64,000 bases of DNA from Haliclona indistincta. Its lineage: Eukaryota; Porifera; Demospongiae; Haplosclerida; Chalinidae. Position numbers and translations under genes: made by a program. The notes beneath the pieces are model-generated. The model searched no databases, was not told the origin of the DNA, and worked only from the letters and a program-made list of their open reading frames with translations. This document shows, in pieces, positions 1-64,000 of the stretch. Numbering within the stretch: the first letter of the stretch is position 1; every line of letters begins with the position of its first letter. The stretch spans positions 12,767,823 to 12,831,822 of the forward strand of contig OZ024789.1 of assembly GCA_964017065.1 (NCBI GenBank), written 5' to 3'.

Positions 1-362
1 AATCTAGCATAATTATAACCACTATATTTCAAACAGTATACTGCCTATATATACGTAAGAGATTACTAGAGTATACATGCAGCAGGTTTACTGAGATATA
101 CATGCAGTGTTTTACTGAGTTATCATAATCTTTCCCTCAGTCTGAGGAGCCAGCTACCAAAGATGAGCTGTAGAGCACACACACCAGTGGAGTGAAGCAG
201 AAGAGACTTTAGAAGATTCTGTTTTCATTAGTACAAGCAATTTTGTACATCTCATCACTAATAATACATGAACTCTATGTCATGAATACAACTACATGAT
301 TAGTATCTGTATACACACAAGGACTAGCAGTAACTGGTGCATGTGAATGAGTGATAGCTACT
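1..362. other. 3' flank of Kelch-ZU5-Death gene copy 1
   Basis: No gene is seen. The first 25 bases match 25379-25403, the exit of the 36-bp satellite array, and the remainder matches 26191-26505 downstream of copy 2. The duplicated unit therefore probably begins in satellite sequence just outside the window. In copy 2 about 790 bp of extra sequence separates the two matching parts. Confidence 0.7.
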
Positions 363-2976
363 TCATGATCTAGTGTCCAGCCATTCCCTGATCCCAGCAG
401 CTGTACTGTTCTCATCAGCTTCCTCTAGTGTGTTGATGATAGTCTCCCAGGTGAATGGAACCTTTTGCTCTCGTTTCCATTGGTCAAACACCTTGCTATA
501 GAGACGCTTTTGATCGCTGGTCTGTTGCTCAAATGCTTCCAGAGTTGATATTTCAATCTCTAGTTGCATTCCTATATCGTACCACTTGGTCGGTATCTTC
601 TTAGCAACTAAGCTCATCAATTTAGGGATTGATGGAGCTTGAGAATATGCTGCAGCCTTGTCAGCTGCTGGTATGTGGGGCACTGCTGCTGGCGCCTGGG
701 GCACTGCTGCTGGTGTCTGGGGCACTGCTGCTGGTGTCTGGGTCACTGCTGCTGGTGTCTGGGGCACTGCTGCTAGTGTCTGGGGCACTGCTGCTGGTGT
801 CTGGGGCACTGCTGCTGGTGTCTGGGGTACTGCTGCTGGTGTCTGGGGTACTGCTGCTGGTGTCTGGGGCACTGCTGCTGGTGCCTGGGGCACTGCTGCT
901 GGTCTTGAGGTTGTCAATGAAACTACATGGATGTCATAATTATGATATTTTGTACACACAATAATCAATCATCTCTTACCTTCTGTCTGAGGGTAAAGTA
1001 TTTGAAAAGCCTTCAGACTTGACACTCCAGTAACAACCATCTTGTGACTAATATGAGCCGCTTCATGGGCTGACAACAGCTGGAACTCAAATCCACAGTG
1101 TGGAATCCGTTTACCAATTTTGTAGTTTAATATTGAAGATTTAGAAATCTAATAAAGGTTCACAAATCATGTGCTACGTTATGAATAGACTGCATGTGCA
1201 TTGCATGTTAATGTACCTGAGAGGGCGATGATAAAGGCACTATTTTCCATTGTTCTACTTTTTCTTCCTGATGATCTAGCTCAATAGCAGGACTAGTATC
1301 GTTATCAATGACAATCTCAAATGTTGTTTGGTCCTCATTCCACAGTTCATATCTTTGTCTCACTTTCTGAAAAGAAATATGTGAGTATATTACATTGTGT
1401 CAGTGAGATAGGGATATTTAGCTTCATGCATATTTATACCTCATAAATCATACCTGTAGATTAGGCTCAAGATCCCTCACAACCACAAAGTGGAAATCAA
1501 CAGCAGTCAGAGGACTGGCTAGTCGTTGCTTGTAGAACATGAAGGCTGTGCAGAGTGTGTCTGTATCCTCTGGTGCTGTTTCTCCTAGTAATGAGAACTG
1601 CTTCAGCTTGATGGCTCCATACTGAGTGTGTGAGCTGAACAATCCATCTCGTTCACGGAATCTGTACGGCAGCTGACTCTGTGAGCACTTGGCGATGATG
1701 AACTTGAACTGGGAGCATTGATCCTCACTGCGTACAACAGCGCAATGCTGTATGTTGACAGACACCTCTTTTATGAACTCTATGCTGGATGAGACCCAGT
1801 AGATGGCACTGATCAACTGCCTGTTCTCAGGGAACTCAAACTGGCCGGCTAGAATCACCTTCACGCCCACACTGACAGTCGCTCCAGGAGGAACAGCACC
1901 TTCAGGGATCTCAATGAAGAACCCATAGCCAGGCCACTCTACTTTCTGAGGCTTGTCTCCCACAACCTCCAGTACAGTCTCCCTGTACACTTCAACACCA
2001 CGCAGGAAGTCTGCACCACATGCACAGTCACAAACTGAAGGACATGCATTAGTAGCTTACCTGGAGCTATGCTGAGATAGTTCACCTGGACACTAGTATC
2101 AACGACAGATCTTGGTTTGATAGCTACAGTGTAGTGAGCTACTAGCAGCAGCTGTGAGCTGGGCAGCATCACTCACCTTCTAGCAGCTGCTGGTTCCTCC
2201 TCTTCACTTGATCAACTATACACAGTTACACTAGCAATGATGAGCTGGTTAATAACTCACTCTAATACTCACATTTCTCTAGCATCAGTTGACCATCACT
2301 TTCCAACATTGAGATCTGTTGATCTCTAGCATAGGCCATTCTCTTGGTTTGCTCCAATACTCTTAGAAGCTCTTGCTGTTCCTCCTCACTAGCTGCCAGC
2401 TTGGTCTCACTAGCTGTCAGCTTGGTCTCATACTCATGGATGACTATCACAGTGTGCATACAGTGAGATGCAGAGCTGCAGTATAGAGATACTCACCATC
2501 TGCAGTGAGGTCCACCTGTGTGCTCTCGTCACTTGCTAGCTTAGTCTGTGCAGCTACAATGAGAACACATTCCACATGCAGACTCCTCCCATCACAGTCT
2601 ACTTACTCTTCTGTTGCAGTTTCTCTAGCAGCTCTTGTTGCTGTTCATAGTCGTCTCTGCTAGCAGCCATTTTCTTCTGCATGCCATACACATCATCCTC
2701 TAGTTTAGAACACTTCTGATCCTTCTCCTGTGAATCACGCTGAGCAGCATTGAGCTTTTCCATTAGCTCCTGCTCTCTCTTCTTGCTAAGTTGAAGACTG
2801 TCTTCATAAGCATGAATGACTGATATAGAGAGAGAGAGGGAGGGAGAGAGGGAGAGACGAAGGGAGGCAGAGAGGGAGGGAGGGAGAGAGGGGAGAGGGA
2901 GGGTGGGAGAGAGGAGAGAGGGAGGGTGGGAAAGAGGAGAGAGAGAGGGTGGGAGAGAGAGAGGGAGAGAGGGTGG

Positions 2977-3009
<33 letters not shown>

Positions 3010-3437
3010 AGGAAGGAGAGAGGGAGAGACGAAGGGAGGCAGAGAGGGAGGGAGGGAGAGAGAGAGAGAGAGAGGGAGGGAGCGAGAAAGGGAGGGAGGG
3101 AGGGAGGGAGAGAGGGAGGGAAGGAGAAAGGGAGGGAGAGAGAGGGAGGGAGAGAGGGAAGGAGAGAGAGAGAGGGAGGGAGAGAGGGAGAGACAGATGG
3201 AGGGAGGGAGGGAGGGAGAGAGAGAGAGAGGAAGGGAAGGAGAAAGGCAGGGAGAGAGAGACGTAGGGAAGGAGAGAGGGAGGGAGAGAGGGAGAGAGAG
3301 AGGAAGGAAGAGAGATAGGGAGGGAGAGTGGGAGAGAGGGAGGGAAGGAGAAAGGGAGGGAGAGAGAGGGAGGGAGAGAGATGGAGGGAGAGAGGGAAAG
3401 AGAAAGGGAGGGAGAGAGAGAGGAAGGGAAGTAGAGA

Positions 3438-3532
<95 letters not shown>

Positions 3533-3747
3533 AAGAGAGAAGAGGTGGTAGGTGAGTGTGCCTCAGTGTGTGGTTACCATCTTCTGAGGTGAGTTCAAGT
3601 GATGTCTCTTTAGCTGGTTCTGTGTCATTGTGTGATTCTGTTTGAGGAGAAAAAGAAGACATATAAAGGTAGATTGTCAAAATTAACATAACCACAAACC
3701 ACAGTTCAGTGATGAATATCATTACATAAGAAGCATATGTGTGCATG

Positions 3748-3810
<63 letters not shown>

Positions 3811-5237
3811 TTGTTACTAACCATGTTTGTCTTGTTTCTCATCTCTCTCATCAATATTGGTCTCATGCTGCTGTGAACACCACAACACATCAACCACTGT
3901 CACCAACCACACACACCTGCTTCACCTGATCCTGCACCTGGAGTCTGAGCACTCTAACCTCCTCCTCCACCTCACTGATCCTCCTCTGATAAGACTGCTC
4001 GCTCTCCTGTAGTTAATGAAGGAAACAGCTCACTCACTACACACTCTACAATATTGACTGTATCTAGATCTGACCAATGGTCACACTAACCTGAAGTTGC
4101 TGTAGCTGTCTTCTCTCAGTGTCTAGTTCTGATATTCTCAGCCTAATCCTCAGCTCATGAGATGCTCCCTTTATCCTGGCCTCTCTCAGTCTCTTCTGGT
4201 ATTCTGTGTTGTTGCTCAGTGTCTCTCTCTCCATCACTCTCTCCACACACCACTGCCCACTAGTGTCCTGGACTGTATGGAGGAGATGAGCTGTTATGTG
4301 CAGTCCACCACTGTCAGTGTGTGCATCAGCTGCTGTAGCTACTGCTGATTACTGCATGGACACACACTGTGCTCACTTAGCTCTATAACACTAGTGCCAG
4401 CCTTGAGATGATATCCTCCAAACACTAGTATCCAGACACAGTGGGCTCCTAGATGAAACACTGACACTGAGTGATGGTCTCGTTGTGTCACTGAATCAGG
4501 TAGTGTTGGTAGCTATAGAACACAATAAAACAACACATTATAAGAACCATACAATACTACATGACATGTACAGTATCTCATTATAATAGAATCAAATTAT
4601 AAAGTTCTCAAGTCAAGTGGAACTATTCCTCACACATCAAACCACAACCAAGTTAATTAGTTATAACTTAATAACTAATTTAGTAATAATGACAAAAAAA
4701 GCAGTTAATAAAGCACCAAAGGAGCAGATGCCTCGGTGCAGTAGCATGTATGCTAGCATGCAATTAGCAGATGCATATGACAGCACGTATGCATGAATGC
4801 AGTAGATCCATGAAAACATCAAAACAGTATCATAGAAGCATGCAATGCAAGCTACAGTAGAAGTGACCAGCAGATCCATGGAACATGCAGGCAAGCAGCA
4901 GATCATAGCAACAGTGCTATGGAAGCACAGGCTAGTGGCAGCTATCCAGCAGCAGGCAAGCAGCAGATCATAGTGACAGTGCTATGGAAGCGCAGGCTAG
5001 TGGCAGCTATCCAGTAGCAGCAGATCATAGCAACAGTGCTATGGAAGTGCATGCTAGTGACAGCTTATCCAGCAGCAGATCATAGCAACACTGCTATCGA
5101 AGCGCAGGCTAGTGGCAGCTATTCAGCAGCAGCAGATCATAGCAACAGTGCTTATGGAAGCACAGGCTAGTGGCAGCTATCCAGTAGCAGCAGATCATAG
5201 CAACAGTGCTATGGAAGTGCATGCTAGTGACAGCTTA

Positions 5238-5273
<36 letters not shown>

Positions 5274-8200
5274 TCATAGCAACAGTGCTATGGAAGCGCA
5301 GGCTAGTGGCAGCTATTCAGCAGCAGCAGATCATAGCAACAGTGCTATGGAAGCACAGGCTAGTAGCAGCTATCCAGCAGCAGCAGCAGGCAGCAGATCA
5401 TAGCAACAGTTCTATGGAAGCGCAGGCTAGTGGCAGCTATCCAGCAGCTGTACAAGCTGTTGTACAAAAGTTGTATTGAAGCCAAACAGAATAATGTAGC
5501 TGGGCGTGACTGTAACTGCTTGCTCGCTCCGGCTCACCTGTCCAGCAGCTAAGTGAACTCAAACACGCTTTCGCTCGCTAGTTTCACTGCTGCCAATGGA
5601 GTCGCGCGAGCTGTACTATCACAGATCAAGCCTTCAAGTTGCACTTTAGCCATCTGTAGACAGTTTTGTCTATGAAGTAGGCCCGAGCGCTCAAGACGGC
5701 TGTTTAGGTTAGCAAATCACGCCATAACTTCAAAACAAAGGCTTTAATAGCAAATCTATCAAATTTGATTTTCATAAACTATCGAGATCTACCTGTATTG
5801 CAAGTTTCAGCGCTTAGTAGCAAGCGGTTGCTGAGATACGCATTGCGGACACACACACACACACACACACAAACGAACAGACTACTGTATGCCTCGTGGC
5901 TCCGCCCACACCTCGGCATAATTAGTCTATTGTACAGTTCATCATTCTGTGAAATGTCATGATCATCTTGTTAGTACACAATGTGTGAGCACATTCACAA
6001 TGTGCAGGTTGTAACTAAATTCATGTGAAATACCTTGATCCATTGGTTAGTATCACATAACCACACATCACCATCAGTCAGATCACTAACTCCTCCACTC
6101 ATCACAAACACAGGACCAGTAATGTGTGATGCAGAATGGCCAAATCTCCCCACAGGCCATTGGACAGACTGACTAACTGGTTTCTTGATCTTGCTCCAGT
6201 TCTGAGAAGACAAAGATATCATAGACTCCTAGAAATATCACAGGCTATAGACTAATGCAATACGCTTGCTACACTGATGTTGTGCAAGATTGGAGCAATG
6301 AATACTCAAATGATGATATGTATGAAGAATGTATTATAATGATTGTGTGTATCAGTGATTATGAGATCAATATGATGTGATCAGATCACACAAGAGTGGA
6401 GCCACAAATCAGTGCTATACTATTCATACAGTGTCTACAGCACTCACCACAGAATGTCTCTCCAGATCTACAATATACAAATCATCAGAGTAGAGGCTTG
6501 ATGGAGTGGTACCACCAAACATAGCAGCCCTCTTCCCTTCCACTGTTGTTAGTGTGAAAAGATAACATGGGGGAAGAGCTTGTCCTGTGACTACTGGTGA
6601 GCTCCACCCATCATCTGGAGGACAATAACAACTCATGAGTTATAACACATTAACAGCTAGACAGAGTTGTGAGGCATAGGTGGAGGAATGCCACCTATTG
6701 TATTTGTTGGTAGAAAACAGAGGGAGGTGTGCCTGTGAGCGAAGGCGTGTGAAGAGCAGGATGGGCACCAGACTGAGCATGCATGCCCTGATAAGAGACA
6801 TGGTTTACGTGCAGCGTAACTGAGGGGTGCTGCAAGTGATCCCACAGAACGCATGTGCACTACACTGAGTATAAGCATGCATGGTTGATGTCATCTGGCA
6901 TTTGGCCCTATAACTCTACGCTATCTTCGCTCTGAATATTGGAGGGTTAGCTGCAGGACGAAGGTGGTAGCCTTCGCCCTGGCCCAACCCAAATGGTGTT
7001 GAGAATAGTTATATCAACTACCAACCTCTGTTTCATCACATTGAGGGGTGCGATGAGGGTATAGGCATCCTCAATGGAGAATAACTAGGGGGTAGTGCTA
7101 GGCGGTATCTAAAATTGTATACCGGTATTAAAAGTATCAACAATACCGTGGTATGAGTAAATACCAGTTGTTTTAATCCTCTGCACAAGTTTCAGCTGAT
7201 GATGTTGTGATAAACATATTTTCACATTATTTTTACAAGTACACTGACATGTACATGTTAGTTGTGACAATGTTCTGAGATAGTATCGTATTACAGGTTC
7301 TCAGCTAAGAAAACTAACATGTTTAGACATGCTAGTTTACTAGCAGGTCATACTAACATACTAAGAAAACTAACATGTTCAAATACCGCTGTTGTGCAAA
7401 CTGAAACCGTAAAACCGGTATATATGCATTATTACCGCACATAATGATTAAATACCAGTATACCGCCCAGCACTACTAGGGGGGTTAAGGCCATTAAATT
7501 TGAGAGGGAGGGACCTGCCTGCTGAGCATAGAGGTGAGGCAGGAGTGATGGGGTGCAAAAACTAGAGGTAAGTCGATCGCGTGGCAGATCACGTGAGTAG
7601 ATTAGTGTGGACACACCTCCTCTGCAGTTAACTCTGTTTAATTGTACCAATTAAACAACATTAAACAGTAACTTTGAGACAACACGTATTATCATCTCTC
7701 TCATTATGAGAGATTGGTCTATGAACGAGGCTACTCACTATACTATAAGAGGACTATACTGAGACAACACAGTACTGATCACTCACTTGTGGACAGAGAG
7801 AAAATGTGTTGTTCATTGGTACATACACCAATACCACTATATGGTTTTTGATACTTTGCTCCATGTTGTGGTGATGATGGGACAGCATGACCCAACCCTC
7901 CCACCACATACAAGAGGTCCTCCTCTCCATCAGTGAAGTGCACCATTCCACACCATCGCTTCTGCATTGGTGCCCCACCTAGCTCTGTTGTTGAGGGAGC
8001 CAACATCCTCCATTGCAGGGTGGAGGTGCTCAGTGTGTGAACACTGTTCCGGTAGCAGTCATCGTGACCACAGTAACCACCGAAATAGTGCAGCTCATTC
8101 CTGACCGCAACACAGGAATAGCCCATCACTCCCAGTGGAGGTGTTCCACTAGTGGTGCGCTGCTCCCAGCAACCAGTGTTCACGTCGAACACCTCCGCAC

Positions 8201-8423
8201 TGGAGAAAAACTGACGCTTCTCAGCGCTATCGTGAACCCGCGGCATTCCATCCTGGTCTCCAGCCCACAGGTAAAGATGATCGCCAGCAACAGCTGTGCT
8301 GTGACCATGACGACCAGCGGGTTCCCTCCATCCATCCACTGTGAGGAGTAACAATCAGTCACTGTTTGAACACCTGACACAACTCATGAACTCACCTCCT
8401 CGCTGCTGCTGAGGAGCGGACAT
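363..8423 (-). CDS. Kelch / coiled-coil / ZU5 / Death-domain protein, copy 1
   Basis: A multi-exon gene that I read as an innate-immune or apoptosis-type adaptor; the role is inferred from the domains. Exon 1 (8396-8423) starts at an ATG. Exons at 7787-8338, 6448-6614, about 6033-6200 and 4377-4512 encode Kelch repeats with the typical GG and Y/W pattern. Exons between about 4270 and 2060 are short, rich in Glu, Gln and Lys and predict coiled coil. The ZU5 domain lies at about 1450-1990. An exon at about 980-1150 may be UPA-like, as in UNC5, PIDD and ankyrin. The last exon (363 to about 920) has a Pro-Ala repeat linker and a Death domain ending in DTRS. Junctions show GT/AG. Introns carry a 700-bp purine tract and two insertions absent from copy 2. 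Domain calls are firm; exact exon limits in the coiled-coil part are approximate. Confidence 0.85.
661..905. repeat. 21-bp coding minisatellite in the Pro-rich linker
   Basis: About eleven copies of a 21-bp unit that reads PAAVPQT on the minus strand, inside the last exon just upstream of the Death domain. The unit length keeps the frame, so copy-number changes alter linker length only. Copy 2 of the gene has a different, non-repetitive Gln/Pro/Ser linker exon at about 26886-26998. Confidence 0.9.
2826..3530. repeat. (GA)n/(GGGA)n purine tract in an intron
   Basis: About 700 bp of almost pure purine on the plus strand, hence pure C/T on the transcribed-sense minus strand. It ends directly at the AG of a 3' splice site of the Kelch-ZU5-Death gene (exon begins about 2820). 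It looks like an overgrown polypyrimidine tract. The long apparent reading frames in it, Ser/Leu/Pro or Arg/Glu/Gly, are artefacts of the repeat. Confidence 0.95.
3752..3809. repeat. (GT)n microsatellite
   Basis: About 29 GT units in an intron of the Kelch-ZU5-Death gene. Copy 2 has the same tract shortened to about 10 units at 31480-31499. Confidence 0.95.
4690..5925. mobile_element. Copy-1-specific insertion carrying a ~60-bp minisatellite
   Basis: The sequence on either side is continuous with copy 2 (junction near 32130-32230), so about 1.2 kb was gained here, or lost in copy 2. About nine imperfect copies of a 55-70 bp unit (CAGATCATAGCAACAGTGCT core, then a CAG run) lie at about 4860-5450, followed by 500 bp of unique sequence ending in an (AC)n run. 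Both ends carry a TGCC-GG-TG-like sequence in opposite orientation, so a transposon is possible, but I could not fix TIRs or a TSD. Confidence 0.55.
6655..7660. mobile_element. ~1-kb insertion in a Kelch intron (copy 1 only)
   Basis: Copy 2 reads straight across this point (near 32938). The insertion is flanked by near-identical CATTAACAG / CATTAAACAG, a possible target duplication of about 9-10 bp. No intact gene is visible. A hAT-type MITE is nested at 7093-7475. The class of the outer element is unknown to me. Confidence 0.6.
7093..7475. mobile_element. hAT-like MITE, 383 bp
   Basis: Terminal inverted repeats of the form TAGTGCTRGGCGGTAT are followed on both sides by TACC-GGTATT-like subterminal repeats. 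The exact 8-bp direct repeat CTAGGGGG flanks it at 7085-7092 and 7476-7483. An 8-bp TSD with TIRs of this type fits hAT. There is no coding capacity, so it is non-autonomous. It is nested in the larger insertion. Confidence 0.8.
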
Positions 8424-8533
8424 GATGGAGGAGGAAGAAAGTGACCGAAATCTTGAGAGCTCTGTTAGCAGCGTGGGAGTGACTTAAACTTAGCCACACC
8501 TTTCTTTTGATGCGCTTCTAATAGAATACCAGC
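8424..8533. promoter_or_regulatory. Divergent promoter, copy 1
   Basis: Only about 110 bp separates the ATG of the minus-strand Kelch-ZU5-Death gene from the ATG of the plus-strand ANKLE2-like gene. The same arrangement is kept at 33687-33808, with one short replaced block (near 8441-8460). No TATA box is obvious. A shared bidirectional promoter is inferred from spacing and conservation. Confidence 0.55.
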
Positions 8534-8632
8534 ATGGCGGACACGTTGGAAGAGCTCAGTGATGCTGGACTACGGGAGCTACTCTCTGCCTACTCCATCA
8601 CTCAGGCGGTGACTCCCTCTACCCGCAGTCTA

Positions 8633-9599
8633 AGGTAAAGTTGCCTAATTTCGGTCACCGCCTATTTCCGGTCACTTTGCAGAAAACCCATCGTCCTGGA
8701 AAGAAGGGGCTTTCACTTCAGCAGCCAATATGCTGCCTTCGTAGTGGCAACATCCCTCTACCACCACAGCCAGACTGAGGCTAACTGACTACTTCCTGTT
8801 GGTATAATCGGCACCACTCTGACCCTTTGTATGCTTGACGAAGCTGAAGTAAAAAAGAGAAACATTGCCTTATGAATTTTAATTCTTAAAAGAAGATGTA
8901 ACTCGTTAGCAAACTAAGCCTAAACTAAAGACTGAACATTAATGAAAATGCAGACATAGTAGTATCCTGCTATCTTCAGCGATTTCGAGCTGGCAGATGC
9001 GTGAATCATGGTAGGTGGAGCTCATTTCAAGCTCTACGTGGGCGGTGACATTGCAAAACAGCTTTTACTAATTTCTCAGCCGCGAAAACAAATAAAATCA
9101 TGCAGACAGCTTTGAAAGCGGTAGGAGACGACCAAAGCTGATCGTAGCGCGGCACACAATTTCGGAAATCTCTACAGCACTTAGCATTTAGACCAACTAT
9201 AGCTGTACCAAGAATCCGTGCCAGAAACATCTGCTAAATGCAATCATTATACAAAAGTACTGCTTACTGTGAATAATAGAATGTTATAGGATGCTGAGCA
9301 CATCTATTTCTAGCAAAAAACAGCCGCCAAACTCTCGTCGTTAGCATAGAAAGTCGTTTTTCAAAGTGACCGGAATTACCCAATTTAACCCCGATTTTCG
9401 CTATTTATGGTTACTAGTTTTTATTAATTCTTGCTGCCAAGAAGCATCGAATCTTCAACGCCAACTTCCTCCTGCTGAAAGAGTATACCCAGTTGTATCA
9501 GTGACTGCAGTGCAAGAGCTCGTGGCTCGTTCGTCTTGGCGCTCGGTGCGTGCAAACCTGAACGAGCCAAACAGTGGCCGGAAATAGGCCACTTTACCT
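8633..9599. mobile_element. Non-autonomous DNA transposon (MITE), 967 bp
   Basis: The ends are inverted repeats: AGGTAAAGTTGCCTAATTTC at the left and, read inward from the right, AGGTAAAGTGGCCTATTTCC. The TTTCCGGTCAC motif recurs subterminally in both orientations (about 8668 and 9365). Copy 2 lacks it. A neighbouring 73-bp exon deletion makes the target duplication hard to define. The left end places a strong splice donor (AAG/GTAAAG) and the right end TTTACCTAG at the exon edges. No transposase is inside. Confidence 0.75.
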
Positions 9600-11169
9600 A
9601 GCTAGTCCAGTAGCTGCAGCTCAGCTAGCTCGACCAGAGGATGGTACAGGTGTACTAATGGACGGCACTACCAGTTCTCCCTACTATGGCTCTAAAGCAG
9701 AGGCGCTGGTAGCTGTAAAGAGTCTTCCACCAGGAGTACGGTTCACCATAGTGGAGTCTGCACCAGCTGCCAGCCTGACACAGGTAGAGCTGACTGGGTT
9801 TACCTTGCAAACACACGAGGAACAGTCTGAAATCACGACTGATGCAGCAACGATATCAGAAAAGGCTAACAGATATCCCAGTGTTAAAACCCAGGATCTG
9901 TCTCGTCTTATAGAAGACGGCAAAGCAGCTGAGTTTGCTGACATGGTTTGGGACAATCCACGTCATCTCATCACTTCAGGCGACACTCCAGAGATTCTTC
10001 AGGTCCCAACACGTTCCAATGCACTCCACTGTGGTGCCTCTCAGTGCCAGCTAGCAGTGTGTAAGGAGGTGATTGCTATTATAGAGAGCAGTCGATTTTG
10101 GGAGTTGATCTATCCTGATGATACTGCTGAGACTAGAGCAAAGAGACGTGATCATCTTATTGATCTGTACCTGAACATGCAGGACAAGATAGTGAGTCTT
10201 GTGTAGCCTCACCTCCAGGCAGCTCTCTCTGCTGGGGAGATGGCCTGTCTGTGCATGGTCCAAATTTTGTAAAACATAGCGTACGATTGGTACAATTTTA
10301 CACACACTATCACGTCATGTTCGTTTCCTGAAACAGCAATGAGTGGCTAGTTTAAGCTATGTACGAAGGCTTCTGGTGCATTCTCACGACTTAGTACAAA
10401 CTATAAAGCTGTTCTGTATACCAGATTCGTATGCTACTTCATTTGATAACTTTGTCTAATTTGCCAGAACACACATGCGTTTGCGGCGAAATTTAAATTG
10501 TCTCGTGTCCAGGTCACTATACATTAAGTGGTCTGTATGTGATGTGTGTGTGTATACTGATATTATAGTGTCTCCTTGTTGTGTAGAATAATGACACACC
10601 TCTTCATATCGCTAGTCGGTTTGGTTATGAGGAGATAGTGTCCTTCCTTGTTGGTCAACCAAGCATTGATAGAACCATCAGGAACAGAGATGGTGAGACT
10701 GCCATGGACGTGGTGTGTAGACGAGCCAAGGAGAGGACAAGTGGTCTTGCTCAGACAATAAAACAGCTCCTAAAAGGTGCATTATCTTCTAGTAGAGACC
10801 AGAGATCATGATTCCTCTTCTCTCTCACAGATCCTGACTTGTATTATGTACCAGTGATCAGAGCGACTGACAACTCACTGACTCCTTATCTCGGCAGCCC
10901 CTGCAAGATGGAGGGACAGTCGACTGAGGAGAGCCCAAGAGAGACACTGCTGTCATCACCTGTGATAGGACACGCTCTTGCTGGACCAATGAGTGAAGCA
11001 AAGGCTAGTTAGTAAGATGACACACTAGCCATTGATTCTGATCCATACATGTAGGCTCATGAAGTGTACCAGCAATGGCACTCTCCCACTAGTAGTGCTG
11101 ACAGGAGACAAGCTAGTGTCATCAAACGATCAGATCCTGACAGAGGTTGGGAGAGGATTGGAAGGTACC

Positions 11170-11450
11170 ATAATACCCTCACTGACACACCCACTCAAGG
11201 GTGGTGTGATACACTCACTGACACACCCACTCAAGGGTGGTGTGATACACTCACTGACACACCAACTCAAGGGTGGTGTGATACCCTCACTGACACACCC
11301 ACTCAAGGGTGGTGTGATACACTCACTGACACACCCACTCAAGGGTGGTATGATACCCTCACTGACACACCCACTCAAGGGTGGTGTGATACACTCACTG
11401 ACACACCCACTCAAGGGTGGTATGATACACTCACTGACACACCCACTCTG
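11170..11450. repeat. 36-bp minisatellite in an ANKLE2 intron (copy 1 only)
   Basis: Seven to eight copies of a 36-bp unit containing CACTCAAGGGTGGTGTGATA. It follows a splice donor at 11164. The same intron in copy 2 holds only one partial unit, so the array grew after the duplication. The unit has no stop in several frames, which creates spurious ORFs. Confidence 0.9.
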
Positions 11451-11491
11451 CCTCTGATCTCAGTTGCTATGTTACTAGTGCCTGCATGGAC

Positions 11492-11596
11492 GGCCTACTG
11501 TAAAACCCGGAATTCCGCCCGGAATTCCGGATGTCAAATTTTGTATGAAAAACGGGTCAAATTTAGAGAGAAACAACACTCGCTCAGGCTCATATG
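11492..11596 (+). repeat. MULE left terminal inverted repeat
   Basis: Pairs with 16546-16659 in reverse. It contains two GGAATTCCG blocks against three in the right copy, then about 70 bp of near-identical A/T-rich sequence. Confidence 0.9.
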
Positions 11597-12092
11597 AAAT
11601 CGACGGCCGATGTTGGGCCATGGGACTACTAGCATGGATCCGCTGTGCACACACTGGAGTCGTCGTAAGTGCAGTGATTCCTAGGTAGTCTAGAGAACAA
11701 GAACTCACGCAAATGGTTCACGTGTCGCTCGTTCATCAAGGGCGAGCTACAGTATGCATGTAGCTAACGCAACGTGCAAGTTTCAGATAGTCTTACGAGG
11801 CTGCGCGCGTTAGTATCCCGGCTGGTCCTGAACATGACATACACGCAGCTGTTGGAATGAAAAACCTAGCGAGCTATCTATATAAAGCTAGTAACTAGCA
11901 TTAAGTCACTCTAGTGGGCGGAGCTCAACTATCGGTCCGCCCAACTCGCATTGATTTCAGTATCCTTATAATAAAGTTGACAATGAATGACACAATTTAT
12001 TATAATCAGTTGATCATGTATTCATGAAAGTGATACACAAAAGTAAACAATAATCTGTCATACAGCTGACCAAAGTAAGTGAATAAGTGTTG

Positions 12093-15000
12093 TCACTGAA
12101 AATTGAACACAGCCCAAAGCAACTCGAAGTGAGCATCGAGCAGGACTGCGCGTATGGAATCCTCCATAGCAAGATTGCTACAGTTGAATTCAGGATGCTT
12201 GATCCGAATGCAAGCGATGTTTGGATGGTAATATGTGTTCGAATTACTGCTCTCTCTCTTATTACCATCTTTGTCGTAATACTCACGGGTTTCTCTGCAT
12301 TTTAGTATTAGATCCAAAGGTGGTACTGGAATACTACCATCTGCAGCTCGCACGAATTTATTCCTGCAGCCATAGCAAGTGGTTATTCTATTGTTTAACT
12401 TGCAGATCCAAAAGATAAGAGGAACAGAGGGAGGAGCAGAATATGTTGTAACAGGAGCACAACTAACTGGATACCCATATGGATACCTGCTGTAAAAGTT
12501 ATGACATGGTGGTGGTGCTACAAAGCTGCAAGATGCGTCAGAAGGAAAACCAGTCGGTGTTGACCCATTGTTCCATGGCATATTGTAAGCATATGTGGTT
12601 GGAAAATTATAACTGCTAGTGCTAGGTGCATCACTTGATGGCGAAGTGGAAGAATTGACACTGATTGTGGCAGTTGGCGATGCGAAGGAAACTCGATTTT
12701 TGATAGCAGGCATTTTTTTCCGTGTCGAGTGACGATTACTAGGTTTTTTCCCAACACTTTGCGAGACTTGCTTGGTGGTTACTTTAGTCAGATTAGTGCT
12801 TTTTGCATTTGTCGAAATCCAAGAAGCAAACTGACCATCGACACTAAAAATGTGTGCAACAGCTACGCAATGTGCACATATCTTGAGCGTACTCCACATT
12901 TGGCAGTTTCCATCACATACTACCTTTCCCTCACTTAGAACACGTACAAGGTGTGGCTGCAATGGTTGAGAATTGCTCTTTACCATTCTTGCTTTACCGT
13001 CTACTGGTGCTACAGTTATAGCACTTGAATCGCTAAGAAGACTCTCAGCTTTTGTCCACATACCTTGTAGAGAACCCTTTGGAATCGATGTTTTGCTGGT
13101 TATCTGTGTGATCAGTGACCAGTCAAGGACATTTTTGCCAGCGGACTTGTCAGATGGTGATACAGCAAATGATGCAGAGTAGCCAGAGTTGTATTCTGAG
13201 GCACTTGATGAAGCAACAGAGGTTTGAAAAGATGTATCAGTATGATCATGGGAACTTTTGCTGGAAGTTGATTGGACTAGTGACTCCTCATCGAGAAATG
13301 GCTTGATTGCATTGTCACTATTAAGCATACTAGACAATTCCTTCATGCGTTTCTTGGCAACGTCACTAAGCCGCCTGATATGTTTGTCGCGACTGCTTTC
13401 ATCCATTTCAAACCATTCCAAGGGGCTCATCTCAAACTCACGGAACGCTGAATGAAGACGGTACTCTCCACGCCGAGTAATAGCACGTATCAGTTGGTTT
13501 TGCTGGTCTTGCACAAGTGACTTCATTTTAGAACAGAACTCATCAAGGGAACTTCTTTTTTTTCTGTCGACCTTCATTTTTATGACATTGTTGATACATT
13601 CAGGGTTGTTGTTATGGTACCTCTTTGGCGGGTTGCCTAAACCAGCCTTTGTACGGACAGGTCGAATCATTGATTCTCGGAAAAGAGAGGCTTTGTGGTT
13701 ACAAAAGTACGTGAAAAACTGAGGTGGAGAGCAGAAAGGGCTTTCACGTTCATCCCATACTTTCTGAAGAGTAGAAAGTTTTTCATCAAAATCTGCTTCA
13801 GAAATAGAATCAGCTAGACCCTCAATGTAAGTTGTTCCTTGCTGCCCTCCAAAGATCTCCATAAGGTAATCTGATGCTACATTTGAAGGGATGCGTAATT
13901 CACGTAATTTTCTTTTAATGTTCTCTCTACAGTGAGTAAAGCATAGCAAATGGCTAGCAGAATTGCATTGTTGCTTAAAAGCATCGATTAGAGCAGTCTC
14001 ACCATCTGTGCCGAAAACTTTGATGTTGGCTAAGTTTTTATTTAGCCCTAGCAAGCAAGATGCAAAGGAATGGTAACACGAAAAACTTTTCCGATAGTGT
14101 AGGAAGAGAGGACCTACAAATATAGGTGGCTCGCCATTCTTGTTGATGAGCTGAAGCTGCTTGTACGTTGTAACTGTAACATTAAAGTTACCAAGGTCAA
14201 ATGTTGGATCAATTCCCAGAATGCAGTGGTGGTCAGGACAGGTACAGAAGGCGTCTACATCAGCAAGTTGATAGTCCATGGCCATAACAACACAAGGTTC
14301 GGGTGCTAGTCTCACTTCACGAATGAAGTGATAGCGATCATGGTCCAAATTCTGACTTTCTAAAATCAAACCATATAAAGGATCTTCCGTTTTTTGACCC
14401 CTCTTTGCATTGTATGCTTGTTGTCTGTTACGTGGCAACGACCCTGCACTCTCTGAAGACATTTCACCTCCTCTCTCATTGGAGAGTTTCTCTACAGCTT
14501 CCTTGGGTGGTTCATTCTTTAATATCTTTTTCAAGGAGCACAAGGTACTTTGACTGGAACGAAGGTACGGTTCTGATGAGTGAGTGGTTTGACCTCTACT
14601 TCATCTTGCGAAGAACGAATATATTGAACCAGAGTCAGTTTTTGACGCTGTCCTTTGTAATCTGTGAGAAAAAAAAACATGTCTACTATGAGTCATAATA
14701 AATTCAGTTTTATCTTATCAGTTTATCTTATCTATGCTGAGTCATTGTTATCTTGAGCTTCTATGATACTCTTATCTCTTCATGTTGATAACAAGGCTAT
14801 TTACCTAAATTTATATGTTAGTATGAACCATTTAATGTTGAGTTTGTTCTATATAAAACAGTCAGTCTAATGCAACACTCAAAAATATTCAGGGGGCATA
14901 AAGAGAGAAGAAGGCAGTACCAGCTGTGAAAATATCTAAATTTGTGGGTAGTTCATGATGAACAGGACATATCGTGATCCGATGCACTCTTGAAAGACAC

Positions 15001-16191
15001 TCTCGGAAAAATAACCACACAAGCAAATATGCCCATTGTAACTACACCTTTTAATAATGGCTTTGTTACAAATCATATTAGCATCCTTTATCAATTTTAA
15101 ATACAACATACCTGTCAGGTAAACAATCTTTCTCTTGAACGTTTGAGTAGAATGATGCACAAAGTAATGACGGTGTAGGCAGTACGCACTCGAGTCATTT
15201 TTTGGCTTTCCACTGCAAAATTCAATTCTCAAAACCACGCCTTCTTCGATTCTCACTTTGAACCACCTCGAATGTTGGCCATCATTCTTCCAGCTGCCTA
15301 GGTCATCTGCCTTCAAGTCCTCAGGGCTACTAAGTTTGTCTGTGTCAACAACAAAAGCTTTGGTTTCTCGAATACGGAGAGGCTGTTTCTCACAAACACG
15401 TCCTTCGTGACGCTTCTTCTCTAGCAATATTTTGATTAGATCCTCAGCATTTAATTTCACCACTCCGGACGAAAAGACAGGAGTAGTACTGAACTGACCA
15501 ATCCTGAAATATGAAAAAAGTTTGGTAATAGTACAACAGATTTCAAGTTTAAGCTGTTATAAGCTGTACAGTCACAGATGGCTCTCTGACCATTTAGATT
15601 TTGTTGTGTTGCTCGGGCACATTACCAACAGTACATGTAGTTTACTTTTAGGGGCATTGACGCTCAAGCACACCAAGAGAGCACACCATTTAAAGGGTTA
15701 ATTATACCTGGATATGTCCTCGGCTTGTTTGGATGAAGAACTGTCTGAGTCAAATTCACTACTGGCATCATCAATTGCAATGGCATTCACACTCTGAGAT
15801 TCAACACTAAAAAAACAAAAGCATTATTAATGGTAACTACAATGAACTAATCGAGCCAATACCTCTTCACTTCAGTGTCAAATGCAGACGAACACGAACT
15901 ATCAGAGTCAATGATAATGGTATCCTGCGACTCAATCCTAAGTGGTTATTGATACAGTTAGTACATCAACTGTGCATCTAAAGTGCCAGTACCTGGGCCT
16001 TTTTACAGTTTGGGTATCCGCAAAATCAACTGCACGTGGTTCGTCAACCCTATAAACAAAAAAGTAAATAAGCTTACTATAAGGCGTTTCAACCGTATGA
16101 TGAGTTACCTAGATCTTTTGAATGCTTCAGCCTCAACAGATGAACAACTGTCCGAGTCTATCACCAGTACACAGCTAGCGCTGGAATCCAT
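12093..16191 (-). CDS. MULE transposase, six exons, one frameshift
   Basis: Cuts and pastes the element. Exons by GT-AG signals: 16109-16191 (ATG), 15993-16049, 15863-15937, 15708-15806, 15112-15503 and 12093-14661. The large exon has the MULE DDE core (GIDPTF with the first Asp, GTDGE with the second), then a CFTHCRENIK segment, then a C-terminal SWIM-type zinc finger of the CxC-CxH kind (CDGNC ... CAHC). The N-terminal exons are Ser/Asp-rich and carry VLVIDSDS and TIIIDSDS, which look like SUMO-interacting motifs. Exon 6 opens in frame with exon 5 but meets a stop at about 14540, where the reading shifts by one base into the 800-residue transposase frame. Either this copy is dead by one indel or the base call is wrong. 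Splice sites are predictions. Confidence 0.88.
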
Positions 16192-16545
16192 CGCTCTCAC
16201 GTCTATAGTGCACGCGGTCGGGTCACGTGGTGAGCCTGAGCGAGGTCACTCACGATGGTGCTGAAAGTTACCAAACGCCGCTGTAGACAGTGACTGGCCA
16301 CTACAGAGCAGCTTAGAGTTGCAGTGAGCTTGTAGCTACTTGTACCTATACTTCGCTTAGTCAGTAGCTGTTGGAATTGTCGAGTCCGGCACAAGGCGTC
16401 TACGACTCGCGCGGCCATGTCTTTAGTTTATTGCGTGAACGTCTAACGTTGGGTACTGTGTGTGCTGCGAATCTAATTTGGCATCTCTGCCAATGCCAGT
16501 CGTTTTTACGGTGTTACACGTGCAGCTATCATCGATCGTGCGATG

Positions 16546-16659
16546 GCATACGAGCCTGAGCGAGTGTTGTTTCTCTCTAAATTTGACCCGTTTTTCATAC
16601 AAAATTTGACATCCGGAATTCCGGGCGGAATTCCGGAATTCCGGGTTTTACAGTGGGCC
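16546..16659 (-). repeat. MULE right terminal inverted repeat
   Basis: Inverted match to 11492-11596, ending in GGTTTTACAGTGGGCC directly before the 9-bp TSD at 16660-16668. Confidence 0.9.
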
Positions 16660-16668
16660 TGCATGGAC

Positions 16669-16934
16669 TGCCCTAATCTTCTCGCTTATTCTCTTGAAGT
16701 GTAACAGCACAAATATGAGGTACAATAATAACTTAGATGCAGCCGGATACGCCAATAGGAAGTATAAGTCTGATGCAGCCTCTCAAGTAGTTACCACGCG
16801 AGTACATGCCCCACATTAGTATCATGTGTTGTCTATAGAATCGAGGCTAGTGTGGTAGCATACTTAGATTTACATCATGGCCTGTTAATTATTATCAAAA
16901 CGTACTGAGTTTTAGACACTGTATATAAACATTC
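16669..16934. other. Unique spacer between MULE and minisatellite
   Basis: About 265 bp without a recognisable gene. It does not match the ANKLE2 3' exons, so the truncation of ANKLE2 copy 1 is not simply caused by the MULE sitting in an intron. Confidence 0.5.
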
Positions 16935-18421
16935 AGGCAACTAGTCAGTGTGTTATTAGCTAGCTTATACTTACTAGTCAGTGTATTATTAGTTAGCTTA
17001 TACTTACTAGTCAGTGTATTATTAGTTAGCTTATACTTACTAGTCAGTGTATTATTAGCTAGCTTATACTTACTAGTCAGTGTATTATTAGTTAGCTTAT
17101 ACTTACTAGTCAGTGTATTATTAGTTAGCTTATACTTACTAGTCAGTGTATTATTAGCTAGCTTATACTTACTAGTCAGTGTATTATTAGCTAGATTATA
17201 CTTACTAGTCAGTGTATTATTAGCTAGCTTATACTTACTAGTCAGTGTATTATTAGCTAGCTTATACTTACTAGTCAGTGTATTATTAGCTAGCTTATAC
17301 TTACTAGTCAGTGTATTATTAGTTAGCTTATACTTACTAGTCAGTGTATTATTAGTTAGCTTATACTTACTAGTCAGTGTATTATTAGCTAGCTTATACT
17401 TACTAGTCAGTGTATTATTAGCTAGCTTATACTTACTAGTCAGTGTATTATTAGTTAGCTTATACGCACTAGTCAGTGTATTATTAGCTAGCTTATACTT
17501 ACTAGTCAGTGTATTATTAGCTAGCTTATACTTACTATTCAGTGTATTATTAGTTAGCTTATACTTACTATTCAGTGTATTATTAGTTAGCTTATACTTA
17601 CTATTCAGTGTATTATTAGCTAGCTTATACTTACTAGTCAGTGTATTATTAGCTAGCTTATACTTACTAGTCAGTGTATTATTAGCTAGCTTATACTTAC
17701 TAGTCAGTGTATTATTAGCTAGCTTATACTTACTAGTCAGTGTATTATTAGCTAGCTTATACTTACTAGTCAGTGTATTATTAGCTAGCTTATACTTACT
17801 AGTCAGTGTATTATTAGTTAGCTTATACTTACTAGTCAGTGTATTATTAGCTAGCTTATACTTACTAGTCAGTGTATTATTAGTTAGCTTATACTTACTA
17901 GTCAGTGTATTATTAGCTAGCTTATACTTACTAGTCAGTGTATTATTGGTTAGCTTATACTTACTAGTCAGTGTATTATTAGCTAGATTATACTTACTAG
18001 TCAGTGTATTATTAGCTAGCTTATACTTACTAGTCAGTGTATTATTAGCTAGCTTATACTTACTAGTCAGTGTATTATTAGTTAGCTTATACTTACTAGT
18101 CAGTGTATTATTAGCTAGCTTATACTTACTAGTCAGTGTATTATTAGCTAGCTTATACTTACTAGTCAGTGTATTATTAGCTAGCTTATACTTACTAGTC
18201 AGTGTATTATTGGCTAGCTTATACTTACTAGTCAGTGTATTATTAGCTAGCTTATACTTACTAGTCAGTGTATTATTAGCTAGCTTATACTTACTAGTCA
18301 GTGTATTATTAGTTAGCTTATACTTACTAGTCAGTGTATTATTAGTTAGCTTATACTTACTAGTCAGTGTATTATTAGTTAGCTTATACTTACTAGTCAG
18401 TGTATTATTAGCTAGCTTATA
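16935..18421. repeat. 33-bp minisatellite, main block
   Basis: About 45 tandem copies of a 33-bp unit containing TTACTAGTCAGTGTATTATT and ending TAGYTAGCTTA. Variants (GCTAGC/GTTAGC, an ATTAG/ATTGG change) are scattered. The unit is a multiple of three without stops, giving a false Leu/Val/Ser reading frame of nearly 500 codons. The array resumes at 20229 beyond the Crypton insertion. Confidence 0.97.
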
Positions 18422-18625
18422 CTACAGTTCAATGTAATTCTAGAATCTGATTGGTCAGTCGGAGGAAAATAAATCTCGTATTATCCGCGGGAACTCGTAT
18501 TAATCCGCGGGAACTCATATTAATCCGCGGGAATAAAGAATACAATAGAAGGCGTGCACGGGCATGCATGATTTGCTATTAGCTAGCTATACATGTAGCT
18601 GTCTCCTGTACTATGCATATGGCGT

Positions 18626-20014
18626 TCAGAGTTTACAGTTGAAGTTGATAGTGATGTTCGAACAGTTTTGGATGGTTACACCGGGAGCCTCGCCGATCAT
18701 CTGGCTACTATAGCCCACCGATTGAGATGTGACTGCTGGTACTGGCGTTGGCTGCGTTGCTGTCTGTGCAGTGGGTCTCTTAGCAGCAGGCACCATTGCC
18801 AAGATGTCAGACAGGGCCTCCTGCTGATCGGCGCTGGTTCTTTTGTAGCTGCGCACCCCATCCAGACTCCTGTGTCCTGTCCGCTCCATTATGAGCTGCT
18901 CGTCGACTCCATGGCGATAGAGACGCGTGGCTGCAGTGACGCGCAGGGAGTGATTTGTTTTGTACCCAGGAATGCCTGCTTGGCGACACATATCTCTAAC
19001 CATGTTGACCAGAGTGTGGTAGCCTAGTGGCTTGATAGAGAACCAGCAGTTTGGCTTGGGCTTCTGCAATGGCTGTAAGTAGAACGTTCCTTTTGGGCAG
19101 TTTTCGGGGCAAAGCTGTTGATATTTCCTGAAAACGCTAACTGCACATCTCGCAGGATTCCCTGGGTTGTCGTGCTGAATGACTGTTTTAGGGTTGATCT
19201 TCCTTCCCTTTAAACCTCCTGGGTTATTCTTGGAAATATCTTCCACGTATTGAAGAAAAGGTCGTTGGCCAGGTCTTTCGACGATAGTGATTTGGCATTT
19301 ACTGGCACGGTGGCGAAGCTGCCTGTGTTCATTACCACTTCGCAAAGCGAAATAGATTCCATTGTGGAAAAACACGGTATTTAGCAGTGCCTGGGGAGTG
19401 TGGTCTCCAAGAATGCCTTTCTCCCACAGCAACTCTTCCTCTTCTTCGGTTAATGGCTCTGCCTTTCGAGTCTTAGAGCCCAAGCCAGCAGCTTTTAGGT
19501 GTTTCATTTCCGAGTCCAACACGGTCCTGAACTCCTGAAAAGCAGGATCTTGGAAGAGGTCTAATTGTCGGCCGCTCTGTCTTAGGAAGCGCATTATTCC
19601 GCTAACTATGTGGTGTAAGGTAGCGGGAGGGTAGTGCTGTCCGTTCTCTTTGCGCACCTCCAGTATGAAACGGCAAAGCCAATGCTGCAGTTGGTCATTG
19701 TTGAGCGCCGTGATAGTTGGTATAGCAGCTTCAGTGGAACAGGAAGGTCGTTGGCTGCTCCACAAATCCCACAGCTTCATGCACCACTTTGTATCATTCC
19801 TGGTACTTTTTGGAACTGCTGCCTCTTTAGCTTGTTGCACGTCATTGCTCGTTACAGGAGCTGCAAAACGTCGCTTGTTAGTAGGCGGAGCTGTTGTGGG
19901 CGGAGGAGAATCTTGAAAAAAAGCAGCAATGACGTCCTCAGGAAAGTCGCTTTCATCAGTAGGCCAGTCGCTTTCAGCCCAACCTGGAGGAGCTAGCCTA
20001 AAGTTGTGAGCCAT
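18626..20014 (-). CDS. Crypton-type tyrosine recombinase (DUF3504/KIAA1958-like), 462 aa
   Basis: An integrase-like enzyme that cuts DNA through a tyrosine. An Asn/Pro-rich N-terminus is followed by a SAM-like helical domain (about 95-165) and a catalytic domain. Catalytic residues visible in order are R in LRSGNEH, H-x-x-R in NHSLRVTAAT, H in TGHRSLDGV and Y in RSYKR. This is the Crypton-derived DUF3504 pattern also seen in domesticated KIAA1958 and ZMYM proteins. The C-terminus has a polar tail with VTIQNCSNITINFN, reminiscent of tails in related elements. The ATG at 20014 is chosen over an upstream TTG. The single exon is open from end to end, so the element may be active. Confidence 0.9.
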   Translation of the reverse strand: MAHNFRLAPPGWAESDWPTDESDFPEDVIAAFFQDSPPPTTAPPTNKRRFAAPVTSNDVQQAKEAAVPKSTRNDTKWCMKLWDLWSSQRPSCSTEAAIPTITALNNDQLQHWLCRFILEVRKENGQHYPPATLHHIVSGIMRFLRQSGRQLDLFQDPAFQEFRTVLDSEMKHLKAAGLGSKTRKAEPLTEEEEELLWEKGILGDHTPQALLNTVFFHNGIYFALRSGNEHRQLRHRASKCQITIVERPGQRPFLQYVEDISKNNPGGLKGRKINPKTVIQHDNPGNPARCAVSVFRKYQQLCPENCPKGTFYLQPLQKPKPNCWFSIKPLGYHTLVNMVRDMCRQAGIPGYKTNHSLRVTAATRLYRHGVDEQLIMERTGHRSLDGVRSYKRTSADQQEALSDILAMVPAAKRPTAQTATQPTPVPAVTSQSVGYSSQMIGEAPGVTIQNCSNITINFNCKL

Positions 20015-20083
20015 TTCTTGCAACTGTGCGTCGTATGTAATGCGTCTTTTTGTTGTTGCTGTAGTATGTAGTATAAATACCTT

Positions 20084-20220
20084 AGACGACGAATCATCGT
20101 CAACTACGGAATTTAGAGCGCCTTGGCAACCTAAATAGACGCACTCGCGCTTCGCGCTCGGCGTCTATACATAGGTTCCCGCGGCACTCTAAATCCCGTA
20201 GTTGCCTCGATCCGTCGTCT
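20084..20220. repeat. Palindromic foldback next to the Crypton
   Basis: Two arms of about 60 bp beginning AGACGACG and ending CGTCGTCT fold on a GC-rich turn (CTCGCGCTTCGCGCTCG). It lies just upstream of the recombinase ATG and inside the insertion. It could be a regulatory hairpin of the element or a small foldback MITE. The form resembles the palindromes at 27588 and 43500. Confidence 0.75.
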
Positions 20221-20228
20221 AACCTATA

Positions 20229-20372
20229 TTTATACTTACTAGTCAGTGTATTATTAGCTAGCTTATACTTACTAGTCAGTGTATTATTAGTTAGCTTATA
20301 CTTACTAGTCAGTGTATTATTAGCTAGCTTATACTTACTAGTCAGTGTATTATTAGTTAGCTTATACTTACA
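20229..20372. repeat. 33-bp minisatellite, second block
   Basis: Four to five more copies of the unit seen at 16935-18421, resuming exactly after the Crypton-like insertion. Confidence 0.95.
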
Positions 20373-20781
20373 AGATACACATGCACACACTATATCGTCA
20401 CACAGCATGTAAGCACACTATATTGGTTGCTTGACTTACAACGATGACAAGAATAATTATGAATTATGTACTATACCCACTCGACTGGATTTACTATAGT
20501 TCTACATAATATTGCTTATTTGTGTGCCATAACCTTGTGTTTATGCAAGCTATGCTGTGCTGAAGAGGTCAGAATGAGTCCGAAACAGATGTACAATGTA
20601 TGTCTGTCCACAGCTGCTTTAACTTTATTTTCAATATTACTTTGGGCATGTGGTAACTAAGGGTTAAGCGTTTGGTGGGTTGGTAAAAGATTATTATTGT
20701 AGAATGTCATGTCAAACAATGAATGTGAAATAAAATGAAAGAATCTGATAAATTCATGCCTGATGTGTATGTACTGTATGC
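20373..20781. other. Spacer between two satellite arrays
   Basis: About 400 bp. A 64-codon plus-strand frame at 20466 has hydrophobic stretches, but there is no homolog I recognise and no promoter signal, so I do not call a gene. Confidence 0.5.
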
Positions 20782-23700
20782 TTGAATAGGCTTCCTTACA
20801 ATAACAAACAGGTATGCTTGAATAAACTTCCTTACAATAACAAACAGGTATGCTTGAATAAACTTCCTTACAATAACAAACAGGTATGCTTGAATAAACT
20901 TCCTTACAATAACAAACAGGTATGCTTGAATAAACTACCTTACAATAACAAACAGGTATGCTTGAATAAACTTCCTTACAATAACAAACAGGTATGCTTG
21001 AATGAACTTCCTTACAATAACAAACAGGTATGCTTGAATAAACTACCTTACAATAACAAACAGGTATGCTTGAATAAACTTCCTTACAATAACAAACAGG
21101 TATGCTTGAATAAACTTCCTTACAATAACAAACAGGTATGCTTGAATGAACTTCCTTACAATAACAAACAGGTATGCTTGAATAAACTACCTTACAATAA
21201 CAAACAGGTATGCTTGAATAAACTTCCTTACAATAACAAACAGGTATGCTTGAATGAACTTCCTTACAATAACAAACAGGTATGCTTGAATAAACTACCT
21301 TACAATAACAAACAGGTATGCTTGAATAAACTTCCTTACAATAACAAACAGGTATGCTTGAATAAACTTCCTTACAATAACAAACAGGTATGCTTGAATA
21401 AACTTCCTTACAATAACAAACAGGTATGCTTGAATAAACTTCCTTACAATAACAAACAGGTATGCTTGAATAAACTTCCTTACAATAACAAACAGGTATG
21501 CTTGAATGAACTTCCTTACAATAACAAACAGGTATGCTTGAATAAACTTCCTTACAATAACAAACAGGTATGCTTGAATGAACTTCCTTACAATAACAAA
21601 CAGGTATGCTTGAATAAACTTCCTTACAATAACAAACAGGTATGCTTGAATAAACTTACTTACAATAACAAACAGGTATGCTTGAATAAACTTCCTTACA
21701 ATAACAAACAGGTATGCTTGAATAAACTTCCTTACAATAACAAACAGGTATGCTTGAATAAACTTACTTACAATAACAAACAGGTATGCTTGAATAAACT
21801 TCCTTACAATAACAAACAGGTATGCTTGAATAAACTTCCTTACAATAACAAACAGGTATGCTTGAATAAACATCCTTACAATAACAAACAGGTATGCTTG
21901 AATAAACTACCTTACAATAACAAACAGGAATGCTTGAATAAACTTCCTTACAATAACAAACAGGTATGCTTGAATAAACTTCCTTACAATAACAAACAGG
22001 TATGCTTGAATAAACATCCTTACAATAACAAACAGGTATGCTTGAATAAACTACCTTACAATAACAAACAGGAATGCTTGAATAAACTTCCTTACAATAA
22101 CAAACAGGTATGCTTGAATAAACTTCCTTACAATAACAAACAGGTATGCTTGAATAAACTACCTTACAATAACAAACAGGAATGCTTGAATAAACTTCCT
22201 TACAATAACAAACAGGTATGCTTGAATAAACTTCCTTACAATAACAAACAGGTATGCTTGAATAAACTACCTTACAATAACAAACAGGTATGCTTGAATA
22301 AACTTCCTTACAATAACGAACAGGTATGCTTGAATAAACTTCCTTACAATAACAAACAGGTATGCTTGAATAAACTACCTTACAATAACGAACAGGAATG
22401 CTTGAATAAACTTCCTTACAATAACAAACAGGTATGCTTGAATAAACTTCCTTACAATAACAAACAGGTATGCTTGAATAAACTTCCTTACAATAACAAA
22501 CAGGTATGCTTGAATAAACTTCCTTACAATAACAAACAGGTATGCTTGAATAAACTACCTTACAATAACAAACAGGTATGCTTGAATAAACTTCCTTACA
22601 ATAACAAACAGGTATGCTTGAATAAACTTCCTTACAATAACAAACAGGTATGCTTGAATAAACTTCCTTACAATAACAAACAGGTATGCTTGAATAAACT
22701 TCCTTACAATAACAAACAGGTATGCTTGAATGAACTTCCTTACAATAACAAACAGGTATGCTTGAATAAACTTCCTTACAATAACAAACAGGTATGCTTG
22801 AATGAACTTCCTTACAATAACAAACAGGTATGCTTGAATAAACTTCCTTACAATAACAAACAGGTATGCTTGAATAAACTTACTTACAATAACAAACAGG
22901 TATGCTTGAATAAACTTCCTTACAATAACAAACAGGTATGCTTGAATAAACTTCCTTACAATAACAAACAGGTATGCTTGAATAAACTTACTTACAATAA
23001 CAAACAGGTATGCTTGAATAAACTTCCTTACAATAACAAACAGGTATGCTTGAATAAACTTCCTTACAATAACAAACAGGTATGCTTGAATAAACATCCT
23101 TACAATAACAAACAGGTATGCTTGAATAAACTACCTTACAATAACAAACAGGAATGCTTGAATAAACTTCCTTACAATAACAAACAGGTATGCTTGAATA
23201 AACTTCCTTACAATAACAAACAGGTATGCTTGAATAAACATCCTTACAATAACAAACAGGTATGCTTGAATAAACTACCTTACAATAACAAACAGGAATG
23301 CTTGAATAAACTTCCTTACAATAACAAACAGGTATGCTTGAATAAACTTCCTTACAATAACAAACAGGTATGCTTGAATAAACTACCTTACAATAACAAA
23401 CAGGAATGCTTGAATAAACTTCCTTACAATAACAAACAGGTATGCTTGAATAAACTTCCTTACAATAACAAACAGGTATGCTTGAATAAACTACCTTACA
23501 ATAACAAACAGGTATGCTTGAATAAACTACCTTACAATAACAAACAGGTATGCTTGAATAAACTTCCTTACAATAACGAACAGGTATGCTTGAATAAACT
23601 TCCTTACAATAACAAACAGGTATGCTTGAATAAACTACCTTACAATAACGAACAGGAATGCTTGAATAAACTTCCTTACAATAACAAACAGGTATGCTTG

Positions 23701-25378
23701 AATAAACTTCCTTACAATAACAAACAGGTATGCTTGAATAAACTTCCTTACAATAACAAACAGGTATGCTTGAATAAACTTCCTTACAATAACAAACAGG
23801 TATGCTTGAATAAACTACCTTACAATAACAAACAGGTATGCTTGAATAAACTTCCTTACAATAACAAACAGGTATGCTTGAATAAACTTCCTTACAATAA
23901 CAAACAGGTATGCTTGAATAAACTTCCTTACAATAACGAACAGGTATGCTTGAATAAACTTCCTTACAATAACAAACAGGTATGCTTGAATAAACTTCCT
24001 TACAATAACAAACAGGTATGCTTGAATAAACTTCCTTACAATAACAAACAGGTATGCTTGAATAAACATCCTTACAATAACAAACAGGTATGCTTGAATA
24101 AACTACCTTACAATAACAAACAGGAATGCTTGAATAAACTTCCTTACAATAACAAACAGGTATGCTTGAATAAACTTCCTTACAATAACAAACAGGTATG
24201 CTTGAATAAACATCCTTACAATAACAAACAGGTATGCTTGAATAAACTACCTTACAATAACAAACAGGAATGCTTGAATAAACTTCCTTACAATAACAAA
24301 CAGGTATGCTTGAATAAACTTCCTTACAATAACAAACAGGTATGCTTGAATAAACTACCTTACAATAACAAACAGGAATGCTTGAATAAACTTCCTTACA
24401 ATAACAAACAGGTATGCTTGAATAAACTTCCTTACAATAACAAACAGGTATGCTTGAATAAACTACCTTACAATAACAAACAGGTATGCTTGAATAAACT
24501 ACCTTACAATAACAAACAGGTATGCTTGAATAAACTTCCTTACAATAACGAACAGGTATGCTTGAATAAACTTCCTTACAATAACAAACAGGTATGCTTG
24601 AATAAACTACCTTACAATAACGAACAGGAATGCTTGAATAAACTTCCTTACAATAACAAACAGGTATGCTTGAATAAACTTCCTTACAATAACAAACAGG
24701 TATGCTTGAATAAACTTCCTTACAATAACAAACAGGTATGCTTGAATAAACTTCCTTACAATAACAAACAGGTATGCTTGAATAAACTACCTTACAATAA
24801 CAAACAGGTATGCTTGAATAAACTTCCTTACAATAACAAACAGGTATGCTTGAATAAACTTCCTTACAATAACAAACAGGTATGCTTGAATAAACTTCCT
24901 TACAATAACAAACAGGTATGCTTGAATAAACTTCCTTACAATAACAAACAGGTATGCTTGAATAAACTTCCTTACAATAACGAACAGGTATGCTTGAATA
25001 AACTTCCTTACAATAACAAACAGGTATGCTTGAATAAACTTCCTTACAATAACAAACAGGTATGCTTGAATAAACTTCCTTACAATAACAAACAGGTATG
25101 CTTGAATAAACTACCTTACAGTAACAAACAGGAATGCTTGAATAAACTACCTTACAATAACAAACAGGTATGCTTGAATAAACTACCTTACAATAACAAA
25201 CAGGAATGCTTGAATAAACTTCCTTACAATAACAAACAGGTATGCTTGAATAAACTTCTTTACAATAACAAACAGGTATGCTTGAATAAACTTCCTTACA
25301 ATAACAAACAGGTATGCTTGAATAAACTTCCTTACAATGATTGTACTGTATGCTTGAATGAAGTTCCTTACAATAACA
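20782..25378. repeat. 36-bp satellite array with higher-order structure, about 127 copies
   Basis: Unit AACAAACAGGTATGCTTGAA plus 16 bp of TAAACTTCCTTACAAT, repeated for 4.6 kb with almost no length change. Variant units (CATCCT, CTTACT, GAATGC, CGAACAG) recur in the same order at about 1224 bp (34 units) and then 972 bp (27 units), for example at 21868, 23092 and 24064, showing block duplication. Open frames run through it on both strands only because 36 is divisible by three. Confidence 0.97.
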
Positions 25379-25403
25379 ATCTAGCATAATTATAACCACT
25401 ATT

Positions 25404-26190
25404 AAAATCTGATATCCAAGTGTCCAATTCATGTCTTGTTTTCATTATTAATGTGATATTAAACACCAATATAATATTTGAGTACAATGTAGTCCTTTAT
25501 TGCATTGAATGTTTGATGTGTGTAATATGGGTGATAGTCAATGAAATCTGATTGCTTGCCAATAAATACATCTGTATCTGGTGAGTGCTTGATGACATAT
25601 GCATGGTAGTGTGTTAATGTGAGACTTTACTTGGATTTTTCTCTTTCAAGCATTGCACCATGGAATCAGTAATCTCTCTCCTACTCTTTTGTCTTTTTCT
25701 CTTCTCTCTCTATCTCTTGCCTCTTAATCTGATTGACTGTACTGATGAGATCCGATAGATCAAAACGGACTGACAACTTGATTTGTCGTCCATATACAGT
25801 TTCAGATACACTCTTCTTCTTCTTTCACTTTCTATTGATCTTCTCTTTGGTACACCATTCTCCTTCAACAGATGATAGATTAAAACCATAATACTTCTGC
25901 TACCATGCTCTAGTGATTTTTCAATTTTATTTCAGTTGTGATATTTATTTGAACAACATGAAACACATGTACAATACATGAATGATAGCATGTGGTCAGC
26001 TGTAGTGCAGATGTATCACATATGATATCATGTGTGACATAGCTGTGACTGCTGACAAACATGAATCAAACATCCCTTGTGTGTGATCCATATTTGATAC
26101 AGTGCAATAGTGTGTCACATATGACCTATCATCTGTGATATACATGTGATACCAATCAAATACAACTCAAATTCAACTTTTCGTCCCGTG
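25404..26190. other. ~790-bp block present only before copy 2
   Basis: The first unit goes directly from satellite exit to gene flank; here about 790 bp intervenes. It is AT-rich, with no TIR or gene I can support. It may be an insertion or the ancestral state lost in unit 1. Confidence 0.5.
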
Positions 26191-26505
26191 TGTCAAACAG
26201 TATACTGCCTATACGTAAGAGATTACTAGAGTATACAGCAGGTTTACTGAGATATACATGCAGTGTTTTACTGAGTTATCCTAATCTTTCCCTCAGTCTG
26301 AGGAGCCAGCTACCGTAGAGCACACACACCAGTCGAGTGAAGGAGAAGAGACTTTAGAAGATTCTGTATTCATTAGTACAAGCAATTTTTGTACATCTAA
26401 TGAATAATACATGAACTCTATGTCATGAATACAACTACATGATTAGTATCTGTATACACACAAGGACTAGCAATAACCGGTGCATGTGAATGAGCGATAG
26501 CTACT

Positions 26506-29500
26506 TCATGATCTAGTGTCCAGCCATTCCCTGATCCCAGCAGCTGTACTGTTCTCATCAGCTTCCTCTAGTGTGTCGATGATAGTCTCCCAGGTGAATG
26601 GAACCTTTTGCTCTTTCCTCCATTGGTCAAACACCTTGCTATATAGACGGTCTTGATCGCTGGTCTGTTGCTCAAATGCTTCCAGAGTTGATACTTCAAT
26701 CTCTAGTTGGATTCCTATCTTGTACTACTTGGTCGGTATCTTCATAGCAACTAAGCTCATCAGTTTAGGAATCTTCGGTGCTTGCAGAGAATATGCTGCA
26801 GCCTTGTCTGTCAAAGTGTAAAAACACCAAAAATTAATAACTAGCATAAAACACAGATCATGCAGTGAATGTCATCAGTAGTTACCTGGTGTTCTCTGTC
26901 GTGGTGCTAGTGCTGATGGCTGCTGGGCAGGCAGTGACTGTGGTGGTGTAGCTGAGGGTTGTGTTGCTACTGATGCTGTACTCACAGAAGACACTGCATA
27001 GAATGATCATTATTCAGTAAACCTGACTATGCTTGATAATTACCTGCAGTAGCTTTATCACCTTCAGGCTGAGGATAGCGTATGTGGAAGCTGTTGGGAG
27101 AAGGAACTCCTTTAATGACCACTTTGTGACGCAGTCGTTGAACTTGCTCTGACAACAGCTCTAACTCAAATCCACAGTGAGGGATTCTTCTACCAATTTG
27201 GTAGTTCTTGATGACAGCTTTAGAGATCTGAGGTAATCAATGTGGAATATTGGTGTCACAAACCAAGACCATGCACCAATCATAAAGCACTTCATGATTT
27301 CATAGGTAATTATAGGTCTGGTATTATACTGTAAGCGCGCATACGTGTAATTAAGAAACACATGCGCTTTAGTAGTCTCAATTGTAGCGAGATGTTTGCT
27401 ATCTTCAGCTGAAAGGTCTCGTGCAAGACACAAATATAGCTAACCCCATGTTGTAGATGAAGTTCAGTTTACACTATCTATGGGCTTGGTTCATCACATG
27501 GCTAGCTAGCCAAGTATCACAGAGAAACTTATGAGAATAATATGAAATTTACAAGGAAGTAGCATAAATTAACGCGCATGTGTATGTAATATATAAACCA
27601 TGGCTTGGAGGTGTGTATGCCGAATATACCACCCGAGGTCGAGGTCAGAGGAAGTTTGCAGCCGAGATAAACCCCGAGCGAAGCGAGGGGTTTATCGAGG
27701 CTGCAAACTTCCGATGACCGAGACCGAGGGTGGTATATTCGGCATACACACCGATAAGCCATGGTTCATATGTTATATACCTTAGCGTGTGGGCGTCGCT
27801 TCTTGCTCGCTTTCGCGTGGATCTCGATTTAGCGGTGAGTCACGGGCCGAGAGGAGGCCCCAAGTGTGTACGTGTACCTGAGTAGAGTGTGTGGGAAAGA
27901 CTTGGACAGCTTTGTGCTTCTAGAGCGAAAGAGCGATCGCCAAGTTTTACAAATTGTTCTTGCAATATTCAACATGACTTGGGCGGGGTTTGTCACATGC
28001 TTGCCAATTTAATACCCACTAGTGTCAGGATGATTGTACACTATAAATCTCAGCCACTTCTGTGCATCATCGCCCTGCAACTGGGTGCTGCTAGTTGCAA
28101 GGCGAATAACTTTCCGAGGATGCCGTCGTGCAACCTCAACCTGGTCACGTGACCAGGGCACACCTCTTGGTTAACCCCTTGAGGAGTGTATTTCTCATAT
28201 ACCACCATGGTGGTATATATCGGCATAATCTCCATGGTGGATTATGCGATATATACCACCATGGAGGTATATGAGAAATTCGCTCTTCAATGGGTTAACT
28301 GAGGTGTGCACCAAGGTGGGGAATATGGCAAATATACCACCTGTGCCTTGTATGGGGACGCCCACTCACTATGGTATATAAGCAGTATACGTCAGGCCTT
28401 GGTTTAAGAAGCCATGGGTACGAGGCTAAGGTTCATGCACTTCCACTACCTGAGAAGGAGGTGCCAGAGGGAGTATTGTCCATGGACCAACTTCCTGTTC
28501 TTGCTGGTCAAGCTCGATCACAGGACTAGGGTTGTCATCAACGCTAATAGGGAGTGTAGTACAGTCTAAACTCCACTTCTCATACTTCTGCTCTACTTCC
28601 TGTGTAAATCAGTGGATTAAATATTGTCAATAAGTGCATCCAGCTATAGCTGTTTACACAAACCTGTTGATTAGGCTCCAGATCTCTCACAACCACAAAG
28701 TGGAAATCAACAGTCAGAGGAGTGGCTAGTCGTTGCTTGTAGAACATGAAGGCTGTACAGAGTGTGTCTGTATCCTCTGGTGCTGTTTCTCCTAGTAATG
28801 AGAACTGCTTCAGCTTGATGGCTCCATACTGAGTGTGTGAGCTGAACAATCCCTCTCGTTCACGGAATCTGTACGGCAGCTGACTCTGTGAGCACTTGGC
28901 GATGATGAACTTGAACTGGGAGCATTGATCCTCACTGCGTACAACAGCGCAATGCTGTATGTTGACAGACACCTCTTTTATGAACTCTATGCTGGATGAG
29001 ACCCAGTAGATGGCACTGATCAACTGCCTGTTCTCAGGGAACTCAAACTGGCCGGCTAGAATCACCTTCACGCCCACACTGACAGTCACTCCAGGAGGAA
29101 CAGCACCTTCAGGGATCTCAATGAAGAACCCATAGCCAGGCCACTCTACTTTCTGAGGCTTGTCTCCCACAACCTCCAGTACAGTCTCCCTGTACACTTC
29201 AACACCACGCAGGAAGTCTGCACCACATGCACAGTCATAAACTGGAGGAGATGCATTAGTAGCTTACCTGGAGCTGTGTTGAGATAGTTAGCCTGGACAC
29301 TAGTATCAACGACAGATCTTGGTTTGATAGCTACAGTATAGTGAGCTACTAGCAGCAGCTGTGAGCTGGGCAGCATCACTCACCTTCTAGCAGCTGCTGG
29401 TTCCTCCTCTTCAGTTGATCAACTATATACACAGTTACACTAGCAATGATGAGCTGGTTAATCACTCACTCTAATACTCACATTTCTCTAGCATCAGTTG

Positions 29501-30012
29501 ACCATCACTTTCCAACATTGAGATCTGTCGATCTCTAGCATAGGCCATTCTCTTGGTTTGCTCCAATACTCTTAGAAGCTCTTGCTGTTCCTCCTCACTA
29601 GCTGTCAGCTTGGTCTCATACTCATGGATGACTATCACAGTGTGCATACAGTGAGATGCAGAGCTGCAGTATAGAGATACTCACCATCTGCAGTGAGGTC
29701 CACCTGTGTGGTCACATCACTTGCTAGCTTAGTCTGTGCAGCTACAATGAGAACACATTCCACATGCAGACTCCTCCCATCACAGTCTACTTACTCTTTT
29801 GTTGCAGTTTCTCTAACAGCTCTTGTTGCTGTTCATAGTCGTCTCTGCTAGCAGCCATCTTCTTCTGCATGCCATACATGTCATCCTCTAGTTTAGAACA
29901 CTTCTGATCCTTCTCCTGTGAATCACGCTGAGCAGCATCGAGCTTGTCCATTAGCTCTTGCTCTCTCTTCTTGCTAAGTCGAAGGCTGTCTTCATAAGCA
30001 TGAATGACTGAG

Positions 30013-30082
<70 letters not shown>

Positions 30083-31228
30083 GAAGGGAAGGAGAGAGGG
30101 AGCAAGGAAGGAAGGGAGAGAGGGAGGGAGGGAGAGAGGGAGAGAGGGAGAGAGGGAGGGAGAGAGGGAGAGAGGGAGGGAGAGAGGGAGGGAGAGAGGG
30201 AGGGAGAGAGAGAGGGAGGGAGAGAGGGAAGGAGAAAGGCAGGGAGAGAGAGACGAAGGGAAGGAGAGAGGGAGGGAGGGAGGGAAGAAGGGAGGGAGTG
30301 AGGGAGGGAGAGAGGGAGGGAGAGAGGGAGGGTGGGAGGGAGAGAGGGAGAGAGGAAGGGAGGGAGAGAGGGAGGGTGGGAGGGAGAGAGGAAGGGAGGG
30401 AGAGAGAGAGGAAGGGAGGGAAAGCGGGAGGGAGGGAGAGAGGGAGGGAGAGAGGGAAAGAGGGAGGGAGAGAGGGAAGGAGAGAGGCAGGGAGAGAGAG
30501 ACGAAGGGAGGGAGAGAGGGAGGGAGGGAGAGAGGGAGAGAGGGAAGGAGAAAGGCAGAGAGAGAGAGACGAAGGGAAGGAGAGAGGGAGGGAGGAAGGG
30601 AGGGAGGGAGGGAGAGAGGGAGAGAGGGAGGGAGGGAAAGAGGGAGGGCGAGAGTGAGGGAGGGAGAAAAGGAGGGAGGGAGAGAGGGAGGGAGGGAGAG
30701 AGCGAGGGAGGGAGGGAGGGAGAGAGGGAGGGAGGGAGGGAGGGAGGAAGGGAGAGAGGGAGAGAGGGAGGGAGAGAGAGAGGGAGGGAGGGAGGGAGAG
30801 AGAGAGGGAGGGAGAGAGGAAGGGAGAGAGAGAGGGAGGGAGAAAGGGAGCGAGGGAGGGAGGGAGAGAGGGAAGGAGAAAGGCATGGAGAGAGAGACGA
30901 AGGGAAGGAGAGAGGGAGGGAGGAAGGGAGGGAGAGAGGGAGGGCGAGAGGGAGGGAGGGTGAGAGGGAGGGAGAGAGAGAGAGAGGGAGGGAGAGAGGG
31001 AGAGAGGGAGGGCGAGAGGGAGGGAGGGTGAGAGGGTGAGAGGGAGGGAGAGAGAGAGAGGGGGAGGGAGAGAGGGAGGGTGGTGGGAGAGAGGAAGGGA
31101 GGGAGAGAGGAAGGGAGGGAGAGAGGAAGAGAGGAAGGGAGGGAGAGAGGGAGGGAGAGAGGGAGAGAGGGAGGGAGAGAGACGAAGGGAAGGAGAGAGG
31201 GAGGGAGGGAGAGGGAGCGGGAGAGGGA

Positions 31229-31270
<42 letters not shown>

Positions 31271-33686
31271 AAGAGAGAAGCGGTAGTAGGAGAGTGTGCC
31301 TCAGTGTGTGGTTACCATCTTCTGAGGTGAGTTCAAGTGATGTCTCTTTAGCTGGTTCTGTCTCATTGTGTGATTCTGTTTGAGGAGAAAAAGAAGACAT
31401 AATTTATAAAATCATTATACATAACCACAAACCACAGTTCAGTGATGAATAACATTTACATGAAGCTTGTTTGTTTGTTTGTGTGTGTGTGTGTGTGTGA
31501 TTGTTACTAACCATGTTTGTCTTGTTTCTCATCTCTCTCATCAATATGCTCATAGTCTAGTTCTATCAGTCTCATCCTGTCTCTAGCCTCTTGTACAGGT
31601 ACTGGTCCCTTTATCCTGGCCTCTCTCAGTTTCTTCTGGTACTCTGTGTTGTTGCTCAGTGTCTCTCTCTCCATCACTCTCTCCACACACCACTGCCCAC
31701 TAGTGTCCTGGACTGTATGGAGGAGATGAGCTGTTATGTGCAGTCCACCACTGTCAGTGTGTGCATCAGCTGCTGTAGCTACTGCTGATTACTGCATGGA
31801 CACACACTGTGCTCACTTAGCTCTATAACACTAGAGGCAGCCTTGTACCTGTGTCCTCCAAACACTAGTATCCAGACACAGTGGGCTCCTAGATGCAACA
31901 CTGACACTGAGTGGTGCCATCGTTGTGTCACTGAATCAGGTAGTGATGGTAGCTATAGAACACAATAAAACAACACATTATATGAACCATACAATACTAC
32001 ATGACATGTACAGTATCTCATTATAATAGAATCAAATTATAAAGTTCTCAAGTCAAGTGGAACTATTCCTCACACACATCAAACCACAACCAAGTTAATT
32101 AGTTATAACTAGGTTAATAACTAAGTTTAGTAATAATTAACACTGAAATTTAGGGTTAATTTGTATGTAGCTCTATAGACAACAGCGCAGCAAATAGTGA
32201 GTAGATAACAAGAAAGCTGCTAATTAGTCTATTGTACAGTTCATCATTCTGTGAAATGTCATGATCATCTTGTTAGTACACAATGTGTGAGCACATTCAC
32301 AATGTGCAGGTTGTAACTAAATTCATGTGAAATACCTTGATCCATTGGTTAGTATCATATAACCACATATCACTCAGTATAAGACGATCACCAACTCCTC
32401 CACTCATCACAAACACAGGACCAGTAATGTGTGATGCAGCATGGGCATATCTCCCCACAGGCCATTGGACAGACTGACTAACTGGTTTCTTGATCTTGGT
32501 CCAGTTCTGAGAAGACAAAGATATCATAGACTCCTAGAAATATCACAGGCTATAGACTAATGCAATATGCTTGCTACACTGATGTTGTGGAGCAATGAAT
32601 ACTCAAATGATGATATGTATGAAGAATGTATTATAATGATTGTGTGTATCAGTGATTATGAGATCAATATGATGTGATCAGATCACACAAGAGTGAATCA
32701 GTGCTATACTATTCATACAGTGTCTACACACTCACCACAGAATGTCTCTCCAGATCTACAATATACAAATCATCAGAGTAGAGGCTTGATGGAGTGGTAC
32801 CACCAAACATAGCAGCCCTCTTCCCTTCCACTGTTGTTAGTGTGAAATCCTCACATGGAGGAGGAGCTTGTCCTGTGACTACTGGTGAGCTCCACCCATC
32901 ATCTGGAGGACAATAACAACTCATGAGTTATAACACATAAACAGTAACTTTGAGACAACATGTATTATCATCTCTCTCATTATGAGAGATGGGTCTATGA
33001 ACGAGGCTACTCACTATACTATAAGAGGACTATACTGAGACAACACAGTATCACTCACTTGTGGACAGAGAGAAAATGTGTTGTTCATTGGTACATACAC
33101 CATCACTATATGGTTGATACTGTGCTCCATGTTGTGGTGATGATGGGACAGCATGACCCCGCCCTCCCATCACATACAAGAGGTCCTCCTCTCCATCAGT
33201 GAAGTGCACCATTCCACACCATCCCTTCTGCATTGGAGCCCCATCTTCTGTTGTTGAGGGAGCCAACATCCTCCATTGCAGGGTGGAGGTGCTCAGTGTG
33301 TGAACACTGTTGTGGTAGCAGCGATCGTGACCACAGTAACCACCGAAATAGTGCAGCTCATTCCTGACAGCGACACAGGAATAGCCCTTCACTCCCAGTG
33401 GAGGTGTTCCACTAGTGGTGCGCTGCTCCCAGCAACCAGTGTTCACGTCGAACACCTCCACACTGGAGAAAAACTGACGCTTCTCAGCGTTATCGTGCAC
33501 CTTAGGCATTCCATCCTGGTCTCCAGCCCACAGGTAAAGATGGTCGCCAACAGCAGCTGTGCTGTGACCATGACGACCAGCGGGTTCCCTCCATCCATCC
33601 ACTGTGAGGAGTAACAATCAGTCACTGTTTGAACACCTGACACAACTCATGAACTCACCTCCTCGCTGCTGCTGAGGAGCGGACAT
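26506..33686 (-). CDS. Kelch / coiled-coil / ZU5 protein, copy 2, Death domain cut by a stop
   Basis: Paralog of the gene at 363-8423 with the same exon order: ATG at 33686, Kelch exons (about 33050-33600, 32720-32910, 32300-32510), coiled coil, ZU5 (about 28660-29190), possible UPA exon (about 27040-27235), a Gln/Pro-rich linker exon (about 26886-26998) and a Death-domain exon. In the latter, the codon for the conserved Trp of the KxPTKWY stretch is TAG (26725-26727) where copy 1 has TGG. The remaining roughly 70 codons of the domain are still nearly identical to copy 1. Read as written, the protein ends before the Death fold forms. A coiled-coil exon of copy 1 (about 3918-4010) is also missing. 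The sequence is otherwise open. Confidence 0.82.
27588..27779. mobile_element. Foldback MITE with GC-rich turn
   Basis: A near-perfect palindrome of about 190 bp: AACCATGGCTT and GTGTGTATGCCGAATATACC in one arm and their complements in the other, with a turn of CCCGAGCGAAGCGAGGGG. It sits in an intron of copy 2 and is absent from copy 1. Confidence 0.8.
28152..28300. mobile_element. Second palindromic element in the same intron
   Basis: Arms carry CTCATATACCACCATGGTGG and GATATATACCACCATGGAGG around a central CCATGG palindrome, with GGTTAAC at the outer edges. The TATACCACC motif is shared with the palindrome at 27588, suggesting related families. Absent from copy 1. Confidence 0.7.
30008..31268. 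repeat. Expanded purine tract in the copy 2 intron
   Basis: About 1.26 kb of (GA)n/(GGGA)n, homologous in position to 2826-3530 but almost twice as long. Again it lies on the pyrimidine side of a 3' splice site for the minus-strand gene. Confidence 0.95.
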
Positions 33687-33808
33687 GATGGAGGAGGAAG
33701 AAAGTGAACTAGACCGCGCTCTGTTTAGTTGAGCTCTGTTAGCTGCGTGGGAGTGACTATAAACTTAGCCACACCTTTCTTTTGATGCGCTTCTAATAGA
33801 ATACCAGC
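33687..33808. promoter_or_regulatory. Divergent promoter, copy 2
   Basis: About 120 bp between the two ATGs, nearly identical to 8424-8533 apart from one replaced segment of roughly 25 bp. Its short length implies that both genes share control elements. Confidence 0.55.
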
Positions 33809-36267
33809 ATGGCGGACACGTTGGAAGAGCTCAGTGATGCTGGACTACGGGAGCTACTCACTGCCTACTCCATCACTCAGCCGGTGACTCCCTCTACCCG
33901 CAGTCTACTCATTAGGAAGCTGAGACGACAGATGAGTGCAGAGCCGCGTCAAGACGACACTGCCCGCACGACACTACTAGTAGCTAGTCCAGTAGCTGCA
34001 GCTCAGCTAGCTCGACCAGAGGATGGTATAGGTGTACTAATGGACGGCACTACCAGTTCTCCCTACTATGGCTCTAAAGCAGAGGCGCTGGTAGCTGTAA
34101 AGAGTCTTCCACCAGGAGTACGGTTCACCATAGTGGAGTCTGCACCAGCTGCCAGCCTGACACAGGATGAGGTAGAGCTGACTGGGTTTACCTTGCAAAC
34201 ACACGAGGAACAGTCTGAAATCACGACTGATGCAGCAACGATATCAGAAAAGGCTAACAGGTATCCTAGTGTTAAAACCCAGGATCTGTCTTGTCTTCGT
34301 AAGCTAATAGAAGACGGCAAAGCAGCTGAGTTTGCTGACGTGGTTTGGGACAATCCACGTCATCTCATCACTTCAGGCGACACTCCAGAGATTCTTCAGG
34401 TCCCAACACGTTCCAATGCACTCCACTGTGGTGTATCTCAGCGCCAGCTAGCAGTGTGTAAGGAGGTGATTGCTATTATAGAGAGCAGTCGATTTTGGGA
34501 GTTGATCTATCCTGACGATAGTGCTGAGACTAGAGCAAAGAGACGTGATCATCTTATTGATCTGTACCTGAACATGCAGGACAAGATAGTGAGTCTTGTG
34601 TAGCCTCACCTCCAGGCAGCTCTCTCTGCTGGAGAGATGGCCTGTCTGTGCATGGTCCAAAATTTTTAAAACACCTCGTAAGATTTCCTGTAACAGCAGT
34701 GTATGGCTAATTTAAGCTATGCATGAAGGCTTCTGGACCATTCTCCCCGACTTAGTACAAACTAAAGCTGTTCTGTATACCAGATTCGTATACTACTTCA
34801 TTTGATAACATTGTCTAATTTGGCAGCGGAAACACTCATGCGTTTGCGACAAATTTTAAATTGCCTCATGTCCAGGTCCCCACATCAAGTGATCTGTATG
34901 TGATGTGTGTCTGATATTATAGTGTCTCCTTGTTGTGTAGACTAATGACACACCTCTTCATATCGCTAGTCGGTTTGGTTATGAGGAGATAGTGTCATTC
35001 CTTGTTGGTCAACCAAGCATTGATAGAACCATCAGGAACAGAGATGGTGAGACCGCCATGGACGTGGTGTGTAGACGAGAGAGGACAAGTGGTCTTGCTC
35101 AGAGAATAAAACAGCTCCTAAAAGGTGCATCATATTCTAGTAGAGACCAGAGATTATGATTCCTCTTCTCTCTCACAGATCCTGACTTGTATTATGTACC
35201 AGTGATCAGAGCGACTGACAACTCACTGACTCCTTATCTCGGCAGCCCCTGCAAGATGGAGGGACAGTCGACTGAGGAGAGAGAGACACTGCTGTCATCA
35301 CCTGTGATAGGACACGCTCTTGCTGGACCAATGAGTGAAGCAAAGGCTAGTTAGTAAGATGACACACTAGCCATTGATTCTGATCCATACATGTAGGCTC
35401 ATGAAGTGTACCAGCAATGGCGCTCTCCCACTAGTAGTGCTGACAGGAGACAAGCTAGTGTCATCAAACGATCAGATCCTGACAGAGGTTGGGAGAGGAT
35501 TGGAAGGTATCATATAATACCCTCACTACACCTCTGATCTCAGTTGCTATGTTACTAGTGTGATTGTTACTGCAGGTCCATAGCTCAGACCAGAGGAGTG
35601 GGATGGCGTGAATACTGGGAGTTCCTAGGGTGCTACTGTGATCTGTCTCAACCTGAAGGACTCATGAAGCTAGAGAACCACTTATCACAGATGAGGGACC
35701 AGCATCGAACACCATCAACCACAGCACAAGATACACCTGATAGTGACAATGCAGTGAGGCAGTTTAATGGATTAGAAGATATGGAGGATGTATTGGTATC
35801 TGCTCCAGTCACTGATAATGATTTGGTGTCTGCTATAGAGGGACTCACTTTAGGAGCCAAGGAGGACACAGAGATGAGTGAAGAGGTGGTTATCGTAGAT
35901 AGAGAAGAAGAGATGAGGTCATTTACTAGTCCACTTGAGGTGGTTGGTGGATTCATGACTCCACTCAGAGGGGACTACATCATGGCGCCATCCCGCTCTA
36001 CTCCACTTGCTAAGGTCTACATCACAGGGTGAGACACACACACACTTCACAAGATGAAAAACTGAATTCTTCCACAAACAATAATGCATTATTCAAGAAT
36101 ATGCCATATTGTGTTGGTTATATCATCATGTAGCTTGTCTCTCTGTTTCTCTCTCAGTTCATCTCCATGTAAGCTGGATCGTGATGTGTTCCTAGCGCTA
36201 GGTGACCTCACAGCCACCATCAATCCTCATGTCCACACCTGGACTCAACTCATACTGTCTCACACTG
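33809..36267 (+). CDS. ANKLE2: ANKLE2 (LEM4)-like protein, copy 2
   Basis: ANKLE2 recruits PP2A and controls BAF dephosphorylation at nuclear-envelope reassembly in animals. Domains in order: LEM (residues about 1-42, two helices joined at the PVTPSTR turn), a viroplasmin-like fold (about 65-115, YYGSKAEALVAVKSLPPGVR), the ANKLE2 core (about 150-258), an ankyrin exon (34941-35125, DTPLHIASRFG), then exons at about 35179-35345, 35397-35506 (WRSP, KRSDPDRGWERIGR), 35576-36028 (GWREYWEFLGCYCDLS) and 36158 onward (KLDRDVFLALGDL). The intron 35346-35396 fits the frame only with a GC donor (AAG/GCTAGT), as in copy 1. The last exon runs into GRP94-derived sequence at about 36262, so the natural C-terminus is lost. 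No N-terminal membrane anchor is seen. Confidence 0.88.
35346..35396 (+). other. Probable 51-bp GC-AG intron in ANKLE2
   Basis: Exon ends GCAAAG, then GCTAGT; the acceptor is ATGTAG. Joining these keeps the frame and gives the uninterrupted ANKLE2 family spacing between SEAK and AHEVYQQW. Nearby GT choices introduce stops. Copy 1 has the same sequence. Confidence 0.6.
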
Positions 36268-36335
36268 GGTACTCATGAATGATACTAAGTCACTCTCTCA
36301 CTTGCACACACACACTCACACACACACGCACACAT

Positions 36336-36358
36336 ACACACACTCTCTCTCTCTCTCT

Positions 36359-36438
<80 letters not shown>
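36336..36438 (+). repeat. (CT)n tract ending at an AG
   Basis: About 100 bp of CT repeat directly before CTCAG/AGGAG. Similar CT runs precede acceptors at 36728-36758, 37381-37438 and 39777-39960. Confidence 0.9.
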
Positions 36439-36439
<1 letters not shown>

Positions 36440-38166
36440 AGGAGTTCATGTCATTGTGTTATAGACTGAGACAGGAACCAGTCGATGAGGAAGAAGCTAA
36501 GGTAGACAAACCAGCGGAAGCTAAGGAGGACAAGGATAGTGATCATGATGACGCTACTGTAGAGGACAAACACAAGACAAAGAAGGTGTGGCTAGTTATT
36601 AATAGTTAGTACTGGTTACTGTGCTGTAGGTTGAGAAGACAACATGGGACTGGGTACTCATGAATGATACTAAACCACTCTGGTTGAGATCGTGAGTCAC
36701 TCACTCACTTGGTCACCCACCCACCCACTCACTCTCTCTCTCTCTCTCTCTCTCTCTCCCTACTTGTAGACCAAAAGAGGTTACTGAGGAGGAATATTCC
36801 AAATTTTACAAATCATTCTCAAAGGTACACTAGACCTGTGCTAACATTGCTTGTGTATTCATCTCTGCTGATCCAGGACTCACAAACCCCACTAGCTAAG
36901 ATCCATTTCACAGCTGAAGGAGAGGTGACATTCAGAGCCATCCTCTTCGTACCAACAGTAAGTAACTCCCATCATCACTACTGTCACACCATCACCCTCT
37001 CCATCACAGACCACACCTCATGACATGTTCAACAATCGTCTGACAAGATCAAGATCTACGTCAGACGTGTGTTCATCACAGACGATTTCGAGGATCTTAT
37101 GCCACGATACCTTGGATTCAAATTTTAGAGTAATTGCCCATTGATCACCCACTTCGAATTGTGTATACTGTGTAAGATGACTCAATTTTTATAGGTCAAT
37201 TCTGATGTTACCTGTGAGACTCCAGCAACACAAGCTGTTGAAAGTGGTGAAGAAGAAGCTGGTAAGGAAAGCCCTGACATGATGAAGCGAAAATAGACAA
37301 AGAGACTTAGTTCTGGAAGAGTTCTCGACAAGTTCTGGAAGGTACTAAGAAACAAACCATCTCTCTTCATTGAACACACACACTCTCTCTCTCTGTCTCT
37401 CTCTCTAGCTCTCTCTCTCTCTCTAGCTCTCTCTCAGGAGTTCAGCACTAATCTGAAGCTTGGTGTAGTTGAGGATTTCACTAACAAGAGTCGTATTGCT
37501 AAGCTGCTTCGATTCCAGTCCTCTAATGATCCAGAATCACTCACATCACTGGACGAGTACATTGAGAGAATGAAGGAAAAACAAGAACACATCTACTTCA
37601 TGTCTGCTACCAGCAGGAAAGAGGTGGGTGTAGTCATGACGTCATCACTACCAGTAGGAAAGAATTTAGTAGAGTGAGCTGATCAAAAGTTACTACATTC
37701 AAAAATGTTAGTGATGAAAAAGATTTAAAGAAACTAGTAATTTTGAAATAGAACAAATACTTGTGTTCAGTATTGTACATGTAGTGTGTTCAGATACATG
37801 TAATATTAACCCTCTATCAGTATACGGTACCATGAACGTAGAAAAGCTTTGACATTAATTTTTTTGTCCAAAATGTGTCATGTTTTAAGTTTGATCATGT
37901 CCAAATAATCAACCTGAGACTACAACCCCTTCTCACAATCTGAAACCGTATTCAATATGCCCTTTTAGAGATAGTGGTCACTACCTGTACGAGGTGAAAT
38001 CATGATTCTATCATAGCCTGCTTCAGTGGGTGTGTCAGTCGTTCAATATGTGACCAGTGCCAAGGCTGACTATAGCATATTTGCACTGAGCCTCTGAGAA
38101 GAAGGAAATGTGAGCATTCAGTGTGTGGTGGGTGTGGTTGATATACTCTACTTCTTTTTGTTGCAG

Positions 38167-38345
38167 ATTTCTGTACCAACTGAACTGGTTGTTGAGTTAG
38201 CCGACAAGTAGGTGGGGCTACCACTAATCTAGCTACACTGAGAGCTCGTGATGTGCTCAGACTAGAGGCAGGGCTGTGCCTGTATGGGAACAATCTATCG
38301 GAGGAGACACCACACCCATTGAGGCGGGACTAGCATGGTGCATTA
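38167..38345 (+). pseudogene. AMT: Aminomethyltransferase (glycine cleavage T protein) fragment
   Basis: After a splice-like TTGTTGCAG the sequence reads ISVPTELVVELADK, then a stop, then LRARDVLRLEAGLCLYGNN and, after a one-base shift, TPIEAGLAW. This is the C-terminal T-protein signature (RDxLRLEAGLCLYGND...TTPVE). A following exon scrap, GKRRRAEGGF, appears at about 39547-39580, with a second partial copy at about 38388. It is inserted between two GRP94 blocks and cannot be functional. Confidence 0.8.
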
Positions 38346-38469
38346 GTTAGTGTCAATGGATCTCAGTATGCTTGTTGTGTGTTAGGTAAGAGAAGGGAGC
38401 AATGTCCAGTACTGCCACAACCTGTCCTAGGACATCCTAAGGATGCTCTAAAATATAGGTATCCTTAGG

Positions 38470-39245
38470 TTTGACCTGGTCTGTGTACTAAGTATCCCGG
38501 TAGTCCCAGGATTGTCCTCAGTATCCCGTGTACATAGAGGGGTTAAATCCCATGTACTAAGTATCCCGGGAGTCCCAGGATTGTCCTCAGTATCCCGTGT
38601 ACATAGAGGGGTTAAATCCCATGTACTAAGTATCCCGGGAGTCCCAGGATTGTCCTCAGTATCCCGTGTACATAGAGGGGGTTAAATCCCATGTACTAAG
38701 TATCCCGGGAGTCCCAGGATTGTCCTCAGTATCCCGTGTACATAGAGGGGTTAAATCCCATGTACTAAGTATCCCGGGAGTCCCAGGATTGTCCTCAGTA
38801 TCCCATGTACATAGAGGGGTTAAATCCCATGTACTAGGTATCCTGGGAGTCCCAGGATTGTCCTCAGTATCCCGTGTACATAGAGGGGTTAAATCCCATG
38901 TACTAAGTATCCCGGGAGTCCAAGGATAGTCCTCAGTATCCCATGTACATAGAGGGGTTAAATCCCATGTACTAAGTATCCTGGGAGTCCCCGGATTGTC
39001 CTCAGTATCCCGTGTACATAGAGGGGTTAAATCCCATGTACTAAGTATCCCGGGAGTCCAAGGATAGTCCTCAGTATCCCATGTACATAGAGGGGTTAAA
39101 TCCCATGTACTAAGTATCCCGGGAGTCCCAGGATTGTCCTCAGTATCCCGTGTACATAGAGGGGGTTAAATCCCATGTACTAAGTATCCCGGGAGTCCTA
39201 GGATTGTCCTCAGTATCCCGTGTACATAGAGGGGTTAAATCCCTT
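38470..39245. repeat. 69-bp minisatellite inside the pseudogene patchwork
   Basis: About eleven copies of a 69-bp unit containing AGTATCCCGGGAGTCCCAGG. The array is bracketed by two near-identical blocks of about 55 bp (38341-38398 and 39504-39560), each carrying the AMT GTGTTAGGTAAGAGAAGG sequence, so expansion took place within a duplicated intron-exon segment. Confidence 0.92.
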
Positions 39246-39255
39246 GTACTAAGTA

Positions 39256-39410
39256 TCACAACTATCACACAACACACAGTCACAACTACAAAGTACATTG
39301 CATCACACATTTCCAACCATCACACCCTCACAACTATCACACAGTCACAACTATCACACAGTCACAACTATCACACAGTCAGAACTATCACACTATCACA
39401 ACAATCAAAA
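39256..39410. repeat. 17-bp CACAACTATCACACAGT repeat
   Basis: Five to six imperfect copies directly after the 69-bp array. Confidence 0.85.
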
Positions 39411-39772
39411 CTGTTATTATAAACTACTCATAACAGAAGCTTACAAGAATGACCTTTTGGTTTTTATAATGACTAGGTATAGACCTTTCTGTTATTATTG
39501 ACATTAGTTAGTGTCAATGGATCTCAGTATGCTTGTTGTGTGTTAGGTAAGAGAAGGAGAGCTGAAGGAGGATTCCTAACCATCTTGAACCAACTCTATA
39601 GAAGCCAGCTATGAGAAGAGTTTGTATACAATCACTATCTGGTCCTCCTGCAAGAAGTGAGTGAATGAGAATATATCACAGAAATATTTAGCTGTACCTC
39701 TACATGCAGCTACACGAGACCAGATCATTGAGTAATACTCTAACTGTTGTCTCCCTCCCCCTTGATCCTTCA

Positions 39773-39825
<53 letters not shown>

Positions 39826-40663
39826 TCTCTCTCCCCCCTCGATCCCTCCCCTCGATCCCTCCCCTCTCCCCTCGATCCCTCCCCCTCTCTCCCCCTCGAT
39901 CCCTCTCCCTCTCTCCCACTACTTCCATCTCCCTCACTCTCGTTTTCTCTCTCTCTCTCAGATAGTATTTGACTCAGTAGACACAATCCTCGCCGTCCTC
40001 TTGTCAAGGAGTTACAGCGTTGTGTTGAGAAGGATGAGAGCGATGAGACAACTGTTGATCTTGCTCGAGTGATGTTTGACACCGCCATATTAAGATCAGG
40101 CTACACTCTGCCGGACTCAAGCTCTTTCGCTGGTCGTATTGAGAGAATGCTTCGACTGAGTGTAGGCGTGGATTCTGATGCACCTGTAAGCTTCTCCCAC
40201 TGTCACTAACCTCACCTTCCCACTATCACAGGTCGAGGAGGAGGTGTTCACTCAAGAAGACGATGAAGAGGAGGGCAAAGTAGAGGTGGAGCATTAGGTT
40301 GAGGACCACACCTCCTCCTGAATCAGTCACGGCAGAGCCTACTGTGATGCTGGTGTCATGATACTTGCTAGTTCTCATACCACTACACTACTCCGTAGTA
40401 CTATTGCTATAATAATTGATATTGCTTTTTGGTCAAAATTATTAATAATTATTCCGTGATACAGTGACAAAATTATAACTAACATGTTAGAAAATGAATC
40501 AAGTCTCATTTCCCAACTAAGAAGTAATGTAGTGAGTGAGTATGGGGTGTAGTGCTAACATAACGATACTGCTATATGGTCAAATATTCCGTGCTATTGT
40601 AGCTATGTTAAATCAATGTAGTTTATTATCAATCTTATGTGAGAATCTGTTCAGCAATAGCAA

Positions 40664-41738
40664 TCTCTGAGATAGCATCAACAGAACAGATGAAAGCATG
40701 TTTGTGCAATGGTGTTTGCAATTTGTACTCACTTTGAGCTGTTTGTAACTTGACACCCACAGACCAACTAGTGCTATATGCACCTAGATAATGATTACAT
40801 GACCAACTGCAGCGTGTTGAGGCTCCAAAGCCCATTGATGAAGATGATGAAAATGCCTTCTTTTCACTAGAGCTACTGAAACAATTACAGCAAGTTCCAC
40901 CTCCTCCAGTCCCTCCAGTAGCTCCTCCAGGACCTGGTTCATCGTCGTCGTCTTCATCATGACGTCTAGAGTAATTGTTCCAACCATTCCAGTATGCTTC
41001 TTCATCATCTTCATCAGTCTGGTCATTTTCATCTGAACCGCTTGTTATCAATTTTATTACTCGCTGAGTTTTCCATGTCACGTTTAAAAATAGCATCGCT
41101 TGCACTTTTATATGCTTCCAATAATTTGTCTCGGAGTTCAGTACTAGGAGCATGCTCTAGTAGATAGTTCAACACTTTCTTTGTGTCCCAAACTTTAACA
41201 TCAATCCATGTTGAATGAGGGCTCTGATATGCTTAAAACCATCAGACGATTTTGGATGTTGATGGACCCAGCAGATGCATGGTCTCGGATGACAAACATT
41301 CATCCGTTCAAAAATTTTGTCAGCACAGCAGTCACATGGTGAGAAGCTTATTACAATACTATGTACATCATGATTTTGTGATGAAATCTTACGAACAACT
41401 TTATTCTCAGCATGTGCTTTATGCCCTTTACCACTACTGAAGGACACATGCTTGATACTGTCATCAGAACACTCTCCAAATGAAGCTGTTAGCCTAGGAA
41501 AATATTGCTGATGGATGGGATGCCGTTTATCGTGCTTTCTTATTTGCCAGTCATTGGTATTGCTAGCCAGAACATTAAGTATTTCTCCTTAGATCAGAAA
41601 TCTTCCATTACCATCTGTCAGTATGGTTCCTGTAAGAAAAAGCACTCACTAACTTATTCCATTCTTTGATTTTAAGTTGATTACAACCAACAACAGACGA
41701 ACACTCAGTACAAGATAGACTAGTTTCACAACTGGCAT
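40664..41738 (-). pseudogene. AID/APOBEC-like deaminase, locus A (decayed)
   Basis: ATG at 41738 opens a signal-peptide-like start (MPVVKLVYLVL). The deaminase core follows with an intact HAE (41406-41414) and SPCDCCADK, then ICWVHQHPKSS and a C-terminal helix, an acidic stretch, a Gly-rich GPGGATGGTGGGG segment and a Cys/Ser cluster. It is broken by two offsetting shifts near 41650, an in-frame TAG at about 41590, a one-base deletion at about 41205 and another near 41070. The exons for the cytoplasmic tail are missing because the segmental duplication ends at 40664. It is the sister of locus C. Confidence 0.75.
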
Positions 41739-41880
41739 ACTAAAATCAGCTGTTATTATACCACTTTTTAATTCAGCACTTTCTAGTGAACTGTTTTCAG
41801 AGAATAAGCTACTGAAGCTGTATGTAACACTTGCAACTGTCAGCTAATACTGATGAACTACACTGTACTGGTATCACTGA

Positions 41881-41907
41881 GGGAAATACCCTCAAAGTGA
41901 CTCAGCA
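41881..41907. promoter_or_regulatory. Composite GGGAAATACCC / TGACTCAGCA element, locus A
   Basis: A kappaB-like palindromic GGG-N5-CCC site and a CNC/Maf-type TGACTCAGCA site six bases apart, about 145-170 bp upstream of the ATG. The same block stands upstream of loci B and C at similar distance. Binding factors are inferred from the motif only. Confidence 0.5.
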
Positions 41908-42218
41908 AACATGGTCAATTACTTTCATATAGTACTTCAATGATATTCATCACATTCTTAAAATAAATGAATATTAATGACTTACAGGAAGCAATATTTG
42001 CTAACCTTACTCTTGGAAAGCTGGAAAATCATATAACCACATTTAGACATACTCGTGCAGCCTTATGTACAATGTTATCATACTGGCTATGTAACATGAC
42101 TCTTAGTTATATAACCTCAGTCTTGTGTTTGTCTCCTGATCGCATGGGCAGATTCCATTCATCCAGCCCTCAGGTTACGCCGTATTTCTATCAAAGCATA
42201 TCTCATAGTACACCCGTT

Positions 42219-42356
42219 TTACACACTCAAGCTATTCAATGAAATCAGAAAACTAGTAGTGCCTCCCCTGTACTCGGAGTGGGTTGGGTTGAGCTGATTA
42301 GAGTGGTTGTTCAGATCCGCCCTGTCTCCAGTGCCGCTGTATCCACGATCAGACAT
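42219..42356 (-). pseudogene. Truncated copy of the Asn-rich repeat peptide gene
   Basis: Starts like the gene at 60816-61010 (MSDRGYSGTGDRADL) through the first repeat, then at 42255 jumps into unrelated sequence and stops after 46 residues. About 250 bp, including the second repeat and the normal stop, was deleted relative to the right-hand copy. Confidence 0.7.
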
Positions 42357-42438
42357 AGCTGAGAAAACAGTGAATTAGTCTACAGAGAAGAAGAATTTCT
42401 CAAAACAGCAGAATGAGCGTTTATGCTTACTCACTCTG

Positions 42439-42446
42439 CTTTTATA
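42439..42446 (-). promoter_or_regulatory. TATA box of the truncated peptide gene
   Basis: TATAAAAG followed by CAGAGTGAGTAA, the same as upstream of the two related genes (56422-56429 and 61093-61100), about 85 bp before the ATG. Confidence 0.55.
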
Positions 42447-42449
42447 TCG

Positions 42450-43154
42450 TGGTTTAAAATGGGCATGGAGATCATACCCTTAGATTCTATAATGATATTC
42501 ATCACTGTCTGTATCACAGGAAGTAATGAATATGAATGAGCTATAGGAAGTAATAATCCTAGGAAGACTAGCAACTGACTGTACATACATGATACAACAG
42601 CCAACCACATCAATACTATATCCAGCAAATAACAGATTGTGAAAACCATTATCATAATGTGTTAATTTTTTAGTTTTATATAGCAATATCATTAGTCAGT
42701 TTTCTGTTGCAAGCTCCTTTGTAGATCAGTTAATGGAATTAACTTGTTTTGACATTGCTGCACTGCTTATTAACTGTTGGTTAACAGTTTGACTAATAAT
42801 GGCCAAATGTTTATTGCACAATGTCAGATGGGCATGTACAAGAGTTTCCCTGCATGGAAGAGTCATAATTATAGAATAAAGTGGTGACGTGTTCAGTACT
42901 AATAATAGTAACACAACTATGAATGTGTTGGAATGTGCATGTATTCATTGAATGTAACAGACATCAAGCAATCTTGTGTTGACACAAACCAAACATCTCA
43001 GTTTTGAATTTATAATACGTCAACATAGTTAATGATTGTCACACTGCAGACTTTCCATCCAAGTATCTATATTGCTACAGTTTGTTTCTTAGCATACATA
43101 ATTAGCATAAAATTAATTTAATCAGCTGTGCTCAGACTAAGGACTGTTATTTGT
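42450..43154. other. Intergenic spacer, duplicated at 61105-61800
   Basis: No gene seen. A short hydrophobic minus-strand frame is present in both copies but differs by indels, so I do not call it. Confidence 0.5.
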
Positions 43155-43630
43155 ACCATAGGAAGCCATATTTTCAAAGGCACCACCATGCAGTGGTGTA
43201 TTTCAGATATACCACGGAAAGTCACATGATTTCCTGTGGAATAACTAGATATTCCATGGTTTATCATGTGATTTCCTGTGGTATATCTTGATATTCCACG
43301 GGAAGTCACATGACTCCCACTGGGCAAAAAAGATCATAGAAATGATCTACCTTCCAGAGAGAAAAATAGGAAGGGGTGAGAGTTGCGAGTCAACCTCACC
43401 AGTAAACTATAAAGGGTGCGCAAGTCGCCCTTATTTATCCTATAGAAACCTACAGACATCAGTGGGCCTTGTGGTTGCCATGGTACAAGTCAGTTATACC
43501 ATGCCTACCTGTGGTGTATCACTCAGCAATAACCATTAATCCCTCGGGCTACGCCCTCGGGATTAATAGTTATTGCTTCGTGTATTCGTGATACACCACG
43601 GGTAGGCATGGTATAACATATTATACGATT
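43155..43630. mobile_element. Foldback insertion absent from the right-hand duplicate
   Basis: The right copy reads across near 61800. Within it, 43490-43620 is a palindrome with GTTATACCATGCCTACC arms and a CCCTCGGGCTACGCCCTCGGG-type turn, and 43195-43310 holds repeated inverted ATATTCCACGGGAAGTCACATG-like units. It is a non-autonomous palindromic element resembling those at 20084 and 27588. Confidence 0.75.
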
Positions 43631-43671
43631 AGCTAACATTTAAAATATAAAAAGCGCAGCTCTGTATCAAA

Positions 43672-45074
43672 TCAATATTGAGCTATATCAATCATTCCTG
43701 GACATTTTTGAGGTTCTTCCTCTGATACACTTCTATGGTGCCTCCTTTGTCTTCATCACTGTCACTATCATTGTGTTTAATCTTTTTCAAGGCTGGTTCA
43801 TCATTGTCTTTCTCTTCCTTATCTCATTGCCCATTTTGCTTCTGTGGATATAAAGATCTAATTAGTCGATTTGTATCCCAGTCACGTTGATCAAGTGCAT
43901 GTTTTATTTTAACATTTTCATATGCTTGCAATACTTGAGTTCATCGTGTAGTTCTTGACCAATCGAATCTGTTGTTTAGCTTGCTGCAACATTTAATTAA
44001 TCATTAATTCCCAGTATCCAAGCTTTATAAAATGAAGTCATGTCCAATTAAGTATCGAATAGACCGTGCCGTCAAGAGTTCTTCTGGATATTTATGAACC
44101 CAAAAGAAGCGGATCACAGGTTTAGGTGCTTTTAGTTCATCATACCTTTTCACAATCTTTGCAGCACAATTCTTCTCTTCTCTCCTCTCCTTGTTTATGA
44201 TGCTCCTCTTCTTCTCTTCTGTCCTCTCCTTGCTTATGCTGCTCCTCTTCTTCCCTTCTCTCCTCTCCTTGCTTATGATGCTCCTCTTCTTCTCTTCTCT
44301 CCTCTCCTTGCTTATGCTGCTCCTCTTCTTCCCTTCTCTCCTTGCTTATGATGCTCCTCTTCTTCTCTTCTCTCCTCTCCTTGCTTATGATGCTCCTCTT
44401 CTTCTCTTCTCCTCTTCTTGCTTATGATGCTCCTCTTCTTCTCTTCTCTTCTTGCTTATGATGCTCCTCTTCTTCTCTTCTCTCCTCTCCTTGCTTATGA
44501 TGCTCCTATTCTTCTCTTCTCTCCTCTCCTTGCTTATGATGCTCCTCTTCTTCTCTTCTCTCCTCTCCTTGCTTATGATGCTCCTCTTCTCCTCTTCTTG
44601 CTTATGATGCTCCTCTTCTTCTCTTCTCTTCTTGCTTATGATGCTCCTCTTCTTCTCTTCTCTTCTCTTCTTGCTTAATGATGCTCCTCTTCTTCTCTTC
44701 TCTTCTTGCTTATGATGCTCTTCATAGCAAGGAGAGCCCAATGATGCGCACTGATAGCAGATCTTCGTTTGGCATGTCCAAAAGTTGCTCTTCTGCATGC
44801 TCCGCACCACGTCTAGAGAAAAATCACTTTCTTAATGTTGTAAATATCATCCTTTTCGTCTTCAATTTGGAACAAAGCTGTCACACATGTGAAATATTTA
44901 TAACCAGGATTTGATAACTCCTTAGGATAGTACTAGTTGTGCTTTGATTCTATAGGATCTCTCTGATTATAGTCCTTGAACTAGAAGTCCTCCATTCCCA
45001 TCTGAGAGTTCAACTCCAGTGAACACAGCACAGACCAATTTCTTCCATTCAACTTGAATATGGTATGCCTCCAT
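43672..45074 (-). pseudogene. AID/APOBEC-like deaminase, locus E' with a large repeat in the zinc loop
   Basis: ATG at 45074 begins without a signal peptide and gives VEWKKLVCAVFTGVELSDGN, the family N-terminus. HAEEQLLDMP follows, then SPCYEEHHK. Between the two zinc cysteines lies about 540 bp of Glu/Lys/Arg repeat (44180-44720), after which NCAAKIVKRYDE and FFWVHKYP resume. A 10-base deletion just before SPC and shifts at both repeat edges break the frame. The last part is an acidic tail (SDSDEDKGG). Sister of the locus at 61856-62765. Confidence 0.65.
44180..44720. repeat. Charged coding minisatellite, locus E'
   Basis: About fourteen units of 33-39 bp built on CTTGCTTATGATGCTCCTCT plus a CTTCTCTTCTC run; on the minus strand they read EEHHKQEEKRREE or other frames. 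It begins at the codons after PCYE and ends just before the second zinc Cys. Confidence 0.9.
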
Positions 45075-45079
45075 AACAG

Positions 45080-45890
45080 AAAGGACAACAGTCTATGCTT
45101 GCAATATGTCTCGAAATCTAACAAGAATTATAGTATTTATAGGCACTAAAGAACTAAGTGTGTGTCCGTTATACATCCACTAAAGTGAATCAGCAAATAT
45201 GTAGGTAGATGATTTTTGTTTACTTCCATAACAGGACATTCATGACATAATAATTAATTGATTTTGGTATCAACATTACTCATTAAATTGTTCTAATCAT
45301 TAATTTTATCATATCCTAGCTACCTTGTGTATGTGTGACCTAAGAATTGAGCAGCGTATGTTATCAACAATATATCATTGTTTGCATATTGACGCTACGT
45401 ACCAACAACAATTATTACCAAAGCTCAATTTTCACTGAGTATTGCTCTGCTCTTCATATCATAGCTACTCCATTTTTCGGCTCATTCCCAAAATATTTAT
45501 CTTTTTATTTCACTTCTTGTCCGGTTCCTGCTTATAAATCATTTACACATATACCTTATCTTGGATTTCTGCATGATTATCTTCTTTGTTTTCAAATTTC
45601 AATATCTATAATTTATCAGTCTAGCTGCATTTTATTAAAGACCATCAGATGATTCCTTCTAAAACTAATTCATATCATCAGTTCTGTTCTGTTTCAGTTC
45701 ATTACATGTATTAAATGAATAACTTTTTAACCCAAAGTCACTAGCTTACCTTTTGAATAGAGTGTGTTCATGTATATATAGCTACATGTAAGAAGCCTTT
45801 TTCTTTCCGAGCTTCCTTGAATAAGTTTACACTTAGTTGTCTACAGTGCCACTCCTGTTGCTGATCTTCAGACACTGCAGTATAAACTGT
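45080..45890. other. AT-rich spacer
   Basis: Nothing coding that I can support; largely repeated at 62770-63525. Confidence 0.5.
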
Positions 45891-45894
45891 GTCA

Positions 45895-46130
45895 TTGTGA
45901 AGGTCACCAACTTCATTGGGAAAACTTTACTTGATCCTGTTCTTGGACTGTCTGATTCAAAAGTATGCATGTGATGCTTCTTTGTTATAATCGACACTAC
46001 AGCTTTCAACTTAGTAAAGAAGAATGGGAGAAATTAGTCTCTCCTACGGAAATGGGGGACTGCTTGTTCAAGGAGATATGCAAGCTTGGAAGAAAATCAT
46101 CGCAATCCTGAATATTTAAGTATATCAGAC
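45895..46130 (+). pseudogene. Plus-strand deaminase N-terminal fragment
   Basis: A short exon-like VTNFIGKTLLDP followed by GTATG, then EEWEKLVS and, after a shift, GNGGLLVQGDMQAWKKI. These match the family's EW-KLV...GNG-LIQGEI start. No catalytic motif follows in frame. Its duplicate is at 63530-63770. Orientation is opposite to all other members. Confidence 0.45.
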
Positions 46131-46906
46131 TTTGCATAATTATGAGCATGTGGTTGATTTGTTTGGGCTGGCAGTCGATCAACTGTTCAATTGTCCTTTT
46201 GATTCGCTCATGCATGCAGTTCATATTAGGTACTCTACTGTATACAGACTCAAACTCTTTTTGAAGTGGTGATGACTGTTTGGTTAGGTTGCTTATGTAT
46301 TCATTTGCAAAACAATTTACATGGCACTTTCAGTATCCGCATTGGAGAGACTTCTGAGCGTGTTGCACTATACAATGTTTAGCTAGTTACATATGAACGA
46401 TATAAAACTGTTGAGTCATAACCAACAATATTTCTACTCTACTAACACTAACATATTTATACTCTACTAACACTAAAATACTTATACTCTATAACTACTA
46501 ACATGTTTTATAATGCACATGTACAATTTTGTACATACTGCACTAGTCTACATAGACACTTATGACTTTCTAATCTTCAGTTGAGGAACTGCCTGCTGAC
46601 TCTTCCTTATCTTCATCATTTTCATTTCTGCATGTATTAATAACTTTTGTCAACTGCGTCAAATTAACCAGCTTACCTTTCATCTGTTGTTTGTTCATCT
46701 GTTGGTTGAGGTCGTTTTAGATGTGCTCTTCTCTGAACATCATCTAGTACTTCTTTCCGAGCTTTTTTCCGAGCATCTTCAATGAGCTTATGAGTTTCCT
46801 CGTCACGCTTAGAGAGAGCAACTCTGGTTTTTTCATATGCTTGCTGTAGTTCATGTTTTAGCCTTTCATTAGGAGCTTGTTCCAGCAAGTATTCATACAT
46901 ATTTCT

Positions 46907-47065
46907 GAATATTTTGAAAGACACGGTCTTTAAAATTGGTTAATGACAAAGGGCGGGGACAGCTTGCGCGCGCATGCCACGTGGTGAGACATGCTGCCCA
47001 GTTTCCACACCATTCTAAGCTGTCCAGTCGCTCGCCCAGCAAGAAACCGAAGGGTAACTTATCAC
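46907..47065 (+). repeat. Split direct repeat A1
   Basis: 159 bp starting GAATATTTTGAAAGACACGG; appears identical to A2 at 52217-52375. Confidence 0.9.
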
Positions 47066-47099
47066 TGTTTCTTACACGTCCAGCATGGTGGTAGCTGTG

Positions 47100-50000
47100 T
47101 CTACTGCCGTGTTCACCGACGGTTTCCTGTTCTCTTTTCTCTGCTGCACGCTGCCCGCGCCTCCTGAGTCCTCTGTCTACAGTCCACTGTCTGTGGGCAC
47201 GTGACTCGTCGGAGTTATGTGCTCTACTGCTGTTCAGCACGGTTTCGTTCCAAGTTCTCCTGGGAACCTCGTGTCTCTGCCGTCAACGTCGTCGTGCTGC
47301 GTGGTTTCCGATTCTGAGTGAGCGGGGAGACTCTAGTGCTGAGCTGGTATGTGCATGTCCGTAGTTCTCTAGGCTGAGCTGTTCAGTGGTGTCTGGTTGG
47401 CTGGATTTATAGCGTATATATTATTGGTGCATGTGGTCTCATGTGGAGTGACAGTGTTCTGAGCACGGTTGTGTTTGAGTCGTCAGTATATGTAGTGATA
47501 CACTGGTTGGTGCGTCTTCTGTTGGTTTGGTTGTGGACTGTTGGTCCATCCTGTTGTGTCCGGACATGTGTTGCTGCGTGTTTGCTGTCCAGTGCATAGT
47601 ATACACTCAGTTTGCTGTATTGTACCGAATTCGTTTGTAACTTTAATTTTATCTGGTGATAGGACTTGTACGTATTATGGGTTATTGCGAATATGATCAC
47701 ATTATTGTAGGCGGTTGTTGTGTGGATTGTTCTAATCCGTATTTGCATCATGCTGTTGTGTACGTATTAGTGCGGTGCTGTATGGTGATGCTCCATATTT
47801 TATGTGGTTGTGCAGAGGTTTTATTACTTGGAAGATTTGAGTATTCACTGTTACCTTGCAGTCTCTAATGTGTCAATTCACTGGTATTTGTTCACACAAT
47901 GGAGCATGATCAAAGACTTAATGGAATTTTGTTTACGGTCTACACTCTATACGGTTTATGCTTTACCCTTGTCCCTTGCAAGAGGTAATAGAACCTACTG
48001 TAGCCTGTATTTGGGTGCAATTGACAGATTGTCTTTATGTGCAGTGTTGTTAGCTGCACCTCAACTGGCATACCTACTGGGCTCTGTTGTTTGATGCTTG
48101 TAGTTTAGGCTTTGCCTGTGTGGCATTGTCATCTTAGGTTTATTTTCTTATCTATGGCTTTCTTACAGGGATTTGCAGTGCCTCATTTATTGATGCTGTT
48201 GGTGTGCGTGGTTTCAGCATGTGTTGATTGCGTATAACTTTGAGTATGGTTTGCTTAGATAATGTTGCGTAATGTTGCCTCTTTGAGTATGGGATTCAGC
48301 CTATGCTGTTACCAACCTGCCTGTAGTGTGGCATGGCATCTTCTGTCTACATATGAATCTATTTCCCTTTTTTATATATGGTTGTTAGTTTCTATGGTTG
48401 GTTTTGACGGGTGACCCACCCTTCGACATCCTGTGGCATCTGTTGCTGATCTCATCACTTGTTTTTGTTCTGGAGTGGTGCTCTAGTTATTGTAAATTAA
48501 TTTTTCCACTTCTTGGTTCCCTGATCATTGGTTTTGATTGCATATAGGTATGCTTTAGTGGCTTTGTGCTATAGAATAAGCTTTGTTTGCATGGTTGTAT
48601 GGCTGTGTGGACATTAGTGACTTTGTACCTTGTTTGCTGAATGCATGGCTGTGCAGTTGTTGGGTTTCTTATACAGCATGTGTTGTACTAGTATTAATGG
48701 TAAGCATTGTCTGGTAATGTTGTTGCAGTATGCATTCTTTGCTGGCTGCTTGCAGGTGTAGTCTCCAGTGAGGTATATGACGTTTGCTTGTTGCACTATA
48801 TGCACAGTTATGTTTTATGGTCGGTACATTTTACACATCTCCCATATGCAGTAGGTTGTTCCTTCTCTATGCTTGTCTGTGCTGTATGCAGTATTTGGAC
48901 AGTGCAGTATGTTTTCTTTTGCATACCTTATGTGTAATTGCTGATTTCTCGTCTGTATATTGTGCTTTGCTCGGCTGCTTCTTGTTCTCAATGCTTAAGT
49001 ATGCAGTGTGTCAGTGGTATCTGTTCCTTGCTTCCTTAGTGGTGTGGTATTTGATTGCTGTTTTTTTTTAGTATTATTCTCTGCATTTTGCTTATAATTA
49101 TCATACCCGGTAGACATTGTTTACTTTACCTTCATTAAGTCTCATTGTGTCGTCGTTTGCACGTTGCATTTTGTCGTTTGCTCATTGTTATTCTCTGTCA
49201 GTTTGCTGTATTATGCTGTTTCTTGTTGGTACTGTAAATATCATTACACTCATCAGTACGTGTGCCTTGCCTGCTGAGCAATATGTTAATTTCCTCGCCT
49301 TTGCTAGCACAATGCTGTACGCTTTGCTTGCTAGGCTATGTTGTTTCCTCTCTTCATCGCTAGCACAATGCTATATATAGGCTGCCTGCAGAGGTATGTC
49401 GTTTCCTCTCTACGTTGCTATCTCAATGCTGTATGGGTTACCTGCTGGACTATGTTGTTTCCTGTCTATATGGCTAGCTCAATATTGTATGCATGGGTTA
49501 CTCGCTGGGCCTTGTTGTTCCCTCTCTACATTGCTTGCACAATGTTGCACGGGTTACCTGCTGGACTTTGTTGTTTCCCCTCTGTATTGTTAAAACTATG
49601 CAACATGCTATAATTATGCTTTAGTGTGCTGTAGTTGTTGCTATTTATTGTCCATGCGTCAATTGCTTACGCTGTGCCGTACATACTGTGCTCTGATTTG
49701 CTCTATAATATTGTATCCATTGAACATTGCTTGTGCTGGGCAGTATGTGTTGCACCGTACTTGTTTCGTGCCTATACGCTAGTCATTCCTTTCTCTGTGC
49801 AGTATATGTTGTACTATATGGTTTCTTGTCTATATATTATGCCTTGCTTGTGCGTTGCAGTATGTTCTGCACTGTACTTCATTCCTGTTAAGCATTGCTT
49901 GCACTGTGCAGAATGTGCTGTACTAGGTGGTTTCCCGTTTTGTTGCTCTACATGAGTATTCTTTCGTGTCTATGCGGTATGCGCTCGCTGCCGCTGTGCT

Positions 50001-50450
50001 GTGTGCTGCACTATCATTTGTCTGATGTTATGTGCTGCGCAGTATGTTTTGTGCTACATGTTGCTTGTAGCTTGCGCTGTATGGTATCTTGCACTATGGT
50101 ATGGTTTGTCTGTTTTACTTGTGCTGAATTTTGCTACACACACGTGTGTTGTTTCTTGTTTATAGTATTATTATCCATTCCTTGCATTAGCTGTGCCATG
50201 TGTTGTGCTATATTTATGATTCGCCTATTCAAGATGCATTGCTTGTGCTGTACAGTGTGTGTTGCGTACTTGTGGCATGCTGATTCTTGTCTATAGTTAT
50301 ACTAGCATATGCCATATTAGTGCTGTACAGTAGGTGGTGGTTACGATAATGCATTGTTTCGGCAATTTGGATGCATACTTTGTTGCTTGCTACAGCCTGT
50401 CTGATGTGCACAATTTTGGCTTGTTTTGTAGCCTTAGTGTTTGTGTGTTA
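47100..50450. other. T/G-rich interior of the retroelement
   Basis: No protein-coding gene that I recognise. About five degenerate 60-bp repeats with TTGTTTCCTCTCTA and GGGTTACCTGCTGGAC occur at 49270-49600. Its composition differs from the surrounding AT-rich DNA. Confidence 0.5.
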
Positions 50451-50484
50451 CCTTGCGATTTGAGTGATTTTCTTGATGGCGTTT

Positions 50485-51520
50485 ATTCCTTGCTTTGTTT
50501 TCACTGAGGCGTCTGGTGTTTATGGTTGTGGTGGTTACTTGGTCCTGTTGGTTTAGCATTCAGTGACCTTCGTCATGGGTTCATTCTACTATTTCTTTTC
50601 TGGGATATGTGCTGGCTGGGTTTGGATGTTATTCTGATAACTCAGCTGTGGTGGTCATGCTTTCTAGGTGGTCAGCAAGACCTGTTTGCGTATTGTGCTG
50701 TCTTTACGTTTATTTGTCCCTTATAATTATCGGTTGCTTTTCTCTGCTAAGCATAATTAACTTCTGGTGTATCCAACATAGTTGCCAAGGCTTTGGCTCG
50801 CAGTAAGGTTAACTTGTTTCCATCTCTCATTTTGCATATTCCTTGGCCCCGATTGGATCCCTTTGTCAATTGGCAGCTTCATTGGGTTGACCGATTGGAT
50901 CATGGTGCGCATGGGTACCTTGAGTGGTCTTTAGGCTGTCTATACCTTCACAATCTATGCTTCTGCGGCAAGACATCATGTGTACTTCATAGCAGGATTG
51001 TCTGATTTGTTTTGTTGTTGTTAGTAATAGTTCTATTCGTGCTTATTTGAATGGTGTTCGTTTATGTTATTTGTTTTATCATTTCTTGCGGGATATTCAG
51101 CGCTCTTCCTTGGCATTTGCCTGTTACACCCAACATACTTTGCTATCGTGGTCATTATTGTCTGTGGTATCGTCTGACAATGGGATTGATGCTGTTATAT
51201 TGTGGGCTGTGTGCTATTTACGTGCAGGTGAATTTACCCGAGATGCTTTAGCCATTGGGATGTGTCTCCATTGGTTTACGTGATTCCTCATGGGTCATAT
51301 CAGTTTTGTTGCATATACCTAGGAGCGATCAATGTGGTGCTGGTGTTGCTTTCCATTTGGCTAGGTCAATTCAGGATATTTGTCCAGTTGGTGCGCTAGT
51401 TGTCACCGTGGAGCCAACAGCGCCTGATACTTTGTTGTTTCTTTTCCGAGATACTACTTCCCAGCATTTACTCTCATGGAGTGTGTTTGTATGGCTAGAT
51501 TTAGTATGTGAATGCTAGGT
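50485..51520 (+). pseudogene. RNase H - tyrosine recombinase remnant
   Basis: Frames in order show FTEASGVYGCGGY and SDNSAVVVMLSRWSARP (RNase H strands and the Asp site of DIRS/Ngaro-type elements), SSIRAYLNGVRL (recombinase N-domain), YLRAGEFT (the first catalytic Arg context) and RSDQCGAG...CPVGALV...LLFLFRDTT. Frames change several times, stops intervene, and no HxxR or terminal Tyr is found, so the protein is dead. The combination is diagnostic of tyrosine-recombinase retrotransposons. Confidence 0.75.
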
Positions 51521-51689
51521 ATGTGTCTTATTTGTGGCATAGCGTAAATGAGAGAATATAGATAGCGACAATTTTATTTTTGCAGGGGTAAATAAGATTA
51601 ATAGAGGGAACTAGAATTTATAAGTACTATAAAATGTAGTTACTTTGTATAGTTTCTAGGATTGGGAGTGTATAGTGCTACGCACTATT

Positions 51690-52215
51690 GGAGGGGCCTA
51701 CCTTGCTGGTAGGCCCATACACTCCCCAGGTGTGCAACCCGGCGGGTTGCTGGTAGTTCATTCATTCCTGTACGTGGTTACAGATGGCAGACGGCCGGGG
51801 CCCTCCAAGGGGGTAGCACTCTGAAGTGTTGTAAGCCTTGTAGTGTTATAAGCCTTATAGTAGTGGACACGAGTTGTACACATGCGCCATGTGCTGGCAG
51901 GCAGGTCCATGGTGGGCACCATGCAGGTGTGTACACATACGCCATGTGCTGGCAGGCAGGTCCATGGTGGGCACCATGCAGGTGTGTACACGTACGCCAT
52001 GTGCTGGCAGGCAGGTCCATGGTGGGCACCATGCAGGTGTCTGTTAAAATACCCTCTCAGGTTGGGGGAGGGCCCCTGCCGTCAAAGTAGCAGAATGCAT
52101 TGTTATTGTTAAGCAAAATCCGGGGGAGTGGCCCAGGCGGTTCATTTCCAGACCATCCTCCTTCCTCATAGAGGTGTCAGAGGAATATTAAGAAAGTATA
52201 GCCTTTTGGCATTAA
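51690..52215 (+). repeat. Split direct repeat B1
   Basis: 526 bp, from GGAGGGGCCTACC to GGCATTAA, repeated at 52616-53141. It contains three copies of a 55-bp unit with CATGTGCTGGCAGGCAGGTC. Confidence 0.9.
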
Positions 52216-52216
52216 T

Positions 52217-52375
52217 GAATATTTTGAAAGACACGGTCTTTAAAATTGGTTAATGACAAAGGGCGGGGACAGCTTGCGCGCGCATGCCACGTGGTGAGAC
52301 ATGCTGCCCAGTTTCCACACCATTCTAAGCTGTCCAGTCGCTCGCCCAGCAAGAAACCGAAGGGTAACTTATCAC
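52217..52375 (+). repeat. Split direct repeat A2
   Basis: Same 159 bp as A1; joined to B1 by a single T. About 240 bp of unique sequence follows before B2. Confidence 0.9.
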
Positions 52376-52615
52376 CCCACCCTCCACTCCCTTGGAAACA
52401 TAAAGGTAACATAAGTAAGTTGCATGGTATTTACAGTGTATTGTGCATGATTCATTATATATTCCAACCACTTACGCTCTTACGAGTGTGACGAACGCTG
52501 GGCCAGCCATTCAGTTGGCAAGCTCCCCCGAGGCTGTATTATATTGTATGTGTTGGCTGTATTATATTGTATTTTTGGCTGTATGCACTAATGCTACCTT
52601 GCTGGTACGCATATG

Positions 52616-53141
52616 GGAGGGGCCTACCTTGCTGGTAGGCCCATACACTCCCCAGGTGTGCAACCCGGCGGGTTGCTGGTAGTTCATTCATTCCTGTACG
52701 TGGTTACAGATGGCAGACGGCCGGGGCCCTCCAAGGGGGTAGCACTCTGAAGTGTTGTAAGCCTTGTAGTGTTATAAGCCTTATAGTAGTGGACACGAGT
52801 TGTACACATGCGCCATGTGCTGGCAGGCAGGTCCATGGTGGGCACCATGCAGGTGTGTACACATACGCCATGTGCTGGCAGGCAGGTCCATGGTGGGCAC
52901 CATGCAGGTGTGTACACGTACGCCATGTGCTGGCAGGCAGGTCCATGGTGGGCACCATGCAGGTGTCTGTTAAAATACCCTCTCAGGTTGGGGGAGGGCC
53001 CCTGCCGTCAAAGTAGCAGAATGCATTGTTATTGTTAAGCAAAATCCGGGGGAGTGGCCCAGGCGGTTCATTTCCAGACCATCCTCCTTCCTCATAGAGG
53101 TGTCAGAGGAATATTAAGAAAGTATAGCCTTTTGGCATTAA
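52616..53141 (+). repeat. Split direct repeat B2
   Basis: Repeat of B1, ending GGCATTAA directly against the deaminase codons at 53142. Confidence 0.9.
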
Positions 53142-53719
53142 CGTATCCCAAACTGTCAAGTCAAAGCCATTTTCAATGAGCTCCTTGACACCGATCGTAC
53201 CATCTTGCATGTTGACTGACTTGTAATTGTAAACCCGACTGAAGTGTATCACCGGTTTACGAATATGTTCTCCTTCGCGATTGTATCTTGCTACAATATC
53301 ACATCTTTCTGTACAAGGTGAGTAGTTTAACCCAATACTGTGTACTAATCGTAGCTGTTCTGTGTCCTTCATTATAAGTTGCTGCTCTACATGACCAGTC
53401 CTTTATATATGTATCAGAATCAAGCACTAGCACTTTCTTCATCTTTCTTTCACTTTGTAATCTTGGGGAATGATTTCACCTTGGTCATTCTTTTGATACA
53501 TATCCCTTTGTGATTTTAAATTTTCAGGAGTTTTGTACTTTGTTTTCAAGATATCCCATATCTCTCCTTTAATAAGCAGTCCTCCATCCTCTTCAGAGTC
53601 TGAGAGTACAGCTCCAGTGAACATACCACCGACTAAATTCTCCCATTGTTCTCTTTCAAGTAGAGGTGTTGCCATTGAGACACTTCGACACACGAGACTA
53701 AGCTTCAACAGAAACTGAT

Positions 53720-54212
53720 GTGCTGTAGCTATTATAGCTATTTACTTATAAAGCACTTACACTAATACTTGTAAGGACAAGTGCTTGCTTTTATAAGCTA
53801 TGGCAGCTATATCACATGCAATGACTCTGCATCAAATGTTTTTCATTAACTTCTCATAGCAGTATATTCATAACATAATTATTAATTTTAGCATTATTTT
53901 GAATATGTTCATAATAATTATTAGCTGTGTCGTGAGATCATTACTCATAAAGATGTTCTAAAAATACATTACAACTAAGTTTTTACAAAAATTAATTATC
54001 ATGATTAACTGTATGTTCGACTGTTTTCGTATTTTTCATGAAAGTATGATCACAATCATAAAAAAGTATGATCATGATCATAAAAAAAATAATAATTCTT
54101 ACATCACAGCAGAAATGATTGTATAACTGATTGATTATTCACACTGCAAACTTCAACGAGCGTAGTTTTGTACTTGTAATAAATTGTTTTTCAACTCTTA
54201 TGCCGTTGCTTG
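53720..54212. other. Spacer between deaminase loci D and B
   Basis: AT-rich. ATCACATGCAATGACTCTGC at 53812-53831 resembles the sequence at 58209-58228 and may be a promoter element of locus D. Otherwise nothing is seen. Confidence 0.45.
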
Positions 54213-55527
54213 TCAGTTGAATCTTCCTTCATTTTTCTTCCTGGAAGCAATAATTATTAACTCAGTCGTACACAATATCAATTCACTTACTTCATCTTGG
54301 ATTTATGTAAGATACTGTTGGTTGTTACAACTGCTTTATAATCTTCACATGTTTGCCTAATAGTCAATCTTAATGTCCCTCTCTTCTTCATTATTTCAGG
54401 CACTTGAAAACTCTTTCCCTAATGTGTATAATTATATGAAAAATGACAGAATAAAGCATTTTTGTGCGTTGGTGCCTGCAATTGGTACTCACTTCGAAAT
54501 ATTTATAACTGGACTCCCACTGATCAAATACATGTAGTAAAATTCCAAATAGCACTACAACTGCTAGAATATGATTGAAAGGCAGACTGCAGCACATCGA
54601 GGCTCGGCTAGAACCCTTGAATGAAGATGCTGATGCCTTCTTATCACTTGAGCTGCTGTAGCAACTATAGCATGCCCCACCTCCTCCAGTCCCTCCAGTA
54701 GCTCCTCCAATCCCTCCAGTAGCTCCTCCAGGACCTGATCCATCATCATCGTCTTCATCATGGTGTCTTGAATGATTTCCCCAGCCACACCAATATGCAT
54801 CTTCCTCTTCATCAGTTTGATTTTTATGATTTGGCTCACTTATATACTGAATCAATCAATTCCTGAGTCTTGTTTTCACGTTCAAAAGAGTGTCATGTGT
54901 GCTATAGTATGCTTCCAGCAGTTCTTCTTTCAGTTCATAGCTAGGAGAATGCTGTAGTAAGTAAAGCAATAGTTGCTCTGTTTCCCAAACTTTTACGGTG
55001 AATCCTTGCCGAATGAGATGTTTGATATAATGAAGACTAATGTTTGATCTTGGATATTCATGGACCCAGCAGATGTATATTATGGGACTTGTAGAATAAC
55101 TGCAAATATCAATAATTGTAACCGCACAATCGTAACATGGTGAGAAGCTTGTCACAATGTTGTGCACATCATGATGATCTTTCAATAGAATATTGCGGAT
55201 AATCTTTTTCTCAGCATGCGAATCAGAACCACTAAAAGACGCATGCTTGATACTATGGTCACAAGAAGATTCGACATACGATGCTGTTAGACTAGGAAAG
55301 TATCGATATGTAGGATCTTGTTGAATGTGCTTCTCCATTAGCCAATCACTGCTGTGATTAGCTAGAATTTCTAATATCTCTCCTTGAATCAGAAACTCTC
55401 CATTGCTGTCTGACAATATTGCTCCAGTGAAGAAGGCACTCACTAGGTTTTTCCACTCTCTTTCTTCAAGTTGATGAGCAGGTATGGCAACCAGCAAAAG
55501 AACCACTGCACAACAGGCTATTTTCAT
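54213..55527 (-). CDS. Secreted or membrane AID/APOBEC-like cytidine deaminase, locus B
   Basis: The best-preserved family member. The ATG at 55527 gives a signal peptide (MKIACCAVVLLLVAIPAHQ). The deaminase domain has HAE (55210-55218), 23 residues, then SFSPCYDCAV, and after it IIYICWVHEYP and IRQGFTVKVWET, matching the strand-helix-strand order of AID/APOBEC enzymes, which use zinc to deaminate cytosine. The frame stays open for 223 codons (to about 54856). Beyond it, in shifted frames, lie an acidic and Gly-rich stalk, a CYSCYSSSS cluster, a membrane segment (HILAVVVLFGILLHVF), a donor at 54492 and two basic tail exons (54300-54410 and about 54213-54245). So it is either a secreted 223-residue enzyme or a type I membrane protein with two indels. 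An extracellular or luminal site is inferred from the leader. Confidence 0.8.
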
Positions 55528-55654
55528 ACTTTTGATAGTTCATGCAGCCAGCTGTTATTATATCAATCAAACCGCAAGTGAACTGTTTTCAGAGAAGAAA
55601 GCTACTGCACCCAACTATATCAGCTAATACTATTGAATGTACTGGTATCACTGA

Positions 55655-55681
55655 GGGAAATACCCTCAAAGTGACTCAGCA
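55655..55681. promoter_or_regulatory. Composite GGGAAATACCC / TGACTCAGCA element, locus B
   Basis: Identical in sequence and spacing to locus A; about 128-154 bp upstream of the ATG. Confidence 0.5.
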
Positions 55682-56122
55682 AACATGGTCAATTATTTTC
55701 GTAATGATATTCATTATTCTTATTAAAACGAATGAATAATAATAAGCTACCAGTAGCAAGAATTACTCATGCACTAGGCTATTCTTGGAGACAAATTTCG
55801 TTGTCTACCTTATAGTATTTTACTGTAGATACCCATTATGCTATCATCCTTGCATAGTCAACCTGAAGTGTTTGCTTATCTCAAATCACAAGGAAGATTC
55901 CATCCATTCCAGCTGCCTGTCAGCCTTGCTATCAAATCTGTTATCCCATGACACACCCCTATTTTCTACACTCCTAAACTCAACTTTTTAAGTGAAACTT
56001 TTAGCAGCAACCAAGCATACACAAACAGCAAGCTAGTCTACAACACACTACGTACAAGTCTACAACAGTACAGCTTCAGCTATCAGGTATAGGCTGTCCA
56101 AGTGTCATCACTGTATGAACAA

Positions 56123-56338
56123 TTACTTCTTTGAGCCGCCTCCAAACTCGGGGTTATTTGGATTTAGCTGGTTAGCGTGGTTGTCCCGATCAGCTTTTGT
56201 CCCATCACCACCATAGCTAGCAGAGCCGCCTCCAAACTCGGGATTATTTGGATTTAGCTGGTTAGCCCGGTTATCCCTAGAAGCTTTTGCCTCAGCACCT
56301 TGTGCCCCAGCACCTTGGTATCCTTTTTGATCAGACAT
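56123..56338 (-). CDS. Small Asn-rich repeat peptide, 71 aa
   Basis: Begins MSDQKGYQGAG and carries two copies of a motif D(R)DNxANQLNPNNPEFGGG (residues about 21-39 and 50-68), ending SKK. No signal peptide or membrane segment. Hydrophilic, Gly/Asn-rich and probably disordered. I do not know its function. A related gene lies at 60816-61010, and a truncated one at 42219-42356; all are next to deaminase loci and share a TATA-box promoter. Conservation of the repeat core while flanking DNA diverges supports a real gene. Confidence 0.72.
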   Translation of the reverse strand: MSDQKGYQGAGAQGAEAKASRDNRANQLNPNNPEFGGGSASYGGDGTKADRDNHANQLNPNNPEFGGGSKK

Positions 56339-56421
56339 TGCTGTGAGGATCAGAATTTCAGTCAACTTGTAATCAAAATTCTCAAAGAATACAGAACGAG
56401 CAGTTATGTTTACTCACTCTG

Positions 56422-56429
56422 CTTTTATA
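56422..56429 (-). promoter_or_regulatory. TATA box of the Asn-rich peptide gene
   Basis: TATAAAAG followed by CAGAGTGAGTAAACAT, conserved at the other two copies, about 85-90 bp upstream of the ATG. Confidence 0.6.
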
Positions 56430-56439
56430 TGGTTGCCGA

Positions 56440-57050
56440 GAAGCATGGATGGTGTGACTCTATAATGATAGTTATTCATCACTGTGGGTATCACAGGAAG
56501 TATTCAATATGCAGGAAGTAACTTAATCCAACTTCCATAATAGTATTCATGGCAGAGAAATTGACACTTCATGGCTATTATGACTGCAGGTGCATAGCCA
56601 GGCCCACCCCAATAATACTGTAATCTACAAAAACTTATTAATATTGGGTAAACCTTTAGCTGTTTCAGTGATACTGTAGTTCCAGTAAAACTTCGGTGTA
56701 GACTAGAGATATACTCAGGTCAAAATTAATGGATACAATTATCAATCTTTGAATTCTATAGTACCAATTGACCACTTATTCAGACTATTTTCAATGCCGC
56801 TCATCCAGTAGTGTCCCCGGGAGAGTCCGTCATTAGCTAAAATTCTAGGTGACGTTCATTACTATTTGTAGTAACATAACAGTGACATCATAATGAATAT
56901 AATAGTGTTGGAATGATTATGTGCAGTATAGTAAATTGATCCTTTTGAAAATAATTGTTGCCTTAAACATCTCAGTGCTGACAAAGTATTTCAAAATTTC
57001 AAGAACAATTTCAGTAATTCAAATGATTTATTTAAAATGATGTACAAAAG
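56440..57050. other. AT-rich spacer
   Basis: No gene or repeat that I can support. Confidence 0.5.
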
Positions 57051-57059
57051 GTATTTAAA

Positions 57060-58060
57060 TTGTCATACTGCAGACTTTTCCATCCAAGTATCCATTGATA
57101 CAGAAGCATTTTTCCTTCCTCTTCTTCTTCCCTTCTGGTGTCTCTCTTTCTGTGCTATATCTGATTTTCTGTCATCACTCTGTGATTCAAGTGGATGCCT
57201 TCTTCTCGATCTCTTTCTTTTCTTACTCATTTTCTATATACGTAAAATGAAAATAGCATGTAATCATAATTCTGCTATTAAATAGTACATGTATACACAC
57301 CTCTTGCTCTTGACTTTGTTCTTGTTGTCCAGTATTGGTTACTTTAGAATGTGTACCTTGTCTTGGTTGTGATTTTCTCATCTTTCGTCCTATTCTTTTC
57401 AGATGTTATGAACTGTGATTAATTCTTGAGTTTTCATTTCACGTTCAATCAAGGCTTTAGCAGTTTGTATAATTGTGTTTCGGACTCGTAACCACAACTA
57501 TTAGCTGCTTTCATAGAACTGAGCAACTGCCAAGTGTTAGCTACTAGTATAACACACCTCGAATACAACAGGTGGTATGTACTGATGTTTCAGGGAAAGA
57601 CCCAATGACTCAGCACCTATCATTTCTAAGTACTGTAATAGTATTCTTTGAACCATCAAAGTGATGAATATTAATTAGTAGTACAGGAATGATCTCTAGC
57701 ACTCCGTAGTCTGCAGCTGTGGCAACTGCAGTTGATCTAATGGAATATTGTTAACCACTTTCTCTTCAGCATGTGATCCATTGCTGCTTTAAATTCTCGG
57801 TTTTGATTATCTATTCACTCATGGTGGTCCTTCACTATAGCGCAACACACTTGTATACAAAGCAGGCTAAATTTTAACATAGAACACGGTGAAATCTTTG
57901 CCCATTGCCCGAGTCCCTCTATGGCTTGCTCTAGCAGGATCATAAGTCCTGCAGTTGCTGACTATCCTGCATACCATATCACTGCTAGTTTCTTCCATCC
58001 TTCTTTGGTAAGTTTATCACTGGTTGGTATAGCAAGGCTCATTTCAGAACAGAATCAAGT
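57060..58060 (-). pseudogene. Degraded deaminase remnants, locus F (possibly two)
   Basis: The upper part (about 57700-58030) shows EGWKKLAVIWYAG and GSHAEEKVVNN (HAE at 57765-57773) among stops. The lower part (57060-57500) shows the C-terminal helix (AKALIEREMKTQELI) and a basic exon that reads MSKKRKRSRRRH. A promoter-like composite element at 57593 lies between them, suggesting that two genes are compressed here. No complete domain remains. Confidence 0.5.
57593..57615. promoter_or_regulatory. Composite GGGAAAGACCC / TGACTCAGCA element, locus F
   Basis: Same two motifs as loci A-C but with a two-base spacer. It stands upstream of the remnant at 57060-57500. Confidence 0.45.
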
Positions 58061-58218
58061 ACTCTCTTTCCAATGTTGGCAGTTGGAGAACGCCAAGTAG
58101 CTATTCTACTAATAATAAAAGTACTTACGTACAGCACTTGAGAACTAAGTGTCAACCTAGTATAATACTATAACATATACTCAGTGAGCGTATCCTATAG
58201 CAACTGTATCACATGCAA

Positions 58219-58228
58219 TGACTCAGCA
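58219..58228. promoter_or_regulatory. TGACTCAGCA element upstream of locus F
   Basis: Lone bZIP-type site within ATCACATGCAATGACTCAGC, shared with 53812 except for one base. No GGG-N5-CCC partner. Confidence 0.35.
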
Positions 58229-58592
58229 AAGTGGAGGTGTGTTAATGTTTTGCTAATGGAGGTCTATTCCCATAACAGTGCATTCATGACATTGCTATCA
58301 TTCATTGATTGTGGTACAGTAAATCAATTACTATTTCATAAGATCGGATACTCATTTACAAGTGCTATAAAAATATACCTCTAATACACTTGCTAGCTGC
58401 TTGCTTTCTGCTTGCTGCTGAGTGGTTGATTGTTTAACATAGTAACATAAACAACAAACAACAACATTTCACATAAACAATAATGATCAACAACAACAGT
58501 CACAATAACGATCACGGATGGTTGGATACACACTGCAAACTTCTAATTAGCTAACATTAATAACTTTGTTGTTAATTCTTATAGGCTGTGTA

Positions 58593-60152
58593 CTATGTAT
58601 GTTGCTTGTTGGTCATTTCCTGTTCTCTTAATTCTTGCTTGTTTCCTAAAATATAGAACTGTCATACATGTACAGTAAATAGAACATCTTTTTACTAGTT
58701 ACCTTTCTGTATGATGCTGTTGGTCTGCTCTATTGATCGAGAAGCTTCACATTTTTGCAACCTGGCAAAATTCTTAGTAGTTTCAGGTTCTTTAAAACCA
58801 TCTTCGAATTTCTAATGTGCATGTAATGAGATAGCAACAACAGATGAAAGCATGTTTGTGTAATAGTATTTGCAATTTATACTCACTTTGAGCGGGTTGT
58901 AACTTGACACCAACAGACCAACTAGTGCTAATACACCTGCTAGATAATGATTACAAGACCAACTGCAGCGTGCATGTTGAGGCTCCAAAGACCATTGATG
59001 AAGACGATGAAAATGCCTTCTTTCCACTAGAGCTACTGAAACAATTACAGCATGTTCCACCTCCTCCAGTCCCTCCAGTAGCTCCTCCAGGACCTGGTTC
59101 ATTATCATCGTCTTCATCATGACGTCTAGAGTAATTATTCCAACCATACCAGTATGCTTCTTCATCATCTTCATCAGTCTGGTCATTTTCATCTGAACCG
59201 TTTTTTATTACTCGCTGAGTCTCCATGTCACGTTTAAAAATAGCATCGCTTGCATTTTCATATGCTTCCAATAGTTTGTCTCGGAGTTCAGTACTAGGAG
59301 CATGCTCTAGTAGATAGTTCAGCACTAGGAGCATGCTCTAGTAGATAGTTCAGTACTAGGAGCATGCTCTAGTAGATAGTTCAGCACTAGGAGCATGCTC
59401 TAGTAGATAGTTCAGCACTAGGAGCATGCTCTAGTAGATAGTTCAGTACTAGGAGCATGCTCTAGTAGATAGTTCAGTACTAGGAGCATGCTCTAGTAGA
59501 TAGTTCAGTACTAGGAGCATGCTCTAGTAGATAGTTCAGTACTAGGAGCATGCTCTAGTAGATAGTTCAAAACTTTCTTTGTGTCCCAAACTTTAACATC
59601 AAATCCATGTCGAATGAGGGCTCTGATGTGCTGAAAACCATCAGACGATTTTGGATGTTGATGGACCCAGCAGATGCATATTACTATTGGTCTCGGATGA
59701 CAAACATTCAACCGTTCAAAAATTTTGTCAGCACAGCAGTCACATGGTGAGAAGCTTATTACAATACTATGTACATCATGATTATCTGATGAAATCTTAC
59801 GAACAACTTTATTCTCAGCATTTGATTTATGCCCTTTACCACTACTGAAGGACACATGCTTGATACTGCCATCAGAACACTCTCCAAATGAAGCTGTTAG
59901 CCTAGGAAAATATTGCCGATGGATGGGATGTCGTTTATCATGCTTTCTTATTTGCCAGTCATTGGTATTGCTAGCCAGAACATTATGTATTTCTCCTTGG
60001 ATCAGAAATCTTCCATTACCATCTGTCAGTATGGTTCCTGTAAGAAAAAGCACTCACTAGCTTATTCCATTCTTTGGTTTTAAGTTGATAACAACCAACA
60101 ACAGACGAACACTCAACAGCAGTACAAGATAGACTAGTTTCACAACTGGCAT
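58593..60152 (-). pseudogene. AID/APOBEC-like deaminase, locus C (zinc His lost, minisatellite-broken)
   Basis: Sister of locus A. The ATG at 60152 gives a hydrophobic leader (MPVVKLVYLVLLLSVRLLLVV), then two offsetting one-base shifts near 60060-60090 that are shared with locus A. The deaminase domain is otherwise open, but the HAE is NAE (59814-59822), losing a zinc ligand; SPCDCCADK is intact. At 59287-59567 the codons for YLLEHAPSTEL are multiplied in a 31-bp repeat that causes a stop. Downstream are an acidic/Gly/Cys-rich stalk, a membrane segment (HYLAGVLALVGLLVSSY), donor GTGAGT at about 58888, a tail exon (about 58702-58812) and a last exon ending at 58593. It gives the clearest view of the full family architecture. 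Confidence 0.78.
59287..59567. repeat. 31-bp minisatellite inside deaminase locus C
   Basis: About nine extra copies of a 31-bp unit with GGAGCATGCTCTAGTAGATA. As 31 is not a multiple of three, successive copies are read in different frames. Locus A has a single copy, so the expansion is recent. Confidence 0.95.
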
Positions 60153-60284
60153 ACTAAAATCAGCTGTTACTATTATACCACTTTTTAATTCAGCACTTTC
60201 TAGTGAACTGTTTTCTGAGAATAAGTTACTGCAGCTGTAGGTAACACTTAATACTGATGAACTATTCTGTACTGGTACCACTGA

Positions 60285-60311
60285 GGGAAATACCCTCATA
60301 GTGACTCAGCA
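60285..60311. promoter_or_regulatory. Composite GGGAAATACCC / TGACTCAGCA element, locus C
   Basis: Same as locus A except one base in the spacer; about 133-160 bp upstream of the ATG. Confidence 0.5.
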
Positions 60312-60815
60312 AACAGGTCAATTACTTTCATATAGTACTTCAATGATATTCATCACATTCTTAAAATAAATGAATATTAATGACTTACAGGAAGCAATAT
60401 TTGCTAAGCTTACTCTTGGAAAGCTGGAAAATCATATAACCACATTTAGACATACTCATGCAGCCCCTTATGTACAATGTTGTCATACTGGCTATGTAAC
60501 ATGACTCTTAGTCAACCTCATAGTCTCGTGTTTGTCTCCTGATCGCATGGGCAGATTCCATTCATCCAGCCCTCAGGTTACGCCTGCCGTACTTCTATCA
60601 AAGCATATCCCATGGCACACCCGTTTTACACACTCAAGCTTTTCAATGAAATCAGAAAACTTTATCAGCATCTATGCAAGTACAATGAAGCTAGTCAGTC
60701 TACAACAATAGGTACACACAGCAGCAATCTAAACTACATCTATACTATATGCAGCAGCATATGAGCTTATGATGATCCAGTATAGTCCAGTCCAGTTAGT
60801 GTCCATCAAACCAGG

Positions 60816-61010
60816 TCATTTCTTTCCACCGGAAGACCTGGAGTTATTCGGGTTCATCTGGTTGGAGTGGTTGTTCAGGTCAGCTCTTGTTCCAGCCCCA
60901 GTGTAGCTAGTAGTGCCTCCCCTGTACTCGGAGTGGGTTGGGTTGAGCTGATTAGAGTGGTTGTTCAGATCCGCCCTGTCTCCAGTGCCGCTGTATCCAC
61001 GATCAGACAT
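60816..61010 (-). CDS. Small Asn-rich repeat peptide, 64 aa
   Basis: MSDRGYSGTGD, then two repeats of the form RADLNNHSNQLNP (residues about 12-24 and 42-54), ending SSGGKK. Paralog of the gene at 56123-56338, with the same start, repeat core and Lys-Lys end. Function unknown. Confidence 0.7.
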   Translation of the reverse strand: MSDRGYSGTGDRADLNNHSNQLNPTHSEYRGGTTSYTGAGTRADLNNHSNQMNPNNSRSSGGKK

Positions 61011-61092
61011 AGCTGAGAAAACAGTGAATTAGTCTACAGAGAAGAAGAATTTCTCAAAACTGCAGAATGAGCGTTTATGCTTACTCACTCTG

Positions 61093-61100
61093 CTTTTATA
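61093..61100 (-). promoter_or_regulatory. TATA box of the Asn-rich peptide gene
   Basis: TATAAAAGCAGAGTGAGTAA, as at 42439 and 56422. Confidence 0.6.
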
Positions 61101-61855
61101 TCGTGGTTTAAAATGGGCATGGAGATCATACCCTTAGATTCTATAATGATATTCATCACTGTCTGTATCACAGGAAGTAATGAATATGAATGAGCTATAG
61201 GAAGTATTAATCCTAGGAAGACTAGCAACTGACTGTACATACATGATACAACAGCCAACCACATCAATACTATATCCAGATTGTCAAAACCATTATCATC
61301 ATGTGTTAATTTTTTAGTTTTATTGAGAGTGACAATATCATTAGTTTTCTGTTGCAAGCTCCTTTGTAGATCAGTTAATGGAATTAACTTGTTTTGACAT
61401 TGCTGCACTGCTTATTAACTGCTGGTTAACAGTTTGACTAATAATGGCCAAATGTTTATTGCACAATGTCAGATGCGCATGTACAAGAGTTTCCCTGGAA
61501 GAGTCATAATTATAGAATAAAGTGGTGACGTGTTCAGTATACTAATAATAGTAACACAACTATGAATGTGTTGGAATGTGCATATTCATTGAATGTAACA
61601 GACATCAACCAATCTTGCGTTGACACAAACCAAACAACTCAGTTTTGAATTTATAATACGTCAACATAGTTAATGATTGTCACACTGCGACAGACTTTCA
61701 ATCCAAGTATCCGCTATATTATTGCTACAGTTTGTTTCTTAGCGTACATAATTAGCATAAAATTAATTTAATCAGCTGTGCTCAGACTAAGGACTGTAAA
61801 TATTGTTATGTATAGCTAAAAATTTTAAATATAAAAAGCGCAGCTCTGTATCAAA

Positions 61856-62765
61856 TCAATATTGAGCTATATCAATCTTTCCTGGACACTTTTGAGGTTC
61901 TTCCTCCGATACACTTTCTGCAGTGCCTCCTTTGTCTTCATCACTGTCACTATCATCGTGTTCAAGGCTGGTTCATCATCGTCTTTCTCTTCCTTATCTC
62001 ATTGCCCATTTTGCTTCTGTGGATATAAAGATCTAATTAGTCGATTTGTATCCCAGTCACATTGATCAAATGCACGTTTTATTTTAACATTTTCATATGC
62101 TTGCAATAGTTCATCGTGTAGTTCTTGACCAATTGAATCAGTTGTTTAGCTTGCTGCAACATTTAATTAATCATTAATTTCCAGTATCCAAGCTGAAGTC
62201 ATGTCCAATAACTCCAAGTAAGTGCTGAATAGACCGTGCCAAGCGGTCTTCTGGATATTTATGAACCCAAAAGAAGTGGATCACATGCAGGTTTAGGTGC
62301 TTTTTGTTCATCATACTTTTTCACAATCTTGTATACTTTTTCACAATCTTGGCTGCACAATTCTTCTCTTCTCTCCTCTCCTTGCTTATGATGCTCCTCT
62401 TCTTCTCTTCTCTCCTCTCCTTGCTTACGATGCTCCTCTTCTTCTCTTCTCTTCTTGCTTATGATGCTTCTCTTCTTCTCTTCTCTTCTCTTCTCTTCTT
62501 GCTTATGATGCTCTTCATAGCAAGGAGAGTAGTTTAGCCCAATGATACGCACTGATAGCAGATCTTCTTTTGGAAATTGGCATGTCCAAAAGTTGTTCTT
62601 CTGCATGCTCCACACCACGTCTATAGAGAAAATCACTTTCTTAATGTTGTAAATATCATAGTCCTTGAACTATAGATATCCTCCATTCCCATCTGAGAGT
62701 TCAACTCCAGTGAACACAGCACAGACCAATTTCTTCCATTCAACTTGAATATAGTGCGCCTCCAT
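61856..62765 (-). pseudogene. AID/APOBEC-like deaminase, locus E with a charged repeat in the zinc loop
   Basis: The ATG at 62765 opens the family start without a signal peptide (VEWKKLVCAVFTGVELSDGN), then a TAG at about 62670. HAEEQLLDMP (62599-62607) is in one frame, and GLNYSPCYEEHHKQ in another, because of a 7-base insertion relative to locus E'. About 160 bp of Glu/Lys/Arg repeat separates PCYE from the second zinc Cys, which is followed by a 20-bp tandem duplication, then IHFFWVHKYPEDRLARSIQHL, the C-terminal helix and an acidic tail ending DIAQY. It is not functional as written. Confidence 0.65.
62358..62515. repeat. Charged coding minisatellite, locus E
   Basis: Four to five units of the kind expanded at 44180-44720, in the same position between the zinc cysteines. 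Confidence 0.85.
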
Positions 62766-63529
62766 AACAGAAAGGACAACAGTCTATGCTTGCAATGCTT
62801 CAAAATCTAACAAGAGCTGTAGTGTTTACTTCCGTAACAGGACATTCATGAAATAATATTTAGTACTATTCATTGATTTTGGTATAGAATTCAACATTAC
62901 TCATTAAATTGTTCTAAAAATAAATAATCATTAATTTTATCGTATCCTAGCTACCTTGCGTATGTGTGACCTAAGAATTGAGCAGCGTATGTTATCAACA
63001 ATATATTCAATTATCACCATGATTATCGTTGTTTGCATATTGACGCTACGTACCAACAATATTATCAAAGCTCAATTTTCACTGAATATTGCTCTGCTCT
63101 TCATAATATCATAGCTACTCCATTTTCAGCTTATTCCCAAAATATTTATCTTTTTATTTCACTTCTTGTCCGGTTTAGTTCCTGCTTATAAATCATCTAC
63201 ACATATACCTTATCTTGGATTTCTGCATGATTATCTTCTTGGTTTTCAAATTTTAATATCTATAATTTATCAGTCTAGCTGCATTTTATTAAAGACCATC
63301 AGATGATTCCTTCTAAAAGTAATTCATATCATCAGTTCTGTTCTGTTTCAGTTCATTACATGTATTAAATGAATAACTTTTTAACCCAAAGTCACTAGCT
63401 TACCTTTTGAATAGAGTGTGTTCATGTACATGTAAGAAGCCTTTTTCTTTCCGAGCTTCCTTGAATAAGTTTACTACAGTTTCACTCCTGTTGCTGATCT
63501 TTAGACACTGCAGTATAAACTGTGTCATT

Positions 63530-63770
63530 ATGGAGGTCACCAACTTCATTGGGAAAACTTTACTTGATCCTGACCTTGGACTGTCTGATTCAAAAGTATG
63601 TGATGCTTCTTTGTTATAATCGACACCACAGCTTTCAACTAAGTAAAGAAGAATGGGAGAAATTAGTCTCTCCTACGGAAATGGGGGAATGCTAGCTTGT
63701 TCAAGGAGATATGCAAGCTTGGAAGAAAATCATCGCAATCCTGAATATTTAAGTATATTAGACTTTGCAT
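63530..63770 (+). pseudogene. Plus-strand deaminase N-terminal fragment, right copy
   Basis: Starts MEVTNFIGKTLLDPDLGLSDSK followed by a GTATGT donor, then EEWEKLVS and LVQGDMQAWKKI in different frames, as at 45895-46130. The window ends before any catalytic motif. Confidence 0.45.
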
Positions 63771-64000
63771 AATTATGAGCATGTGGTTGATTTGTTTGAG
63801 CTGGCAGTCGATCAACTGTTCAATTGTCCTTTTGATTCGCTCATGCATGCAGTTCATATTAGGTACTCTACTGTGTACAGACTCAAACTCTTTTTGAAGT
63901 GGTGATGACTGTTTGGTCTAGCTTGTTTCTGTATTCATTTGCAAAACAATTTACAAGGCACTTTCAGTATCCGCATTGGAGAGACTTCTGAGCGTGTTGC

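Follow-up and report, generated by a model that had tools for sequence, protein, structure and literature searches.

Predicted AID/APOBEC-type deaminases in the sponge Haliclona indistincta: a largely broken gene cluster and its probably membrane-anchored paralogues

We investigated a 64,000-nucleotide stretch of the genome of the sponge Haliclona indistincta (the window). Eight copies of an AID/APOBEC-type zinc deaminase gene, most of them broken, lie in the window and belong to a family of nearly 50 loci. We consider it probable that the intact members of one class, class M, are exported and anchored in the membrane, where their likely target would be cytosine in single-stranded viral or microbial DNA or RNA. 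The copies share a common ancestry and an HxE...SPCxxC motif, and the family has expanded, shows two architectures (class M and class C) and contains many broken copies. Cytosine deaminase activity and an immune target are what we infer by analogy, from knowledge of the family only. Intact class M members would be exported and then held in the cell membrane, class C would putatively work intracellularly, in the manner of classical APOBECs, and two genes are predicted to place one deaminase outside and a second inside.

A tblastn search with 16 family proteins (E ≤ 1e-3) gave family matches in the window on the minus strand only. After merging, in lists without matches to the linker and tail alone, nine segments were left, which we count as eight copies because 43860–45089 is one copy split by a minisatellite. 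The cluster of at least eight loci of common ancestry proposed in an earlier, sequence-only reading was confirmed, but the plus-strand scraps that it counted among them were not, as no plus-strand family match occurred in the window at this threshold. The class M2 copies lie at 40685–41741, with three stops, and at 58827–60161, with stops and a 31-base minisatellite (9.2 units, 59285–59569). Among the class C copies, 43860–45089 is interrupted by a 39-base minisatellite (44170–44703), and 46594–46903 keeps only the C-terminal helices and tail. The class C copy at 53103–53741 has no signal peptide and is broken between the frames 53439–53741 and 53103–53402; its 3' end is cut, with a 540-base duplicated segment overlapping there, and it scores 30 bits against the AID model (cut-off 27.3). 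A class C remnant at 57411–58042 consists of a stub of the first 44 residues (57917–58042), 784 bases downstream of the M2 copy at 58827–60161, and a 25-residue C-terminal piece (57411–57485), a short match absent from the merged list and counted with the stub beside it. Another remnant, at 62433–62840, has the same 39-base minisatellite as the 43860–45089 copy, at 62361–62513. The class M1 copy extends over 54472–55527 in the merged segments and is the only one of the eight that keeps an open deaminase frame (54859–55527).

This frame encodes 223 residues and ends before the linker and anchor. Its protein has a signal-peptide-like start (residues 1 to about 21; N-terminal hydropathy 1.96) followed by the deaminase domain, in which sequence and alignment point to H104-A-E106 (55210–55218) as the zinc-binding His and catalytic Glu and, 23 residues further on in P130-C131-x2-C134, to C131 and C134 of SPCYDC (55126–55137) as zinc ligands. 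Next, at 54493–54855, come the remains of the acidic/Gly/Ser linker and of the hydrophobic segment (about 54517–54573), in a frame that differs from that of the deaminase; in L002 and other paralogues this whole region is open and in frame. Beyond it, a 74-base intron (GTGAGT...CATTAG; 54419–54492), at a position shared with paralogues, and a last exon for a 43-residue basic cytoplasmic tail and stop (54287–54418) are predicted, also on the minus strand. Since the frame is lost before the anchor, this copy would be either a soluble secreted form or a dying gene, that is, a recent pseudogene.

The H[AV]E...SPCxxC motif was present as the sequence-only reading had described: across a 15-member family alignment the Glu, the SPC and the second Cys occur in all members and the zinc His in 14, Leu replacing it in the class C locus L024. 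The assignment draws on Pfam, on a search of PDB sequences with a family profile, on an AlphaFold2 model and on comparison of folds, which together predict that the domain belongs to the AID/APOBEC branch, the one that had been claimed to fit better than CDA or ADAR. When five window fragments were scanned with Pfam, the profile check proposed earlier, four matched, with SNAD4 the best model in three and AID in one. The protein of 54859–55527 (the window protein) matched SNAD4 at 4.8e-5 versus 0.0016 for PF00383, and the dCMP deaminase model was weaker wherever seen, if close in 41169–41588 (22.2 versus 21.1 bits). Among PDB sequences, the family profile matched APOBEC3G at 3.6e-11, and its first match to a cytidine deaminase came at 0.0044; a PDB search by the window protein on its own yielded no match. 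Structure prediction, also proposed earlier, agreed: among the matches listed in each of three fold comparisons, 50 of 50 were AID/APOBEC; in one of the three, the Foldseek TM-scores of the listed matches, by query length, were low (0.34–0.47). As to a specific clade, the domain can be named SNAD4-like; the window protein reaches 23.9 bits, below the SNAD4 (PF18750) cut-off of 27; PF18750.9 is precomputed for the same protein. The C-terminal three-Cys cluster described for SNAD1 is absent, with no Cys past residue 153 in the 223-residue window protein.

The lineage expansion with heavy pseudogenisation suggested from the window extends far beyond it. The whole genome (144 Mb) contains 49 matching places, 46 of them on one chromosome, in a count that leaves out two places on C1 matching the linker repeat of P0025 and not its deaminase. 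These matches are not due to chance, because the window protein has 46 matches in its own genome at E ≤ 1e-3 and 12 of 19 own-genome matches to the AID model (PF18767) reach the curated cut-off alone, compared with matches in 0 of 14 control genomes. The SNAD4 cut-off was passed by nine of ten own-genome matches, and the SNAD4 model had matches in two of the 14 control genomes, below the cut-off; PF18782 had none in the own genome or the controls. All five class C proteins tested (L018, L019, L020, L023 and L030) passed the AID cut-off. L013 and P0024 had no Pfam family match at the limits used, and the M4 ectodomain of L026 had a weak one (21.4 bits at best).

Class M proteins run from a signal-peptide-like start through the deaminase and an acidic/Gly/Ser linker to a hydrophobic segment and a conserved intron. 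Signal peptides were judged by hydropathy only: over 19 N-terminal residues it was 1.85–2.55 in ten class M proteins and at most 0.99 in six proteins of class C, which has no signal peptide. The linker, membrane segment and splice sites are likewise predictions from hydropathy and sequence, and with this layout class M is likely a surface-anchored enzyme. The class has its weak points: L007 has a weak membrane segment (1.15) and L006 a short one (1.50), L012 and L013 have no intron donor, L016 has a donor and none of the family acceptors, L007 is read in another frame past the family acceptor, and an in-frame start ATG is missing from L003, L004 and L015. The class C protein L019 has a C-terminal hydrophobic stretch of its own (1.53). 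The predicted signal peptide, anchor, second, non-secreted class and fusion genes lie beyond the sequence-only reading.

Alternatively, the proteins could simply be SNAD4, secreted and soluble, in which case the linker, the hydrophobic segment and the class C domains downstream would be non-coding or separate genes; we regard this as unlikely, if well worth weighing. SNAD4, a named family of sponges, carries a predicted secretion signal, the 54859–55527 copy does stop before the linker, and five class C genes (L018, L019, L023, L024 and L030) each begin at an ATG that follows an in-frame stop, which makes most M–C neighbours separate genes. Yet the linker and hydrophobic segment are open and similar in the alignment of M1, M2, M3 and M4, P0010, whose best-scoring match in the H. 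indistincta genome is 50% identical, has a linker of the same kind, and dN/dS of the tail is 0.46–0.58 at dS 0.7–1.2 in three pairs (it is high, 1.35 and 1.61, in close pairs). We think it improbable that the ectodomain is a decoy or receptor that kept the fold and lost the chemistry, so that the effector would be the basic tail or the inner deaminase. In P0024 the zinc His is gone (DAE) and SPC reads SSC, L024 has the Leu noted above, and the M4 ectodomains are strongly diverged (branch 1.21), but each of the ten aligned class M sequences retains both HxE and SPCxxC, and dN/dS of the whole frame is below 0.45 in four diverged pairs. Nor do we give much credence to a family in decay, made up of a burst of tandem duplicates that now serve little purpose: of the copies in the window, seven are broken and the remaining one has no tail, 31- and 39-base minisatellites lie inside three of them, and the class C pair L018/L019 has a dN/dS of 1.03, but start, core and anchor are open elsewhere (L002, L006, L007, L014, L026 and L027), and dN/dS of the core is 0.17–0.34 in four diverged pairs. 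Another deaminase branch, acting on free cytidine or of bacterial-toxin type, is highly improbable: the general dCMP deaminase model (0.0003) and two models of toxin deaminases (0.0029 and 0.012) do match 41169–41588 as well, but CDA and toxin-type models were rejected as weaker than SNAD4 or AID, one of which is best in every fragment with any match, and AID/APOBEC heads the PDB profile and fold lists.

Beside the surface-anchored class M that we prefer, two candidate fusion genes are left, L026–L020 and L027–L021. The class M exons at C7:11.107 and 11.155 Mb are each continued, across introns of 50–64 bases, by an in-phase class C domain without a start codon, and each place would therefore be one gene with deaminases both outside and inside the cell. 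The pair L026/L027 has a dN/dS of 3.04, from 1 synonymous and 10 non-synonymous changes. A class C start lies 753–827 bases downstream in seven of 20 class M loci, with the broken L005 as an eighth, at 63 bases; around 1–1.5 kb of downstream sequence was examined for such a start in the other class M loci. Fusion of all class M–class C neighbours was rejected on the five own start codons, and the sequence also spoke against phase-2 splicing of class M exon 2 to the class C copy of the window. In a weak search that scored the 7,997 candidates sharing most words, none of the five database matches to the 621-residue fusion was a protein spanning both domains, and those listed look like unspliced frames. 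We tentatively suggest, as something slightly short of probable, that some animals have a membrane-spanning mutator in which an AID/APOBEC deaminase outside is joined to a second inside through an acidic/Gly/Ser linker and a membrane helix, beside an array of single-domain deaminases, some anchored at the surface and some cytoplasmic. Foreign nucleic acid could then be edited twice, first at the surface and then once inside the cell.

AID/APOBEC enzymes are the basis of vertebrate antibody diversification and antiviral restriction, and to our knowledge the biochemistry of the early-branching secreted branch is little known. If our reading is true, a large array with one class at the surface, another in the cytoplasm and a protein combining the two would allow the site of first action (outside, surface or inside) to be tested directly in one animal, and would show how the secreted lineage relates to the intracellular one. 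APOBEC3G and other two-domain APOBEC3 proteins, which are among the nearest solved sequences and folds, resemble the predicted M4 fusions in having two AID/APOBEC domains per chain; however, the domains of APOBEC3G lie side by side in the cytoplasm, whereas a membrane segment is predicted between them here. Class C resembles AID in passing its cut-off, but we found no evidence here of a link to antigen-receptor genes, and the basic tails are of another kind.

The nearest named group is SNAD4, which is reported from sponges only, and the family is therefore already known. Both share the deaminase core and motif, and class M the signal-peptide-like start; the linker, membrane segment, cytoplasmic exon, signal-less class C and two predicted M–C fusion genes set the present family apart from SNAD4 as the literature searched describes it. 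Fish SNAD1 likewise combines a signal peptide with an AID/APOBEC-like domain in many genes and is linked to immunity, but it carries a cluster of three Cys at the C-terminal end and, in six of its proteins, an anchor at the N-terminus, whereas the anchor predicted here is C-terminal, behind a linker. In the literature searched, including PMC11004436, PMC8201067 and PMC13402138, we met no sponge deaminase described as membrane-anchored or two-sided; the 2018 SNAD4 paper was outside that search, so we do not claim absence from print. In PMC13402138, 'SNAD4' denotes gene numbers and not the family. One cathepsin-like gene read from the C10 cluster (Peptidase_C1) has an active-site Cys and not the Ser of silicatein.

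The host genome (144 Mb, 46 contigs) contains an expanded family of genes sharing the HxE and PCxxC zinc-deaminase motif, for which a deaminase fold is predicted by modelling. The window protein, a class M deaminase frame, had 46 matches in this genome (E ≤ 1e-3), and the related database proteins P0010 and P0011 had 69 (tails included) and 37, respectively. Merging the window-protein matches with the deaminase matches of P0010 and P0011 and part of the tblastn results gave 47 loci (44 on contig C7, two on C20 and one on C3), the weakest at E 8e-4, with a merging distance of 420 bases that fuses some neighbouring loci. Other queries added two places on C7 near 9.38 Mb, giving 49 loci, 46 of them on C7. 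More distant AID/APOBEC-like frames with no evident signal peptide were seen in L037 (887-2350; C7:9.37 Mb), which has a long QQAIDYQQ-type repeat at its N-terminus, and in L038 (111-803).

Two classes were defined from 30 translated loci and an alignment of 16 proteins. Class M consists, in order, of a hydrophobic start, the deaminase, an acidic run, a Gly-rich and Ser-rich linker, a hydrophobic segment and a stop; class C is without a signal peptide. Over 19 residues, N-terminal hydropathy was 1.85–2.55 in the 10 class M proteins measured, and that of the C-terminal segment was 1.50–3.01 in L002, L006, L014, L026 and L027 and weaker in L007 (1.15). Six class C proteins showed no N-terminal peak (≤0.99), and most of them end in a basic tail, with an additional hydrophobic stretch in L019 (1.53). 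In the tree, the 13 rows of class M and the 10 of class C fell on opposite sides of a split with support 100/99, under a warning of long branches from the tool. P0010, which is probably from another species and whose best-scoring match in the host genome was 50% identical, has a class C-like core flanked by a start and a tail that resemble those of class M, and was placed in the class C clade; the architecture was therefore lost or exchanged in one lineage. In the alignment, the zinc His is replaced by Leu in L024, an open class C gene at C7:11.81 Mb that is perhaps a catalytically dead member. In the deaminases P0014 and P0016, a long RSVEEHQ-type repeat separates the HxE helix from SPC and forms an expandable loop within the domain.

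The class M stop comes shortly after a lysine or glutamate codon, and we take it to be an artefact of reading on into an intron. A GTGAGT donor follows this codon in 15 of the 17 class M loci examined (it is absent in L012 and L013); L016 has the donor and none of the family's acceptors, and the remaining 14 have a family acceptor 50–76 bases past the donor. The exon beyond would add a short basic tail, except in L007, which continues in a different frame, and in L026 and L027, where it runs into class C.

These last two form the upstream halves of two predicted fusion genes of subgroup M4, L026-L020 and L027-L021 (C7:11.107 and 11.155 Mb). In L020 and L021, no Met precedes the domain core, the frame is immediately preceded by an acceptor, and a class M exon lies a short way upstream. 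Both in silico spliced products are open: one has 621 residues after removal of a 64-base intron, and the other has 640 residues after removal of two introns (50 and 58 bases), with the small linker exon in duplicate; all of these introns are in phase 0. A class C start lies downstream on the same strand at 7 of 20 class M loci (753–827 bases) and 63 bases downstream of the broken L005. The five class C genes read with intact starts (L018, L019, L023, L024 and L030) are separate genes, because an in-frame stop precedes each ATG by a few codons. With the 621-residue product as query, five proteins were found (P0022, P0023, P0024, P0025 and P0010), none covering both domains: P0022 corresponds to the L027 exon, P0023 and P0025 matched at 77% over the class M part and at 59% over the class C part, respectively, and P0024 matched at 46%. 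The longest contig given for both P0024 and P0025 is 90,647 bases, and P0025 has a repeated linker with EDSEVSKPT, resembling EDHEVSKQSQ of L020. On this basis we infer that the class M–class C pairing is probably also present in a relative. P0024 has Asp at the position of the zinc His and SSC in place of SPC, and its ectodomain may therefore be inactive. Between the fusion genes, dS was 0.004 for the upstream halves versus 0.075 for the downstream halves, a contrast that gene conversion could produce.

Selection was assessed by Nei-Gojobori counts, in frames extending some codons beyond the predicted donor. In class M, the four diverged pairs L014/L015, L002/L006, L002/L014 and L006/L014 gave dN/dS of 0.34–0.42 over the whole frame, 0.17–0.34 in the core and 0.46–0.58 in the linker-anchor part. 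Close pairs were noisier (tail, 0.57 to 1.61), and the whole-frame value of 3.04 for L026/L027 reflects 10 non-synonymous changes against a single synonymous one. For class C, the values ranged from 0.43 (L020/L021) to 1.03 (L018/L019).

Judging from this architecture, class M proteins would be exported, with the deaminase held extracellularly on a flexible acidic, Gly and Ser stalk, and would deaminate cytosine of exposed single-stranded DNA or RNA. For class C, the same reaction would take place intracellularly, and the M4 fusion would act on both sides, outside and inside. Activity and target are assumed here from the family, by the HxE and PCxxC chemistry described in PMC11004436. The deaminase family is itself a known one. 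As far as literature searches reach, the 2018 founding paper lying outside them, three features are new: the predicted anchored architecture, the class that lacks a signal peptide and the predicted two-sided fusion.

Within the window, which spans C7:12,767,823-12,831,822, all family matches lie on the minus strand (tblastn, 16 family members as queries, E ≤ 1e-3). The nine merged segments were counted as eight copies because 43860-45089 is a single copy split by a minisatellite. The frame scan found a 227-residue stop-to-stop frame at 54856-55539 (minus strand) and other deaminase-like frames at 59511-60053, 41169-41588, 53103-53402 and 53439-53741. Seven of the eight copies are disrupted, whether by stops, frame changes, truncation or minisatellites. 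The copy at 54859-55527 retains the start, the signal-peptide-like stretch and the complete deaminase, and goes out of frame ahead of the linker present in its paralogues; its dN/dS (Nei-Gojobori) of 0.45 against L002 and 0.69 against L003 is compatible with a live or a dead gene.

Several repeats lie in and near these copies. One and the same 39-base minisatellite occurs between SPC and the following domain part in two class C copies (44170-44703, 14.4 units; 62361-62513, 3.9 units). A 31-base minisatellite (59285-59569, 9.2 units) within the copy of subgroup M2 shifts the frame with every unit, and a similar repeat in L010 (C7:12.11 Mb) is partly in frame. A 540-base segment is directly duplicated (51676-52215 and 52603-53141, 99.4% identity), and its second copy overlaps the deaminase copy of class C at 53103-53741 where that is truncated at its 3' end. 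Elsewhere in the window, a minisatellite at 38630-39165 is open on both strands with a PGTPGILSTWDLTPL-type repeat, and a single 2-kb block (30001-32000) shows extreme GC skew (0.669) and AT skew (0.435).
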